Shown one piece after another: positions 1 to 64,000 of a stretch of DNA of 64,000 nt. This DNA is from Diploptera punctata. Taxonomy: Eukaryota; Arthropoda; Insecta; Blattodea; Blaberidae. The notes below the pieces were generated by a model, which had not been told where the DNA came from, did no database searches, and saw only the letters and a list, made by a program, of their open reading frames with translations. Both the position numbers and the translations under genes were made by a program. The DNA is taken from positions 1 through 64,000 of the forward strand of contig JASPKZ010007429.1 in NCBI GenBank assembly GCA_030220185.1, in the 5' to 3' direction. The stretch's first letter is position 1; the number at the start of each line of letters is the position of its first letter.

Positions 1-1065
1 CAAAATTTTTTCTAATTTCAAAACTTCAAAATCCTATCTAGAGAGGTGTCCGGATTTCTATGCAAAAACTCCGGTCTAAATCCAATTTCAGAATTGATTT
101 TTTTTCCAAGGCTATGTCTTGGTGTTTTTCCCAAAAATGTCAAAATTTTCCAAATTTCAAAAACTGGCAAAAAACTATCTGGACGTGTCCAGGATTTTAT
201 ATGCAAAAAATCCAGTCTAAACCAAAATTTCAGAATTTGATTTTCCAAGGCTATAGTCTTGGTGTTTTTCCAAAAAATGTCAAAATTTTCGAAATTTCCA
301 AAAACTGCAAAAATACACTTATCTAGAGGGCTGGTTCCGTGATTTACAATGGAAAAAATCCGGTCTAATCCAATTCAGAATTGGATTTTTCAAAGGCGTT
401 TCTTGGTGTTTTTTCCAAAAATTAAAAAAATTCCGAATTTCAAAACTAAAAACTGCAAAAATACTATCTAAGGTAGTCCGGGATTTACAATGGAAAAAAT
501 CCGGTCTAAAGGCAAATTTCAGAATTGAATTTTTCCAAGGCTATAGTCTTGCGTTTTCAAAAAAAGTGTCAAAATTTTTCTAAATTTCAAAAACTTCAAA
601 AATACTATCTAGAGAGTGTGTCCGGGATTTATAATGCAAAAACTCCGGTCTAAATCCAAATTTTCAGAATTGATTTTTCCAAGGCTATAGTCTTGGTGTT
701 TTTCCAAAAAATGTCAAAATTTTCGAAATTTCAAAAACTGCAAAAATACTATGTAGAGGGCTAGTCCAGGATTTATAATGGAAAAAAATCCGGTCTAAAT
801 CCAAAATTTCAGAATTGATTTTTCCAAGGCTTGGTGTTTTTCCAAAAAAATGTCAAAATTTTTGAAATTTCAAAAACTGCAAAAATACTATCTAGAGGGC
901 TAGTCCGGGATTTATAATGCAAAAAATCCGGTCTAAAACCAAAATTTCAGAATTGATTTTTCCAAGGCTATAGTCTTGGGTGTTTTCCAAAAAAATGTCA
1001 AAATTTTCGAAATTTCAAAAACTGCAAAAATACTATCTAGAGAGTGTGTCCGGGATTTATAATGC

Positions 1066-1500
1066 AAAAAATCCAGTCTAAATCCAAAATTTCAGAATTG
1101 ATTTTTCCAAGGCTATAGTCTTGGCGTTTTTCCAAAAAATGTCAAAATTACAAAAACTGCAAAAAAACTATCTAGAGGGCTAGTCCGGGATTTATAATGC
1201 AAAAAATCCGGTCTAAAACCAAAATTTCAGAATTGATTTTTCCAAGGCTATAGTCTTGGTGTTTTTCCAAAAAATGTCAAAATTTTCGAAATTTCAAAAA
1301 CTGCAAAAATACTATCTAGAGGCTAGTCCGGGATTTATAATGCAAATATCCAGTCTAAATCCAAAATTTCAGATTTGATTTTTCCAAGGCTATAGTCTTG
1401 CATGATTTTCCAAAAAATGTCAAAATTACAAAAACTGCAAAAATACTATCTAGAGAGTGTGTCCGGGATTTTTAATGCAAAAAATCCGGTCTAAATCCAA
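1066..1500 (+). repeat. Satellite block A, first copy of a 3-monomer duplication
   Basis: Three consecutive monomers with private variants: CTTGGCGTTTTTCC, a short monomer reading TGTCAAAATTACAAAAACTG, and GCAAATATCCAGTCTAAATC with TCTTGCATG. The same variants recur in the same order about 3.54 kb downstream (4612-5045). Shared private variants show a block duplication or higher-order unit rather than independent monomer drift. Confidence 0.85.
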
Positions 1501-4500
1501 AATTCAGATTTGATTTTTCCAGGTGTTTTCCTCAAAAAATTTCACATTTTCCGAAATTCCAAAACTGCAAAGTCTATCTAGAGGGTTTCTCCGAGATTTA
1601 TAATGCAAACAATCCGGTCTAAATCCAAAATTTCAAAATCGAGTTTTCCCAAGGCTATAATCTCGGGTTTTTCCAAAAGATGGTCCAAAATTTTTCGAAA
1701 TTTCAAAAACTACAAAAATACTATCAAGAAGGGGTGTACGGGAGTATAATTATGCGAAAAATCCGTTCTAAATCCAAAATTTCGAAACCGTGATTATCCC
1801 AGGCAATAGTCTTGGTGGTGTTCCAAAACATGTCAAAATTATCAAAATTTCCAAAACTGTAAAAATACTAATCTAGAGGGTGTGTCCGGGATTTAATAAT
1901 GCAAAAAATAATCCCGTATAAATCCAAAATTTTCAAAATCGAGTTTTCCAAAGGCTATAGTCTAGGTGTTTTTCGCAAAAAATGGTCAAAATTTTTCGAA
2001 ATTTCAAAAACTGCAAAAATACTATCTAGAGGATGTGTCCGGTATTTATAATGCAACAAATCCGGTCTAAATCCAAAATTTCGACAAAATCGATTTTTTC
2101 CAGAATGCTATAGTCTTGGTGTTTTTCCAAGAAAATTTCAACATTTTCGAAATTTTTCAAAACTCTGCCAAAAATAACTATCTAGAGAGTGTGGTCCGGG
2201 ATTTATAATGCAAAAAATCCGGTCTAACTCCAAAATTTCAAAATCGAGTTTTCCAAGGCTATAGTCTTGGTGTTTTTCCAAAAATGTCAAAATTTTTCGA
2301 AATTTCAAAAAAACTTTCCAAAAATACTATCTAGAGGGTGTGTCCGGTATTTATACATGCAAAAAGTCCGGCCTAAATCCAAAATTTCAAGAATGGAGTT
2401 TTCGAAAGGCTATAGTCTCGGTGTTTTTTTTTTTTTTCCAAAAAATGTCCAAATTTTGGAAATTTCAAAAACTGCAAAAATACTATCTAGAGGGTGTGTC
2501 CGGGATTTATAATTCAAAAAATCCGCTCTAAATCCAAAATTTCAAAATCGAGTGTTCCAAAGCTTATATATCTTATGTTTTTTCCAGAAACTTGTCAAAA
2601 TTTTTCGAAATTTCAAAAACTGCAAAATTACGATCTAGAGGGTTTGTCCGGGATTTATAATGCAAAAATCCGGTCTAAATCCAAAATTTCAGAATCGAGT
2701 TTTCAACGGCTAAAATCTTGGTGTTTTTCCAAAAAATGTCAAGATTGTCGATATTTCAAAAACTGCACTGCAACAATACTATCTATAGGGTTTGTCCGGG
2801 ATTATATAATGCGAAAAATTCCGGTTCTAAATCCAAAATTTCGAAACCGTGATATCCAAGGCAATAGTCTTGGTGGTTTTCCAAAACGTGTAAAAATTTT
2901 CAAAATTTCAAAAACTGCAAAAATACTATCTAGAGGGTGTGTCCGCGATTTATAATGCAAAAAATCCGGTCTAAAATCCAAAATTTCAAAATCGATTTTC
3001 CTTCCAAGGCTATAGTCTTGGTTGTTTTTTTTTCCAACAAATGTCAAAATTTGCGAAATTTCAAAAACTGCAAAAATACTATCTAGAGGGCTGTGTCCGG
3101 GATTTTACCAATCCAAAAATCTCCGGTCTAAATGCAAAATTTCGAAACCGTGATATCCAAGCCAATAGTTTTTGTTTTTCCAAAAAAATTTTAAAATTTT
3201 CGAAATTTAAAAAACTGCATAAATACTATCTGGAGGGTGTCTCCGAGATTTTACCATGCAAAAAATCCGGTCTAAATCCAAAATTTCAAAATCCAGTTTC
3301 CAAGGCTCTATATAGTCTTTGGTGTTTTACCAAAAAAATGTCAAAATTTTCGAAAGTACCAAAACCTGCAAAAATACTATCTAGAGGGTGTGTTCGGGAT
3401 TTATAATGCGAAAATTCCGGTTTACATCCAAAAATTTCGAATCCGTAATATCCAAGGCAATAGTCATGGTTTGTTTCCAAGAAAATGTCAAAATTTTCGA
3501 AATTTCAAAAACTGCAAAAAATACTATCTAGAGAGTTGTGTCCTGGATTTATAATGCAAAAAATCCGGGTCTAAATCCCAAAATTTTCAAAATCGATTTT
3601 TTCCAAGGCTATATTCTTGGTGTTTTTCCAAAAAAATGTCAAATTTTTCCGAAATTTAAAAAACTGCAAAATACTCTCTAGAGAGCGCGTGTCCCGGGAT
3701 TTATAATGCAAAAAATCCTGTCTCAAAATCTAAAATTTCAAAATCGAGTTTTCCAAAGGCTACATTCTTGGTGTTTTTCCAAAAAAATGTCAAAATTTTC
3801 GAAATTTCAAAATCTGCAAAAATACTAGCTAGAGAGCTGAGTCCGGGATTTTATTATGCAAAAAATCCGGTCTAAAGTCCAAAAATTTTTCAAAATTGGA
3901 GTTTTCAAAAGAAAGGCTATAGTCTTTGATGTTTTTCCAAAAAAATGTCAATATTTTCGAAGTTTCAAAAACTGAAAAAATACTATCTAGAGAGTGTCTC
4001 CGAGATTTATAATGCAAAAAATCAGGTCTAAATCCAAAATTTCAAAATCGAATTTTCCAAGGCTATAATCTTGCTTTTTTTTTTCCAAAAACGTGTTAAA
4101 TTTTTCCGAAATTTCAAAAACTACCAAAAATACTATCTAGAGGGTGGGTCCGGGATTTAATAATGCAAAAACTCCGGACTACATCCAAATTTTTCAAAAT
4201 CGAGTTTTCTAAGGCTATAGTCCTTGGGTGTTTTTTTTTCCAAAAAATTTCCAAAATTTTCAGAAATTTCAAAAACTGCAAAAAATACGATCTAGAGGGC
4301 TATTCCGGGATATATAATGGAAAAAAAATCCGTTCTAAATCCAAAATTTCAAAATCGTGATTTCCAAGGCAATGTTAACCTTGGTGGTTTTCCAAAAAAT
4401 GTCAAAATTTTCGAAATTTCAAAAACTGCAAAAATACTATCTAGAGGGTGTGTCCGGGATTTATAATGCAAAAAATCCGGTCTAAATCCAACATTTCAAA

Positions 4501-4611
4501 ATCGAGTTTTCCAAGGCTATAACCTTGGTGGTGTATTCCAAAAAATGTCAAAATTTTGGAAATTTCAAAAACTGCAAAAATACTATCTATAGGGTGTGTC
4601 CGGGATTTATA

Positions 4612-5045
4612 ATGCAAAAAATCCAGTCTAAATCCAAAATTTCAGAATTGATTTTTCCAAGGCTATAGTCTTGGCGTTTTTCCAAAAAATGTCAAAATTA
4701 CAAAAACTGCAAAAAAACTATCTAGAGGGCTAGTCCGGGATTTATAATGCAAAAAATCCGGTCTAAAACCAAAATTTCAGAATTGATTTTTCCAAGGCTA
4801 TAGTCTTGGTGTTTTTCCAAAAAATGTCAAAATTTTCGAAATTTCAAAAACTGCAAAAATGCTATCTAGAGGGCTAGCCCGGGATTTATAATGCAAATAT
4901 CCAGTCTAAATCCAAAATTTCAGATTTGATTTTTCCAAGGCTATAGTCTTGCATGTTTTTCCAAAAAATGTCAAAATTACAAAAACTGCAAAAATACTAT
5001 CTAGAGAGTGTGTCCGGGATTTTTAATGCAAAAAATCCGGTCTAA
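4612..5045 (+). repeat. Satellite block A, second copy
   Basis: Near-identical to 1066-1500, including the shortened TCAAAATTACAAAAACTG monomer and the GCAAATATCCAGTC variant. It marks the boundary where the CGAGTTTTCC subtype gives way again to the GAATTGATTTTTCC subtype. Confidence 0.85.
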
Positions 5046-7599
5046 ATCCAAAATTTCGGAATTGATTTTTCCAAGGCTATAGTCTTGGTGTTTTTCCAAA
5101 AAATGTCAAAATTTTCAAAATTACAAAAACTGCAAAAATACTATCTAGAGGGCTAGCCCGGGATTTATAATGCAAAAAATCTGGTCTAAATCCAAAATTT
5201 CAGATTTGATTTTTCCAAGGCTGTGTTTTTCCAAAAAATGTCAAAATTTTCGAAATTTCATAAACTTCAAAAATACTATCTGGAGAGTGTGTCCGGGATT
5301 TATAATGCAAAAACTCTGGTCTAAATCCAAAATTGATTTTTCCAAGGCTATAGTCTTGGTGTTTTTCCAAAAAATGTCAAAATTTTCGAAATTTAAAAAA
5401 CTGCACAAATACTATCTAGAGAGTGTGTTCGGGATTTATAATGCAAAAAATCAGGTCTAAATTCAAAATTTCAGAATTGATTTTTCCAAGGCTATAGTAT
5501 TAGTGTTTTTCCAAAAAATGTCAAAATTTTCGAAATTTCAAAAACTGCAAAAATACTATCTAGAGAGTGTGTTCGGGATTTATAATGCAAAAAATCCAGT
5601 CTAAATCCAAAATTTCAGAATTGATTTTTCCAAGGCTATAGTCTTTTTGTTTTTCCAAAAAAATGTCAATTTTCGAAATTTCAAAAAAAACTTCAAAAGT
5701 ACTATCTAGAGAGAGAGTCCGGGATTTATAATGCAAAAAGTCCGGTCTAAATCCAAAATTTTAGAATTGATTTTTCTAAGTCTTGGTGTTTTTTCAAAAA
5801 ATGTCAACATTTTCGAAATTTCAAAAACTGCAAAAATACTATCTAGAGAGTGTGTCCGGGATTTATAATGCAAAAAATCCGGTCTAAATCCAAAATTTCA
5901 GAATTGATTTTTCTAAGGCTATATATAGTCTTAGTGTTTTTCCAAAAAATTGTCAAAATTTTCGAAATTTCAAAAACTGCAAAAATACTATCTAGAGAGT
6001 GTGTCCGGGATTTATAATGCAAAAAATCCGGTCTAAATCCAAAATTTCAGAATTGATTTTTCCAAGGCTATAGTCTTGGTGTTTTTCCAAAAAATGTCAA
6101 AATTTTCGAAATTACAAAAACTGCAAAAATACTATCCAGAGGGCTAGTCTGGGATTTATAATCCAAAAAAATCCCGGTCTAATCAAAATTTCTGATTTGA
6201 TTTTTCCAAGGCTGTATGTTTTTTTTTTTTCCAAAAAATGTCAAAATTTTCGAAATTTCAAAAACTTCAAAATACTATCTAGAGAGTGTGGTCCGGGTTT
6301 AAATGCAAAAGCTCCGGTCTAAATCCAAAATTTTCAGAATTGTGATTTTTCCAAGGCTATAGTCTTGGTGTTTTTTCCAAATTCAAAATTTTTTCGAAAT
6401 TTCAAACTGTGCAAAAATACTTCTAGAGAGTGGTCCGGGATTTAGAATGCAAAAAATCCAGTCTCAATCAACTTTCAGAATTGATTTTTTCCAAGCTATA
6501 GTCTTGTGTTTTCCAAAAAAATGTCAAAATTTCGAAATTTCAAAAAACTTCAAAAGTACTATCTAGAGAGAGAGTCCCCGGATTTAATAATGCAAAAAGT
6601 CCGGTCTAAATCCAAAATTTAAGAATTGATTTTCTAAGAAGGCTATAGTCTTGGTGTTTTTTCAAAAAAGTCAACCTTTTCGAAATTTCCATTCAAAACT
6701 GCAAAAATAATATCTATAGAGTGTGTCCGGGATTTATAATGCAAAAAATCCGGTCTAACGCCAAAATTTCAGAATTGATTTTCCCAGAGGCTTTAGTCTT
6801 GGTGTGTTTCCAAAAAATGTCAAAATTGTCGAAAATTAACAAAAACTGCAAAAAATCTATCTAGAGGGCTAGTCTTGGCTTTATAATCCAAAAAAATCTG
6901 GTCTAAATTCAAAATTTCAGATTTGGATTTTTCCAAGGCTGTGTTTTTCCAAAAAATGGGGTCAAATTTGTTCGAAATTTTCAAAAACTTCAAAAATACT
7001 ATCTAGAGAGTTGGTGTCCGGGATTTATAATGCACAACTACTCCGGTCTAAAATCCCAAATTTTCAGAATTGAGTTTTCCAAGGCTATAGTCTTAGGTGT
7101 TTTTATTTCCAAAAATGTCAAATTTTTCGAAATTTTCACAACTGCAAAAATTACTATCCGTAGAGGGCTGGTCCGGGATGTTACAATGGAAAAAATCCGG
7201 TCTAAATCCAAAATTTCAGAATTTGATTTTTCAAAAAAAGGCGTTTCTTGGTGTTTTTCCCCATAAAATTAAAAAATTCCCCAAATTTCAAAAACTGCAA
7301 AAATAGCTATCTAGATGGCTAGTCCAGGATTTACAATGGAAAAAATCCGGTCTAAAGACAAAATTTTAGAATTGATTATTCCAAGGCTATAGTCTTGGTG
7401 TTTTTCCAAAAAATGTCAAAATTTTCGAAATTTCAAAAACTGCAAAAATACTATCTAGAGGGCTAGTCCGAGATTTATAATGCAAGAAATCCGGTCTAAA
7501 TCCAAAATTTCAGAATTGATTTTGCAAATTATAAGCAATTGGAAATAAGAAGAAACTAGGAACCAACCCTAAATCCTCCTATTCCGATTGAGGGTCTTT

Positions 7600-7945
7600 C
7601 CAACTTTCAGGCGGTTTGCCTTTTACCCCATCCGGCTGCTGGCCCTTCACATCCACATGTGTCAATCACAGAGGTAGATGATCAACAGCCAGTGTAGGGG
7701 TGACATGTGGTTAGCATGTCGAGTCCCCCAGCTGTTAATGTCTGGTTCCTCAACCTGGAGCCGCTACTTATTGTAGCTACCCAATTGCCCTCACGATGCT
7801 GGGTGGGGCACGCGTTGTCCACATACTGGCCGAAATAACGATGCGAAAAGTTCTTCCCCCATGGAGACCAATCGAACCATCGGAAGTCCCGTAGCTCTGC
7901 GCCCAAGGCTCTCCTACCTTAACCGCTCGGCTACGGCGCGGGACA
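7600..7945 (-). repeat. SINE1, tRNA-derived, reverse copy
   Basis: Read on the minus strand, the head at about 7945-7870 has an A box (TAGCCGAGCGG, matching TRGCNNAGYGG) and a B-box-like GGTTCGATTGG, typical of a tRNA-derived RNA polymerase III promoter. The body carries CATCGTGAGGGCAATTGGG and GACACATGTGGATGTGA, found again at 25440, 27419, 35510, 57836 and 59792. The reading frame across it is an artefact. Confidence 0.8.
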
Positions 7946-7984
7946 TAAATCATCCAAGAACAAAAATCTTGAAAGTGAAAATGT

Positions 7985-8308
7985 GATTAATAGTAAAGGT
8001 AAAGTGATCCCACTACAGGCCTCAGGAGGCCCTTGGGGTAGTAGGAGGTTAAGGCTGCCACTTTTTCTTGACAATCGGCACTTGATGTCAGCCGGGTTGT
8101 CAGCCCTGCGTGACGGCCGCCTTTACCCCAGAACAAGCGTCTGGTACTCATTTCAGTTAGAGGCTGAGTCGACCCCAGGGCCATAGTGCCGCCAGAAGGT
8201 TTGGGTCAGTTTAAAAATCCTGACCCCACCGGGACTCGAACCCTCGCCCTTCCGGCTTGTAGCGCAGTGCCTTAACCACTACGCTACGGTGTGCCCCGAT
8301 TAATAGTA
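7985..8308 (-). repeat. SINE2, tRNA-derived, with 11-bp target duplication
   Basis: On the minus strand the head (about 8292-8230) has A box TAGCGTAGTGG and B box GGTTCGAGTCC. The exact 11-bp repeat GATTAATAGTA lies at 7985-7995 and 8298-8308, so the insertion boundaries are unambiguous. Other copies: 17385-17600, 18025-18300 and 33255-33440. Confidence 0.88.
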
Positions 8309-8404
8309 GTGTTGTCAACTTACCCTCGCCCTTCCGGCTTGTAGCGCAGTGCCTTAACCACTACGCTACGGTGTGCCCCGATTAATAGTAGTGTTGTCAA
8401 CTTA
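8241..8404. repeat. 82-bp tandem duplication across the SINE2 end
   Basis: Positions 8241-8322 and 8323-8404 are two essentially identical 82-bp units. Each holds the tRNA-like head of SINE2, the target repeat and flanking GTGTTGTCAACTTA. The duplication is younger than the SINE insertion because it copies the junction. Confidence 0.9.
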
Positions 8405-8528
8405 TCTTCAAAAACTTTTGATGACAAAGAAATGCAACTTTGGAAAATGGTTTGAAAACTTGTATGAATTTTTTTTTCGGACAAAATAGAAGACTAATAT
8501 AGTAGATACAGACAGTCTAATCGAAAAC

Positions 8529-9893
8529 ATGAATATGGAAGACAAATTACCATCAGGAATAAATGTGAAAAACTTATCAAAGAAATCCAAGGAAACACCA
8601 ATAAACAAAAAGGGTTCAAGAAATATGAAAATTAATAAAGACATCAACAGTAAAAATGTAAGAATTACTAAAGCTGACAAAGGCAACCAATTGGTTATTT
8701 TAGACAAAGAAGAATACAACAACAGAATGGAAAAACTTTTGGACTCTGAAGAATATACACACATTCAATCAGACCCCCTTAACAAAACCATTAAAGAAGT
8801 AGACACTCTCAAGAATATCAATCACATTTTAACTAAGAAAGACAAATTTCATCTGAAGGTTTCAAATCCAAAAATTCCCAACATCTACGGACTCCCGAAA
8901 GTGCACAAAGAAGGGAAGAAAATGAGGCCAATAATTAACAACATAGGGTCTCCTACATATCATTTATCTAAATGGTTATGTAAGGAATTTAATAAAATGA
9001 ATGGATTTGAAAACTATGCAATAGAAGACTCTTATGAATTGGTAGATAAACTAGAAAACATACAACTACAATCTTCAGACAGATTGGTTTCTTTTGATTG
9101 TTGTTTCCTTATTTCCAAGCATTCCGAAAGACCAAACTATGGAAATTTTAGAGATTTGGATGAACAATAATAAAATTGAAAAAGTAAAGATAGTCGAATA
9201 TAAAACTTTAACTAAATTAATGTATCGATAATATGTTTTTCATTCCCCTACAATGGAAGATTTTATAAACAAAATTCAGGACTTTCAATGGGAAACCCTT
9301 TATCTCCATTCTTAGCTAATCTATTCATGGGGAATTTTGAACACAAGATAATTAATGGACATCGTTTAATTTTCAAGTTCTGGTGTAGATATGTGGATGA
9401 CATAATTGCAATAGTTAATCATAAACAGATAGATGATGCATTAAAATTATTGAACATTCAAAGTCAAACTATAAAGCTCACTATGGAAAAGGAAATCAAT
9501 GGAGAAATACCATTGTTAGATCTCAACTTAAAAAGGAATGAAGAAAATAAGATAGAATTTGGAATTTACAGAAAGAAGACACACATAGATAACTACATAA
9601 AAGCTTTAGGTTTCAATCACATAGCTCACAAAGAAGCAGTTTTCAATAGTTTGACACACAGATTAGTGAACATACCCATGAACAAAGAAAATTATGAAAA
9701 AGAAAAAGAACACATAATCAACGTAGCCACGAAAAATGGTTTTGCAATAAAAATGATACTCAAGAAAGTAAACAAGTTCAAAAGACAAAAACTTATTAAT
9801 CAAAGCACTCTTCTAAAAGTAAAAGAAGATAATGTAAAATTTAGAAAATTCACATATCATCCATTAAAACACCACAAGTTGCAATTTTTTTAA
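8529..9893 (+). pseudogene. PLE reverse transcriptase, frameshifted
   Basis: Two open stretches, 8529-9170 and 9288-9893, together cover the RT of a Penelope-like element. The first contains ITKADKGNQLVILDKEEYNN and IYGLPKVHKEGKKMRPI, both typical of the family, and ends in the motif A region (LVSFD, catalytic Asp) near 9095. Beyond it the frame shifts: the continuation is readable in another frame (LEIWMNNNKIEK) and is cut by a stop near 9220. The second stretch begins with SMGNPLSPFLANLFMG and holds catalytic YVDD near 9390-9401. Another frameshift near 9890 separates RT from endonuclease. The RT should copy element RNA at a nicked target; this copy cannot be functional. Confidence 0.88.
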
Positions 9894-10392
9894 AGATTTC
9901 AACATAAGGTTAGCACCCAAAAATGACTACAGCATCAGTAGACTGATTAGACCTAATAAGAATGAGAAAATTAAAGAAGAAAACAAATCAGGGATTTATC
10001 GAATTAAATGTGAAGAATGTGAGAAATTCTACATAGGAAAAACTAAGAGTAATTTGAAAACTAGAGTGAAAGAACATCTCAGGAATGTCAAGAAAGGGGA
10101 AGTAGAAAAATCTGCAGTGGCTGTCCATGCATGGTCTGAAAAACATCTTATCGAGAAAGAAGCTAAATTATTAAAACAAATAGAAAAAACCAAAAGAACT
10201 TACTGTTTGGGAAAAGATCTACATTCAAAAGACCGAAAAGAAGAAATTGATGAACTTTTAAATTCCCGGTGAGAATGACCTGGTTTCGAGGTTTTTCAGT
10301 CAGCCAATGGAAGGAGAGGAGGACAGCTCTTCAAGACGACATAACAACGGTGGTGACGATACTGAGGATGGAACAGAAACTATGTTCGGAAA
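9894..10392 (+). pseudogene. PLE GIY-YIG endonuclease domain and C-terminus
   Basis: After the frameshift, sequence reads SGIYRIKCEECEKFYIGKT, with GIY at 9991-9999 and YIG at 10029-10037: the GIY-YIG nuclease that, in PLEs, cuts target DNA to prime reverse transcription. KTRVKEHLRNVKKGEVEKSA and a basic coiled stretch follow to a stop at 10270-10272. Comparison with the copy at 10861-11153, which reads on through LMNFEIP, suggests the stop reflects a small indel near 10262: a second frame continues to a TAG at 10394-10396 inside the ribozyme-like motif. Confidence 0.85.
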
Positions 10393-10405
10393 CTAGTTTA
10401 TAGTC
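10355..10405 (+). ncRNA. Hammerhead-like ribozyme motif, PLE 3' end
   Basis: Parts in order: 5' stem I GACGATA (10355-10361), core CTGAGGA (10362-10368, fits CUGANGA with N=G), extra T, stem II GAACA pairing with TGTTC, then G, GAA (10389-10391), palindromic stem III ACTAGT, U at the cleavage position (10398) and 3' stem I TATAGTC. Stem I pairs 3 bp, one mismatch, 3 bp. The element's stop codon lies within the motif. Confidence 0.65.
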
Positions 10406-10584
10406 AAATAAGAAGAACAATATGAGGTGAGTGATAAAAAATATTCTACCTTAAGTAAGCATGATCCCTACATCTCAGTAGCAGTTAAAATTACTTTTGA
10501 ACAATAAAAATTAAAAGAGTAAAAGAGACAAATCACTGTATCACTGCTCTTTTTTCTTAGGATGATAATCCTATTTTTAACTTT

Positions 10585-10860
10585 TATAGGAATTAATCAC
10601 TATGAGGTTTAATTTATGGTGAAATTAAATGTTTCTTACCTCTCCTCATATTAATTTACTAGGTTGATCGCGATTTCGAGACTATAACTGTCTCATTATC
10701 AGAACTTTGTTGGTGGACTGATGAACCTCTGGATCAGGTCAAAATTTGTAAGAATTTCGAAGTTCATAAGTTTTCCTTTGTTTTTCTGAATGTGGATCTT
10801 TTCCCAAACCGTGAGTTCCTTTTGTTTGTCTATTTGTTTAATTGGACTGGCTTTTGATTC
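10585..10860 (-). mobile_element. PLE 3' end, inverted partner
   Basis: Reverse-strand PLE 3' piece: terminal motif GGAATTAATCACTATGAGGT at 10590, ribozyme-like motif at 10661-10707, then C-terminal coding sequence (WSEKHLIESKA, KGKLMNFEI) up to about 10860, where it meets the plus-strand copy head to head. Sequence is almost the mirror of 10861-11215, so the two arms can form a long hairpin. Confidence 0.88.
10661..10707 (-). ncRNA. Hammerhead-like motif, twin of 11105-11151
   Basis: On the minus strand: AAGTT, core CTGATAA (position 8 changed G to A), T, stem II GAGAC/GTCTC, GAA, palindromic ATCGCGAT as stem III, C, then AACCT. The core change should impair cleavage, while stem II stays perfect. 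Confidence 0.6.
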
Positions 10861-11215
10861 AATTAAATGTTTTTCGGACCAAGTATGAGCAGCATTTAAT
10901 TGAATCAAAAGCCAGTCTAATTAAACAAATAGACAAACAAAAGGAACTCACGGTTTGGGAAAAGATCCACATTCAGAAAAACAAAGGAAAACTTATGAAC
11001 TTCGAAATTCCCGCAAATTGTGACCTGATCCAGAGGTTCATCGGTCCACCAACAGAGGGAAGAAGAAAAATTTCTTCTGATCGACATAACACCAGTCGCC
11101 AACAAAGTTCTGATGATGAGACAGTAATAGTCTCGAAATCGCAATCAACTTAGTAAATTAATATGAGGAGAGGTAAGAAACATGTAATTTCACCATGTTA
11201 ATCCTATGTTCACCT
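10861..11215 (+). mobile_element. PLE 3' end, plus-strand arm of the inverted pair
   Basis: Codes for the last ~95 residues of a PLE protein: HLIESKASLIKQIDKQKELT, then LMNFEIPANCDLIQRFIGPP, then a Ser/Asp-rich C-terminus ending at a TAG (11151-11153). Non-coding sequence follows, with AATATGAGGAGAGGTAAG near 11160. The frame stays open to its stop, so this end is better preserved than the copy at 9894-10392. Its 5' truncation point is the centre of the palindrome with 10585-10860. Confidence 0.88.
11105..11151 (+). ncRNA. Best-preserved hammerhead-like ribozyme
   Basis: Every helix can be read. Stem I AAGTT (11105-11109) with AACTT (11147-11151), 5/5 pairs. Core CTGATGA at 11110-11116. One extra T at 11117. 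Stem II GAGAC (11118-11122) with GTCTC (11130-11134), 5/5, loop AGTAATA. GAA at 11135-11137. Stem III ATCGCAAT (AU/AU, loop CGCA). Expected cleavage after C 11146. The motif also codes the last residues of the PLE protein; the stop begins at its last base. The extra T between core and stem II departs from the textbook consensus. Confidence 0.75.
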
Positions 11216-12060
11216 GTTCATTTCCCAATCTATAGATTCAAGCTTTAGATATACCTAAAATTTATATAAAAGCATATTGACACACTGCATTAGATGCTTC
11301 TTACCTTGCAGTATTGCCTTCGAGTTGCTTCCTGAGTCACATAATATAAAATGAAACCATTCTGATGGACTCTGTAGTGTGATGCATACAATCCTTGATG
11401 AAATCGCCTTGCATCTTAGTAAGATGTTCATACCTTAATGGGAATCTTGGGCATGCTTGTAATTGGGTTCTACATCAAAAATTAAGAAGATAACTGCAAT
11501 TAAAAAGAATCGCAGGGAAAATGGTAGACGGGCAGAGGTTTTGGGGTCAAATCCGCATTCAAATGGAGATGATTTTTCTTGGTCTTCAATTATTTTTTTT
11601 GATAAGATTGAGGCTAAACTTATTACGATTGTAGATAAAATAATAATATAAAAATATAAATATAAAAATAATAATAAAAACTATAGATTGAATAAATCAA
11701 TAATTCATTATAAAACAAAGAGGGATTAAAAAAATTAAAGGAAAAATTACTATTAACATTGTAATATTCTATAAGAATTAAAAAAATCGACTGGTGATTT
11801 TGAAGAGTGACTGATATAAAGAAAAGAACATTTATCAAATTGCATATTGAAAATGCATACCATCAGCCAGCATTGGTTGAGTGGAAGAGAAGGCCTTATG
11901 GCCTTAACTCTGCCAGAATAAATAAAACATTATTATTATTTTTTTTTTCAAATGCCCCAGGTTTGTATTTCAACATTCCTGGTTTCTCTCCTGGCATGGC
12001 ATACTTTTAACCCACTTCTGAGGTTGGGGCGCCTGGAAGGTGGGTTACGTTGCCCCGATG
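11216..12060. other. Mostly unassigned, AT-rich; possible LINE 3' tail
   Basis: 11620-11800 is low-complexity AT-rich DNA. At about 11855-11945, AGAAGGCCTTATGGCC followed by a poly(T)-rich run resembles the 3' untranslated end of an insect LINE. Small open frames here have no recognisable motifs. Confidence 0.35.
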
Positions 12061-12064
12061 ATAT

Positions 12065-12318
12065 GATGGGTGATGATGATAATGGTGCGCCAGGAGAGTC
12101 CCTAATCCTAAGCTTAACCTAAGATGAATATGAATGATGATTGCGATGGCCATATGATTTCGGGGACTGTTTGGACTTTAAAGTTTTCCTGACATTTGTC
12201 TTACAGATGAGGAAAAACCCCGATAAAAACGTCACCCAGAAAAACTCCCGACCGGGGATCGAACCCGGGCCGGCTGCGTGACAAGGCAGCACGCTACCCC
12301 GAGACCACAGCGGTGGAC
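12065..12318 (-). repeat. SINE3, tRNA-derived, reverse copy
   Basis: Minus-strand head at 12318-12250 includes CCACCGCTGTGGTCTCGGGG and B box GGTTCGATCCC. The body carries GACATTTGTCTTACAG. Better copies lie at 16043-16365 and 48183-48484. Confidence 0.75.
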
Positions 12319-12387
12319 GATTATTATTATTTTCTAATTTTGATAAAACAGCAATAAACCAATTATAAAAATAAACAGCCATTATTT

Positions 12388-12631
12388 TGATGTATACTTA
12401 CTTACTTACTTACTCACTGGCACTATCGAACCCGTAGGTTCATGGCCGCACGGACATAAGCTCTCCATACATCCCTATCCTGAGCTAATGCTTTCCAATT
12501 ATTCCCTGTATAATCTACTTCCCTCAAATCGTAGTTAATGTTGTTCTCCCACCTCATTCTTGGTCTACCAACTGGGCGTTTTCCTTCTGGCTTTCCTACA
12601 AGAAGTTTCCATGCACGTCTTGTGATGTATA
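12388..12631 (-). mobile_element. LINE-A 3' fragment with 9-bp target duplication
   Basis: Minus-strand sequence codes [20 protein letters not shown] and [20 protein letters not shown], the extreme C-terminus of a non-LTR reverse transcriptase, then a (AGTA)n tail. The direct repeat TGATGTATA at 12388-12396 and 12623-12631 brackets it, so this is a severely 5'-truncated insertion produced by target-primed reverse transcription. Confidence 0.88.
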
Positions 12632-12639
12632 TAATGTAA

Positions 12640-13807
12640 ATTTTCATTATTTACTATTCATTATACATTTTCATTAAATCGATTAAAATATCATAAATTA
12701 TTCTTTATGGCTCTAATGTCAGTAGCATCGCATGGACAAATTGAATTTGTCGCTTCCGCAACAGAAGCGTTCCATTTGAATTTCGCTGCGCTTTAGGATT
12801 GGATCAGTGAGAACCAAAATACGGATTATCGCTAGGTAGGATTATGAAAAGTCCAGTTATGAGTGTTACATTTGTGGATTATCGCTGAGTATAACTCTAA
12901 TTATCATCAGGGATAATTCACAAAAGGTTGTTATTGCGTAATAATGAAAACCCATAAATGTTGCGTCAATTTTGTGATAAATCAGCGATTATAATCCCAC
13001 CGTAAAGTAAAGAAAGCTGTGGAAATCAGGGTTTCTCGTTGACCACAGCTAACAGGACATAGAGCACAGTCTGTAACATAGAGAACGATAATAGATAACG
13101 TAAACCTTTCAGAATTGTTCAGAATAGTGAAGGAAGTGACTTATTATTGACATAAATTGTCTGAGTTATTAATACCAGTGAATTAAATTGTTTCTTAGAA
13201 TTAACATGGATTTAATGAACTGGGTAATATTGCCATTTATAAATTAGTGATTTTTGGCGCTGACTTTGAAATCGCAAATTACTTATTAAAATAATCGTTG
13301 TTATATGCGGTTCTAAGATTAATTGTGTTATGATTTATTAACCTAGAGAATAAAATAATTTTGGCGGCTCTAAGTTGTTCTAAACAAACCAGAATTGAAT
13401 TGAATTCCTAAATTGTTTCATACAAACCAGGCATGCAAACAATGAATTAAAATATGGCGGAATATCGGAGGTAAAAGTAATTGAATATGATGGCTGTTGG
13501 TGTTATGAATTCGACGTAATAAACAATATATCAGAAGGCTAGGTTTACATGATTATATTCAGTTTAAATTAAATACTGTAAAATTTATTTATTTATTTTG
13601 AGTGATAAAAAAGATATTCATTTATCAAGAAGCATTCTAAAGAACATCAAAAGAAAGCATCCTAGTACGCTCTACGGTGCTCTGAAGGAGATAAATTATC
13701 CGAGTTTTTCAGTGATCTTAGCAAGTGTATTTGCATTAGTTCGAATTTTGTTGTCATATTTTATGGAAAAATAATTGAAATTAATTTTAGTATAGGCTTA
13801 ATTTAAA
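12640..13807 (+). promoter_or_regulatory. Upstream region of CoREST; no mapped promoter
   Basis: About 1.2 kb with no repeat recognised, the longest such stretch near the gene. It lies directly upstream of the first coding exon and should contain the promoter and 5' untranslated sequence. The start context AAAATGG (A at -3, G at +4) is favourable. I cannot place a transcription start or exclude a 5' UTR intron. CAAACCAG repeats near 13385 and 13424 are noted without interpretation. Confidence 0.3.
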
Positions 13808-13913
13808 ATGGTATTAGCAGAGAGAAATACTGATAATGTTAGAAATGGACGAAGATCTAGAGGTCCAAGCCCAAATGGTCATGCATCCGATTCCAGTAGC
13901 GATGAAGAAGGTG
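13808..13913 (+). CDS. CoREST exon 1 (initiator)
   Basis: Starts [20 protein letters not shown] and runs to an acidic SSSDEEG. 106 nt: 35 codons plus one base. The donor is GTAAGTA. The first ATG in frame with good context is used. I infer the N-terminus is disordered; no motif identifies a partner. Confidence 0.88.
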
Positions 13914-16900
13914 GTAAGTATAATTATTTAAAATAAGTTAAAACATAATTGGTCAGTTATTCGAAATTTAGGTTGTAAAACTATTGGTTTAATTCTTGAT
14001 GCTTCTTTTATAAATTTTTCAATGTACTTTATAGATAAATAAGCTTGAACATCACACAAAATGAAAATATAAGAAATTACTGACCTATATAAAATTATTG
14101 CAAAGTTAATTTTCTTAGAAGATACAAAGGGTATAAGTCATACCGGTAACATTTTTGTAGCTTAATGCAATTTTATTTAGTCACTTCACAGTTCTGCGAC
14201 ATATAGCAAAGCAATAATGTTATCCTATTTGGTTATTTACCATAACATGTATGAACAGTTCCTTTATTTATTAATTCATTCTAAATAGTTACATTTATTT
14301 GGGTATATTTTTAGTGTACCAAATTTTTCTATTATATTGAACTATTCACTGTGAACTAATAAACAAAGGAACAGTTCAGCAATATGTTACGGTAAACAAC
14401 CTCTTATTTTTATTGTGTAACATTTACATTAATAATTCTGGGAAAAAATCCACTATTTGTCGATCACTTACTCCATGAATTCTTAGTTCTATAGAATCGC
14501 AGTGCGTGTGCACAAGTTGCTCTAATGCTTAATGTAGCTTACGTTAGATGGCTCTCAAGCCGGAGTTTCAACTTTCAGAATAAATTCCCAAACGTTATAA
14601 AAAATGAATGTAAACCAATTTCCCTTTACTTAACCTAACAATACAAGTTACATGCATATAATTTAGTAAACTATTAACTAATCGGATAATGTTTCCATTA
14701 AGTGTAGTGAGAATTTTTTCTAAGTCTCAGGCAGACACCATGCACATGCGCCAACAAACACACCGGTTTACTCTATGGAATATTGCGATGCAGCCAACAT
14801 TATACATGCTACGATCTTGAAGATTTTCGGGCTGTAGGCTGTGGTCTTGAGGCTTGAAGTTCCCCGATGTTTCGCTAGAGACTGGTCTGGCATCCTCAAG
14901 GGTTGTCTTGAGACTGGCAATTTTGTCCACTGTCTGTCCTATTTATATATTATAACTTACGAACACCTCGTGGTGAACAGTGGACAAAATTGCCAGTCTC
15001 AAGACAATCCTTGAGGATGCCAGACGCAGTCTCTGGTGAAACGTCGGGGAACTTCAAGCTCAAGATCATCATAGCAACTCCGGCCATGAAAGTCTACATC
15101 AATACATTATACATGCTATTTAACAAACCTAAAAGCTAACCTAATGCAATTTAAGTAGTCTAACCTGTGAAAGACCAACTTAAAAGCTAACCTAATGCAA
15201 TTTAAGCACTCTAACTTGTGAAAAAATGCAACACCCAAAAATAAATAGTTCTGAAATTCTAAAGTACATACTCTAAGTTGGCTACAAGTGCCAGAAGAGC
15301 TAAATCGTCTGCAAAAAGAATAGCATCGAGTTTGAGGTTCCTATTGATGGGTATATATCCTCGTTATGTTTTCCTCCATTTGTTTATTAATTTATTCATA
15401 TATATAATGAAAAGCACCGGTGAAAGTCCACATCCCTATCTTACTCCAGTGCTGATCTTTTCCCAAGAAGATAATTTGCCATCTTGTTTAACATAGATTT
15501 CATTATCTTTATAGATGTTGAAGATATTAGTAATATATTGTTGTGGAACGTTATCATCAGCTAAAATTTGTAGTAATATATTTCTGTCTACTTTGTCAAA
15601 GCCTTTATGAAAAATGCTTAATGTAACTTCCATATATCTGTGAAATTGGTTAGATTGGTTCATTTGATTAGCTATAGTTTGGTTATGTTACGAAAATGTG
15701 CTCATCATAATGACTATGGAATCCTTGGTGGATTTCAAGACGATACCTATAGCGACTCAATATTCCATTAAATTGGTAATCCTGTTTCGGCAATAAATCT
15801 CTATCTATCTTTGTATACTATATAATGTTTACGTAATGTCTGTTATGTTATTTCTATCTTAACTTCTAATTAATTCTTTTCTTGTACTTTCATGACCTCA
15901 GGTTATTACTCACATTCTACAGTGTTGTTTGCTGGTGATTTAAATGTGTTAAATGCCCACCTTTACTTCAATCCTCAAATATTTTCCTGATTTTTGTTAT
16001 AATATATTGTAGCTATTTGTTGTAAGAACACCTCCATCCTCCGTAGTAATTCTGCCCGAAGGCAGGTCCTTCACTGCAATCATATCATTTTCATGCTATG
16101 CTTGCAGCTTTACTAGGGAATTGTAGGTGTGGTAGCTTCCCGTTGCTTTCCACACCGGTGAAGGATGATGATGATGATGATGATGATGATGGCCATATGA
16201 TTTCGGGGACCGTTAGGGCCTTAAAGTTTTCCTGACATTTGTCTTACAGGTGAGGAAAAACCCCGATAAAAATCTCACCCAGAAAAACTGCCCCGACCGG
16301 GGATCGAACCCGGGCCCACTGCGTGACAAGGCAGCACGCTACCTCGAGACCACAGCGGTGGACATATGTTCAATATGTCCTGCGCTGTACCTGAGTGGTT
16401 TAAGGCATGATGCCTTTTTTCAGAGCTATGGGACTTTGCTGGTTCGAGACCCCATGAAATTTTGGTCAGAAATGACTAAGATTGTGAGGAATTTGGTTAA
16501 TTGTAATGAAAACGATCATATAAGATCAAAAACCATAATAGACAACAAATCTCTGGAACAAGTAACAAATTTTAATTATTTGGGTTGTAATTTTACTATA
16601 AACACAAAAAGTGAAAGAGACATACATATGAAACTGTCGAAATTTCAAATGATATGCGGAACTATACATAAAACATTAAAGAATAAAACAAGAAGAGATA
16701 CTAGATTGAAGTTTTATAAAACATTGGCAGTTCCTGCATTACTTTATGAGAGCGAAACTTGGGTAATGACCAAAAAATTGCAAAGTAGAATACAAAGTGC
16801 AGAAATGAACTTCCTTAGAAGAACAAAAGGCTGCACAATATTGGATCGGATAAGGAATGAAGATATGAGAACAGAGTTAAATATATATCCATTGGATGAG

Positions 16901-19900
16901 AAAATCAGAGAATATAGAGAGAAATGGTTTACACATGTGGAAAGAATGAATGTATCAAGATTACCAAGATCAGCATTCAACTACGAGCCAAAAGGAAGGC
17001 AGTGAAAAGATGGACAGAACAACTGTGAGGCGGAACAGGATGATCGTTCACCTCTGTGATTAACACATGTGCATGTGAGACCAGCAGCCGGGTGGTTGGC
17101 TGTTGTGCTATGGCGTTATATGTTCAATATAAAATGAACTGTTAAGAATGTATATTTATTTTGTACAAACATATATTTTCTGTTTTGTAATATTTGAGTT
17201 TTAGAGTATTATAAATGTGAAGCAATCTTTTATATTCTTTCATTTCATAACTGTATATATAAATTTTAATTTATATTTTTAACATACTCTGTATGAATAA
17301 TTAAGTCCGTGAGTATACTTGGCTCAAGAAAATGAACATTGGCCTCGAACACTGTTAGCCTTCCATTTAATTCTATCTCTGGCATGTAAAAGTAAAGTGA
17401 TCCCACAACAGGCCTCAGGAGGCCTTTGGGGTAGTAGGAGGTTAAGGCTCCCACTTTTTCTAGACAATCGGCACTTGATGTCAGCCGGGTTGTCAGTCGT
17501 GCATGACGGCCGCCTTTACCCCAGAACAAGCGTCTGGTACTCATTTCCGTTAGAGGCTGAGTCGACCCCAGGGCCACAGTGCCGCCAGAGGGTTTGGGTC
17601 ACCTTTCAGTTTTTCCTCAAATCAATATTTAAATCATGAAATTGTCTCAATTTAAATGTTGAATTCAAAATCATTTTAGATTTTCTTTTTATTTCTCATT
17701 CTTTCAACATGTACTATTCATCATATACTTAAGGCTTTAATAATTCCTATAATATTCACAAGTTTCTATAATTCATCCATTTATTTATTAAATCTCCTTC
17801 TCCATTCTCTTTTTTATAAAAAAACATAATTTAATATTATTAGTATCATTCCCTGAGAATAGTTAATAATAATAACAGCAATAATTAATTGTTATCTCAG
17901 TCAAATATTTTATTTATTCAAGTCGATGTTTCAGTTTCCTTGTGTGAGATTGTGTCTTGAAAATGATTACACATGAGATTGAAACATTGTCTTGGATAAA
18001 TTTTATATTTGGCTGAGATAACAATTAAAGTAAAGTGTTCCCACTACAGGCCTCGGGATGCCCTTGGGGTAGTAGGATGTTAAGGCTCCCACTTTTTCTA
18101 GACAATCGGCACTTGATGTTAACCGGGTTGTCAGCCCTGCATGACGGCCGCCTTTACACTAGAACAAGCATCTGGTACTCATTTCAGTTGGAGGCTGAGT
18201 CAACCCCAGGGCCATGGCGCCACCAGAAGGTTTGGGTCAGTTTAAAAATCCTGACCCCACCAGGACTTGAACCCTCGACCTTCCGATTTGTAGCACACTA
18301 TTTTTTGTAATTTTTATTAAGAACATATAGCCTATTTAAATTTCTTAGTGAAAAAATTAAAAATAAAATCGTTGGAAAAAGTATTAATAATAAATACTGG
18401 AATAAAATTTAAAAAAAAAGTTAGTGGAAGAGGTAGACCTAGAGAACGTTGGACAGATGGAGTGAGGAGAAGTATGGAAGCTAGAGATTTGAGGGAAGAA
18501 GATGCTTTAGACAGGAACCTCTGGCGACGAATCACTTTGGGTTGAAGGAGAAACACTGTATTGTGGAATATTCCTAATTTTTAAAAATTTGATGTTTTAT
18601 TAATTGGATGGAATTATAACTTTTTTTTTGTGTAAAATGATTTTGTTGAGTTCGTGGCCTAGTATATGGATTTCACTTTGTTCCAGAAGAAAAGATAAGA
18701 GTCGGGAGGGACTATCAAGCCGTTGTACCAGAGTTGATTCCGGTGACAGGTAAGTAAACATATATTTGAAGAGAAAAATTTTCTCCCAGACCAAAAATAT
18801 ACTATGTATTTCTCTTCAAATATAATTTATCCTTCAGTGAGAAATATTAAATTAATAATAAAAACATCAAGTAAACATATGCCCGACAGGTAACATCTGT
18901 TTAAAAATGTTATATAGATTGGCTAATAATTTGAAGTATTTGCAAAAAAGGAGGTATTTTTTATGATGCAAACTTTTGGTATCTGGTTTAATAGGGACAC
19001 AAGTTCATTCAGATAAAAACAATCTGATTCTTTCTATGGTGTAAAGGTTAGCATGACTGACTGGCAATCAAGACATCTGGGTTTTTGTCATGGAAACTTC
19101 TTTTTAGGTAGGATTTAGAATGGGTCCAATCAGTCTCATGAGGACACCCATACAGAAACTTCAAATTGAGGGAAAACTGAGTACTTAGATTTTATTTTGC
19201 TCTAATTTGTAAGTAAATTCAAGCTTGTTTACGTTTTTAATGTAAATCTATTTTCAAAGATAAACCTACTAGAAGTGATAAAATCTAAGATTTGTTAGGT
19301 TAGGAAGAGTGATGTTAGTTGTAGCAAGTCATTCACTCAGCCTCCTTTGTATAGAGTAACTAAGTAAATAAATCCCAATGTCGGGCAATAAAATTCAGAA
19401 ACAATTAGAAAGATCATTGAATGAAGCAGTTATTAGACTTAGGCCATATGTATACTCAAATTAATCAGGGAAGTGAGTAGAATATGATTATGTAAGAATA
19501 AATGTCGTATAAAATGATCCGACGAAATTAGTATCAATGGGAATTAAATGACTAGTCATTAACAAGGGTAACGAGAACTCAGGTAATGCCACCCTTTCTT
19601 TTGTTAAGGTGGAAGTGTCTTGACACATGTATAAAGAATCAAATTGTTGACAGATCCTTAACTCTCAGGATTGAGTGGCAATATCTTGTAAGCCAGTAGT
19701 TAACAGATTTATATTGACAGCCATAACACATTAACTAAATTTACAAGCGAGGATTTCATCTTGAGACAAACAACACTAGCAAAAAAGTGTGGGAAGACAA
19801 AATTCTAGCATCTGAAGCCAAGAGATCAATGACCTAGGGAAAACCCAAGCCTAGCTAATACTTGTGACCCGACTGTACGAGAAGCCAGCACGGATAGGGC

Positions 19901-22900
19901 CCAACCTCCGACGGCGTAAATCGCCAATAACAAATTTGTAACACCCTCTCGATTATATTATAAGGGAACATTAACCAATGATATTTTTTGTTATGTGTGC
20001 CCAAGCACTGATCTCAGGTCCACGAGGTCGATATAGTGAGAACCAAGTTTACCTAATAGGTGAGGGAGACTTCTCCTAGTCACTTCTTTTACAGATTTAT
20101 ACAAAGTCACTTCATTCATACATCTATACAAAATCACTTCTTTTATACTTATAAAAAGTCACTTCGTCTACACATATAGACTGTTCGACACACTGGCAAC
20201 ATGGTCCCCAGTGGAAACTCAACACAAATTTTGGACTTAGCATTTTTCATCGAAATATCATGACTTAAACATTATTTTTAATTGCCCGAATATTTAGACT
20301 TCATAAGTGAAGTCATAAATCAGTGAGTGAGTAGGCCATCGAATAATTATTAACGGGGCAAACCCACAACGAACGACCTCGCCGATTGGAGATCAGTGCA
20401 AGGCAATTAAAACTAAAGCTTGTACAGTGTTCCAATATTTCGTGTGCTTCAAGCAAGAATAAAATACATTCAAAACAACGCATTCTACACAATAATTCTG
20501 CCCGATAAAGTCCTTGTGGAATCCCTGAGTGAGAACTCATGCCTACCGATACTTTGACCTGAGCGAACCTAACACCCAAATTCCCCAGTGAATCGGGGAA
20601 GTCCCTTTACGAATCCAGCGCCCACCAAATCCTCTACTATCCAAACCATCCCCGGAGTAAAATCCTTCTCCATAGTGTACAGCCATTTCTAATAAACATT
20701 TTAAAAATGTGACTTAATGATGGATTTCAGATGTATGACATGGCTAAGGTTCTTTAATAAATATTGTATAAAATATGTATGTGAGAATAAGGGGGTAGAT
20801 AAATTGTAAATATTTATTAAAAGAGCTCATATGCACGTTTTTAAATTTTAATAAACGAAAATAAATGAACATGTTTTATTTGTTTCCATTCTACCCTTTT
20901 GTTAAAATTAAAGAAAATCTGTAGGTCTGTGAGGCTGGGTACAAATAATTCCATAATTTAAGATTAAATAATATGTTATTTATTCCTATGAAAGTTCAAT
21001 TCCATGATTATTCACCAGATGGTGTTATATAATTATAATTCATAATGAGCTCATATGCACGTTTTTAAATTTTAATAAACGAAAATAAATTAACATGTTT
21101 TATTTATTTTTTTTCCATTTTTCCCTTCTGTTAAAATTAAAGAAAATCTTTAGGTCTGTGAGGCTGGGTACAATTAATTCCATAATTTGAGATTAAATAA
21201 TATGTTATTTATTCCTATAAAAGTTCAATTCCATGATTATTCACCAGATGGTGTTATAAAATTATAATTCATAATTTTACCACCAGATGGTGCTGAATTT
21301 CATATTAGTACCAGAAAAATTTAGATGTTGTAAGTTCTACAGTAGTGCCGCTTGTGGCATGTACGCAAAACTTGTCCACTTTCTTCTCTGGTACTCTGTG
21401 AGGACACCTGAATCATTGTTATATATATATATATATATATATATGTATTATTTAAGAAAGAAAAATTAATGCTTGAACTGGAACTTGAACCCTGGATCTC
21501 TGATTCTACGCATCAGTATGATACCAATTACACCATCCGAGCCATGATAACAATGTTAACATTTCTTTCCTCTTAATTTCTTAATTCAAATAAAAACATT
21601 GCAATCTAAATCATTACTTGATTCCAAAAGTAGTGGATTCTGGTTAAGAACACTGAAACTAATGTTAATGTATTGCATCACACTCACAACATGGCCCCCA
21701 ATGCTGTCATCTGTTAACCAGTAACATACAGTAGGAAGTAACATTAAGAGCTTTATCTAATAATTAACATATTTGGGCTGTGTGTTCTTACATCTTATGG
21801 TTGTTTTTGTTGAACATATGTTTCAAGGCTTCGGAGCCCCATTGTCAGCGATTACAGACTGATTTTTCTCAAGTTGTCGGTCCTGATTCTTGACTCCTGC
21901 TCCCTCTACGCGTGGTCCAATGAACTTGCTAATGAGATTCCTTCCTCTGGGAATCCAGGTTTTAAATGTATACATCTTCTTCTGCCCAATATTAAGTTTT
22001 GATTATCTTCCTCCATTCATCTCTATCATTCACCATCGTGCAGTTTCCTGTCCTTCATTAAATCCATAATTCCTTCTATCCATGTCTTCTAAGGTCTCCC
22101 TCTTTTTTTCCTCCGATTAGTAATCCACTCCGAACTCCTGGCAATCTAATGTTCATTCATCCTCTCCACGTGTCCAAACCATTGCAATTGTTTATTTCTC
22201 ATAAATTTTATTTCTGTTTCATTAAAGTTCATTTTTCTTGGATAATACTGATCCTGTCTAATTTAGAGCACTGTGCAGATCTTAAAAAACCATTTCTGTA
22301 GAAAGCAATTTTGACTTTAATTTGGTATTTATAGTTCACATTTCTGCTCCATAGGTCCTTAAACTTCTTACTATTGATTTAAAAATATGAATTTTATTTT
22401 TTTGAATATTTGTTTATCCCACAAAATATTAACTTTATAGTTTAAATAATTTAGTAGTTACGTGCAATTAAATATGCATATTGTTGTTTGTTCATATTAT
22501 CTTTATAGTTCAAATAATTTAGCAGTTATGCAATTAATTATACATATTGTTGTTTAGTCATATGATTTTTATCTTTCCTTTTTTTTATCATATTTAACCA
22601 TTTTATTAAGGTTATATTTGCTTGCATATTTCCCATCTTGGTTATAAACAATCAAACCGTAATCGTCAGCCAAGATGGAAGTGCCATAATAAATTTTGAA
22701 TTCAGCACATAAGACCTTTTATTCTATAATTAGATTTAAAATTCTGAAAGGGGCAGCTTGAATCAATTAATGCACTAGGCAATTAATTCTGGGTCAAGGT
22801 TAACAGATTTAAGTTGTGGCAGTGATATGTACCATTAAAACTTGAAATACAATATGTTTGTTTATTATTATGGCTATTACCACTTTTACTATTATTACTG

Positions 22901-25900
22901 GCTACTAATCAATTACAACAAACCAAACATACTAAACCAAATAAAAATAAAACAAGCAAAACATTACTGTTATAAATGCTTATCACTAATTCATGTTTTT
23001 TGAATGATCTCGCTGTGCTCAAAAGAGTCTTTGTTTTCCAGAATTATTTTATATTAAAGTCTGGACATGTCATTTTCAAATGTATCTCAGAGTTAACAAG
23101 TTCCATTGACATTCTGTTTCTATCATCTGATCATAAAGCCTTCATTATATTATAGTGATGGGTAATTCGAGAGTGAGTCGTTTAAAAAGAACGCTTCATT
23201 ACTGTGAAGTGTCAAAAAGTTACTCACTTTTAGAGAACTGCTAGTTCAGAGTTCACTACTGCTATTTAAAATTAAAATTTACTTTTTATTTCAAGCTCTA
23301 GATGTCTCACCCCAAATCAACTTTCACTCATTCGTTGATTACTTTACATTTCTCCACCCATCGACCTTGCATGTCCCCGCCTCTTTCCTATGTCATCCAT
23401 ATCGTTCGTACTGCAGCGAGTGTCAGAGGAACAAACTATCTGGCCTGAGTGAAGTTACATAGAAGAACGAACTACCTTGGAAGAGTGAAGTGCCTTAGAT
23501 GAATGAAGTGGTATCAAAGAACGAACTATCTTAGAAGAGTGAAGTGTTTTAGATGAATGAAGTGATATCAAAGAACGAACTACCTGGGAAGAGTGAAGTG
23601 TCTTAGAGGAACGAACTACCTTGACAAAAGAGTGAACTGGCTTTAAACTAACTCTCAACGTTAGACATGCTCATTCATTCATTACATGTACATTACGGCA
23701 CTCCCTGCCTCTTGCTTACGTCATCACTCATACACAGCATTACTCAGATTACTCCTTTTGAACTACGGCATTACTAACGCTACAAATCTAATAAATATGG
23801 AAGGTTCACCCGAATGGGTATTATTCTTTGCTATATTCGGAGATCTTAAGCTGAAAATATATAAAACTATTATTCTACCAGTTATATTATATGGGTGCGA
23901 AACATGGACTCTTACTTTAAGGGAGGAAAGGAGATTACGAGTATTTGAGAATAAAGTTCTTAGGAAAAATTTTTGGACCAAAGAGAGATGAACAGACAGG
24001 TGAATGGAGAAGACTACATAACAATGAACTACGCGGTCTTTATAGGAAGCCAGATATAATAAGAACAGTTAAGTCTCGTAGACTGCGATGGGCAGGACAT
24101 GTTGCGCGTATGGGGAATGAAAGATGTGCATGGAAACTTCTTGTAGGAAAGCCAGAAGGAAAACGCCCAGTTGGTAGACCAAGAATTAGGTGGGAGAACA
24201 ACATTAACTATGATTTGAGGGAAGTAGATTATACAGGGAATGATTGAAAAGCATTAGCTCAGGATAGGGATGTATGAAGAGCTTATGTCTGCATGGCCAT
24301 GAACCTATGTGTTCGATAGTGCCAGTGAGTAAGTAAGTATATTCGGAGATCGATTTTGTTCTTTCACGGCAGTCGGTGATATGATATTGGTTACATACAA
24401 ATCTAATGTAGTCTAATATTACAATCACTTTATATTTTATTTACTGGAATTCCGAAAGTATTTAATAAAATTCCATTTTATCCAAGTTTTAAAACAACAT
24501 ATTTTACTAGGTTTACAAAAAGCTGTTGCAAAATTTAGTAAACATCTTACCTTGCTAAACATTTAGAGCAAATATGCCGTGCAAGTTTAAAAGCATCCCG
24601 CCCCCTGAATGAAACTGTGTTTAGAACAAAAGTTACACTTTGCTTTACCATCGCCTAAATCTGAGAAGAAACCCCAAATTTCACTACTTTTTCTTGATCG
24701 CGAATTAGAAGCCATTCTGTAAAAGTGCACACACAAGGTTAAATTTTATTGGCCTACCCAGTATTCACCCTCTTTATATTTTTAGTTTAGGGTTTGTAAA
24801 GATTAAGACCAAGTAATTGCCAATAGTACGATTTTGCATATTTCTTTCTTTTTAAAGAACTATTATGCAAATAATATGTGTAAATAATACATATACAAAT
24901 TAAATAAAATATATCTTCCTTAAAAGTTTTAAAATACTCCACTTTTTTTTTTTAATTATAGAGTTACGATTTTGTTTTTTTATTAACATTTACAACTTGA
25001 AGTATAATATGTACACATTGAAAATCTGTATATAAATAAAATTATGCAAATAATACATAACAAATAAAAAGGAGGTATAAATAATTATAAAATAAACAAA
25101 AATATGGTAGCAGTCATATTAGAATTTTTCATACTCAAATAAATTAAAATAGAATTTACAGAACTATTTCCGTTTATCTTTAAAATCCACAGCTACCATG
25201 TGGTTGGTTCAATGTCAGGTCACCCCAGGCTCGTGTCTTCATGTTTCCCCCTCCAGCCCATATTCTTGCTGGTTTTTTTTTTTGGCAAATGAGGGGCTTT
25301 GCTAAATTTTGTGAACGAACTAGTTGAATTGAATAGTTCACAAAAGTGAGTGCGAGTGAACAAACTACTTCTCAAAATGAACTGGTTGGGCACAACACTA
25401 TTATATTAAACACTTTTTTAATGTGCGCATTCCTGACTGGATAAGCAAGAACATGCTATATGTTTTCAGGTTGAAAAACTAGCTATAATGGCTGAGACAC
25501 TCTATGCTTCACCACATGTCGCCCCTGTATTGTCTAGATCATCCTCCACCTCTGTTATTAACAGATATGGGCATGAATGCAGGAGCTAGCTGTAGACCAA
25601 GACATTCTAGGCCTGACATGCCATGGAGTTCTAGCTGCATTATTTTGAATAGATTTGGTGCATTTGATTTTTTGAAAAATTCACTCCACAGTTTACAAAA
25701 ATTATCTGTCCTATCAAGAGTTATTTCAGATTTCAAAACAAAAAACTCATTATCTGTATGCAGTTCTTTTCCATCGAAACCAATTTTGAGTTTCTTCCCC
25801 ACCTTGGCCAAGTCGTTGAATGAAAATGTTTGACATAAATCAAGCATGGACACAATTTTATACACAATGTATTACTATTAAAATTGGACAATTTATTAAA

Positions 25901-28900
25901 ATACTCTAATAATCTGTCGTAAACTCATGTGCTCTCTTCCATTCGAATATTATCACTTTTCTTTAAAAAACACGTAAGCCCCATTTATATATATACATAT
26001 AAACTTTTGTCAGCATAAATACACAGCTTACTGACTACAGTCTAAAGATCCTAGAGGCAATATGATCTTTTCAGTTTGTCTCACCCAGATGGACAAAAAT
26101 GAGTCTGTTAGATGCATTTATGGTACTCAAAACTCTTATAATTGTTTTTATGCTGCCAGCACTTGCAAAATATTAAATTGGTGTCTACCCATGTCTCGTC
26201 CAGGTATAAATTCAGTCTACCCTCTTCTGTATACTTCCTTACTGTCGGGTACGTATCCACACCTCCAATTCATAACAATTTTCGTTTCAATGAACACTTC
26301 TTCCATATGTAACCCATTTTCTTTAGAATCTGTCATAATGTTGAACCTTCCATTTGAAATCAATTCTGTCTTTTAAAACATACAATAGTTTATTATAGCT
26401 TCATACTACTTTTTTTTTTTTTTGTTCAAATGTTGGATAGATGGAGTGAGAAGAAGTATGGAAGCTAGAGATTTGAGGGAAGAAGATGCTTTAGACAGGA
26501 ACCTCTAGCGACAAATCACTTTGGGTTGAAGGAGAAACACTGTATTGTGGAATATTCCTAATGTGTATATATATATATCTTCAATTATATACTCTATCCA
26601 CCCTCCAGTCAAAGTTGTCTACATTTGTGTTTCATTAGTCTAGATATATTTTTTTTCCTGTGACTACAAAACAATTTCTCTTCAGACGTTCTGTTCTTTT
26701 CTTATACACTTAATCGTTTTTGTGGATAAATTACTGTACTTTTCTGTCCTTGCTGTGGATCTTCTAAGTGGAATGCTAAGGTACAATTTAAGTACTCTAA
26801 CCTGTGAAAGACCAACGCAAAAGCTAACCTAACACAGTTTAAGTACTCTAACATGTGAAAGACCAACCCAAAAGCTAACCTAACACAATTTAAGTACTCT
26901 AACCTGTTAAAGAATGCAACACCCAAAAATAAATAGTAAGTTCTGAAGTTGATGTGTACATTTAATTAGTAAATACTTTATGTTGGCTGTACTGGATATT
27001 TGTTAAAATCAATATAGTTGATATATCTTCATGCTACATATGTAGTTAAGTATCATAGAAAAATATATTGAAATAACAGTTAGAAAAAATGTAAAAATCA
27101 TTGTAAATGTTGGGGAATAATTTGAAAAATGTAATCCTAAGAATAAAATTTGACAGCAGTTTATGAAGGAATTTATGAAGTCATGTCACGTGTTGTAAAG
27201 AACAGCTTCCAGCAACTATATCATCAACAATATTAGCTGTAACTAAAGCTATACTACTATATTACAAAGGCTTGCAGTATTTTGAAACTAATAAAGCACA
27301 ACTGAAACTTCAAAAGACACATGGAGTAAATGTTTGTGAAACAGGAATACATATTTCAGCTGACTTCTCCTGGCTTAACAACAGTAGTCTTAATTCTCGT
27401 GATCATAGTTTATATAAGTACCGCGCCATAGCAGAGTGGTTAAGGCAGGAAGCATTGGCGCAGAGCTACAGGACTTGGGCTAGTTCGAGTCTCGATGGGG
27501 AAGAGATTTTCTCTTGGTATTTCGGCCAGTATGGGACCGGTGCCCACCCAGCATCGTGAGGCATTTGGGTAGCTATAATAAGTAGCAGTTCCAGGTTGAG
27601 AAAATCAGCTATAATTGCTGGGGGAGTCGACATGCTGACCACATGTCACCCCTACACTGGGTAGATGATCGTCTATCTCTGGATTGACACATGTGGATGT
27701 GAGGCCAGCAGCCGGCTGGTAGGCTAAGGGCCTGTGCCATGGAATTATTATTATTATCAGATTATGGAGCATGGAATGGAACATACTTAGAAAGACAATG
27801 GAATAGTTCAATACAGGTCGTACAAATTGACTACATGAAATTTTTTTAAACATATTGTTAACTTAATAAAAAGTGTTGTCTATATTATTCTTACCTCATA
27901 TTGTTATTTCTGTTAGACATGTGTTTCGAAGCTTATTAGCCTCATCTTCAGTAGTTACATACTCTAATAAAAAGTGTTGTCTGTATAAATCTTACCTCAT
28001 ATTGTTGTTTCTGTTAGACATATGTTTCAAAGCTTGTTAGCCTCATCTCAGTAGTTACAGACTCTGTAAGTATTGTAACTACTGAATATGATGCTAACAA
28101 CCTTTGAAACATATTTAAATTAATATTGGGAAGTAAACATTATGAGGTTATATCATTAATAGAGAGCGGAGAACATTTTTAATGACTCACCTCATATAAT
28201 TTCAAATTTCTTTGATGCCGGCGGTTTTAGACAGTATCTTGTCCCTCTTCAGTCATGACTTCCACTGATGAAATTCTCTAATGACATCACCTCTTGTGCT
28301 GCCATCTTTGGTTGGGATTATAAACTTCGTAATTAAATTTTTATCCACCGGAATATCAAAGTTCATAGATTGATATTTATTCTTCTGAATGAATATCTTT
28401 TCCCATACAGACAACACATTTTATTAAGCAAAACCTCATAATGTTACTTCCTATTGGAATTAAAATTATTGTCAACTTATCAGCCTTTATCTAGTACTGG
28501 TAATTTTTCTTTATCATCATCATCATCCATGAATGGCCTGTTATGATTTCAAGGTTAGATTTTCAGTCTATTTCTTTTTATGGACAGGTATCTTTTTCCG
28601 TATGGGTGAAAATGAAGCATGGGATTTTGTCCATTGACATTCATTGTTCTTGAGTTTTCCAGGCAAAATTAATGCCATTATGTATACATGTGCACATTTT
28701 TAGTATTGTTAGGTAGATGTAAATTTGGTATCTAGTTGTAAACAATTGGTTTCTATATATTATAGAAAGAAGGCCAGAGCAGTGTGGGGAGCGAGCTCTT
28801 CTTGTTTGGTCACCAACAACTGATATTCCAGATTATAAATGTAAGTATTTAATTATAAATTATTTACAATTAAGAATTTACCTTAGATTTCGTGTAACTA

Positions 28901-31900
28901 AAAGAGAAATTTTTTAAAATTTTATAATACAATAGGAAGTAATATTAAGAGGTTTGTTTAATAATTAAAACATTTTGTCTGTTCATTCTCTAACAACTCT
29001 AAGAGGTAAGAATGAACAGACAAAATGTTTAAATTAATAAAAGAGAAATGTTGATCAAAAGATGGCAATCTTTCATTATAAAAATGCTACATCAAGAAAT
29101 GTAGACATGACTTCCACTGGAGTAAAATTCTCTGGGAATAAAATAGTGCCCTATTCAGATCTACAGCAAAGTTTTAAGCATAGGAACATGTAATGTTAGG
29201 ACAATGGAGGGGAGACACTAGAAATATTAACGTAGAGAGTAGATAAATCACTCATGAAAATCCTCACCTTGGATGAAGTTAGATGGTCAGGAGAAGATAG
29301 GGATCAAGAATCTTTGTTATATTATGCAGATGCAGTGAGACCAGAATTCAAAACAGGTTTAATCTGTAGTAGAATACTCTCAACTACTAGTAATAAGATT
29401 CTGAAAGATAAAGCATGATTTTGTAATTGTAAATAGTTATACAGAAAATAAGGAGATAATTTATTATTCCAATGGATTTATTAAAATTAATAATTCTATT
29501 TGATATTGTTTATTTTTTATTATTTCACTCACCTCATAATTCTATTTGATATGTGTACTTCCTCCAAATACGTTAATGTATATCCAAGATAGGTAAATTA
29601 ATTTACTGTTTCCAGTATTTTTGAATATATACAAATTTTGCTATGTACAGGGTATTTTCCACGAAAAGCCATTACTTTTACCTTACTTCTATACATAAAA
29701 GTAAAAATGGGCGAAAACAAGGAAATTAAATTCCCTAACACAATCAATGTTTAATTCTATTTTATTATTTCATGTTATGTTTAATTTGTATTAATATTGA
29801 GATGTTCTGTTGTTTCAGTGGATGAGTATATATCTCTGGCCAAAGAAAAATATGGATACAATGGTGAACAAGCATTGGGGATGTTATTTTGGCATAAGCA
29901 TGATCTTGAACGAGCAGTTCAAGATCTTGCCAACTTCACACCATTTCCTGATGAATGGACAGTTGAAGATAAAGTGCTATTTGAACAAGCTTTCCAGTTT
30001 CATGGAAAAAGCTTTCATAGAATTCGACAAATGGTAAGTATAAAGTACGAGGATGATTCGGAAAGTAAGTTCTCTCTCTCTCTCCAGAAAACACTATTGT
30101 GGGAACGTTTCTTACATCCAATGAAAAATACACATTTCAATTATTTTTCAACATAATTTCCTTTTATATTCAAACATTTGTAATAATGCTTCACAAACTT
30201 CAAAATCACTTCTGTGTAAAACTCTGCCAACCGTGACTGTAGCCATCCATTGATACTCTCCTTGGGCTCCCCTCATCTGTTTGAAACCGCTGCAATCCAA
30301 GCCATTTTTTCATGTTTGGGAAAAGGTGGAAATTGCTTGGAGCCAACTCAGGACTATATGGTGGATGATTAAACACCTCCTGTTTCAAGAGGTTTGCTGG
30401 TGGTGTTTTGGACTTCAGACAGAATGTTCAGCATCCAACGAGCACAAAATTTGCAGTAATATAACCTTGTGTCACCACTTTGTGCTGAACAGTGGGGCTG
30501 ATTTGCAGAAATTTTTCTCATATTCAGAAATTGTGAAATGACGATTCTGGCTACTTCATTCACTATTGCAACAAGTTTGTCATTCACAACAGACAGCAGA
30601 CACTTTGATCTTCATCATGGACATTAGTGCACCCATCTCAAATTCCACGACACCAATGTCAAACACCACCACCACCACTCATGTCCCTGTACACTACAGT
30701 AATCTAACGATGAATTACTGCTACTGTCAATTTTTTTGCTCACACAAACCGTATTGCTCCATGTACCTCACACTTGGTGGAAGCTTCTATAGTTAGACAT
30801 TTTAAACACCTGCCTTAACGAGAAAAAAGGCCAAACGCAAACACACAGTTATTCTGCTGGTACCATATTGAACCCATCAACACAATGGAAGGAAGATAAG
30901 ATGACGATACTACTGCCACTTAATTAATATGTATGAGTTAGTTATTTTGACATCTCGTATTATTTTTTATATTCTGCCGACTATAGTTTCATCGCATCTA
31001 TGTGACATTGTCGATGCATTCTAACTGTTGTATTTCTGGTTGTCATCCTTTAGATTGATTTCTACTCCCTCTGTTGGCTGACCGATAAACTTCCAATCAA
31101 TTTTTTTTCCCTTTCCCCGGGAATTTCAAAATTTATAGTTTTCTCCTTATTCTTGTGGATGTAAATTTTCTCCCCAATTTGTGAGTTCCTTAGATTTATC
31201 TAACTCTTTCAGTAATTTGACCTTTGTTTCAATTCTGTGTTTTTCTGACCATGCATATGCAACTATAGCAGACTTTTCTATTTCACCATTTTTAACATTT
31301 CTAAGATGTTCTTGCAATCTTGTATTCTGCCACTTGTTTGTCTGCCATTCATTTGCATAACGAATGAGACCGGAACTTACTTTCTGAAATGGAAACTTAA
31401 AAATGCTTATGAGATAACTAATTTGCTTATAAGATCAAAATTGTATGTAACATTTTTTAAAGAAATCTTGCATTTCCAATTTATGCATTGTGGTGTTTCA
31501 TTTATGGTGAAGTTCAGACACATGCAATTGCTTTCAATACAGTATTAATGAATTGTATCCTGCTGGAATTTGAATTTAGGCTAAATAATGATGAATTGAT
31601 ATTTAATTTTAGGAAGTTATATTTTGAGGTTATTTTAATTATATTATTTTTGGTCTGGACATCTTACCTCAATATTAATGTTGATTTGTTCTTGGACATG
31701 TTTCAAAACAATTCTGTTTTATCTTCAAGAACAATTCAACATTAATATTGAGGTAAGATGTCCAGACCAAAAATAATATAATGATGAATTGTCTTGAATT
31801 TATACTAAATAATGATGTGTCTTCTTACATTAAATTAATTGTTGTTTCAGTTACCTGATAAATCTATAGCGAGTCTAGTGAAATATTATTACTCATGGAA

Positions 31901-32029
31901 GAAAACAAGGAGTCGAACAAGCTTGATGGACAGACAAGCAAGAAAACTGGCTGTTCATCGTGAGGAAGGCAGTGAAGGTGGATCAGAATTAGGCTCCAAT
32001 ACTGATTCTGACTCTGATGAAAAGGTATT

Positions 32030-32113
<84 letters not shown>

Positions 32114-32311
32114 TGTATAAAATTAATTTAATGCTTTATACTATGACATTTACATCAAATGGGGAAGTGACTAAGAAGGGGTGGCAGAAACAATATTAGC
32201 ATACAAGAAGTAAATTTAAACATGATTTTCATCATAAAAAGTAAAGCGAGATGTATATTGAATTATGTCATGAAACATTCTTGACTGTTAGATAAGTCAT
32301 CATATTACCAT

Positions 32312-32346
<35 letters not shown>

Positions 32347-35300
32347 TTAATTTATAAATGAGTTGGAGAAAATATTTTTATATCTCACCACATAAAATTC
32401 CCTGTTTTCAAGATTCTAGTTTCAAAGGTCATTGAGGATGAAGGTAAAATGACCTTTGCAACTGGTAATAATGAAAAATAGAACTTCATGAGATGAGATA
32501 TAAAAACATTTTCTCCAACTAATTTATAAATTGAAAATTCCTCATAATGTTACTTCCCACTTTAATTTTAATTAAATAGTAATAATAATATTTTTGGATG
32601 TGAAAAACCAAAGAATATTAGTATCGTAGTGCAACTTTATTGGGATACCAGGAGACAAATGAAGCAAATCATTTCTGCCATTAGAAACCAACCATAATAT
32701 ATTTGTAAATAATAGAAAAAGATCAATATCAAAATTAAGCAAGTTAGATATTGAGTGGGAGAAAAAAAAATAATGGCAGTAATATGGAAAATGAGATTAA
32801 TTGATTTGGACAATTAAAAAGAATACAGCAAAGAAGAATACCAAAGAAAGCTATGAAGAAGCAATTGAAAGAGAGAAAAAAGATGAAAATTCAAGGTCCA
32901 GATAGCTAGATTATGTTAAAATTAATCTAGAGGTGTTATAAATGGGAAGTAATCAAAGAAAAAGAAAGGTGGTTGAATTGAACTCTGTGGAGGAGGCTAT
33001 TGTTCTGAGATAACCTACACATAAGAAGAAATGCATGATGATTGATAATAATGACGATCCTCTTAAGCAGAATACTGATATTAAAATGTATCTCAGCTAG
33101 GCGTATAAAGAAAGATATCTCCAAAATTGTAAAGAAAAGTTGTATATCTACAAATTTTTTTTTGTGCTACAAAAATATATTTATATTAAAATGCAGAGGG
33201 ATACCTGGTTAAATAATATGCTACAGGATTCTAGTCCTATTGGATCAGGATTTCTAACAGGCCTAAACCTTCTGGCGGCTCCATGGACCTGAGTTCGACT
33301 CACCCTAACAGAACTGAGTAACAAGCATATGTTCTGGGATAAGGTGGCTGACATGTTATGCTAATTGTCTAGAAAGATGGGAGCCTTAACTTCTTACCAT
33401 CCCAAGGGCCTTCTAAGTCTTGTACTGGGTTTCTGGTGGGTAAAGAAGTGTAATTTATATTTGAAGAGAAAAAATTATACGCTCAGACTGGGGCTTGAAC
33501 CCAGGACCTTTCACACTAGGCGAATGCTATAACTGAGTGAGTTACCTGAGCAGGTTCCAATCTAAATGTCTTACATACACTGTTAATTCCTGTGCACCAA
33601 ATATTATGAAATCTTTGCTTCTATCTTGCAAATGGCGGCTTCTTTATTAAGAAGACATTTATTTGGGAATTTTATATTACATTATAAGCCAGTATGGCTT
33701 CTTTCGATGTTTTTATTATTCATTTCATATATCTCAGTGATGGATAAAAATATCTAAATGTAATTTAGTTGGAGAAATCTCTACAGATCAATGTGAGATA
33801 TATTGAAAATTAAAAATATTCTATACTCTTCTCAAATTAAATTAATATTAAGAAGCTAAAGCTATTACTATGATTGAAGTAAGTAAATTAATGTACACAA
33901 CTAAATTATTGTAATCAATGGTAAAGAGAAATCCCATTTCAGGCAAAAAATTTTTCTCTTTACCATTGATTTCAAATCTTCTCAAAGTTGGTGCATTTGT
34001 TCAAAAGATGTTGCCAACATCACAAACATTCCTAGGGTGTATTGAGTTCAATACTGGGTGACTGAGCAATAATGTCTATGCTAATTAAATATGGAATAAA
34101 TTACATCTGTAGTTCAAAAATACAGAACAAACTGGAGAGATCACATTCAATTAATGCCAGACTCGAGGATATTGAAAACTGCTCTACACTACAATCAAAA
34201 AGGACAAAGAAATACAGGCCAACCATTGAAGAGATGATGTGAACAACTACTTTGAGATGGAACTTTTGATGATGATGATATAGTTAAATGCATTAATTTG
34301 ATAATGGACTGCTATATTCTCCTCTTTTGGAATTGTTAGAAGTTTAATATTTTGTTAATTGAATCAAAAAATATGTATATGTTCTAATGCTACCCACTGC
34401 CCTTTTGCTTAGGAGCGTATTTAGCATTAATGTGGATTACCACTACCAAACAAGAAAGTAAAATCCAAGCAGCCGAGATGAAATTTTTAAGAAGAGTAAA
34501 AGGCTGCACTAGAATGGACCAGATAAGAAACGAGGATATCCGTGAAGAACTGCAGATCTATTCCATAAAAGAAAAGATGTTTAACAACAAGATACAGTAG
34601 AAAGAACATGTAGAAAGAATGGAAGAAAGTAGATTACCAAATAAAATCTTCCATTATTTCTCAAGATGAAGAAGAGATGTCGGACGTCCTCGGAAGAGAT
34701 GGTCTTATATCTATTAGTGAAGATGGAACAGGCAACTCTTGCCTAAACCAGGAAGTGAAGAAGTGGTCTATTCTCAATTTATACAACATTTTGGGAGACC
34801 ATATTATGTAGGCGATGTGTATTTGTATTGTATAATATATAATGTCCTCTGCAGTACTTACCATTGGTACTGATTTGACTGAACGAGTGGGGATATTAAG
34901 CTCTCCTTCATCATCCCTCATACAACATGTATTACATAAATATATATCTAAAAATACACTCATCCTACTCTCCTCTCATTATTCAATACACATCACCTAT
35001 GTAACATATTCTCTCTAAGAGGCGCAATCCATCTCTCTAAAGCATGAATAGTGATGTGGGTAACATTGGAAAGCACAGTCTTAAGTAAAGTCCATTCTGT
35101 CACTGGCTAACATAATTACAGTGCAGGGAGTCATAATCTATGTGATGCATTCCCTTAACTTTAGTTTCAGTTTCCTAGTTCTCAGTTCATATAGCTGCTC
35201 AATTGTCTTCAAGTAAAATGTTTTATCACTCATCTCATATTATTCCATCAAAAGATGGAAGTGAAGTGTAAAGTTCCGAAACTAGTTAAAAAAAAAGAAT

Positions 35301-36602
35301 AATACAAAGTGAGTGATAAAACATTTCACATAAAAAGGGACTCTAGTATATGATTTTAATTATTATGTAATTTTCTTCTAGAAATGGACAATTCATCGTG
35401 GTATTCGCCGTAAAAGTGGTTCTCCTCCTAGACCAACACAAAATAATGAGGAGTCTGGTGGTCAGGTAAGTTTTTATTGTTATTCATCAGGGGAAATCCT
35501 TTCAAAAGCATTCTGTGCTGTAGCTGAGCAGTCTAACGCATATTGTCCTGGTACAGAGTTATGGGATTCAAGCTGGGTTCTTGTGGAATTTCAGTTAGTA
35601 TGGGTTCTATGTCCACCCAACGTTGTGAGGAATTTGAGTAGCTATCATAAATAGCAGTTATAGGTTGAGAAAAACAGCTGTAATGCCTGGGGGACTTGAC
35701 ATGCTGACCACATCACACCTATAGAGATTGGATAATTATCCACCTCTGTAATTGGCACATATGACTATGAGACCAGAAGTGGTTTGGTACATCTTCTAGG
35801 CATGTCACGCCATGGAGAAAATCTTTTCAAAACTAAAGAAATTGTTAAAACTTGAAATAAAGAACATCTATAGTGTCATCTTGCATTCAGGCATAGAAGG
35901 AAGTTAAAATACAATTTAATTTTATATATATTTAAAATTCGTAAGTTTGCTAGTTACAATTCTTGCATATATTTTATATCTGCTATTAAGAACATTGATT
36001 CTTTGACAATTATTGTAATCTTTAATATTTGCTTTTTAAAAATTGATATAATACCATTTTGTCAAGAACTTAGTGGCTGTTTGCCAGTAAATATTTCATT
36101 CAGAAGGCTACTATACTGTAATTTAATGTTTTATCTGCGTATTTCAACAGCTCAATATTAAATATATCTTTGCCAGGTGCCTTATTATTTTTGCATGCTT
36201 TCAGAGCAAAGAAAAAAATACAAAAACATACAAGACTTAAATTATATAAAATTTTGGGATGTTCAGTTCTCAGTTAAGGGAGCGAAGCCTGGACTTTTAG
36301 ATTCCAAAATGAATGATGGTTGATACCTGAAAAAATTATATTTCTACAAAAAAAATCTGGCATAGTTTTCTGGATCGTAAGAGAAATATTGCCATATCAG
36401 AAGAATTAAAAATAACACCCATTGTTTATTACATACAAAACTTACAGTGAATTTTTATTAAACAGAATCTGTGATTTATTGTTTTACAGAAAGAGGGCAC
36501 TGAGGGAGGCAAAAGCACATGTGCAAACTGCGGAGTTGCCTGTACTCACACACACACTTCTCCTAAAGGCAGTATGTGCAACACTTGCTACCAGCATTGG
36601 AG
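13808..36602 (+). CDS. CoREST / REST corepressor gene, seven 5' exons
   Basis: Join 13808-13913, 18687-18749, 28766-28840, 29819-30033, 31851-32024, 35382-35465, 36490-36602 (830 nt, 276 codons plus two bases). CoREST is the nuclear scaffold bridging the LSD1 histone demethylase and HDAC1/2. Visible order: acidic N-terminus (1-37), ELM2 (about 38-120, binds HDACs), SANT1 (about 127-175, starts [15 protein letters not shown]), basic linker, and a Cys-rich knuckle (C250, C253, C269, C272). All introns are GT-AG and every split codon restores the expected residue. The second SANT domain and the LSD1-binding linker expected from the family are not visible, so the gene is partial here. The introns are almost entirely transposon-filled. 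Confidence 0.93.
14861..14906 (-). ncRNA. Hammerhead-like motif
   Basis: Minus strand: TTGAGGA (first core base changed C to T), extra T, stem II GCCAGA pairing with TCTAGC (5 of 6, one A-A mismatch), GAA, ACAT, C, GGGG. Twin of 15007-15048. Confidence 0.5.
15007..15048 (+). ncRNA. Hammerhead-like motif
   Basis: TTGAGGA, extra T, stem II GCCAGA/TCTGGT (6 pairs counting one G-U), GAA, ACGT, C; ATCC before the core pairs with GGGG after the C. It lies in the sense strand of CoREST intron 1. The C-to-T change at the first core base would be expected to block cleavage. Confidence 0.5.
15125..15250 (+). repeat. 50-bp minisatellite, locus 1
   Basis: Units carry AAAGCTAACCTAATGCAATT and CTAACCTGTGAAAGACCAAC, about 2.5 copies, ending AATGCAACACCCAAAAATAA. 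A second locus with the same unit and end is at 26780-26945. Confidence 0.85.
15285..15612 (-). pseudogene. LINE-C reverse transcriptase fragment
   Basis: Minus-strand copy of the RT core seen intact at 49200-49560, roughly 97% identical by eye. It codes [15 protein letters not shown] and carries the region corresponding to catalytic FADD. Both ends are truncated. The high identity means recent insertion. Confidence 0.88.
16043..16365 (-). repeat. SINE3, full-length-looking reverse copy
   Basis: Minus strand: head with GTGGTCTCGAGGTAGCGTGC and B box GGTTCGATCCC, body with GACATTTGTCTTACAG, a (CAT)n tract, GGGAAGCTACCACACC and AGTAAAGCTGCAAGC. About 320 bp. The reading frame entering at 16250 reads through it by chance. 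Confidence 0.8.
16378..17112 (+). repeat. SINE1 interrupted by a LINE-D insertion
   Basis: The tRNA-like head (CCTGAGTGGTTTAAGGC, then GGTTCGAGACC) is at 16378-16470. The SINE1 tail (GACCAGCAGCCGGGTGG) resumes at about 17022-17112. Between them is LINE-D sequence. The middle of the SINE is missing, so the insertion came with a deletion or the SINE was already truncated. Confidence 0.7.
16471..17021 (+). pseudogene. LINE-D reverse transcriptase C-terminus
   Basis: Open for about 180 codons to a stop at 17003-17005. It codes [40 protein letters not shown] and [20 protein letters not shown], then a basic tail ending near [11 protein letters not shown]. This is the region after the RT catalytic palm in non-LTR elements. 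Related fragments: 34440-34740 and 56570-57140. The catalytic palm itself is absent. Confidence 0.85.
17113..17384. other. No feature recognised
   Basis: AT-rich intronic sequence with no coding signal or repeat landmark I can identify. Confidence 0.4.
17385..17600 (-). repeat. SINE2, truncated
   Basis: Same body as 7997-8297 (ACAGGCCTCAGGAGGCC, GACAATCGGCACTTGATGTC). It stops at GGTTTGGGTCA, before the tRNA-like head. Confidence 0.85.
18025..18300 (-). repeat. SINE2, nearly full length
   Basis: Contains GACAATCGGCACTTGATGTT and, near 18260-18295, the reverse complement of the B box with a decayed A box region. More diverged than the 7985 copy. Confidence 0.82.
18345..18560 (+). pseudogene. 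LINE-B reverse transcriptase C-terminal tail
   Basis: Codes [20 protein letters not shown] then [15 protein letters not shown] and a stop at 18543-18545, the terminal basic domain of a non-LTR element protein. Matching tails are at 26425-26570 (plus) and 63365-63900 (minus). Only the last ~60 residues survive. Confidence 0.8.
18687..18749 (+). CDS. CoREST exon 2, start of ELM2
   Basis: Reads [20 protein letters not shown], the first conserved block of the ELM2 domain (IRVG.YQAVVP). Acceptor TTCCAG, donor GTAAGTA. Phase 1 in and phase 1 out, agreeing with exons 1 and 3. At 63 nt it is easily missed by ORF searches. Confidence 0.92.
18762..18872. repeat. SINE4 tail fragments, inverted, beside the exon 2 donor
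   Basis: ATATTTGAAGAGAAAAATTT at 18762 and TTTCTCTTCAAATATAATTT at 18811 are inverted copies of the SINE4 tail, ending AATTAATAATAAAAACATC. The left one begins 12 bp after the exon 2 donor. Confidence 0.75.
18873..20822. other. Largely unassigned intron 2 sequence
   Basis: A degraded tRNA-like block sits near 19035-19095 (GTGTAAAGGTTAGCATGACT). A short irregular tandem of TCACTTC-containing ~30-bp units lies at about 20078-20172. I recognise nothing else; short frames here have no motif. Confidence 0.4.
20823..21275. repeat. 224-bp tandem duplication
   Basis: 20823-21046 and 21047-about 21275 both begin GAGCTCATATGCACGTTTTT and end near CACCAGATGGTG followed by ATTATAATTCATAAT. They differ by a few substitutions. 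A third CACCAGATGGTG occurs just after, at 21281. Confidence 0.9.
21420..21575 (-). repeat. (TA)n microsatellite and SINE5 copy
   Basis: (TA)n at 21420-21444. From 21455, minus-strand sequence has a tRNA-like head with B box GGTTCAAGTTCC and tail TTTTTCTTTCTTAAA. The family recurs at 41462, 41876 and 62110-62580. Confidence 0.7.
21730..21960 (-). mobile_element. PLE 3' end
   Basis: Begins with terminal motif AGGAAGTAACATTAAGAG (21734), then TTCTTACATCTTAT, a ribozyme-like motif at 21811-21848 and decayed C-terminal coding sequence up to about 21960. Confidence 0.75.
21811..21848 (-). ncRNA. Hammerhead-like motif
   Basis: Minus strand: CTGACAA (N7=C; position 8 changed G to A), T, stem II GGGGCT/AGCCTT (6 pairs, two G-U), loop CCGA, GAA, ACATATGT palindrome, then T. 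A close relative lies at 47759-47800. Confidence 0.55.
21961..22420 (-). pseudogene. LINE reverse transcriptase C-terminal remnant
   Basis: Minus strand, broken into frames: pieces resemble [17 protein letters not shown] and [13 protein letters not shown], the WxGHVxRM signature common after the RT palm of non-LTR elements. Decayed. Confidence 0.6.
22421..23144. other. No feature recognised
   Basis: AT-rich intronic DNA. A 40-bp imperfect direct repeat (AATAATTTAGYAGTTA with CATATTGTTGTTTRKTCATA) is seen at about 22445 and 22510. No coding motif. Confidence 0.4.
23459..23645. repeat. Minisatellite inside the hAT-like element
   Basis: About three irregular units built from GAACGAACTACCTTGGAAGA, GAGTGAAGTG and TTAGATGAATGAAGTG. 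The GAACGAAC and GAGTGAA words also occur near both element ends, so this may be amplified subterminal sequence. Confidence 0.8.
23832..24351 (+). mobile_element. LINE-A insertion with 14-bp target duplication
   Basis: Exact repeat TATATTCGGAGATC at 23832-23845 and 24338-24351. The insert codes [33 protein letters not shown] and [20 protein letters not shown], broken by a frameshift near 23970 and stops after 24240, and ends in a (AGTA)n tail. It is nested inside the hAT-like element, so it is younger. Confidence 0.92.
24352..25380. other. Interior of the hAT-like element; nothing coding seen
   Basis: AT-rich with several poly(T) runs. ACCCCAAATTTCACTAC and similar words could be remnants of a zinc-finger region but I cannot support that. 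Confidence 0.4.
25440..25640 (+). repeat. SINE1 tail fragment
   Basis: Diverged SINE1 3' half: AGGTTGAAAAACTAGC, ACCACATGTCGCCCCTG, CACCTCTGTTATTAAC, ending CTGACATGCCATGGA. Confidence 0.65.
25641..26380 (-). pseudogene. Probable IS630/Tc1-type transposase remnant
   Basis: Around 26150-26200 the minus strand reads [17 protein letters not shown], which resembles the YLDETWV motif (first catalytic Asp) of one IS630-like DDE lineage. A neighbouring open frame at 25645-25865 ([15 protein letters not shown]) may belong to the same element, but I do not recognise it. Stops and frameshifts throughout. The plus-strand frame at 26062-26376 is its shadow. Confidence 0.4.
26425..26570 (+). pseudogene. 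LINE-B 3' tail fragment
   Basis: Nucleotide-level copy of 18450-18580: GATGGAGTGAGAAGAAGTAT, AGATGCTTTAGACAGGAACC and TATTGTGGAATATTCCTAAT. The frame carries a stop. The previous stretch is a poly(T). Confidence 0.85.
26780..26945 (+). repeat. 50-bp minisatellite, locus 2
   Basis: Three units (TTTAAGTACTCTAACCTGTG, AAAGACCAACCCAAAAGCTA) ending AATGCAACACCCAAAAATAA, as at 15125-15250. Both loci continue with AATAGT then TTCTGAA, so they are copies of one dispersed element. Confidence 0.88.
26946..27415. other. No feature recognised
   Basis: AT-rich intron 2 sequence; the open frame ending in the next SINE begins here but has no motif of its own. Confidence 0.4.
27419..27745 (+). repeat. SINE1, near full length
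   Basis: Head GCGCCATAGCAGAGTGGTTA (A box region) and GTTCGAGTCTC (B box), body CATCGTGAGGCATTTGGG, CGACATGCTGACCACATGTC, tail GCCAGCAGCCGGCTGG then a (TTA)n tract. The open frame across it is chance. Confidence 0.88.
27911..27957 (-). ncRNA. Hammerhead-like motif
   Basis: Minus strand: CTGAAGA (N7=A), T, stem II GAGGCT/AGCTTC (6 pairs), loop AATA, GAA, stem III AC-ACAT-GT, C. TA before and after extend stem I weakly. Confidence 0.68.
28011..28060 (-). ncRNA. Hammerhead-like motif
   Basis: Minus strand: upstream CTGTAACTA, core region CTGAGATGAG (one base shorter than its neighbour), stem II about GAGGCT/AGCTTT with loop AACA, GAA, ACATATGT, C, TAACAG. CTGT/ACAG plus TA/TA give a stem I with a three-base bulge. 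Confidence 0.6.
28133..28455 (-). mobile_element. PLE 3' end with C-terminal coding remnant
   Basis: From terminal motif GAAGTAAACATTATGAGG, through TGACTCACCTCATATAAT and a hammerhead-like motif (28214-28255: CTGAAGA, G, GGACA/TGTCT), into decayed C-terminal coding sequence matching the LMNFEIP region. At 28430, AACCTCATAATGTTACTTCC is the end of an opposite-strand copy. Confidence 0.72.
28456..28765. other. No feature recognised
   Basis: Intron 2 sequence up to the exon 3 acceptor; a short (ATC)n tract at 28513. Confidence 0.4.
28766..28840 (+). CDS. CoREST exon 3, ELM2 middle
   Basis: Reads [20 protein letters not shown] then IPDYK. The LLVWSP block is the second conserved part of ELM2. 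Acceptor TATTATAG, donor GTAAGTA. Phase 1 in, phase 1 out. 75 nt, too short for most ORF tracks. Confidence 0.92.
28930..29035. mobile_element. Miniature PLE inverted end pair
   Basis: AGGAAGTAATATTAAGAGG at 28933 is the terminal motif. GTCTGTTCATTCT at 28978 and AGAATGAACAGAC at 29011 are inverted copies around TCTAACAACTCTAAG, a very short head-to-head pair. Confidence 0.6.
29045..29445 (+). pseudogene. LINE-E endonuclease N-terminal remnant
   Basis: Parallels 44890-45200 at nucleotide level (GACTTCCACTGGAGTAAAAT, TAGGAACATGTAATGTTAGG, the latter corresponding to the IGTWNVRT start of an APE-type endonuclease). One frame reads [20 protein letters not shown]. Stops and indels make it non-functional. 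Confidence 0.7.
29446..29818. other. Intron 3 remainder, nothing recognised
   Basis: AT-rich. TATTATTTCACTCACCTCAT at about 29517 is a PLE terminal fragment. No coding signal before the exon 4 acceptor. Confidence 0.4.
29819..30033 (+). CDS. CoREST exon 4, ELM2 end and SANT1 start
   Basis: The split codon T|TG restores Leu, giving [20 protein letters not shown], then [20 protein letters not shown] and [22 protein letters not shown]2 ends near residue 120 and SANT1 starts near 127, with its first conserved Trp at 128. Acceptor TTGTTTCAG, donor ATG|GTAAGT, phase 0 out. This is the most conserved part of the protein and fixes the gene identity. Confidence 0.97.
30043..30850 (-). pseudogene. Mariner-like transposase remnant beside the exon 4 donor
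   Basis: Minus strand 30206-30388 reads [20 protein letters not shown] then [15 protein letters not shown]. The [13 protein letters not shown] motif carries the last acidic-motif region of mariner-type DDD transposases, with Asn where Asp is usual (PSDFHLF). The region upstream on that strand, to about 30600, is frame-broken. The similarity seems to begin about 10 bp after the exon 4 donor, near GTACGAGGATGATTCGG. I could not find a clean matching inverted terminus on the far side. Confidence 0.7.
30985..31340 (-). mobile_element. PLE 3' end with C-terminal coding region
   Basis: Minus strand: [24 protein letters not shown] coding sequence at about 31240-31310, a stretch matching [19 protein letters not shown], then [20 protein letters not shown]. 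Then a degenerate ribozyme-like block at 30985-31025 (GCATC/GATGC stem, GAA, ACTATAGT, C). Confidence 0.8.
31341..31612. other. No feature recognised
   Basis: AT-rich intron 4 sequence; small open frames without motifs. Confidence 0.4.
31613..31792. mobile_element. PLE palindrome just upstream of exon 5
   Basis: Starts with AGGAAGTTATATTTTGAGGT. Arms ATTATTTTTGGTCTGGACAT and ATGTCCAGACCAAAAATAAT are inverted copies about 65 bp long around a ribozyme-like centre (31690-31735, minus: TTGAAGA, T, AAAAC/GTTTT, GAA, ACATGT, C). Its end is about 60 bp from the exon 5 acceptor. A sister copy is at 50865-51045. Confidence 0.85.
31851..32024 (+). CDS. CoREST exon 5, SANT1 end
   Basis: [20 protein letters not shown] completes SANT1, followed by [20 protein letters not shown] and an acidic/Ser tail ending SDSDEK. 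Acceptor TTGTTTCAG, donor AAG|GTATTT, phase 0 both sides, 58 codons. Confidence 0.96.
32036..32115. repeat. (TC)n(TA)n microsatellite at the exon 5 donor
   Basis: About 22 TC units then about 15 TA units, beginning about 12 bp after the donor. Confidence 0.95.
32116..32369. other. Unassigned plus (AAT)n
   Basis: No feature apart from an (ATA)n tract at about 32315-32346. Confidence 0.5.
32370..32560. mobile_element. PLE inverted end pair
   Basis: GAGTTGGAGAAAATATTTTTATATCTC at 32358 (first 20: GAGTTGGAGAAAATATTTTT) and its inverse near 32495 flank a centre carrying a hammerhead-like motif at 32432-32475 (TTGAGGA, T, GAAGGT/ACCTTT). Ends TCCTCATAATGTTACTTCCC at 32538. Confidence 0.75.
32561..33250. 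other. Unassigned; possible decayed LINE
   Basis: A-rich, with pieces such as AAAGAAAGCTATGAAGAAGC and a [17 protein letters not shown] frame that could be LINE linker sequence. I cannot place it in a family. Confidence 0.3.
33255..33440 (+). repeat. SINE2 fragment, opposite orientation to the others
   Basis: CCTAAACCTTCTGGCGGC, CTGAGTTCGACTCACC and TAATTGTCTAGAAAG are reverse complements of SINE2 body words at 18240, 18190 and 18095. Diverged. Confidence 0.65.
33455..33745 (-). repeat. SINE4 copy
   Basis: Plus-strand view: ATTTGAAGAGAAAAAATT, a decayed reverse tRNA-like head (GGGCTTGAACCCAGGACC), then AAATGGCGGCTTCTTTATTA and GTTTTTATTATTCATTTCAT. Confidence 0.75.
33900..34265 (+). pseudogene. 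Short inverted repeat and LINE tail remnant
   Basis: ATGGTAAAGAGAAA and TTTCTCTTTACCAT (about 33918-33968) form a 14-bp inverted pair. At 34110-34265 one frame reads [20 protein letters not shown] and [14 protein letters not shown], like the terminal region of a non-LTR protein. Confidence 0.4.
34440..34800 (+). pseudogene. LINE-D C-terminal remnant
   Basis: Reads [20 protein letters not shown] then [19 protein letters not shown], aligned residue by residue with 16780-16900, followed by [14 protein letters not shown] and [10 protein letters not shown]. Stops near 34600 and 34667. Confidence 0.78.
34801..35209. other. No feature recognised
   Basis: Intron 5 sequence without repeat landmarks I can name. 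Confidence 0.4.
35210..35322. mobile_element. PLE palindrome just upstream of exon 6
   Basis: AAATGTTTTATCACTCATCT at 35217 and GTGAGTGATAAAACATTT at 35311 are inverted. Ends about 60 bp before the exon 6 acceptor. Confidence 0.75.
35238..35304 (+). ncRNA. Hammerhead-like motif, degenerate core
   Basis: TATTATTC (35238-35245) pairs fully with GAATAATA (35297-35304). Core reads AAAAGA instead of CTGANGA. Stem II GGAA/TTCC, GAA, ACTAGT, T. The outer stem and stem III are kept while the core is damaged. Confidence 0.45.
35382..35465 (+). CDS. CoREST exon 6, basic linker
   Basis: [20 protein letters not shown] then NNEESGGQ. Acceptor TTTTCTTCTAG, donor CAG|GTAAGT. 28 codons, phase 0 on both sides, so it could be skipped without a frame change and may be alternatively spliced. 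No known domain; basic start, polar end. Confidence 0.8.
35510..35815 (+). repeat. SINE1, diverged
   Basis: CTGTAGCTGAGCAGTCTAAC (A-box region), AACGTTGTGAGGAATTTGAG, GACTTGACATGCTGACCACA, tail GTCACGCCATGGAG. Confidence 0.78.
35816..36489. other. Intron 6 remainder, nothing recognised
   Basis: AT-rich, no repeat landmarks or coding motif before the exon 7 acceptor. Confidence 0.4.
36490..36602 (+). CDS. CoREST exon 7, four-cysteine knuckle
   Basis: [20 protein letters not shown] then [19 protein letters not shown]-x2-C (250, 253) and C-x2-C (269, 272) separated by 15 residues resemble a GATA-type zinc knuckle. Extra Cys257 and three His lie in the loop. Acceptor GTTTTACAG, donor AG|GTATGA, phase 2 out. 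The longer open frame starting at 36422 is a different frame and lacks this motif. Vertebrate CoREST, as I recall it, lacks this finger. Confidence 0.78.
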
Positions 36603-36784
36603 GTATGAACTGTCATTGTTCTTTGTTAATGTCATTAAGGCTTTTATGTCTGTTATGATTAGAAAATAATTTTGGGATTGAATAATTTGTTTTTATATTT
36701 AATTCAATACTCCTTCGATAATTCATTTTCATCTGTATATAACGTCTTATTTTTATTTATTGGTTGCTCAACTAATTATTATTT

Positions 36785-36982
36785 GAGTTTGTATTCTTTA
36801 ACATTCTTACCTCATATGTTTATTCTGTTGGACGATCGTTTCAAAGCTATTGCTCCATCTTCAGCTTGTGAACAAGCAATAGCTTTGAAACGATCGTCCA
36901 ACAGAATAAACATATGAGGTAAGAATGTTAAAGAATACAAACTCAAATATTAAATTAAACCTCATAATGTAACTTCCTAATG
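36785..36982. mobile_element. PLE minimal palindrome
   Basis: Arms ATTCTTTAACATTCTTACCT and AGGTAAGAATGTTAAAGAAT with CTGTTGGACGATCGTTTC / GAAACGATCGTCCAACAG, about 75 bp each, around a centre at 36865-36873. Right side ends AACCTCATAATGTAACTTCC (36960). Little more than ribozyme plus terminus remains. Confidence 0.88.
36831..36864 (-). ncRNA. Hammerhead-like motif at the palindrome centre
   Basis: Minus strand: CTGAAGA, T, stem II GGAGC/GCTTT (5 pairs, two G-U), loop AATA, GAA, ACGATCGT palindrome, C. Stem I is weak. Confidence 0.62.
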
Positions 36983-37119
36983 ATTTTAAAACAACTAATT
37001 ATTGCTTACAGATGATAATGAAACATTTGAGAAAATGCAAATTAAATACAATGCCAGTTATGTTTGTAATGTACTGAGAAGGCACATCAGATTGGAAGCA
37101 AGTCGTAGGTTAAGATTAA

Positions 37120-37405
37120 ATTTAAATGTTTCATGCCTCACCTCATATCCAGTCTTCTAACTAGACCACGGTTTCAAAGCCTAGGCAGTTTCATCTTCTA
37201 CTGATCATCGATCCACCAACCAGCCAGAGGGAAGAAGTAGTTCTTCTGATCGACATAACATCAGTCGACGAGAAATTACTGAAGATGAAGCTGCTCAGGT
37301 GTTGAAACCGCGGTCTAATTAGAAGACTGGATATGAGGTGAGGTATGAAACATTTTAGTTTAATCTTAAATTAAATCTCATAGTGATTTTTTCCTATAAA
37401 AGTTC
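37120..37405. mobile_element. PLE inverted pair
   Basis: Arms TTTCATGCCTCACCTCATAT / ATATGAGGTGAGGTATGAAA and CCAGTCTTCTAACTAGAC / GTCTAATTAGAAGACTGG. The right arm also carries C-terminal coding sequence (SSSDRHNISRREITEDEAAQ) ending at TAG inside the ribozyme-like motif. Confidence 0.85.
37274..37320 (+). ncRNA. Hammerhead-like motif
   Basis: Stem I AATTA (37274-37278) with TAATT (37316-37320), 5/5. Core CTGAAGA at 37279-37285, extra T, a degraded stem II, GAA (37304-37306), ACCGCGGT palindrome, C 37315. The frame stop TAG follows immediately. Confidence 0.6.
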
Positions 37406-37890
37406 AATTCAAGTTGTAGGTTGTTAAAGTCTCATAATTCAAGTGCACTAATATTTCAACCTCAGTTACAGTTACAATAAACACCAACCTTTGTCACAAA
37501 AGATGAAGGTTATGTCCTTGAATCACTTTGCGTTTCTGATTTCTTTTAATAAGTGTTTCTAATGCCAATCACTGCATTTTGTGTGTTTTTGGGCACTGCA
37601 CTGGGCAGATAGATGGCATTAATGTGGTCTATTTTCAGTTTGCACACTGCTTTGTCAGACAACTTTACATAGATGTATTACTGTATTATGTACAGAGAGG
37701 AGTGTATGTTTGTGTAGTGCAAAGTGAGCTGTATGAGGGATGATGAAGAGAAGGGAGAAGATGAAAGTTTTAATTCATCATTTCGCTAGAATTAATGTGT
37801 ATGGATTGAAACTTTTAGGAGGTGTCAGAAATGTTGGGTGCACAAGGAATCATTTTCAATATCTTCTGTAACAAAGCTAGGTGATTATTC
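37406..37890. other. No feature recognised
   Basis: Unassigned; GGGCACTGCACTGGGCAGAT near 37590 is locally GC-richer. Confidence 0.35.
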
Positions 37891-37894
37891 TAAC

Positions 37895-38495
37895 TAAATA
37901 AGTTGGGAAAAATCCTAGGGACAAGTCTTCCAGGCGGGACCGTTGGCTTCCTGAGCCATTGCTCTGTCAACTGAGCTACCGAGGTGAGTTGTGATCTAGA
38001 TGCAAATTTTTCTCTTCTATACATTGTAATTCTCTCATGCCAAGTGCTATGAAACCTTTCCTTCTATATTTGCAAATGACGGCTTCTCAGTTAAGAAGCC
38101 AAAGGTCTCAGGTTCGAGTTTCGGTCTGGATGAAAATTTTTCTCTTCAAATATAATTTATCATTCAGTGAGAAGTGTTAAAGTAACAATAGAAACATCAA
38201 TAGAAGCCCTACTGGCTTTATAAAGTAGTGTTTAAATTCCCAATAAATGTCTTCTTAACTAAGAAGCCACCATTTGCAAAGATAGAAGCAAATGTTTCAT
38301 AGCATTTGGCGCAAGGGAATTACAATGTATATAAGAGATAAATTTGCGTCTAGATCACAACTTGTCTCGGTAGCTCAGTTGGTAGAGCATTGGCCCGGAA
38401 AGCCAAAGTTCCCGGGTTCGGGTCTTGGTCTGGGCGAAATTTTTTCTCTTCAAATATAATTTATCCTTTAGTGAGAAGTGTTAAATTAATAATAG
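37895..38495. repeat. SINE4 cluster
   Basis: A reversed copy (37940-38100: GAGCTACCGAGGTGAGTT, AAATGACGGCTTCTCAGTTA) abuts a plus copy whose body (ATTCCCAATAAATGTCTTCT) leads to a tRNA-like head at 38364-38438. The head has A box TAGCTCAGTTGG, GAGC, a TTGGC/GCCAA anticodon-type stem with 7-nt loop CCGGAAA, B box GGTTCGGGTCT and tail TCTTCAAATATAATTTATCC. Confidence 0.85.
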
Positions 38496-38539
38496 AAACA
38501 ACTTTTTTTTATTTAATAAATAAATTTGGAAATTTTTAA

Positions 38540-38890
38540 CATTATGAGGTTTTATTGATAAGAATCAAATGAATCGTGAATTCTTCTTACCTCATACTTA
38601 CATGTTTTTTTAAACACAGCACCGCAGTATCGGCAACCATCGTCAGCTGTTTTCACGGCTGTCAATTTTTGGACGAACTAAGCTTGATTACAAATCAAAA
38701 ATACAACAGATGGCAGTTTAGAAAATGACTCCTTCAAAAGAACACCAGATGGCAGTTTGGATAATTACCGGCAAAAGAAAAAAATTGACAGCCATGAAAA
38801 CAGCTGAGATGGTGACAATGGTAGCCGATACTGCAGTGCTGTGTTTAAAAAACATAGAAGTATGAGGTAAGAAAATTCATTTGATTCTTA
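38540..38890. mobile_element. PLE inverted pair, different terminus
   Basis: Arms GATAAGAATCAAATGAATCG / inverse near 38875, TTCTTACCTCATACTTACAT / TATGAGGTAAG, and CAGCTGTTTTCACGGCTGTC / inverse at 38790. The centre reads CTGACGATGG or CTGAGATGG but lacks GAAAC, so the ribozyme pattern is not convincing in this lineage. Confidence 0.75.
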
Positions 38891-38944
38891 TCAATAGAAA
38901 CAACACTATATAATATCAAGTTCATCAATTAAGTTGTGTAGATA

Positions 38945-39330
38945 GGAAATAACACTATGAGGTTTTTAATATTGTTTATTTTTTTATTATTTCACTCACC
39001 TCATACTTCATAATTCCTAGCAGACCCAGGGTTTCTTCACATCATTTGTGACATTCTCAATGCTGTGTCACGTTCACAACTGACGTCCAATGGCCTTCTA
39101 TCCTGCAGACTGACCTCCGTGCCATCTGATGGCCGACCGACGAACTTCCAAATCAGTCCTCTCTCCTTATAACCGGGTATTTCAAAATTCATAGTTGTAT
39201 TTTCATTCTTGCATATGCCGTTGGACGTCAGTTGTGAACGTGACACAGCATTGAGAATGTCACAAATGATGTGAAGAAACCCTGGGTCTGCTAGGAATTA
39301 TGAAGTATGAGGTGAGTGAAATAATAAAAA
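38945..39330. mobile_element. PLE inverted pair with C-terminal coding
   Basis: Arms TATTTCACTCACCTCATACT / inverse at 39303; GACCCAGGGTTTCTTCACAT / inverse at 39255. The left arm codes (minus) MNFEIPGYKERGLIWKFVGR and SDGTEVSLQDRRPLDVSCE. Ribozyme-like motifs lie at 39018-39060 (minus) and 39251-39290 (plus): TTGAGAA, T, TCACA/TGTGA stem, GAA, ACCCTGGGT, C. Confidence 0.85.
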
Positions 39331-39599
39331 ATTAACAAGTTCATCAATCCTGAAAGTATTTTCAAATACCCTTTTTGTTCCAGGAAATTGTATATTTTGC
39401 ATGCTTTACATAAAGTAACCATAACATTTACATAATCAGGTTTTGGTTACTAACAATGTAAACAACATATAACTTTCATACTAAAATTTAACTTTTAAAA
39501 ATTGTATCTTTATTATTAAGAATATTTATTTTATCCTACTTTTTAAAAATAATTTCAACAGCTGTGTAGGGTGACCAAACAATCTTATATTATTTATAA
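39331..39599. other. No feature recognised
   Basis: AT-rich, no landmarks. Confidence 0.4.
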
Positions 39600-40610
39600 T
39601 TGAATTGGTTAAAATTTTTTACGTTCACCTCATGAAGTTCCATGGTTTTTTTTTTTTTTTTTTACGATATCCGTTTCAAAGGGCATTTGCCTTCATCTTC
39701 AGTCAAATTCCAACTGTTGAAATTTTGCCGTTACCATCATCGTCCGAACTAGCATCTGTTACTGATTTTATGAACTTCGAGATTAAATTTTGCTCGCCAG
39801 GAACTTCAAAATTCATTATCTATATTTGTACTTCTGAATGTATGTTTTTTCCCAAACTGTTAATTCCAAAGGCTTCTCTAAATGTTTGAAAAGTTTAGTT
39901 TCTTTTCCAATTATGTGATTCTCTAGCAAACTATGGGCTGCAATTGCTGGTTTTTCAATTTCACTATTTTTAATATTTCTAATGTTCTCATGTGCAAGTC
40001 TCTAAATTCCTTATAGTTTTCTCTATATATAAGCGGCTTCGTGGTGCAAGTTCTCTCACCGCTGGGGTCCCGAGATCGAGTCTTGTTACTCCATGTAGGT
40101 TTCATGTTGAATGAAAATGAGCTTGGGCAGGTTTTCTTCAGGGCTTTCTCCCGTTTTCCCCTGCCATAATTTCATTCCACCATTTCTCCATACTCGTCCA
40201 TTTCATTTCATTTCATTTTGTTCATCTGCTCCTGTATGTCAGGTATGGTCAGCCAACACCCTTGTCGTTCACAGACCTCTATATACGGGTTTCATCTCAT
40301 CTCTCGACCCGAGGCTGAGTTGGACATGAGTTGAGTATATATATACACTTTCTTGCAGTCATTGCAACTAATTTGATAAATTCCAGATTTCTTACTATCT
40401 GGGACATTAGCCTTTTCATTAGTTATTAATAGATTACCCAGATTAAATTTGTTAATCGGTGCCAATGTAATATTAAATTTGTTAATTTTTTTTTTTATTT
40501 CCTGTGTGTTCCAGGGTGTTAAGTCATTTTCTTGAATTGTTTCTCTTCCTTGGGTGGTGCATTCTTTCAAGTATTTTGTTCTTGTTTGAATTTCTTTAAC
40601 ATATGCTAAT
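39600..40610 (-). pseudogene. PLE 3' portion, interrupted by a SINE
   Basis: Minus strand from 40570: NDLTPWNTQEIKKKINKFNI, then SKKSGIYQISCNDCKKVYIY with the GIY half of GIY-YIG. Reading is cut near 40335 by a SINE insertion and resumes at about 40025 (ENYKEFRDLHMRTLEI). The 3' part has a hammerhead-like motif at 39664-39702 (CTGAAGA, T, stem with bulge, GAA). Ends near 39620 at TTCACCTCATGAAG. Confidence 0.82.
40026..40335 (+). repeat. SINE6 inserted in the PLE
   Basis: tRNA-like head GGCTTCGTGGTGCAAGTTCT, GAGATCGAGTC (B-box-like), body TTTTCCCCTGCCATAATTTC, TCATTTCATTTCATTT, tail CATGAGTTGAG. TATATA tracts flank both ends (probable target duplication). The only copy I see here. Confidence 0.75.
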
Positions 40611-40739
40611 GATCTGAGGTGTTAAAGGCATTGTTAACTAAATTTCTACCATTTTTATTTGAAAAAAAAAAATTGTACTATCATTGTGAGTGTTAAAATT
40701 TAAATTAAACATCGAAAATCGTACCTACTTACCTATCTG

Positions 40740-41000
40740 CTAATGGATTTTGGTTTGGGAAAACCCCACATAAAAAAACAAGGAGAAAATAATGGATTTT
40801 AAAATTAGCGGGAATGTGATTTGATTTGGAGGATCGTCAGCCTACCGACAGATGGAGGAAGAAACAGTGCACCAATATGACAGAACAAGTTGTGAAAATA
40901 CTGAAAATGGAACCAATGTGGTTCTGAAACTGATCTAAATAGAAGACAGAGTACGAGATAAGGTGATAACATTTTTTCTTAAGTTTATTAAATGGTGTAA
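40740..41000 (+). mobile_element. PLE 3' end
   Basis: Starts near TTTGGTTTGGGAAAACCCCA, decayed C-terminal coding, ribozyme-like motif, then AGTACGAGATAAGGTG. A 3' end without an obvious inverted partner. Confidence 0.75.
40895..40940 (+). ncRNA. Hammerhead-like motif with strong stem II
   Basis: CTGAAAA (position 8 changed G to A), T, stem II GGAACC/GGTTCT (6 pairs, one G-U), loop AATGT, GAA, ACTGAT, C. Stem II is the clearest in the set. Confidence 0.55.
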
Positions 41001-41049
41001 TTAAATATTAATAGTAGTTCTGAAATATTGAAAATATAAAATAAACACA

Positions 41050-41250
41050 TTTGAAGGGCTCGGCTGTAAAACATGGTAACTGACAAATTCTTGAAAATTG
41101 AGTTGTAGCTTGTAAATTGTGATATGTGACCGGAGGCATTTGGTGCATGTAATTTTATTTACTACATGCACCAAATGCTTTCAGGAGGTCACATATTACA
41201 CTCAACTCAATTTTCAAGGATTTGTCAGTTACCATGTTTTACAGCTGAGC
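41050..41250. repeat. Fold-back repeat, unclassified
   Basis: GGCTCGGCTGTAAAACATGG at about 41057 and CCATGTTTTACAGCTGAGCC at 41231 are the outer ends of ~80-bp inverted arms. Inner arms read GGCATTTGGTGCATGTA / TACATGCACCAAATGC around TTTTATTTAC. No PLE terminal motif or ribozyme core. Confidence 0.88.
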
Positions 41251-41284
41251 CTTTCATTTGAAACACGTGAAACATTTAATTTAA

Positions 41285-41400
41285 TCTTAAACACAACATA
41301 CTGTACCAATTAATTAATAGAGAGTGAGAATTTTCACGACTCACCTCATATTTGTAGTAAATTTAAATACTGTACCATGGCCGACCACAGAAACGAGTGC
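41285..41400 (-). mobile_element. PLE 3' terminal fragment
   Basis: AATTTTCACGACTCACCTCATATTTG pattern (core ACTCACCTCATA at 41339) matches PLE ends such as 28178. No coding part. Confidence 0.5.
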
Positions 41401-41461
41401 AAAATATTTTTAGCTTTTTGATGTTTTTACTTAAATTAACATTTTCCAATCTTGGATAGAA

Positions 41462-42235
41462 TCTAATTTAAGAAAGAAAAATTAACATTTGAACTAGGAT
41501 TTGAACCGTGGACCTCTTGTTTTCCGTACGAGTATGCTGTCTATGACCACCATTCAAATTATGATACAAACGTTAACATTTCTTTCAACTTATACAATTC
41601 TCTTTCGTCCAAAGGCTAATAGCTGTCGCCACCATCGTGCCAAGTGACAGCTTCTATTCAGAAGAGAATTTATACATTAAATTTTAATTTGAAGAGAAAA
41701 ATTTTTGCCTAGACCGGGACTCGAACCCGGGACCCTTGGCTTTCCGGGCCAAGTGCTCTACCAACTGAGCTACCGAGGCGAGTTACGATCTAGACGCAAA
41801 TTTTTCTCTTATATACGTTGTAATTTATACATTACATTACTTTTTGGTGGTAAAGCTTCGTATTTTCAATCGTGGATAGAATCTAATTTAAGAAAGAAAA
41901 ATTAACATTTGAACCCTGGGCCTCTTGTTTTCCATATGAGTGTGCTGTCAATTACACCATTCAAATGACGATACAAACTTTAACATTTCTTTCAATTTAT
42001 ACAATTCTTAAATTTGAAAAGAAAAATGTACACCTAGACTGGGGTTTGGACCCAGGACCTTTGACACTATGTCAATGCTCTATCCAAGTGAGCTATCTAG
42101 GCCTCCAATCTCATTTGGATAGAGCATTGACATAGATAGTCAAAGGTCCTGGGTTCAAACCCCAGTCTAGGCGTATATTCTTATTTTCAAATATAATTTG
42201 TCCATCATTAAGATGTTTAAAAACGAATAATATGA
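41462..42235. repeat. SINE5 and SINE4 cluster
   Basis: SINE5 (minus) at 41462-41610 and 41876-42010: AAGAAAGAAAAATTAACATT, tRNA-like CACTCGTACGGAAAACGAGA with B box GGTTCAAATCC. SINE4 (minus) at 41690-41835 with a nearly intact tRNA-like fold: CTTGGC/GCCAAG stem, loop CCGGAAA. At 42012-42235 two SINE4-type heads lie inverted (GGTTTGGACCCAGGACC / GGTCCTGGGTTCAAACCC). Confidence 0.82.
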
Positions 42236-43005
42236 ACATTATACAATTCTTGTTTGTCCGAAGGCTAATAGCTGTTGCAACCATTGTGCCAACTGACGTC
42301 TTCTATTCAGAAGTATTTTTATTAAGAATTGAGGGGTCTAGTGAGAGTGCTATTTATATTTTATTTTTCTTTTGCATAGTTTACATAACAGTAAGTTAAG
42401 AAGAATAAAAGTTGCCCCTTTATTGTAAAAATAATGTCATAAATATAATCCTTTATAAAACCCAATTTATTTCCATTTCTTCTCAAAGTAGCATAGCTCC
42501 CTCTGTCACTAGATCGCTCAATTTATATATTACATTAAATAATATATATTTTTAGCTGTTTTATCTAAAGGCTTTTGCCATATTATTACTATTATTATAA
42601 ATAATATCACAAATCACAGGACTATAGTGAATATTTATAACGTCTATGAGACTAAATAATATTGTTGCTGTCATGAAATCTTTTTCTGAGATTTTAAAAA
42701 CTTTAAGCTGAAGATGAAATAGGATCTTGCATCCAAGAATGTTATTACATTACACAGACCTTAGAAACAATTTAATTTCAATTTTCACTAGTATCTAATA
42801 GAAATCATGCAGCATGAACTGTTGAATCTGAAAACAATGTTTTCATTTTATTTTTAATTTTACAAATAAAATTCAATCTATGTTTATTTCTTGCTCATAA
42901 CTCATAACATTATAAATAAATGTTCTCAGAGAGTGAAAGTGCACTCTCTTACATCCCCGCCTGGGAGTCCATATACTGTACTGTAAATTTAAACTGTTAA
43001 AATGC
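42236..43005. other. No feature recognised
   Basis: AT-rich; no repeat landmark or coding motif. Confidence 0.4.
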
Positions 43006-43009
43006 AACT

Positions 43010-43155
43010 GACCAGAAAGAAGAAAAGAGGGAGACCAAAGTTAACATGGAAGGAAAGCATGAAGACAGTAATGCAAGCAATAGGGCTAAGCATTCAAGAT
43101 ACCCAAGATCGTAGGCTTTGGAGGTTTGGCATGAGAAGATGGCAGCAGCTGTAAA
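43010..43155 (+). pseudogene. LINE-F C-terminal tail
   Basis: Reads KKKRGRPKLTWKESMKTVMQ then GLSIQDTQDRRLWRFGMRRW and a stop. The RGRPxxxW...DRxxWR layout is the terminal domain of non-LTR proteins and parallels LINE-B but differs in sequence. Confidence 0.7.
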
Positions 43156-43505
43156 AACCCAAAGATAGATAGAAAATGCAAATTAAATGTTTCTATTTAA
43201 AAACAATGTATTCAACTCTTTTGTGAATATTACCTTCCAGTAATGTCAATTATACAGTTTTATATTTTTCTTTTTAAAAAAAATATATGTAAGTTATACA
43301 TTCATAACAAAATAAAAATTGAAAATTAATACATAGTTAACGTAAATATAAAAAAGTAAGTCTATGGTTCATGTTTTATGTTATGTTAGGAGTCTCATTA
43401 TCTCTCCTTCCCCTCCCCCCCCCTCTTAGCCCTGTATAATTCTGTCTGAAAGCATCATGGAGAGTTTATATGGTTTATGATTATTGGACATAGCAATGCC
43501 AATTG
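43156..43505. other. No feature recognised
   Basis: AT-rich with a CCCCTCCCCCCCCCTC tract at about 43414. Confidence 0.4.
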
Positions 43506-43682
43506 TTGGTAAAGTTTCCTGAAGTACGAAAGAGTGAACGAAATGTTTTGAATGACAAGCTCTTAGTAGCATCTTTAACTTCAACACTTCAATGAACGAA
43601 CTACTCCAATTAAATGGTTCTCAAAAATAAGTGCGAGTGAATGAACTACTTCATTGAATGAACTGATTGGATACACCACTAT
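43506..43682. mobile_element. hAT-like right terminal fragment
   Basis: AAAATAAGTGCGAGTGAATG, GAATGAACTGATTGGATACA and CCACTA match the right end of 23145-25408 (AAAAGTGAGTGCGAGTGAAC, GGTTGGGCACAACACTA). No left end found. Confidence 0.65.
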
Positions 43683-43969
43683 TGACATTGAGTTATCCAG
43701 AATTGAGCTCAGGATTATTTATAATTCTGGTTGGAAGCTGTTATTCAGCATTCTGCTGAATATATTAAAGTTTTACACATTATTTCTTGCATATCCACTA
43801 TGTGTTTATTTTACATATCATTGCTACATACATATTGTTACTTGCACATTTATTATTTTGTAAGTTTTCCTTAAAAAAAGAATATAGCGATTTTTAAAGG
43901 TATTGAATTATACTTTAACTAACCTGACAAGAACAAAACTCATGTTAAATCGAAGAGAAACATCTCCAA

Positions 43970-44580
43970 TTTACATTATAAGTTCAATGTGAGCCCCGTT
44001 TGTGACATGACACACATCCAACCTGTAGGCTAATTCTTCCCATACATCAATAAGCATGTCTGGATTGATGGCAGCAACAGCTTCTCAAATTCTGTCTCTC
44101 AACTCGGGCAGGTTATCAGGCAATGGAGGCACGTAGACTCTGTCCTTTACAATACCCCAAAGGAAAAAATCGCATGGGGCGAGATCCGGTGATCTAGGAT
44201 ACCACTGGAGATAAGCCCTGTCATCTGGACCATGACGACCAATCCAGTAATGAAAGTGTGAAATGTCTTACGAAAACGCTTACATACGCATCCCTACCGT
44301 TTAAAATTGTTACAGGCTCTAAAGCGTACTGATTACGCTGACTTTGATCTTGAAATGTTGCGGTAGCAACATTCCCCTCAGACACTCTTGGTCGTCCCAC
44401 ACGTTTGCCTTTACACAGACAACCGGTCGTTGCGAACTGATTATGACATTGACGGATGTTGTTGGCATTGGGGGGATCACGATTAAACTGCCTATGAAAC
44501 ACATGTTGAACTGTCACAATAGATCTACAATTCTCAAACTGCAAAACACAAAACACTTTCTGTTGAGGAGTTGCCATCTG
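43970..44580 (-). pseudogene. DDE transposase gene with its core deleted
   Basis: Minus strand: MATPQQKVFCVLQFENCRSI, FNRDPPNANNIRQCHNQF and GKRVGRPRVSEGNV form the N-terminal helix-turn-helix domain typical of a mariner-related insect transposase group. By about 44225 the same strand reads RSPDLAPCDFFLWGIVKDRV and PPLPDNLPELRDR, the C-terminal end. The central catalytic part (first two acidic motifs) is missing, and there is a frame change and an internal stop near 44100. A transposon-type internal deletion derivative. Confidence 0.82.
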
Positions 44581-44739
44581 TTATTATTATTGCCATAGAA
44601 ACAAAACAAAAGAAAGCTATCCGCTCACTCGCACAACTAAAACTATCTTCTTTCATTTCAGTCTACACACAACTTTCTACACCTCATGTGAGTGATAATA
44701 TTATTACTTGAAACTACTACAATATTTTATGTACACACT

Positions 44740-46320
44740 ATATATAACCCTCCAATGGTATCTTTATCTTGTGCTGGTAGAGTGGCTTGCATGCTTAAAT
44801 GCCCCAAGAGCAATGGCAGTGGTAGCATTGCTGCCGAAAGGGTTACCCATGCTGGACAGGTGAAAAGGGATAAACCAGACAAAAAAAGTACCTTAATTGA
44901 TAGAGTGACAATCTTTCACCGTAAAAATATAACCACAAGAAATGCAGATGTGGATTCCACTGGTGTAAAATTTTTCGAAGGTAAAATAGTCCTCCATTCG
45001 GATCTCTGGGTGGGGACTACTTCAGGTAATCCATGACAAAGGCTTAAACATAGGAACATGGAATGTTAGGACATATAGTAGTGGGTCACTAGAAATACTA
45101 ATACGGGAATTTGATAAATCTTCCTTGGTTATTAGTTGCTTTACAGGAAATTAAATGGTCAGCAGAAGTATGTAATTCTAAAAGGTAAAGACACAATTTT
45201 AAAAAATCGCAAATATATATGGTCCCACAGAAGTTAAAGATGAATCAAAATCAAGAATGAGTTCTATGAAGAATATGTAGTTGATAGGCTTTCATGATAT
45301 CATATGAAAATGTTCTTAGAATATTTTAATGCAAAATTGGGATGGGAAGATATATTCAGGCCTACAAGAGGCAAATTCAATCTTTATTAAGATAGTAATA
45401 ACTAGAGTCCGGATGATAGGCACTTTAAAAAATCAAAATAGGCAGGCAAAAAGGCACTAAAAATCATTAATATAGGCACTAAAAATTCAAAATAGGCTCT
45501 TACAAAAATGGACTGCAATGCAAATTTTTACAGCCTTACGTTAAAACAAAATAGCCAGTACTTGTTATTTCGCCTAACGGGAGTGCATTGAGGTGGAAAC
45601 CATCTACCTGCCAGGTTATTGTAAATTGTTAATAGGAAGCATGTTTATTGTCTCTTGATAATGAATAGGAAATGGGAAAGTATTAAATAATAGAAGAAGT
45701 ACAGAAATTAAAATAAATGTAAGTAATATCAAGTTGAATATTTCATTTCAGGCTAATCTTGTTGGGGCTTCAAAGTATTCAAAAGCTTGAAGGGCTGTAA
45801 AATATAGACCTAAATTAACTGTTAGAATATTATTTCCACTCTTATCCTAAAATATTCTAAGAGAGAATTTATAAAAATAACACTTGAAAATTTCTATGCA
45901 ATGATATCTGTCATGAAGTCTGTCCGTTTTAATTGATTTCATTTAAGTACGAGTTAATTTTGAGAAAAAATGGCAAATAGGCATTGTAAGCTGAAATAGG
46001 CATTTATAGGCAAAATTAACTTCATGGAAAACAACTCTAAGGTCGTAGGTATGAACTTATATGAAGTCACTTTTACAATATCTATAATAAATAACTATAG
46101 GCATTTTCCCTAACATCCAGTCTCTAGTAATAACAGTGGGGGCTAGATTAGCCACTTTTGTCACATCAAAGAATCTTATTGTTAAGAGCATTACATTCCA
46201 GCATAAGGATATTCATAAATATTTTGAATATATCCACATGATGAAATCAGATAATTTATTAGTTGATAAATACTGACACATTAGCATCATCAACATTAAA
46301 TTAATTAAAGGGACTGACTG
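44740..46320 (+). pseudogene. LINE-E endonuclease region, split by a DNA transposon
   Basis: 44760-45036: a frame with CAGRVACMLKCPKSNGSGS and LIDRVTIFHRKNITTRNADV. Then about 45046, LNIGTWNVRTYSSGSLEIL, the start of an APE-type endonuclease (WNVRT). 45340: EYFNAKLGWEDIFRPTRGKF. Reading resumes after the insertion at 46135 with GARLATFVTSKNLIVKSITF. Stops and frameshifts present. The reverse transcriptase is absent. Confidence 0.8.
45393..46134. mobile_element. hAT-like non-autonomous element in the LINE
   Basis: TAGTAATAAC occurs at 45393-45402 and 46125-46134. Inside it the ends are inverted: AGAGTCCGGATGATAGGCA on the left, reverse complement AGAGACTGGATG on the right. AT-rich interior with repeated TAGGCACT and AAAATAGGC words; no open frame. 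Deleting it with one target copy rejoins the LINE. Confidence 0.85.
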
Positions 46321-46377
46321 CAATTCGGAATATCATCTGGTCAGAGTAAAAATAAGAGAATGATTATTCATAGTTAA

Positions 46378-47530
46378 ATATGGGAAATAACATTATGAGG
46401 TTCTTATTCATGAAGAATGAGTCATTTTTTTATATTTTACCCCATAGTTTACCGTATTTTATGACTATAAGACACACCTTAATTTTAAAGCAATTTTTAA
46501 AAAAAGATAACATTTTACCATTTTTTATTATTAGATTGCAAAGTCAGACTAAAAAAAAATCTTAGTTTATAAAACCGTTCTGATCTTTAAAATCCCTGAA
46601 AATCATCATCTGAACTTTCATCTTCTTCTTCTTTTTCTTCATCGTCGTTGTTCTCTTCATATACAAGATGTTCTTCGCTGCAATTGAGAGTATTACTAAC
46701 GCCGCACTTCTTGAAAGATTTAACAATAATGGCTTCTCTCACTCTAGACCACGATTTTTTATTCACTGACACACTTGTTTGATTGTATGTCCTTTTGAAG
46801 CTCCTTTCGGTGTGAATTCATGTTGGATTTCATCCATTTGTTCAAGTTCACTGGCATCGTACACTGCAATGATGCATCATAGGCCAGACAGTGTTCTGGG
46901 TTTCTGATGGCGGGGCAGTGTTAGCAAGCTTGTGAATCCCTGCAACTCATGTTCATCGCATCGGTGTACTGCTGCTGCCAGTTGAATCCAACGTTGCCAG
47001 ATAGAGATAGGTTTTCCGCGGCATCGAATAAATGGTCACTTAAGACTGGCAGGAATTTTAAATCAAACACTGGACAATATTATATTAGTTTTGAGTATAA
47101 GACACACCTGAATTTTGGAGGCGATTTTTCGAAGAAGAAAGTACATCTTATAGTCCATAAGATATGGTATGTTTTCTTAAACATGGGAACTGTAGTTTTC
47201 AAGAGGAAACATCCCTCTCATTTTCAACCAACATTATGACTTGGATTTTCGTTGAAATCTCCATCTATGTTACCATCTGATGTTGATTTGATGAACTTCG
47301 AGATCGGGTCCCGTTCATCAGGAATTTCGAAATTCATGGATTTAAATTTGTTCTTCTGAATATTTATCTTCTCCCAAACTGTCAATTATAAAGGTTTTTC
47401 CAAATGTTTTAGAAGTTTTACCTCTTTTTCCGATTTTATGACTCTCCAACAAAATTATGTGCTGCAATAGCAGATTTTTCAATTTTGCCATTTTTAATAC
47501 CTCTAAAGTGTTCCTTTGTGTGAGTATCCA
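46378..47530 (-). mobile_element. PLE 3' end, split by a TA-targeting transposon
   Basis: Terminal motif GGGAAATAACATTATGAGGT at 46381; interrupted at 46452; resumes at 47170 with a ribozyme-like motif (47186-47225, minus: AAAA, T, GAGAGG/CCTCTT stem, GAA) and C-terminal coding remnant to about 47520 (minus: HTKEHFRGIKNGKIEKSAIA). Confidence 0.85.
46450..47169. mobile_element. pogo/Tigger-like element, TA target
   Basis: TA at 46450-46451 and 47168-47169 flank inverted ends: CCGTATTTTATGACTATAAG on the left, reverse complement CCATATCTTATGGACTATAA on the right. Minus frame 46587-46772 reads SWSRVREAIIVKSFKKCGVS NTLN-type sequence ending in a run of acidic residues, like the C-terminus of pogo/Tigger transposases (SFKKCGISNAL). 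The DDE core is missing. Confidence 0.82.
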
Positions 47531-47659
47531 AATTTCTTTTTGTTTGGTATTGAGTATGAAATAAAAATATGTACAAAAGCTGTGAAACTGAATGAGAAAT
47601 TAGTCTACTTATGTTGTAGTTCATCTACCTACCTATTGCTTAGTTACAACTCTTTTATG

Positions 47660-47810
47660 TATTTTAAAAATACATTAGGAAGTAAAATTAAGGGGTTTAT
47701 TTAATAATTAAGATATTTAGTCTGTGTATTCTTACCTCCAACCATAAGAGGTCTGTAAAAGCTGAAAATGGGGCTCACAAGCCTTGAAACTTATGTTCAC
47801 AAGTAATGCC
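47660..47810. mobile_element. PLE 3' end fragments
   Basis: AGGAAGTAAAATTAAGGGGT at 47669, TATTCTTACCTCCAACCATA at 47727, then a plus-strand ribozyme-like half. Counterpart words (ACAACCATAAGAGGTAAGAA) recur at 48797. Confidence 0.7.
47759..47800 (+). ncRNA. Hammerhead-like motif
   Basis: CTGAAAA (G8 to A), T, stem II GGGGCT/AGCCTT, loop CACA, GAA, ACTTATGT, T. Same stem as 21811-21848 with a different loop. Confidence 0.5.
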
Positions 47811-47994
47811 ATGAGTGATTTCCAATTTATCTAAAGGATTTGGAAATAAAGAGTGGTCTTTGTTAGAACTATTTAACGAATAAAATTAAGCTGTTTAATC
47901 ACAAATCATTATTTAAATATAGTTATTTAAAAATATTTATATATTTAATGTGAACAGCGATGTTTGAAAACAAATGAGAAATTTTTGGTTATAT

Positions 47995-48055
47995 TTAATT
48001 TTTCTCTTCAAATATAATTTATCCTTCTATGAGAAGTGTTAAATTAATAATAAAA
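47995..48055 (+). repeat. SINE4 tail
   Basis: TTTTTCTCTTCAAATATAAT and TATGAGAAGTGTTAAATTAA, tail only. Confidence 0.75.
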
Positions 48056-48182
48056 AAATTGTCTATATTTAATTTGTTCGTCACTGCAACTTTGCCAAAT
48101 AGGATTGCAATATTGTAAGAATGCACCCAATTGGAGAAAAAATGGAACACATCAAACTGTATATTAACCAGCATTCCATCCA

Positions 48183-48484
48183 TCCATAGTAATTCTGCCC
48201 AAGGGGCAGGTCTTTCACTGCAATCATAACATTTTCATGCTATGCTTTGCAGCTTTACTAGGGGATTATAGGTGTGGTAGCTTCCCGTTGCTTTCCACAC
48301 CGGTGAAGGATGATGATGATGATGATGACCGGATGATTTTCGGGGACCGTTGGCCCTAAGCTTCCTGACATTTGTCTTAAAGTGAGGAAAAACCTGTCCC
48401 AGGAGCCTGTCCCAACCGGGAATCGAACCTGGGCCCACTGCATGATAAGGCAGCAGACTACCTCGAGACCACAGCGGTGGACTA
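48183..48484 (-). repeat. SINE3, full-length-looking
   Basis: Same layout as 16043-16365: AGTAATTCTGCCCAAGGGGC, TGTGGTAGCTTCCCGTTGC, (GAT)n, GACATTTGTCTTAAAG, and the reversed tRNA-like head to GAGACCACAGCGGTGGAC. Confidence 0.88.
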
Positions 48485-48974
48485 ACCAGCATTACAGGTT
48501 ATTAATTCATTTTTTCAGAAACAACTCCGTAAAATCAGTATTTAAAACACATTTATCAAATGTGTAGGTCGAAGGAATCTGTTCATTATTTGATATATTC
48601 AATATATTTGTTAGAGAGTCAGTCACTCCAAAATAATGCTCTGACCTGTTCAGAGGAGGAGCTTTCTTTATTTTGGTAATCAAAATTTGTTAACTATCGA
48701 GGTGAAACATGACTCTGATTGGTTGTAAAACAAAATTCATTGAAACATGATTGATCATTGACTCTCATTTGGGGCATAAGTTAAATAGTCAACAAAAAAC
48801 AACCATAAGAGGTAAGAATACACAGACCATATATCTTAATTACTCTTTTATGTGTTTCAATTATTGGTTGTTTGGTCCCAGTGGACTAATGATTACTAAG
48901 TTTGCCTCTGGTCCCAAGGTTCATTGATTCAAACGTGACTAGGATTGATGGATTTTTTTAAGGTGTAAAAATAA
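48485..48974. other. Mostly unassigned; one tRNA-like block
   Basis: 48865-48960 (CCCAGTGGACTAATGATTAC, AAGGTTCATTGATTCAAA) looks like a decayed tRNA-derived SINE head. ACAACCATAAGAGGTAAGAA at 48797 is a PLE end. Confidence 0.4.
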
Positions 48975-50230
48975 TTCATTCAAATGGAAATAAAGATAAC
49001 TATCGTGGAATTAGCTTGTTGAACTCTGGATATAAAATTTATGCTAATATAGTTAAGAATAAATTGAGAAAAATTTATGAAAATATAATTGGAGAAGAGC
49101 AGAATGGATTCAGAAAGGGTAGATCTTGTACAGATGGATTCTTTACTCTAAAACTACTATTAGAAAAGCACAAGGAATTCAATATAGAAACTCATATCGC
49201 CTTCGTTGACTTCATAAAGGCTTTTGACAAAGTAGACAGAAATATATTACTGCAAATTTTAGCTGATGATAACGTTCCACAACAATATATTACTAATATC
49301 TTCAACATCTATAAAGATAATGAAATCTCTGTTAAACAAGATGGCAAATTATCTTCTTGGGAAAAGATCAACACTGGAGTAAGACAGGGATGTGGACTTT
49401 CACCGGTGCTTTTCATTATATACATGAATAAATTAATAAATGAATGGAGGAAAACACAACGAGGATATATACCCATCAATAGGAACCTCAAACTCGATGC
49501 TATTCTTTTTGCAGACGATTTAGCTCTTCTGGCACTTTCCGAAAATGATTTGCAACGATCAATTTATAATTTACAAAAAATAGGTGCCAAATTTAATATG
49601 GAAATATCAATTAACAAAACTAAAATTATGGCATTTCATGGGAAGGACCCCATACAAAGTAAAATCTGTCTCCAGAATAAAATTTTAGAGAGATCTAATC
49701 AATTTAAATATCTTGGATATTATCTCTCTATCTGGGATGAAAACGATATCCCTGAAAAAGTCACTAGTTATAATAAAAGTTTAGGAATTATTAATCAAGT
49801 TATGAAACCATCCCTTGTTCAAAAAAACGCCAGATTACGTTTATATAACACTTTGGCTAGACCAGTGTTGACCTATGGTAGTGAAGCATGGACACTAAAA
49901 AAAAACATGAAAGCAGAATAACGGCTTGTGAAATGAGATTCATGCGCAGAACAGCGGGTTACACCAGATGGGATCAGAAAAGGAACACCGATATCTTAAA
50001 AGAATTGAAGACTACGCCAATTTTGGAATATATTAAACAGTACCAACTAAATTGGAAACACCATCTTGAAAGAATGAGTTCAAATCGGATCCCCAAAGCT
50101 GTTTATAATTATATACCAAGAGGACGAAGATCACTGGGCCGTCCTATGAAACGCTGGAGGGAAAATTTTCTATAGGATCGTAACAGGCCTTGGCCTAATA
50201 CTTGGAAGGAAGAAGAAGAAGGAAAATAAA
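48975..50230 (+). pseudogene. LINE-C reverse transcriptase, one frameshift from open
   Basis: Open from about 48984 to 49921. RT landmarks: NYRGISLLNSGYKIYANIV, GEEQNGFRKGRSCTDGFF, AFVDFIKAFDKVDR (catalytic Asp), [20 protein letters not shown], and FADD at 49508-49519. A run of nine A (49897-49905) shifts the frame; the continuation from 49888 reads RITACEMRFMRRTAGYTRWD and RGRRSLGRPMKRWRENFL to a stop at 50173-50175, then a (GAA)n tail. The N-terminal endonuclease is missing (5' truncation near 48960). Nearly identical to 15285-15612. Confidence 0.92.
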
Positions 50231-50489
50231 CCCTAGAATCCCATGTTGTAGATTAATGGAATGTGAAAAAAATGTAAGATCTGAATTAAGAAATCACTGA
50301 GCAAAATTTGTTGACTCTTTCATGTACAGATTTGAATTATTAATGCTAATGACCTCACTTGTTAAGAGTGTGAAATTAATTAAAATAACTATTGGTTGAC
50401 TATTGAGTTTCAATCTGCCGTGCTACTCTGGTGGTAGTACGCCTGCTTCCTGACTTGCAGCATGGGATGTTAATTATATAATTTTTACC
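50231..50489. other. Unassigned; tRNA-like block at 50420-50470
   Basis: GTGCTACTCTGGTGGTAGTA and TTGCAGCATGGGATGTTAA resemble a decayed tRNA-derived head. Confidence 0.35.
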
Positions 50490-50862
50490 TGGTAAGTCAG
50501 TCATCCTCAACTAATTTATTAAACTTCTTCAAGTTATTCTAATATGGAGGCTTTCGAAAACAATATTTCATCTTCTGCATTTTAGCTGGAACTGATGATG
50601 TTATATAGGTTGTATAACGGATTTATGTCTGCGGTTATGTTCTCGTTGAGTAGGTCTTTATTCCTTGCTTCTTTTAAATAAAGACCTACTCAACAAAAAC
50701 ATAACCGCAGACATAAATCTGTTATACAACCTATATAACACCATCAGTTCCAGTTAATATGCAGAAGATGAAACATTGTTTTCGAAAGGCCTCCATATTA
50801 GAATAACTTGAAGAAGTTTAATTATTTAGTTGAGGACGACTGACTTACCAGGTAAAAATTAT
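50490..50862. mobile_element. PLE long inverted pair
   Basis: ACCTGGTAAGTCAGTCATCC (50489) pairs with GACTGACTTACCAGGT (50840). Arms of ~170 bp include CTTCTTCAAGTTATTCTAAT / ATTAGAATAACTTGAAGAAG and AACCGCAGACATAAATC with its inverse. A loop at about 50665-50680. Confidence 0.9.
50755..50800 (+). ncRNA. Hammerhead-like motif with 7-bp stem I
   Basis: Stem I TAATATG (50755-50761) and CATATTA (50794-50800), 7/7 pairs. Core CAGAAGA (U4 to A), T, stem II GAAAC/GTTTTC with one bulged U, GAA 50784-50786, AGGCCT palindrome, C 50793. The core change would be expected to abolish activity. Confidence 0.6.
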
Positions 50863-50864
50863 AT

Positions 50865-51045
50865 ATATTATTTTTGGTCTGGACATCTTACCTCAATATT
50901 AATGTTGATTTGAGTCTGGGAAAGCTGACGATAAAACAGAATTGTTTTGAAACATGTCCAAGAACAAATCAACATTAATATTGAGGTAAGATGTCCAGAC
51001 CAAAAATAATATAATTAAAATAACCTCAAAATATAACTTCCTAAA
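50865..51045. mobile_element. PLE palindrome, sister of 31613-31792
   Basis: Same arms (ATTATTTTTGGTCTGGACAT and inverse) and the same terminus (TAACCTCAAAATATAACTTCC, core CTCAAAATATAACTTCC). Inserted at the edge of the previous pair. Confidence 0.88.
50925..50958 (+). ncRNA. Hammerhead-like motif, intact core
   Basis: Core CTGACGA (50925-50931, N7=C), extra T, stem II AAAAC/GTTTT (5/5), loop AGAATT, GAA 50949-50951, ACATGT, C 50958. Stem I is weak here. With 11105-11151 it is one of the few with both an intact core and intact stem II. Confidence 0.68.
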
Positions 51046-51079
51046 ATTAAATATTAAAAATTATATAATTAACATCTTA

Positions 51080-51545
51080 TTACATAACCTCAATGGTGCT
51101 TTAATATGAATTTCAAAAGTGTTGATTGCAGCGTGGGTTTGATACCCCATGGGATTGAAAATTTTAATTAATTTAATAGTAAAATTTTTAATCTTGGGAT
51201 CAGGAGGGATGGTGGAGGTGTTACAACTTTTAATTGCTAGATTGTGAACTAGATTCCTGCATTAAATTGAATATCCCTCTGCAATACACATGTTGAGAAG
51301 GCATGTGGTACTGTTAGAAATTCTACCTTTGGATGGGGATGTTAAGCCTGGTGGTCCATTGGTGCATTTCGACAGGAGTAGGCTATGTGCCGGCGTTGTG
51401 TTTCACATTCTCCCTTCTCTTCATTATCATCCTAAAAAATTATCAAGACGTGACATCCAAGTATTGGGAAGCATGAAGGAGAATAACTTTGTTGTTAACT
51501 CCAGAGCATTAGCTACATACATACATACATTCATTCTATACTCCT
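51080..51545 (+). repeat. Possible SINE, unassigned family
   Basis: Near 51120-51160, TTGATTGCAGCGTGGGTTTG and GATACCCCATGG resemble a tRNA T-arm region. The following TGGGATCAGGAGGGATGG and GGATGGGGATGTTAAGCC are GC-richer than surroundings and end at a (CATA)n tract. The frame over 51290-51688 spans this and the next LINE by chance. Confidence 0.4.
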
Positions 51546-51551
51546 CTCTGT

Positions 51552-52175
51552 GTACTTACTTACTCACTGGCACTATCGAACCCATAGGTTTATGGCCACA
51601 CGGACATAAGCTCTCCATACATCCCTATTCTGAGCTAATGCTTTGCAATCATTCCCTGTATAATCTACTTCCCTCAAATCATAGTTAATGTTATTCTCCC
51701 ACGTCATTCTTTTTACCAACTGGGCGTTTTCCTACAAGAAGCTTCCATGCACGTCTTTCATTCCCCATACGTGCCACATGTCCTGCCCATCGCAGTCTAC
51801 GAGACTTAACTGTTCTTATTATATCTGGCTTCTTATAAAGACCATCTAGTTCATTGTTATGTAGTCATCTGCATTCACCTGTCTGTTCATCTCTCTTTGG
51901 TCTAAAAATTTCCCTAAGAACTTAATTCTCAAATACTCGTAATCTCCTTTCCTCCCTTAAAGTAAGAGTCCAGGTCTTGCATCCATATAATATAACTGGT
52001 AGAATAACAGTTTTATATATCTTCAGTTTAACATTTTTTTTGAAAGCAGTTGGCACATCAAAAGTCTCTGCAATGCATAATAGCACGCATTTCCAGAATT
52101 TAGCCTATGTTAAATTCCTTTGTGCATCTCATTCCTACTTGTGATTATTGTTCCTAGGTATTTGAATTCAGCCAC
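51552..52175 (-). pseudogene. LINE-A C-terminal half
   Basis: Minus strand from the RT thumb to the end: [40 protein letters not shown] sequence, [11 protein letters not shown], then the [17 protein letters not shown] region and a (AGTA)n tail at 51552. Longest copy of this lineage here; stops and frameshifts present. Confidence 0.85.
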
Positions 52176-52365
52176 TTACTGAAAATTTCCACAATACAAA
52201 AATATATCATTTAACGTAAGGTGGTCTGCTGAAGTGATGTATAAATTGAAAAGAGACACATTAACACCATCTGTTTGCCCATCACAGAACCCAAAGTATG
52301 AAAAGTATAGTAGGTTGCGTTAGAACACACACTATTGATTTTCTTGCAGGGGACATCAAACTCCT
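52176..52365. other. No feature recognised
   Basis: Unassigned sequence between LINE-A and SINE4. Confidence 0.4.
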
Positions 52366-52795
52366 TAGTATTTATGATGTTTTTATTATTAATTTAACAT
52401 TTCTCAATGAAAGATAAATTAAATTTGAAGAGAAAAATTTTCGTTCGAGTCCCGGTCTAGGCGAAAATTTTTCTCTTCAAATTTAATTTATCTTTCATTG
52501 AGAAATGTTAAATTAATAATAAAAACATCATTAGAGGCCTTACTGGCTTTTAAAGTAATGTTAAATTTCCAATAAATGTCTTCTTAACTAAGAAGCCGCC
52601 ATTTGCAAAGATAGAAACAATGGTTTCAAAAGCATTTGGCGATAGGGAATTACAACGTATATAAGAGAAAAATTTGCGTCTAGATCGTAACTCGCCTCGG
52701 TAGCTCAGTTGGTAGAGCACTTGGCCCGGAAAACCAAGGGTCCCGGGTTCGAGTCCCGGTCTAGGCGAAAATTTTTCTCTTCAAATTTAATTTCC
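52366..52795. repeat. SINE4 pair with near-complete tRNA-like head
   Basis: Reversed tail (TTTAACATTTCTCAATGAAA), a joint at 52440, then a full plus copy: body AAATGTCTTCTTAACTAAGA, GCCGCCATTTGCAAAGATAG, tRNA-like head 52695-52768 (A box TAGCTCAGTTGG, B box GGTTCGAGTCC). It folds like a tRNA but the anticodon-type loop reads CCCGGAAAA, with no U33, so it is not a working tRNA gene. Confidence 0.88.
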
Positions 52796-53264
52796 TTAGT
52801 ATTTGTCTATTGAACATCATGTGAAATTGAATCCTTGATACTTAAAAATACATAAACTTAATTTTTCTTAAAAATTCTGCCCCTCCCCCCAAAATAATTA
52901 ATAATTATTTAGTGACTCAATGAATGAATGAGTCAACTCTTCATGAAGTAAGATAAGAATTGACTCGTTCATTCATTGAATTAAGAACCTCATAATGTTA
53001 TTTCCCATATTTAACTTACAATTATTTGGTGACTGTTGATTTTACTATTGTAAGTTTTCTATTCTACAGATTTGTATGCCTGTTCCTTGAGTTGAGTTTC
53101 AGTTCCCCTTAGTTTGACTTATATTTATTTATTTATTATTCATTAGTGTAATCAAGTTTGACAAGGCCTGATCAGAAATATTGTTAACAAACTAGAAAGC
53201 TGAATCACTTTTCATTTGATTGTTATTCATCATTTCATCATCATCTTCACTTCAAGGTTTAGGC
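52796..53264. mobile_element. Short PLE end pair in otherwise plain sequence
   Basis: At 52915-52980 GACTCAATGAATGAATGAGT and its inverse GACTCGTTCATTCATTGAA form a small palindrome followed by AACCTCATAATGTTATTTCC (52985). The rest is unassigned. Confidence 0.65.
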
Positions 53265-53520
53265 GATTCGTAAATTAATGAGTCATTTTTTTACATCTTG
53301 CCTCATATTTTATGTTTCTTTAAACACGGGAACTAGTTTTCAAGAGAACTATCTCTCTCATTTAGGCGATTTGCCTGTTCCGAATTCACAATAATTCCTC
53401 TGTCCGGCTGTTCATTGTGAACACTTTGAGTAATTATTACATCAAAGAGGTTACCAGCCTCTTATGGAGTTAATGATGTTAGGACTGCTGTCTTATGGCT
53501 TAAACCATTTAGCCATCATG
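53265..53520 (-). mobile_element. PLE 3' end
   Basis: ATTAATGAGTCATTTTTTTA at 53275, CTTGCCTCATATTTTATG, then a ribozyme-like motif (53346-53385, minus: stem GAGAG/CTCTT, GAA, AACTAGTT, C). Matches the split copy at 46378-47225. Confidence 0.65.
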
Positions 53521-53770
53521 TATATTAGCCCTACATGAAGGGATGCTCTTTCCGCTCTGTCTTGACCGTTGGAGTGTTCGCCCTTGTTACCCTGGGAATG
53601 GGCCCTCTATATTTATGACCCCAGGAGGGAGGGTGTCCAGCATTATGAAGCCCCCAGGAACTGGGCTCCTTGTTGGTCCACGTGTCCTTATTACCATTGC
53701 TATTTGGACCACCCGCCATAACACGATAGGGGTTACAAGGTCCCCATTTAGCATCATCATTTAGCAAATA
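53521..53770. other. GC-richer unclassified segment
   Basis: Unusually GC-rich here: ATGACCCCAGGAGGGAGGGT, GGAACTGGGCTCCTTGTTGG, CGATAGGGGTTACAAGG. Open on both strands, but frame length follows from GC content and I recognise no protein. Confidence 0.4.
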
Positions 53771-54329
53771 ATAATTGAAATATTAGTAACTTTCTTTGCT
53801 AGCTGTGTTCTCAAGTGTTCTGAGCTGGTTGCTAAACTGCAATTAAACTTTACAACATCACTTCTATATCAATTTAATCAACAATCATAATTCTAGGCAA
53901 GTGCATGTGTAACAATACAACAGCAGGATTCTTGAAAGTAAATCCATGTATGAAAACATCTGTCTGTGTCATAATGTGTTGCAATCTAACTTTATGCAAA
54001 ACATAGCAGATGGTAGTAACCATAGAGATTGAAGAAAGTGGATTGATACAAAGCATAGCGGAAGGTAGTAATCATAGTGATTGAAGAATGTGGATTGATC
54101 GCGGAGAAACATTTAATTGTGACATTCTCAAACTTGTGATCTTACCCCACTGCACTCTTTCTTTGGGGATATATAAAGATGTTGTTAATTGACACACTCC
54201 AGCAACTGTGAGAAGATGCAGAGAGCTATTGTGTGTTATTAATTCCATTCAACAGGCACCATGGGCAATGTAATAAAATGCAAAGCATCTCAAAACTGCT
54301 AACTATTCTCAGAGTTGTTTATTCTTGGA
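53771..54329. other. No feature recognised
   Basis: One 40-bp direct repeat: AAAGCATAGCGGAAGGTAGT (54049) resembles AAAACATAGCAGATGGTAGT (53998), each followed by a matching GATTGAAGAAWGTGGATTGAT-type word. Otherwise unassigned. Confidence 0.4.
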
Positions 54330-54520
54330 ATCAGAATTACAACAAAAATTCTGTTGATCTAGTGGTTTTCAAGTTTCCAGTTCAATCTCAGCCAAGGTTC
54401 ACAAAATTGTTTTGATTGAGGAAAATTTGAGGATATCACTTCTTTTGAAGGGGGAAAACCCCATGATCCCACATCACAGAGATGTGCGATATGTTGAAGA
54501 ATTCTTGGATATGCAAATGC
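54330..54520 (+). repeat. SINE7, tRNA-derived
   Basis: GATCTAGTGGTTTTCAAGTT, CCAGTTCAATCTC (B-box-like), GAGGAAAATTTGAGGATATC, TCACAGAGATGTGCGATATG. Partner at 54990-55160. Confidence 0.65.
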
Positions 54521-54985
54521 TCAGGTGTAGGAGCTTACCTCCCTGGTGTTGCAATTAGGTTGATAACAAATATATACGATATTGAACTGATGAAAGAAGA
54601 TGATCCCCTGCACACAGATTTTGATTTTTTTTTAATATCATTATGTTACAGATAATATCCAGCCCATGGTGCTGTGCTGTTGAATGCAGAAATGGATCTT
54701 TGTTTCCACATGACAGGAGCCTTGGCTGAAATCTCCGCTAGACTTTCAAAATTATGAACTGTAAATAAAAATAACAAAGTGCATGATTTTCTTTGTTATA
54801 CAAATTAGCATATTTCCTCCTAATGAACTTAACTGGAGTAATAAGTTCAAAGTGTTGACATGTTCCAAGTGGAAAATAAAGTTAAACAAAGTGAGTGAAA
54901 GCAAAGTGCTACACCTGTTGATGTAAGAAAATTGAAAAGACTCTTACTACAAACAATGATTGTTTTCCTGTTCGTAATTCAATAT
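54521..54985. other. No feature recognised
   Basis: Unassigned; CCATGGTGCTGTGCTGTTGA near 54664 is locally GC-richer. Confidence 0.4.
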
Positions 54986-54989
54986 AGTC

Positions 54990-55160
54990 AGCCTTGGTTG
55001 TCTAAGGGTAATGCGTTTTATCTCTTCGATTAGTATCTTAGGTTTGTTCGAAACCAAGATGGAATTTTTTTTGGATGAGGAAAATTTGAGGACAGATTTC
55101 TTCATGTGGACCAGTGTCACAGAGATGTATGACTCATTAAAGAATCTTCAGACTTGTCCT
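54990..55160 (+). repeat. SINE7 copy
   Basis: CCTTGGTTGTCTAAGGGTAA, GGTTTGTTCGAAACC (B-box-like), GAGGAAAATTTGAGGACAGA, GTCACAGAGATGTATGA. Shares body words with 54330-54520. Confidence 0.68.
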
Positions 55161-55270
55161 TGGCAAAGATATAGCAGCTCATCGCCCTGATTCATAATTG
55201 AAGTGTCATTTAACCTATGGAAAAAATAGTGTTAATAACATGGGAATTCAAAATACCACTACAATAGAGT

Positions 55271-55305
<35 letters not shown>

Positions 55306-55850
55306 TTACAAATGAGAGAAAATGTTTAACTTATTGAGTTATTATTTTAAATCACATAGATACTGTTGACAATGAATATCATTTGCTTGATTTCTGGCTA
55401 TGGAGGTCACAAAGAACTTTCAGATAAAATCTTGAAACATTTAATGTCATTTTGCACAACTATTGTGTTTGAACAAGCATTTTCTATTTTTTCTTTATCA
55501 AGAACCAAATGATTGTAGTGACAGGAAAGATTAGAGATGACTGACATGTGTCTAAATTGAAACACCCTATTTTCTTGAATACCTTGCAGCATTGAATAAG
55601 CCATGCCCTCAAAATCTGAGTCCTAATTAAAAGAAAAATGCAAATTTTATTTAATTTGTATACAAATAATAGTAATGTATTAAATTATATTATTTTAACT
55701 TTTCACTCACTGTGAAAGAACATAATCTCGGTCTCTTCAAGCAAATATAATTCTTGCCAAAACAAATATTTAAGACAATAAGGTTTGTACTTTAAATATT
55801 TAACATTAACCTCAATGGTGCAAAATGTTTCTTAAAAGTATTTTTTAAAT
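55161..55850. other. (CA)n microsatellite and unassigned sequence
   Basis: (AC)n at 55271-55303. Around 55470-55620 one frame (FEQAFSIFSLSRTK, then KLKHPIFLNTLQH) loosely recalls the C-terminus of hAT transposases; too weak to call. Confidence 0.4.
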
Positions 55851-55854
55851 TTAT

Positions 55855-56115
55855 TTTTTGTCTAATGCTACCAGATTGTGTCTTACGACATTTCTGGCTT
55901 TGGCAGAATTGTAAATCCATTTTTTAAGTTGGGGTGATGGGTGATAAATGATAATGAAACTCCAGGAGAGTTTTTAACCTAAATTCCAGACCATGGGTAA
56001 CCACAGGAATAATTCCCTTTAAGAAAGATTCCTGTGGTGTGACTGGGAATTGAACCCGGGACCTCATGAACAATAGTCAGAAACATTCACCACTAGCCCA
56101 TGAAGCTGGTCATTT
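55855..56115 (-). repeat. SINE8, tRNA-derived
   Basis: Plus-strand view ends with GGGAATTGAACCCGGGACCT and CACCACTAGCCCATGAAGCT, a reversed tRNA-like head. The body includes CAGGAGAGTTTTTAACCT, similar to CAGGAGAGTCCCTAATCCT near 12092. Confidence 0.6.
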
Positions 56116-56569
56116 CTTAAAAGTATCAAAACAAAAAAACTCAGTTCTGGGATGTAGCTAGCAAACAACCCCCAACTCCTTTATTGTAAGAACTGGAAAC
56201 CAATAGACAATCCTTCTCTCTAGTAGAAATCAGCAGTGCCAATTTTTTTCTGCAGTGCAGTCTGTATTGGATTTTAAAAGTGAGTGGATATTTATGTGAC
56301 AAATGAATACATTTTCAATATGTTACTATTTTTCCGACTGTGATTCAGTATTTTATATGAAGGTCCATTTGTTTAAGAGCTTGGCCCTTCACTTTTTTTT
56401 TCATCATGTCTGTTGGATGTTTAAGAGAGAAGGTATGACAGTAGTGTACCATATATTTGAGAAATATAAAATATTCTTATGCAATAGCAATAACTGCCTT
56501 GTGGGACTGGGTAAGGTATTTATGTTTTGGTAATAACTATATACAGTTTACACTAAAGAATGAACTGCC
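56116..56569. other. No feature recognised
   Basis: AT-rich; small open frames without motifs. Confidence 0.4.
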
Positions 56570-57140
56570 TAATTGGTTTTTCAGTTAAAATTGTAAAAAA
56601 AATTGCAAGGGCAAAAATAACAGGAGATAAATCATAAGGTGTATAATTATCAAAAAAGATCTAGAAAAAAGTAGAGAAAAAGACATAAATAATACATTAC
56701 AAATATTTCAATATTTATGTGGCACCCTTAAAAGAAAATAAGAAAAGAAACACATTTAAAAATGCTATAAAGTATTGCCTGTACGTACAATATTGTACGG
56801 CTCAGAAATATGGACTCTGAATAAACTGTCAATTAAAAGAATAGAAGCAACAGAAATTAAATATTTACGATTTACTTTAATGGATAAAAAACAAAGTGAA
56901 GATATCCATGAAGAACTACATATTCAGTTTGACAGATAAAATAGAAGAGTATAGGAGAAAATGGTATGAACATGTCTGCAGAATGGATACCAACAGATTG
57001 CCTAGGAAAAGTCTGAACTATCAACCAAGAGGAGGAAAAAGAGATCGGGAACGCCCAAGAAAGATATGGACACAGCAGCTATAATACTTGGGGCCAGAAT
57101 GAACCAAAAAGGTCCAATCCTTGCAAGAAGAAGAAAAAAT
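56570..57140 (+). pseudogene. LINE-D related C-terminal remnant
   Basis: LPVRTILYGSEIWTLNKLSI, RIEATEIKYLRFTLMDKKQS and EDIHEELHIQ follow the LINE-D layout, then KWYEHVCRMDTNRLPRKSLN and a basic tail. Several stops. A (GAA)n tail near 57125. Confidence 0.75.
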
Positions 57141-57402
57141 TATTTCTTCTGAAAGTTTGAGGGGGCAATAAATGAGCTTTAAAGAATGAATAAATTATAA
57201 AACACAAATGTTCCTGTTCCTGCATAAGGATTTTAAACAGAGGAAGGGCATTGAGCATCATAGGAATAATAATAATAAGTTTACTAGGCTGAATTATTGT
57301 CCTTTACCATTCAACTAGGTTAGATAAATTTAGAATAATTAGTCTTATAACTAAGCTACATGTAGAATAAAATAAATTATTACTGATAGGCCTACAATAT
57401 AA
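57141..57402. other. No feature recognised
   Basis: AT-rich, (AAT)n at 57264. Confidence 0.4.
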
Positions 57403-57719
57403 TCTTATATATAAAAATTGTTTGTATGTTTGTTTGTTTGTTTGTACTTTATGCGTGGCCATACCGTTGATCCAATTGTGATGGGGTTTTTTGCAAAATG
57501 TTCAGGAGATTCCCGGGATGAACATAGGCTATAAGAGAGTTGTGATACTCAACTCCTACACACTTAAAATCGCCCTTTGTAGTAGAAAACGTGAAAAAAG
57601 TAGCTCTTTGGACGCTTAAATGGCTTATGCTGCCTAAACCATAAGAAATACACAAAATGAATGTACACAGAATTGAATATCTCAAAAAGCTCTACAAAAA
57701 AGTCCGCGACAGTACATGT

Positions 57720-57838
57720 TTATCTCTTACGGATAACTCACAAAAATCATTTTTGTCTTTCATTGATACCAGGAGTTCCTTATCTCTTACAGATAACTCA
57801 CAATAACCATTTTTGTCTTTCACTGATACCAAGAGTCT
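57720..57838 (+). repeat. ~59-bp tandem duplication within the Helitron
   Basis: TATCTCTTACGGATAACTCA and TATCTCTTACAGATAACTCA begin the two units, each ending TGATACCAGGAG or TGATACCAAGAG. The SINE1 insertion follows at once. Confidence 0.88.
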
Positions 57839-58012
57839 CGCGCCGTAGCCGAGTGGTTAAGGCAAGAAATCTTGGCGCAGAACTACGGGACTTACGCTGG
57901 TTCGAGTCTCTACGGGGGAAGAAATTTTTCTCATGGAATGTCGGCCAGTTTGGGACCGGTGCACAGTGGGTCAGAAATGAAATCTACCTGGGGGGAAAAA
58001 AAAAACTGTTTT
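57836..58012 (+). repeat. SINE1, 3'-truncated, inside the Helitron
   Basis: Head CGCCGTAGCCGAGTGGTTAA (A box TAGCCGAGTGG) and GGTTCGAGTCTC (B box), body GTCGGCCAGTTTGGGACC, truncated at TACCTGGGGGG. Confidence 0.88.
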
Positions 58013-58313
58013 GACTCAGTCTCATCAATTTATTTATTTATTTTTTCACTCTAATATAATTGTTATATGACGGTTCTTAACTTATCTGCAAAGGAGGGTA
58101 CAATTCTAATGTTCATGCCTATGTAACGTCATCATTCGCACTTCTTGAGCTACAACAGAAGGCTGTAAGATGTTTTCTTGCGAACTTATTTAATAATATA
58201 TAATTATGTCCTAATTGTTGAATTTTGTGGTAAAAAAGTAACATATTTTTATCGTCTGCCCATGACATGAGAATTGAACGTTCAGGCAGGACAACGTCTG
58301 CCAGGTACGCTAG

Positions 58314-58900
58314 TTACTATATATGTTAGGTTATTCTAAATTCACCTAATGATGGAAATGGCAAAAAATAGAAAGCATGAAAATAAAAAAAAATTATGGC
58401 ATATAATTTTATGACAGAATGCTAATGGCTTCATTGCCAAGGCCCAGCATTTGATAACATTTTATGACATAGGAAAATTAATTATCCAACAAGTAATTAA
58501 ACAAGCTTGACTTAAAAGTGTCGAATGTGCAGCAACCCATGATTTCTTGAGGAGGGAATTCTTGTGAACTAAAATTTAAAAACAGGAATATAATGATAAG
58601 GGAGTCAAATTTAATAAGAATCAAAAGTAAGGTTCAGATAAGCTTTGCTTCCTCATTTATTTTCAAAGATTTTTTTTTTAACTGGATGAGATAGTCTAGT
58701 AAAACATAATTTTGAACTTACATAAGAGACTTCTTTAGTGGCACTGAAGTAGGAAATTTTTTTTTAAGCATAGGAACGTTTTAAGAAAATATATTGAACA
58801 TAGAGTAATATTTATTTTAGGTATTATGTATGAACAAAGACTGAATTTAACCTCTTTTATCATAAATATATCCATATTATTTTCTGTTACCAGTATCTTT
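58314..58900. other. No feature recognised
   Basis: AT-rich, no coding or repeat landmark. Confidence 0.4.
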
Positions 58901-58904
58901 CTTT

Positions 58905-58990
58905 ACTTAATAACTTACAATCCAAAATGTGCTGGGATTGAACTCGGGACCAGCGGCAAGGAGCATAGCCACTAGTCCACTGTTGCCGAT
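58905..58990 (-). repeat. tRNA-like SINE head fragment
   Basis: GGATTGAACTCGGGACC and CATAGCCACTAGTCCACTGT are a reversed B-box region and acceptor side. Confidence 0.55.
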
Positions 58991-59289
58991 TTTTTTTAAT
59001 GTTATTATTAGAGCTAGGAATTTTAAGTACAAAATTTTGGTGAAAAGGGTGCTTTAATTTAGCAGAAAAAGGTGCAATTTTTTTAAATAAAAGGTGCAAA
59101 TTCCCCATGTAAATAATCATTAAAGAGTACCAAAACCAATTACATTAAATAACTAACAATGCAAAATTCACCCATATTCTCATGTATTAAAAAGTCTGCG
59201 TAAGAAAAGTCCCAGAATATTATGTTACTGAAATCACAAGTCCAGATAATTGTTAAAGTATATATTTTGCAACAACTCAATGTTTTAAG

Positions 59290-59480
59290 ATAAAAATGAA
59301 AATGTACCTGTTGTCAGGTGCTGTCGTCCTCAACTTTGTTAAAATTATGTATTTAAAATATTAGTTGGAGGCCTTTCAGAAGTTAACTTCCATCATCAGC
59401 AGGATGATGAAGTGGAAGTAATGTGATGTGGATTGATACCACACATCATTAGCAACCCTTGAAAACATATTTGAAGAAAT
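59290..59480 (-). mobile_element. PLE end nested in the hAT-like element
   Basis: CTGTTGTCAGGTGCTGTCGT, then TTAGTTGGAGGCCTTTCAGA. A short partial plus-strand copy at 59425-59470 (CACACATCATTAGCAACCCT) follows. Confidence 0.65.
59362..59405 (-). ncRNA. Hammerhead-like motif, intact core
   Basis: Minus strand: CTGATGA, extra T, stem II GGAAGT/ACTTCT (6 pairs, one G-U), 2-base loop TA, GAA, AGGCCT palindrome, C. Stem I is only TG/CA. Confidence 0.66.
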
Positions 59481-59791
59481 GTAATATACATATATGTATA
59501 TACACACATTATTTTAGGAATAAAATGCTGGTAAAGGAGACAAAAAAGATTTGAAAAAGTGCAAAATGTGCTTGTACTGAAAAAAAAGTGCTAGCATTGA
59601 AAAAAGGTGCAACTAAAACACAGTAGGGAGCATTTATTTAATGTTTTCTTTGCAAGACAAGCTAATTTGAGCATTGTAGTAACAAAAAAAATTAAGGTGC
59701 AGCACCTAGAATTGCTAGCTCTAGTTATCATCATTGTTATTAACATTGTATATAAATGTTTTCCATATAAAAAGCATTATTTTTAAGTTCT

Positions 59792-60105
59792 GTGCCATAG
59801 CCGAGCATTTTAAGGCATTATGCCTCAGTGGAGCTATGGAACTTGCACAGGTTAAAGTCTGAATAAATTTTCTCTTGGAATTTCACCCAGTATGGATTGG
59901 TGCCCACCCAGAATCATGAGATATTAGGGTAGCTAGAATAAGTAGCAGATCCAGATTAAGAAAATCAGCTGTAACGGCTGGGAACCTGCTGACATGCTGA
60001 CCACATGTCACCCACATATTGGTGGACGATAATTCACCTTATAATTAATACCAGCTGGCTGGTATTCCAAAGGCCTTCTAGAGCTGTTGTGCAATAGTAA
60101 AATAA
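59792..60105 (+). repeat. SINE1, diverged
   Basis: GTGCCATAGCCGAGCATTTT, CACCCAGAATCATGAGATAT, GCTGACATGCTGACCACATG, TACCAGCTGGCTGGTATTCC. Confidence 0.78.
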
Positions 60106-60589
60106 ATGTTATTACTGTATTAAGATCTTGTGGAGATTTATGTGAATCTTTCTGAACTGTAGTTCTTCATCTCAAAATACTAAGTTAACATTCTATCTTC
60201 TATATTGATTTGACCCTAAAGATGTGACACTCTGTGTAAAAAGAATGAAGAAGAAGAAACTTAAGAATTGCATTCAGAGCTGTATAAATGTTGACCTGTA
60301 TATTAAACAGAAATTTTATTCAATTCAATTTAGCTGTATAAATATACAGGTTGATTTGTCAGTACATAATTCAGGAACACAAAATACAGATATTAAAATA
60401 TTTTAAGTGAAAATAAGTTATTTTAAAAATTTATCAAATTATAATATTGTGTCTTAATACAAATATTTTCTTAGGTTTATTTTAAAAGTGTCGTATTGTT
60501 TATATTAATGATGTTAATTGGTAATTTATTTTAATTTGGCTAAGTACAAGTGTTAGATATTTTATGTGTTTGTCCTGAATTTGTTAATA
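60106..60589. other. No feature recognised
   Basis: AT-rich; GCTGTATAAATGTTGACCTG and GCTGTATAAATATACAGGTT are a loose inverted/direct pair near 60280-60350. Confidence 0.4.
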
Positions 60590-61207
60590 TAGTGCGATCA
60601 AATAGCAGTGAAAAGCAGACGCGGGGATTTCACTATACACTGCTGATGCACTCACAGTGGGGAACAGACAGCGTAGGATCATGGTGATAACCACACACAT
60701 TTTCGTAATTATTTTACAAATTGTCATACTTACCAACTTTATTGAAGCAGGTGCTGGATCTGTTCACCTTCGTCGTCCATATATTTTTGACACCTCTTTA
60801 TAAAATTTGTTGTACAGATTATGGACTGTTGAAAGTGACGGAATTTTTACACCCGGGAATCGTGTTTCAAAAAGTCTTCATACTTGACTGGCAGACTGAG
60901 TTAACAAATATTGATCATAAATAAATACACGTTCGTAGAAAAAATATTAGTCATTATACAGTTTACACTTATGCACACGTCATTCAGTTTACATTATACA
61001 CACACCATTCAGTTCATAAGGAAAAGCGACCGAGCACCTTATCTACTCGAGTTACACTATCTGACTGTGACCGTGAATGCGTGGGATGTACTCGTATACT
61101 GCTGAGTCAGCACACATTTCAAGTTGCGTGTCTGCATGAGTAAGCCTTCGTCATCGCACAGCACAAACCCCGCGCCTGCTGCCCAACACTATACTGATCT
61201 CACTGTA
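60590..61207. mobile_element. Unclassified TIR element
   Basis: Left TAGTGCGATCAAATAGCAGT then GCAGACGCGGGG; right reverse complement has CAGTGAGATCAGTATAGTG, then GGCAGCAGGCGCGGGG. Imperfect ~40-bp inverted ends. A frame at 60721-60924 is unrecognised. No clean target duplication. Confidence 0.55.
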
Positions 61208-61690
61208 TAAACATCCTTATTATATTTAGTAAAGTATTTCATCCATGTGCAAATTAAGTTATTTTCTAGATTTATTAAAATATGTAGCAGATTTAACTAT
61301 AGGTAAAAAAGACAAAATATCATTTTATGTCATGACAAATTTTAAGATTCACTATTTTCTTAAACCATGGAATAGATAAGTAAATAGTTTAGGTTTGTTG
61401 AATGTTAATAGCTGTTTTAACTACAGCAGTTTTTAACCATGTAGTAGTCTGTGAAGATAATTAAATGCAGATGTTTTAATTTTAGGGAAAATTGGAGTGA
61501 GTAAATGTTAGCAAGAATATTTATTAAGAAATAGGTTATGAGCATTATGTTCCCAAGTCAGAACAACATTTGAAATCCATTAACAGATGTGAATTAATTG
61601 ATTGTGCAGTATGGGGAGGAGAGGTGATTGTGATCATCCCCATTGTATTTTTTTTTCTAAAAAGTGAGAGAGATCTTTAGGTCATATTTT
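61208..61690. other. No feature recognised
   Basis: AT-rich, no landmarks. Confidence 0.4.
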
Positions 61691-61694
61691 CATT

Positions 61695-61990
61695 GTTTTT
61701 ATTATTCATTTCATACATCTCAATGATGAATAAATCATATTTGAAGAGAAAAATTATATGCTCAGACTGGGGCTTGAACCCAGGACCTTTGGCTTTCTGG
61801 GCCAATTATCTACCGACTGAGCTATCTGAGCAAGTTCCAATGTAAATGCAAATTCAAATTTCTCTTATATATATTGTTAATTTTCCTGGGCCCCATAGCT
61901 ATGAATGCTTTGCTTCTAACTTGCAAATGGCGGCTTCTTTATTATGTTATTATATTGTATTATTATTTTATAATTTTTCTCTTCAAATAT
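61695..61990 (-). repeat. SINE4 copy
   Basis: Plus-strand view: GTTTTTATTATTCATTTCAT, ATTTGAAGAGAAAAATTATA, reversed tRNA-like head (GGGGCTTGAACCCAGGACCT, CTGAGCTATCTGAGC), then CAAATGGCGGCTTCTTTATT. Confidence 0.82.
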
Positions 61991-62039
61991 CATATTTTCA
62001 TGTTGCATCCTAGCAAACATTTTTATTTTGGAGAATATT

Positions 62040-62770
62040 TCATTATTGATTTAATGGATCTGAACACTAAATAAGGTGAATCTGGTTTCATCTTACCTCA
62101 TAAATCATTGTATACTATTTGAACATGTTTTTATATTTAAGAACCCTGGACCTCTCGTCTTCCATACGAGTGTGCTGTCCATTGCACCATTTAAATGACG
62201 ATACAAACATTAACATTTCTTTCATCTTTATAATTCTCTTCAAATATGATTCTTCTATTCAGAAGTATTTTTTATTGAGAATTTATACATTAATTTTTTA
62301 ACGGTAAAGCTTCATATTTTTGGTGTTTTTATTTAGATTAACGTTTGAATCCTGCACCTCTCGTTTTCCGTACAAGTGTGCTGTCCATTACACATAGAAG
62401 ATGTCAGTTGGCATGATGGTGGCGACAGCTATTAGCCTTCGGATGAACAATAATTATAAAGTTGAAAGAAATGTTAATATTTTTGTCATTTGAATGGTGT
62501 AAAGGACAGCACACTCGTACGGAAAATGAGAGGTCCAGGGTTCAAATGTTGGTTTAAATAAAAACAGAGAAAATGTTTTGATATGTTATCTATATCATCA
62601 TCACTTGTCCATACTGTTGAATTTTATGTTGTTGACCCCGGACAAGCTGATGATATTATAGATGGCATATTGAAACATGTTCAAATAGAACACAGCGATT
62701 TATGAGGTAACATGAAATCAGACTCACCTTATTTATTAAGAAGAACCTCATAATGTTACTTCCTTTTGTA
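62040..62770. mobile_element. PLE inverted pair interrupted by SINE5 copies
   Basis: Left terminus GAATCTGGTTTCATCTTACC (62079) and right GAGGTAACATGAAATCAGAC (62704) are inverted; TTGAACATGTTTTTATATTT on the left matches the right-arm ribozyme region. Between them are SINE5 fragments (minus at 62140-62230 and 62335-62395, plus at 62396-62580). Ends AACCTCATAATGTTACTTCC at 62745. Confidence 0.78.
62641..62682 (+). ncRNA. Hammerhead-like motif, weak stem II
   Basis: Core CTGATGA (62646-62652), T, stem II only TAT/ATA, GAA, ACATGT, T. Core intact, stems poor. Confidence 0.45.
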
Positions 62771-63364
62771 ATCTATTAATGAATGTGAATAAATTTATTC
62801 TCATAATATACTTGTTCCAGTTCTTGTGATACATGGAGATATAATTATTAATCCAGAACTTATGTTATATTAAGTTAGTATATCTTTATTTTTTTTTGTT
62901 GCTCCAAATTATATAGATTATTTGATGCATGAATTTAATTTAGAAATCTCATCTAATAAATATATAATTTTAATTACAAAGGAAATGTGAAAATTACAGT
63001 ATGAAACATTGTAATTAATATAAATAAAATAAATTTGTTTCCTTAATTTTTATAAAACTTTGATCAGATTTTTTTAATTATTTAGTTGCAAATATAGCAT
63101 GACAGACGTAAAGAGAGAGAGATACCTTTAGTAAATATTTTTCTCTGTTTTATCAAAGGTTTATTGCACAAAATGTCATTTTAGATGACAATTTGATCGG
63201 TAATCTTCCTCTCCATATAGTTAAACGGATTAAAAACAATTGACAATATTTTAAATAATGGATGCATCATAGGTAAAGATGTATCCATTAATATATTTGT
63301 TTTTAATTAACCTTTAAATTTGATTATGTAAGAAGAGGAGAAGGATTTTCTTCAAGAGTTCAAT
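62771..63364. other. No feature recognised
   Basis: AT-rich to the start of LINE-B. Confidence 0.4.
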
Positions 63365-63900
63365 TTTAGGAATATTCTATATTACAGTATTTCTCCTTCA
63401 ACCCAAAAGATTTGTCACCAGATGGTCCTGTCTAAAGCATCTTCTTCCCTCAAATCTCTAGCTTCCATACTTCTCCTCACTCCATCTATCCAATGTTCTA
63501 GGTCTGCCTCTCCACTTCTTCCATTAGCTTTCCAATCAAGGATCTTCTTTGGTATTTTGTCTTCCATTCCTATGAGGTGCCCATACCATCTCAAATTTTT
63601 TTTTCTAATTTTTTTTGTCAACTTGCTTAATTATCCTCATTGTCCTGTTTCTGTCTTAACCCCTTCTTGAAATTCTTGTCGATCACCTCCAAAAATCTAT
63701 TTCTACTGCTAACAACTTGTTGGCTTTTTTTTTATACTGTCCAGGTTTCAGATCCATATAATAAAATGCTTTGTAACAGAACTTGAAATATAGTTTTCTT
63801 TGTTCTGTATATTATATTTCTATTCCAAAGCACTGAGTTAACATACCAATGATTCTTCTTCCATCAGTTATTCTTCTTTCAATTTCTGAAGTTGAAATTT
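63365..63900 (-). pseudogene. LINE-B reverse transcriptase C-terminal region
   Basis: Minus strand: KKIRKKNLRWYGHLIGMEDK then [34 protein letters not shown] and the same 3' end (TATTCCTAAAATTG-type) as 18345-18580 and 26425-26570. Upstream (63640-63900) frames such as SVTKHFIIWI are decayed RT thumb sequence. Truncated by the start of unassigned sequence; window ends at 64000. Confidence 0.82.
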
Positions 63901-64000
63901 GAGTTCAAATTTATTTTGTAAAAAAAAACATTTTGCAAGTGAAACAATGTTTTCAAACTTCTGTAACAATTATGATATGTAACCTGTACTGTTTGCTATG

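Follow-up and report, generated by a model that had tools for sequence, protein, structure and literature searches.

Hammerhead ribozymes of Penelope-like elements (PLEs), with a palindromic loop III and action as dimers, are described in the available portions of several published accounts (PMC11167929, PMC7761336, PMC6155905, PMC6466107). According to PMC6466107, citing Lunse 2017, a palindromic stem III loop and a tandem arrangement are required, and the review PMC7761336, in its available text, gives the role of PLE hammerheads as unknown. Since minimal, dimer-acting PLE hammerheads are already in print, the cockroach motif analyzed here joins a known kind. The window is a stretch of 64,000 nucleotides from Diploptera punctata (contig JASPKZ010007429.1), for which a sequence-only reading had proposed about 26 hammerhead-like ribozymes, correctly remarking that such ribozymes were known from PLEs in principle. 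In all probability these motifs are minimal type I hammerheads of PLEs that would act as dimers through a palindromic stem III; sequence, pairing and covariation are observed directly, and from this we infer dimerization and cleavage.

Hammerhead copies and their place in the elements

A descriptor scan of both strands of window positions 7601–64000, with 20 dinucleotide shuffles as control, returned 18 matches at a score of at least 24 (0.1 per shuffle), 21 at a score of at least 22 (1.1 per shuffle) and 28 at a score of at least 20 (4.0 per shuffle). These counts therefore indicate about 20–24 genuine copies: the large family is real, with some 26 members in the earlier reading. When sites were selected blind to pairing, nine carried all 11 core letters, against 0.65 expected. 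The covariance-model search suggested by the earlier reading bore the family out, with 23 places in the window at E<0.03, the nine training copies included (Table 1). The core is intact in exactly those nine; in the other 14 the core is altered (G8 to A or C3 to U in several), bases are inserted or deleted, or half the motif alone is left, and they are therefore expected to be dead, so that putative dead relics are the majority of the window copies.

Seven of the ten sites originally named are solid at E ≤ 1.5e-5 (11105, 27911, 40895, 59362, 50925, 21811 and 47759), four of them having served as training copies. Site 32432 is matched at E 0.0074 and is decayed (TTGAGGA, GCAA), 47186 is borderline (E 0.8), and 15007 is doubtful: although it scores 27.4 in the descriptor scan, C3 is U, the model gives no match at E ≤ 10, and neither tail motif nor PLE protein match lies beside it. 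The reported freedom of N7 holds in intact copies, with A, U, C and G at 27951, 11110, 50925 and 10362, respectively.

Table 1. Features of the window; E values in the hammerhead rows are from the covariance-model search of the window
Feature	Position	Strand	Evidence
Penelope-like RT, interrupted, 5'-truncated copy	8490..9893	+	RVT_1 E 1.4e-8 on 9216-9890
GIY-YIG endonuclease, same element as RT 8490..9893	9868..10272	+	PF01541 E 3.6e-8
Hammerhead, intact core, N7=G, stem III ACUAGU; 3' end of RT/GIY-YIG element 8490-10272	10354..10406	+	E 6.4e-8; training
Hammerhead, G8 to A, stem III AUCGCGAU; inverted partner of 11102	10658..10710	-	E 4e-8; not training
Hammerhead, intact core, N7=U; within end of open frame 10842-11153	11102..11154	+	E 5.6e-10; training
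Hammerhead, G8 to A, stem III ACAUAUGU	21805..21856	-	E 1.5e-5; not training
Hammerhead, intact core, N7=A, unit of 101-base direct tandem	27908..27959	-	E 1.2e-10; training
Hammerhead, one core base deleted, second tandem unit	28009..28059	-	E 8.1e-8; not training
Decayed hammerhead, G8 to U, inverted partner of 28009	28074..28123	+	E 1.3e-4
Hammerhead, C3 to U, stem III ACAUGU	31687..31733	-	E 5.3e-7
Decayed hammerhead, C3 to U, GCA for GAA	32422..32475	+	E 0.0074
Decayed hammerhead, stem III ACUAGU	35241..35295	+	E 0.0021
Hammerhead, intact core, N7=A, stem III ACGAUCGU	36823..36872	-	E 1.1e-9; training
Half hammerhead, inverted partner of 36823	36857..36906	+	E 0.02; inverted repeat
Decayed hammerhead, inverted partner of 37271	37156..37206	-	E 6.7e-4
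Hammerhead, intact core, N7=A, stem III ACCGCGGU; stem II weak (2/5 Watson-Crick)	37271..37323	+	E 3.1e-10; training
Hammerhead, intact core, N7=A, imperfect stem III palindrome	39658..39710	-	E 1.8e-9; training
Hammerhead, G8 to A, 7-bp stem II	40893..40943	+	E 6e-9; not training
Hammerhead, G8 to A	47754..47805	+	E 1.3e-6
Decayed hammerhead, inverted partner of 50754	50539..50585	-	E 0.0012
Decayed hammerhead, U4 to A, stem III AGGCCU	50754..50801	+	E 1.3e-4
Hammerhead, intact core, N7=C, stem III ACAUGU	50917..50966	+	E 1.7e-10; training
Hammerhead, intact core, N7=U, stem III AGGCCU	59360..59407	-	E 2.9e-9; training
Decayed hammerhead, inverted partner of 62639	62553..62612	-	E 0.022
Hammerhead, intact core, N7=U, stem III ACAUGU	62639..62689	+	E 1e-9; training

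Across the 3.12-Gb genome, an exact-pattern search gave 10,966 matches, against 31 for the reversed pattern; the 14 pattern matches in viral contigs included no relative. The general hammerhead models of Rfam miss these copies, finding nothing on the whole window at gathering score or at E ≤ 10. No window copy reaches the gathering threshold of RF00163 Hammerhead_1 (34 bits), which aligns at 36830–36865 with 11.2 bits (E 7) with just 121 bases as input.

The elements combine an RT and a C-terminal GIY-YIG domain with short terminal repeats, head-to-head copies and an optional tail; by these structural features, compared with those in the available text of PMC3846280, they are assignable to the Penelope/Poseidon type. 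The RT and GIY-YIG domains, together with the covarying stem II described below, uphold the earlier assignment of the motifs to the hammerhead type and to PLEs. Other genome copies of the RT at 8490–9893 are 91–97% identical to it (150 of 63,604 candidates scored). Most window copies are truncated, leaving the 3' end alone visible; among 10 genome loci, three (L061, L063 and L068) have a hammerhead at both unit ends, and in L063 an open frame of 840 codons runs into the 3' one. Neighboring copies less than 5 kb apart lie head to head in 31 of 32 pairs (first 100 listed places, one subfamily), so that a single transcript would rarely contain two hammerheads in sense orientation, except in complete or tandem elements.

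The tail motif TATGAGGTRAG occurs 26 times in the window with at most one mismatch, against 0–5 (mean 3.1) in 10 shuffles. Cores with at least 9 of 11 letters lie upstream of 11 of these tails, with at least 10 upstream of seven and with all 11 upstream of six (12%, 1.5% and 0.35% of random anchors, respectively); the permutation used the 11 anchors with at least 9 letters, three head-to-head pairs among them. Two further anchors, at 28001 and 36913, have a damaged or half copy. The claim that the plan recurs at nearly every PLE 3' end was thus an overstatement. The tail hairpin TAAGAGGT..ACCTCTTA is found at 3172 genome places (reversed control 202) and the mixed pair at 1692 (reversed control 31); these counts, which leave aside TATGAGGT..ACCTCATA, are all inflated by inverted neighbors. 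We rejected ATGAG/GTRAG, conserved about 25–35 bases past the cut, as a start codon with splice donor; in L063, three AG sites lie downstream of it and ahead of the MADIT start, and none of them, as judged by eye, gives an in-frame gene.

Copy 5' ends were also considered as a record of ribozyme cutting, and this was rejected: of 65 sampled copies (60 regions, among the first 100 listed of 4,348 matches), none starts at the cleavage site. The sample was chosen by the 33 bases past the cut, which all copies therefore carry by design. Fifty-five copies retain the whole motif with at most four changes (35 exact apart from H17), five have a small indel and five are broken; L093, L096, L122 and L127 end within the motif, L096 nearest the cut, and L123 (minus) lacks about 13 bases. 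The genomic copies thus give no sign that cut RNA serves as the template for insertion, which seems to use RNA uncut at this site. This result, the position of the motif some 25–35 bases ahead of the conserved tail, and the report in the available text of PMC11167929 that uncut RNA is the main insertion template of Anolis PAc in vitro would all suit a signal in DNA or RNA that serves reverse transcription or integration, such as an RT binding site, in place of a ribozyme. We consider this very unlikely, as a binding site would not require 11 hammerhead core letters and the PAc motif does cut, with its protein (PMC11167929); binding and ribozyme roles could also coexist.

Pairing in stems II and III

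In the nine core-selected sites, stem II pairs at four or more of five positions in seven (about 1 of 13 after shuffling). Over stems I, II and III of these copies, 85.9% of cells are paired, against 63.6% when shuffled and 29–40% in slid alignments, and 9 of 11 pairs are changed on both sides. With one copy from each of 15 families, stem II forms 57 of 75 Watson-Crick pairs against 34.5 ± 3.7, a number reached in none of 10,000 deals of the 3' strands, in agreement with the initial observation that the stem varies yet stays paired; members were covariance-model matches placed in families by eye, from a list of 21 of the 23 (without 36857 and 62553) in which 28052 was skipped for its core deletion. 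A lack of genome-wide stem II covariation had been named as one result that would speak against the family, and the opposite was found. Among 78 distinct matches, drawn from the first 100 listed of 10,966 and found with a pattern blind to stem II, 238 of 390 positions pair against 154.5 ± 7.9 (maximum 185 in 5000 deals); the 55 distinct stem types give 156 of 275 pairs against 95.9 (maximum 125 in 5000 deals). Covariation of stem II in the PLE hammerhead motifs is supported.

Stem III is a palindrome of varying sequence, including ACAUGU, ACGAUCGU, ACCGCGGU and ACUAGU. It is present in six of the nine core-selected sites and in 0 of about 13 shuffled ones. Of 30 listed copies, weak matches and inverted pairs included, 13 have their palindrome at precisely the expected distance from GAA, against a mean of 1.7 at other offsets, some of which reach 6–9 (the nested offset 1 among them). 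In the genome sample, the inner tetramers are palindromic in 48 of 73 copies against 7.6 expected (maximum 15), these being 73 of the 78 distinct matches among the first 100 listed of 10,966.

Shared ancestry alone, with the motif repeated by kinship among PLEs and stem II paired without selection on RNA structure, is slightly less probable still than a binding signal. Many copies are indeed halves of one insertion or near relatives; because many are head-to-head halves, the window copies are not independent, and the deals swap strands among copies or families without a kinship tree. The excess of pairs nevertheless persists across the 15 families and the 55 stem types, and the palindromes switch sequence and stay palindromic.

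For the dimer-acting hammerhead, the proposed plan of CUGANGA, stem II, GAA and stem III stands as to type, but what had been described as a short stem III is better regarded as a between-copy palindrome, which, on its letters, can close only between two copies and is a candidate self-complementary dimer site. Minimum-energy folds of single copies mostly lack the full hammerhead, and predicted dimers form the stem III duplex in some copies only. Each copy would contribute both core strands and a hairpin stem II, and its stem III, typically a palindrome of 6–8 bases, would be unable to close on itself. Two copies would then pair palindrome to palindrome into a double hammerhead, in which each core would cut the strand of the other copy after H17. 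A complete element would carry one hammerhead per end, the 3' one on or near the last codons and the stop, so that its sense transcript, or that of a tandem, could self-cut to unit lengths ending near the stop codon.

Overlap of the hammerhead with the gene end

Where an element keeps an open frame, its 3' hammerhead lies over the final codons of the RT-endonuclease gene, and in one subfamily the stop codon falls inside stem III, 2 nt upstream of the predicted cut. Speaking against this overlap, the coding frame xCT-GAN-GAT is not the most open upstream (summed open codons 666, 343 and 345, the coding frame last; 22 of 30 loci parsed, of which four pairs share a site, leaving 18 distinct). Both strands of the 30 loci together hold 31 distinct sites, and likeness to a PLE C-terminus at E ≤ 1e-3 was found at nine (six in the coding frame) with the motif included and at seven (four in the coding frame) with it left out; three sites match in other frames, 27–68 bases away, which may reflect frameshifts. 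The idea that the letters are kept for coding, CUGANGAU specifying x-(D/E)-D-(G/E) at the PLE C-terminus and the hammerhead being a by-product, is the least probable of all. In its favor, the gene enters the motif in the same frame in several families (TEDGTETMFRN; window frame 10842–11153; also L041, L047, L051 and L057). It leaves unexplained, however, the stem pairing, GAAAC and the palindrome past the stop; in the 50925-like family of L062 the motif lies 24 bases past the stop, and 22 of 31 sampled sites match the core without upstream PLE protein likeness.

Our literature search, with key PLE hammerhead papers beyond its reach, found no hammerhead over a PLE stop codon, and no paper naming Diploptera punctata, genome and Penelope together. 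We offer as a speculation, unlikely as it is, that a ribozyme is written into the gene end with the stop in or beside the dimer palindrome, the cut behind the stop serving as a copy-number sensor. Pairing between two transcripts, or between the two ends of one, would then cut the mRNA just past the stop; scarce transcripts would stay whole and be translated and inserted, and abundant ones would pair, be cut and lose their tails.

Comparison with known systems

The comparisons that follow draw on the available portions of the cited sources. Retrozymes (PMC7761336) likewise have type I hammerheads in small repeats, and 27908/28009 form a 101-base direct tandem; unlike these gene-less, non-autonomous units, complete cockroach units such as L063 encode an RT-endonuclease, and stem III of a single copy is unstable. 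The tandem at 27864–28065 could differ from L063 in this respect. PAc of Poseidon in Anolis (PMC11167929) shares the RT and GIY-YIG domains, a hammerhead at the junction of terminal repeat and gene, insertion from uncut RNA and a tail, but its hammerhead overlaps the start of the gene, whereas that of the cockroach overlaps the end and the stop codon.

The dimer-cleaving PLE variants of Lunse, Weinberg and Breaker 2017 (via PMC6466107, PMC7761336 and PMC10085705) have a similarly very short stem III; in contrast to their tandem arrangement, the sampled cockroach neighbors are mostly head to head, and cleavage here is predicted. Closest are the PLE hammerheads of Cervera and De la Pena 2014 (via PMC7761336 and PMC6155905), which are likewise minimal type I, lie in terminal repeats, have little or no stem III and number thousands per metazoan genome; no tested difference excludes membership. 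The core CUGANGA...GAA...H17, the covarying stem II, the location in terminal repeats of an RT and GIY-YIG element, the minimal stem III and the self-complementarity between copies are all found in the cockroach. The gene-end overlap is without mention in the accounts given by the available text of PMC7761336 and PMC6155905. This genome has thousands of copies spread over many families, covarying dimer palindromes, complete two-ribozyme elements and this overlap, which together make the dimer model and an effect on the mRNA directly testable.

Recurrence of the hammerhead plan and covariation of its stems

The hammerhead-like plan that the sequence-only reading had described at Penelope-like element (PLE) 3' ends is real and not a product of chance. 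Scans covered positions 7601-64000, leaving out the satellite array, and a descriptor of the core plus stem II yielded 28 matches at a score of at least 20 (4.0 in shuffles) and 18 at a score of at least 24 (0.1 in shuffles). The full 11-letter core, selected with pairing ignored, occurred at nine sites, compared with 0.65 per shuffle. At seven of these nine, the outer stem II had four or five of five Watson-Crick pairs (about 1/13 shuffled sites), and six carried, immediately 3' of GAA, a palindrome 6 or more bases long (0 of about 13 shuffled sites). A covariance model trained on the nine copies matched 23 places in the window at E<0.03; 14 of the 23 lay outside the training set, all with core damage or half a motif. 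Rfam release 15 returned no hammerhead in the window at the gathering score and none at E<=10, nor any hammerhead match in L063, a locus elsewhere in the assembly; RF00163 aligns in place at 36830-36865 (11.2 bits, E 7).

Across stems I, II and III of the nine copies, 85.9% of cells were paired, compared with 63.6 ± 2.9 in shuffled and 29-40% in slid alignments, the latter control favouring structure because the structure was drawn on the same nine sequences. Two-sided changes occurred in 9 of 11 pairs, and stem I was the weakest stem (66.7% of cells paired). The claimed stem II covariation held in the window and extended genome-wide, in statistics all computed without a tree: 39/55 pairs in 11 copies selected by the tail motif, three head-to-head pairs among them (24.9 ± 3.1 expected; 0/5000 reach it); 57/75 with one copy per window family (34.5 ± 3.7; 0/10,000 reach it); and 238/390 in 78 distinct copies among the first 100 genome matches listed (154.5 ± 7.9, maximum 185). 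The genome pattern, CTGANGATN{12,18}GAAACN{4,6}GTC, fixes the core and outer stem III letters and leaves stem II free; it matched 5525 + 5441 times in the 3.12-Gb assembly (reversed control, 13 + 18).

Palindromic stem III and proposed pairing between copies

In the window, the bases from GAA to H17, the base before the predicted cut, are self-complementary, with a sequence that varies by family: ACAUGU, AGGCCU, ACUAGU, ACGAUCGU, AUCGCGAU, ACAUAUGU, ACCGCGGU and ACCCUGGGU, copies with the last scoring only E 1.4 in the covariance model. Further palindromes occur in the genome (ACUGCAGU, ACACGUGU, ACCAUGGU). The genome pattern leaves the inner four stem III bases unconstrained; of 73 distinct copies among the matches listed, 48 have a palindrome there, against 7.6 by column shuffling. 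Since a loopless stretch of 6-8 bases is unable to fold back on itself, the stem III helix must form between two copies; judged from its sequence, stem III is a predicted dimer site. Calculated dimer energies were mixed, with the stem III duplex predicted for 10702, 36864 and 10362 and other pairings for most others.

Two copies would pair palindrome to palindrome, and each is predicted to cut the other's RNA strand, the published model for such elements in the available text of PMC6466107. The 33-mer immediately 3' of the cut has 2165 + 2183 exact genome copies. Among the first 100 places listed (60 regions), none of 65 copies begins at the cut, which argues that insertion uses RNA uncut at this site, as reported for PAc, a Poseidon-type PLE of Anolis (PMC11167929, in part). 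The motif is kept in 60 of the 65, five with a small indel, and broken in five. Of the neighbouring pairs less than 5 kb apart, again among the first 100 places listed and from one subfamily, 31 were head-to-head and one direct, with none tail-to-tail. In a head-to-head pair the two ribozymes sit on opposite strands. Cutting within a single transcript would therefore require the element to be complete or tandem; failing that, two transcripts are needed.

Element architecture and tail

A single 5'-truncated PLE with reverse transcriptase (RT) and GIY-YIG endonuclease lies in the window, along with C-terminal protein scraps. The only named relatives of its RT fragment are Diploptera punctata hypothetical proteins (3/15 matches), the best of which covers 31% of the query at 93% identity. 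Three of ten genome loci carry a hammerhead at both unit ends. In L063 a hammerhead and tail precede an open frame of 840 codons (stop to stop), which a second hammerhead follows. The hammerhead-to-hammerhead distance is 2645 bases, and the upstream repeat starts about 57 bases 5' of the first hammerhead; the frames of L061 and L068 are interrupted. The 101-base tandem could make a dimer within one molecule, or a retrozyme-like unit.

Features of the window, by position
Feature	Positions	Strand	Remarks
Satellite array	14-7523		period 144 bases, about 52 copies, 80% matches
Truncated PLE	8490-10272		
Tail motifs TATGAGGTRAG (examples)	10421; 27900; 36816; 62701		can pair with downstream ACCTCATA
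Head-to-head inverted pairs of PLE 3' ends	10616-11196; 36776-36953; 37110-37369; 38951-39360; 50475-50865		
Weak Rfam microRNA matches	10818-10944; 36802-36927; 52406-52499		coincide with near-perfect inverted repeats
Frame through hammerhead 11102	10842-11153		stop seven bases after H17
Head-to-head pair TTGAGGATGCCAGA..TCTGGTGAAACGTCGGGG	14899; 15011	minus; plus	hammerhead-like, outside covariance model; other PLE lineages terminate in GAAACGTCGG
Direct 101-base tandem, two units	27864-28065	minus	one hammerhead per unit: one intact, one core deletion
tRNA-Ser calls (four)	38363-38437; 41706-41779; 52693-52768; 61758-61832		in repeated sequence of families D4, D7 and I6; probably tRNA-derived SINEs
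Second reverse transcriptase	48962-50175		RVT_1 E 1.4e-38 on 48962-49918; unlike PLE RT
Perfect 49-base inverted arms of PLE tail	50864-51013		flank hammerhead 50917-50966; arm 50864-50912, complement starts at 50965

The tail runs on into TGAATATACCTCATA in some copies, and in others the element stops after ACCTTAA, a sequence that a possible TATGAGGT/ACCTCATA hairpin would hold in its loop. Another family carries TAAGAGGT together with ACCTCTTA (3172 genome places vs 1692 for the mixed pair). The tail hairpin is perhaps where reverse transcription starts; the putative loop position of ACCTTAA resembles PAc, in which a stem loop contains the start point of reverse transcription according to the accessible part of PMC11167929.

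Overlap with the gene end and known systems

The most common RT subfamily has a frame, ...TEDGTETMFRN-stop, that reads through the hammerhead; UAG is part of the palindrome ACUAGU, and cutting is predicted two bases 3' of UAG. Likeness to the PLE C-terminus was found at 9 of 31 sampled genome sites with the motif included (six in frame xCT-GAN-GAT) and at seven with it left out (four in that frame), then extending to 1 base from core position C3 in L047 and 4 in L041. Such likeness was absent at 22 of the 31, and in a separate count over 18 distinct sites another frame was more open upstream of the motif than the coding frame. Among decayed copies, the overlap is therefore only occasionally visible. 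In one family (L062, at 2077), the hammerhead lies 24 bases 3' of the stop.

Minimal type I hammerheads in PLEs, dimer action and palindromic stem III are already published, as far as the consulted portions of PMC11167929, PMC7761336, PMC6155905 and PMC6466107 go, and a head-to-head arrangement is described for rotifer Penelope in the part of PMC3846280 available. A literature search, with key PLE-hammerhead papers outside its reach, found no description of a hammerhead placed over the PLE gene end. In PAc the hammerhead overlaps the gene start (PMC11167929, same portion), whereas the overlap described above is with the gene end.
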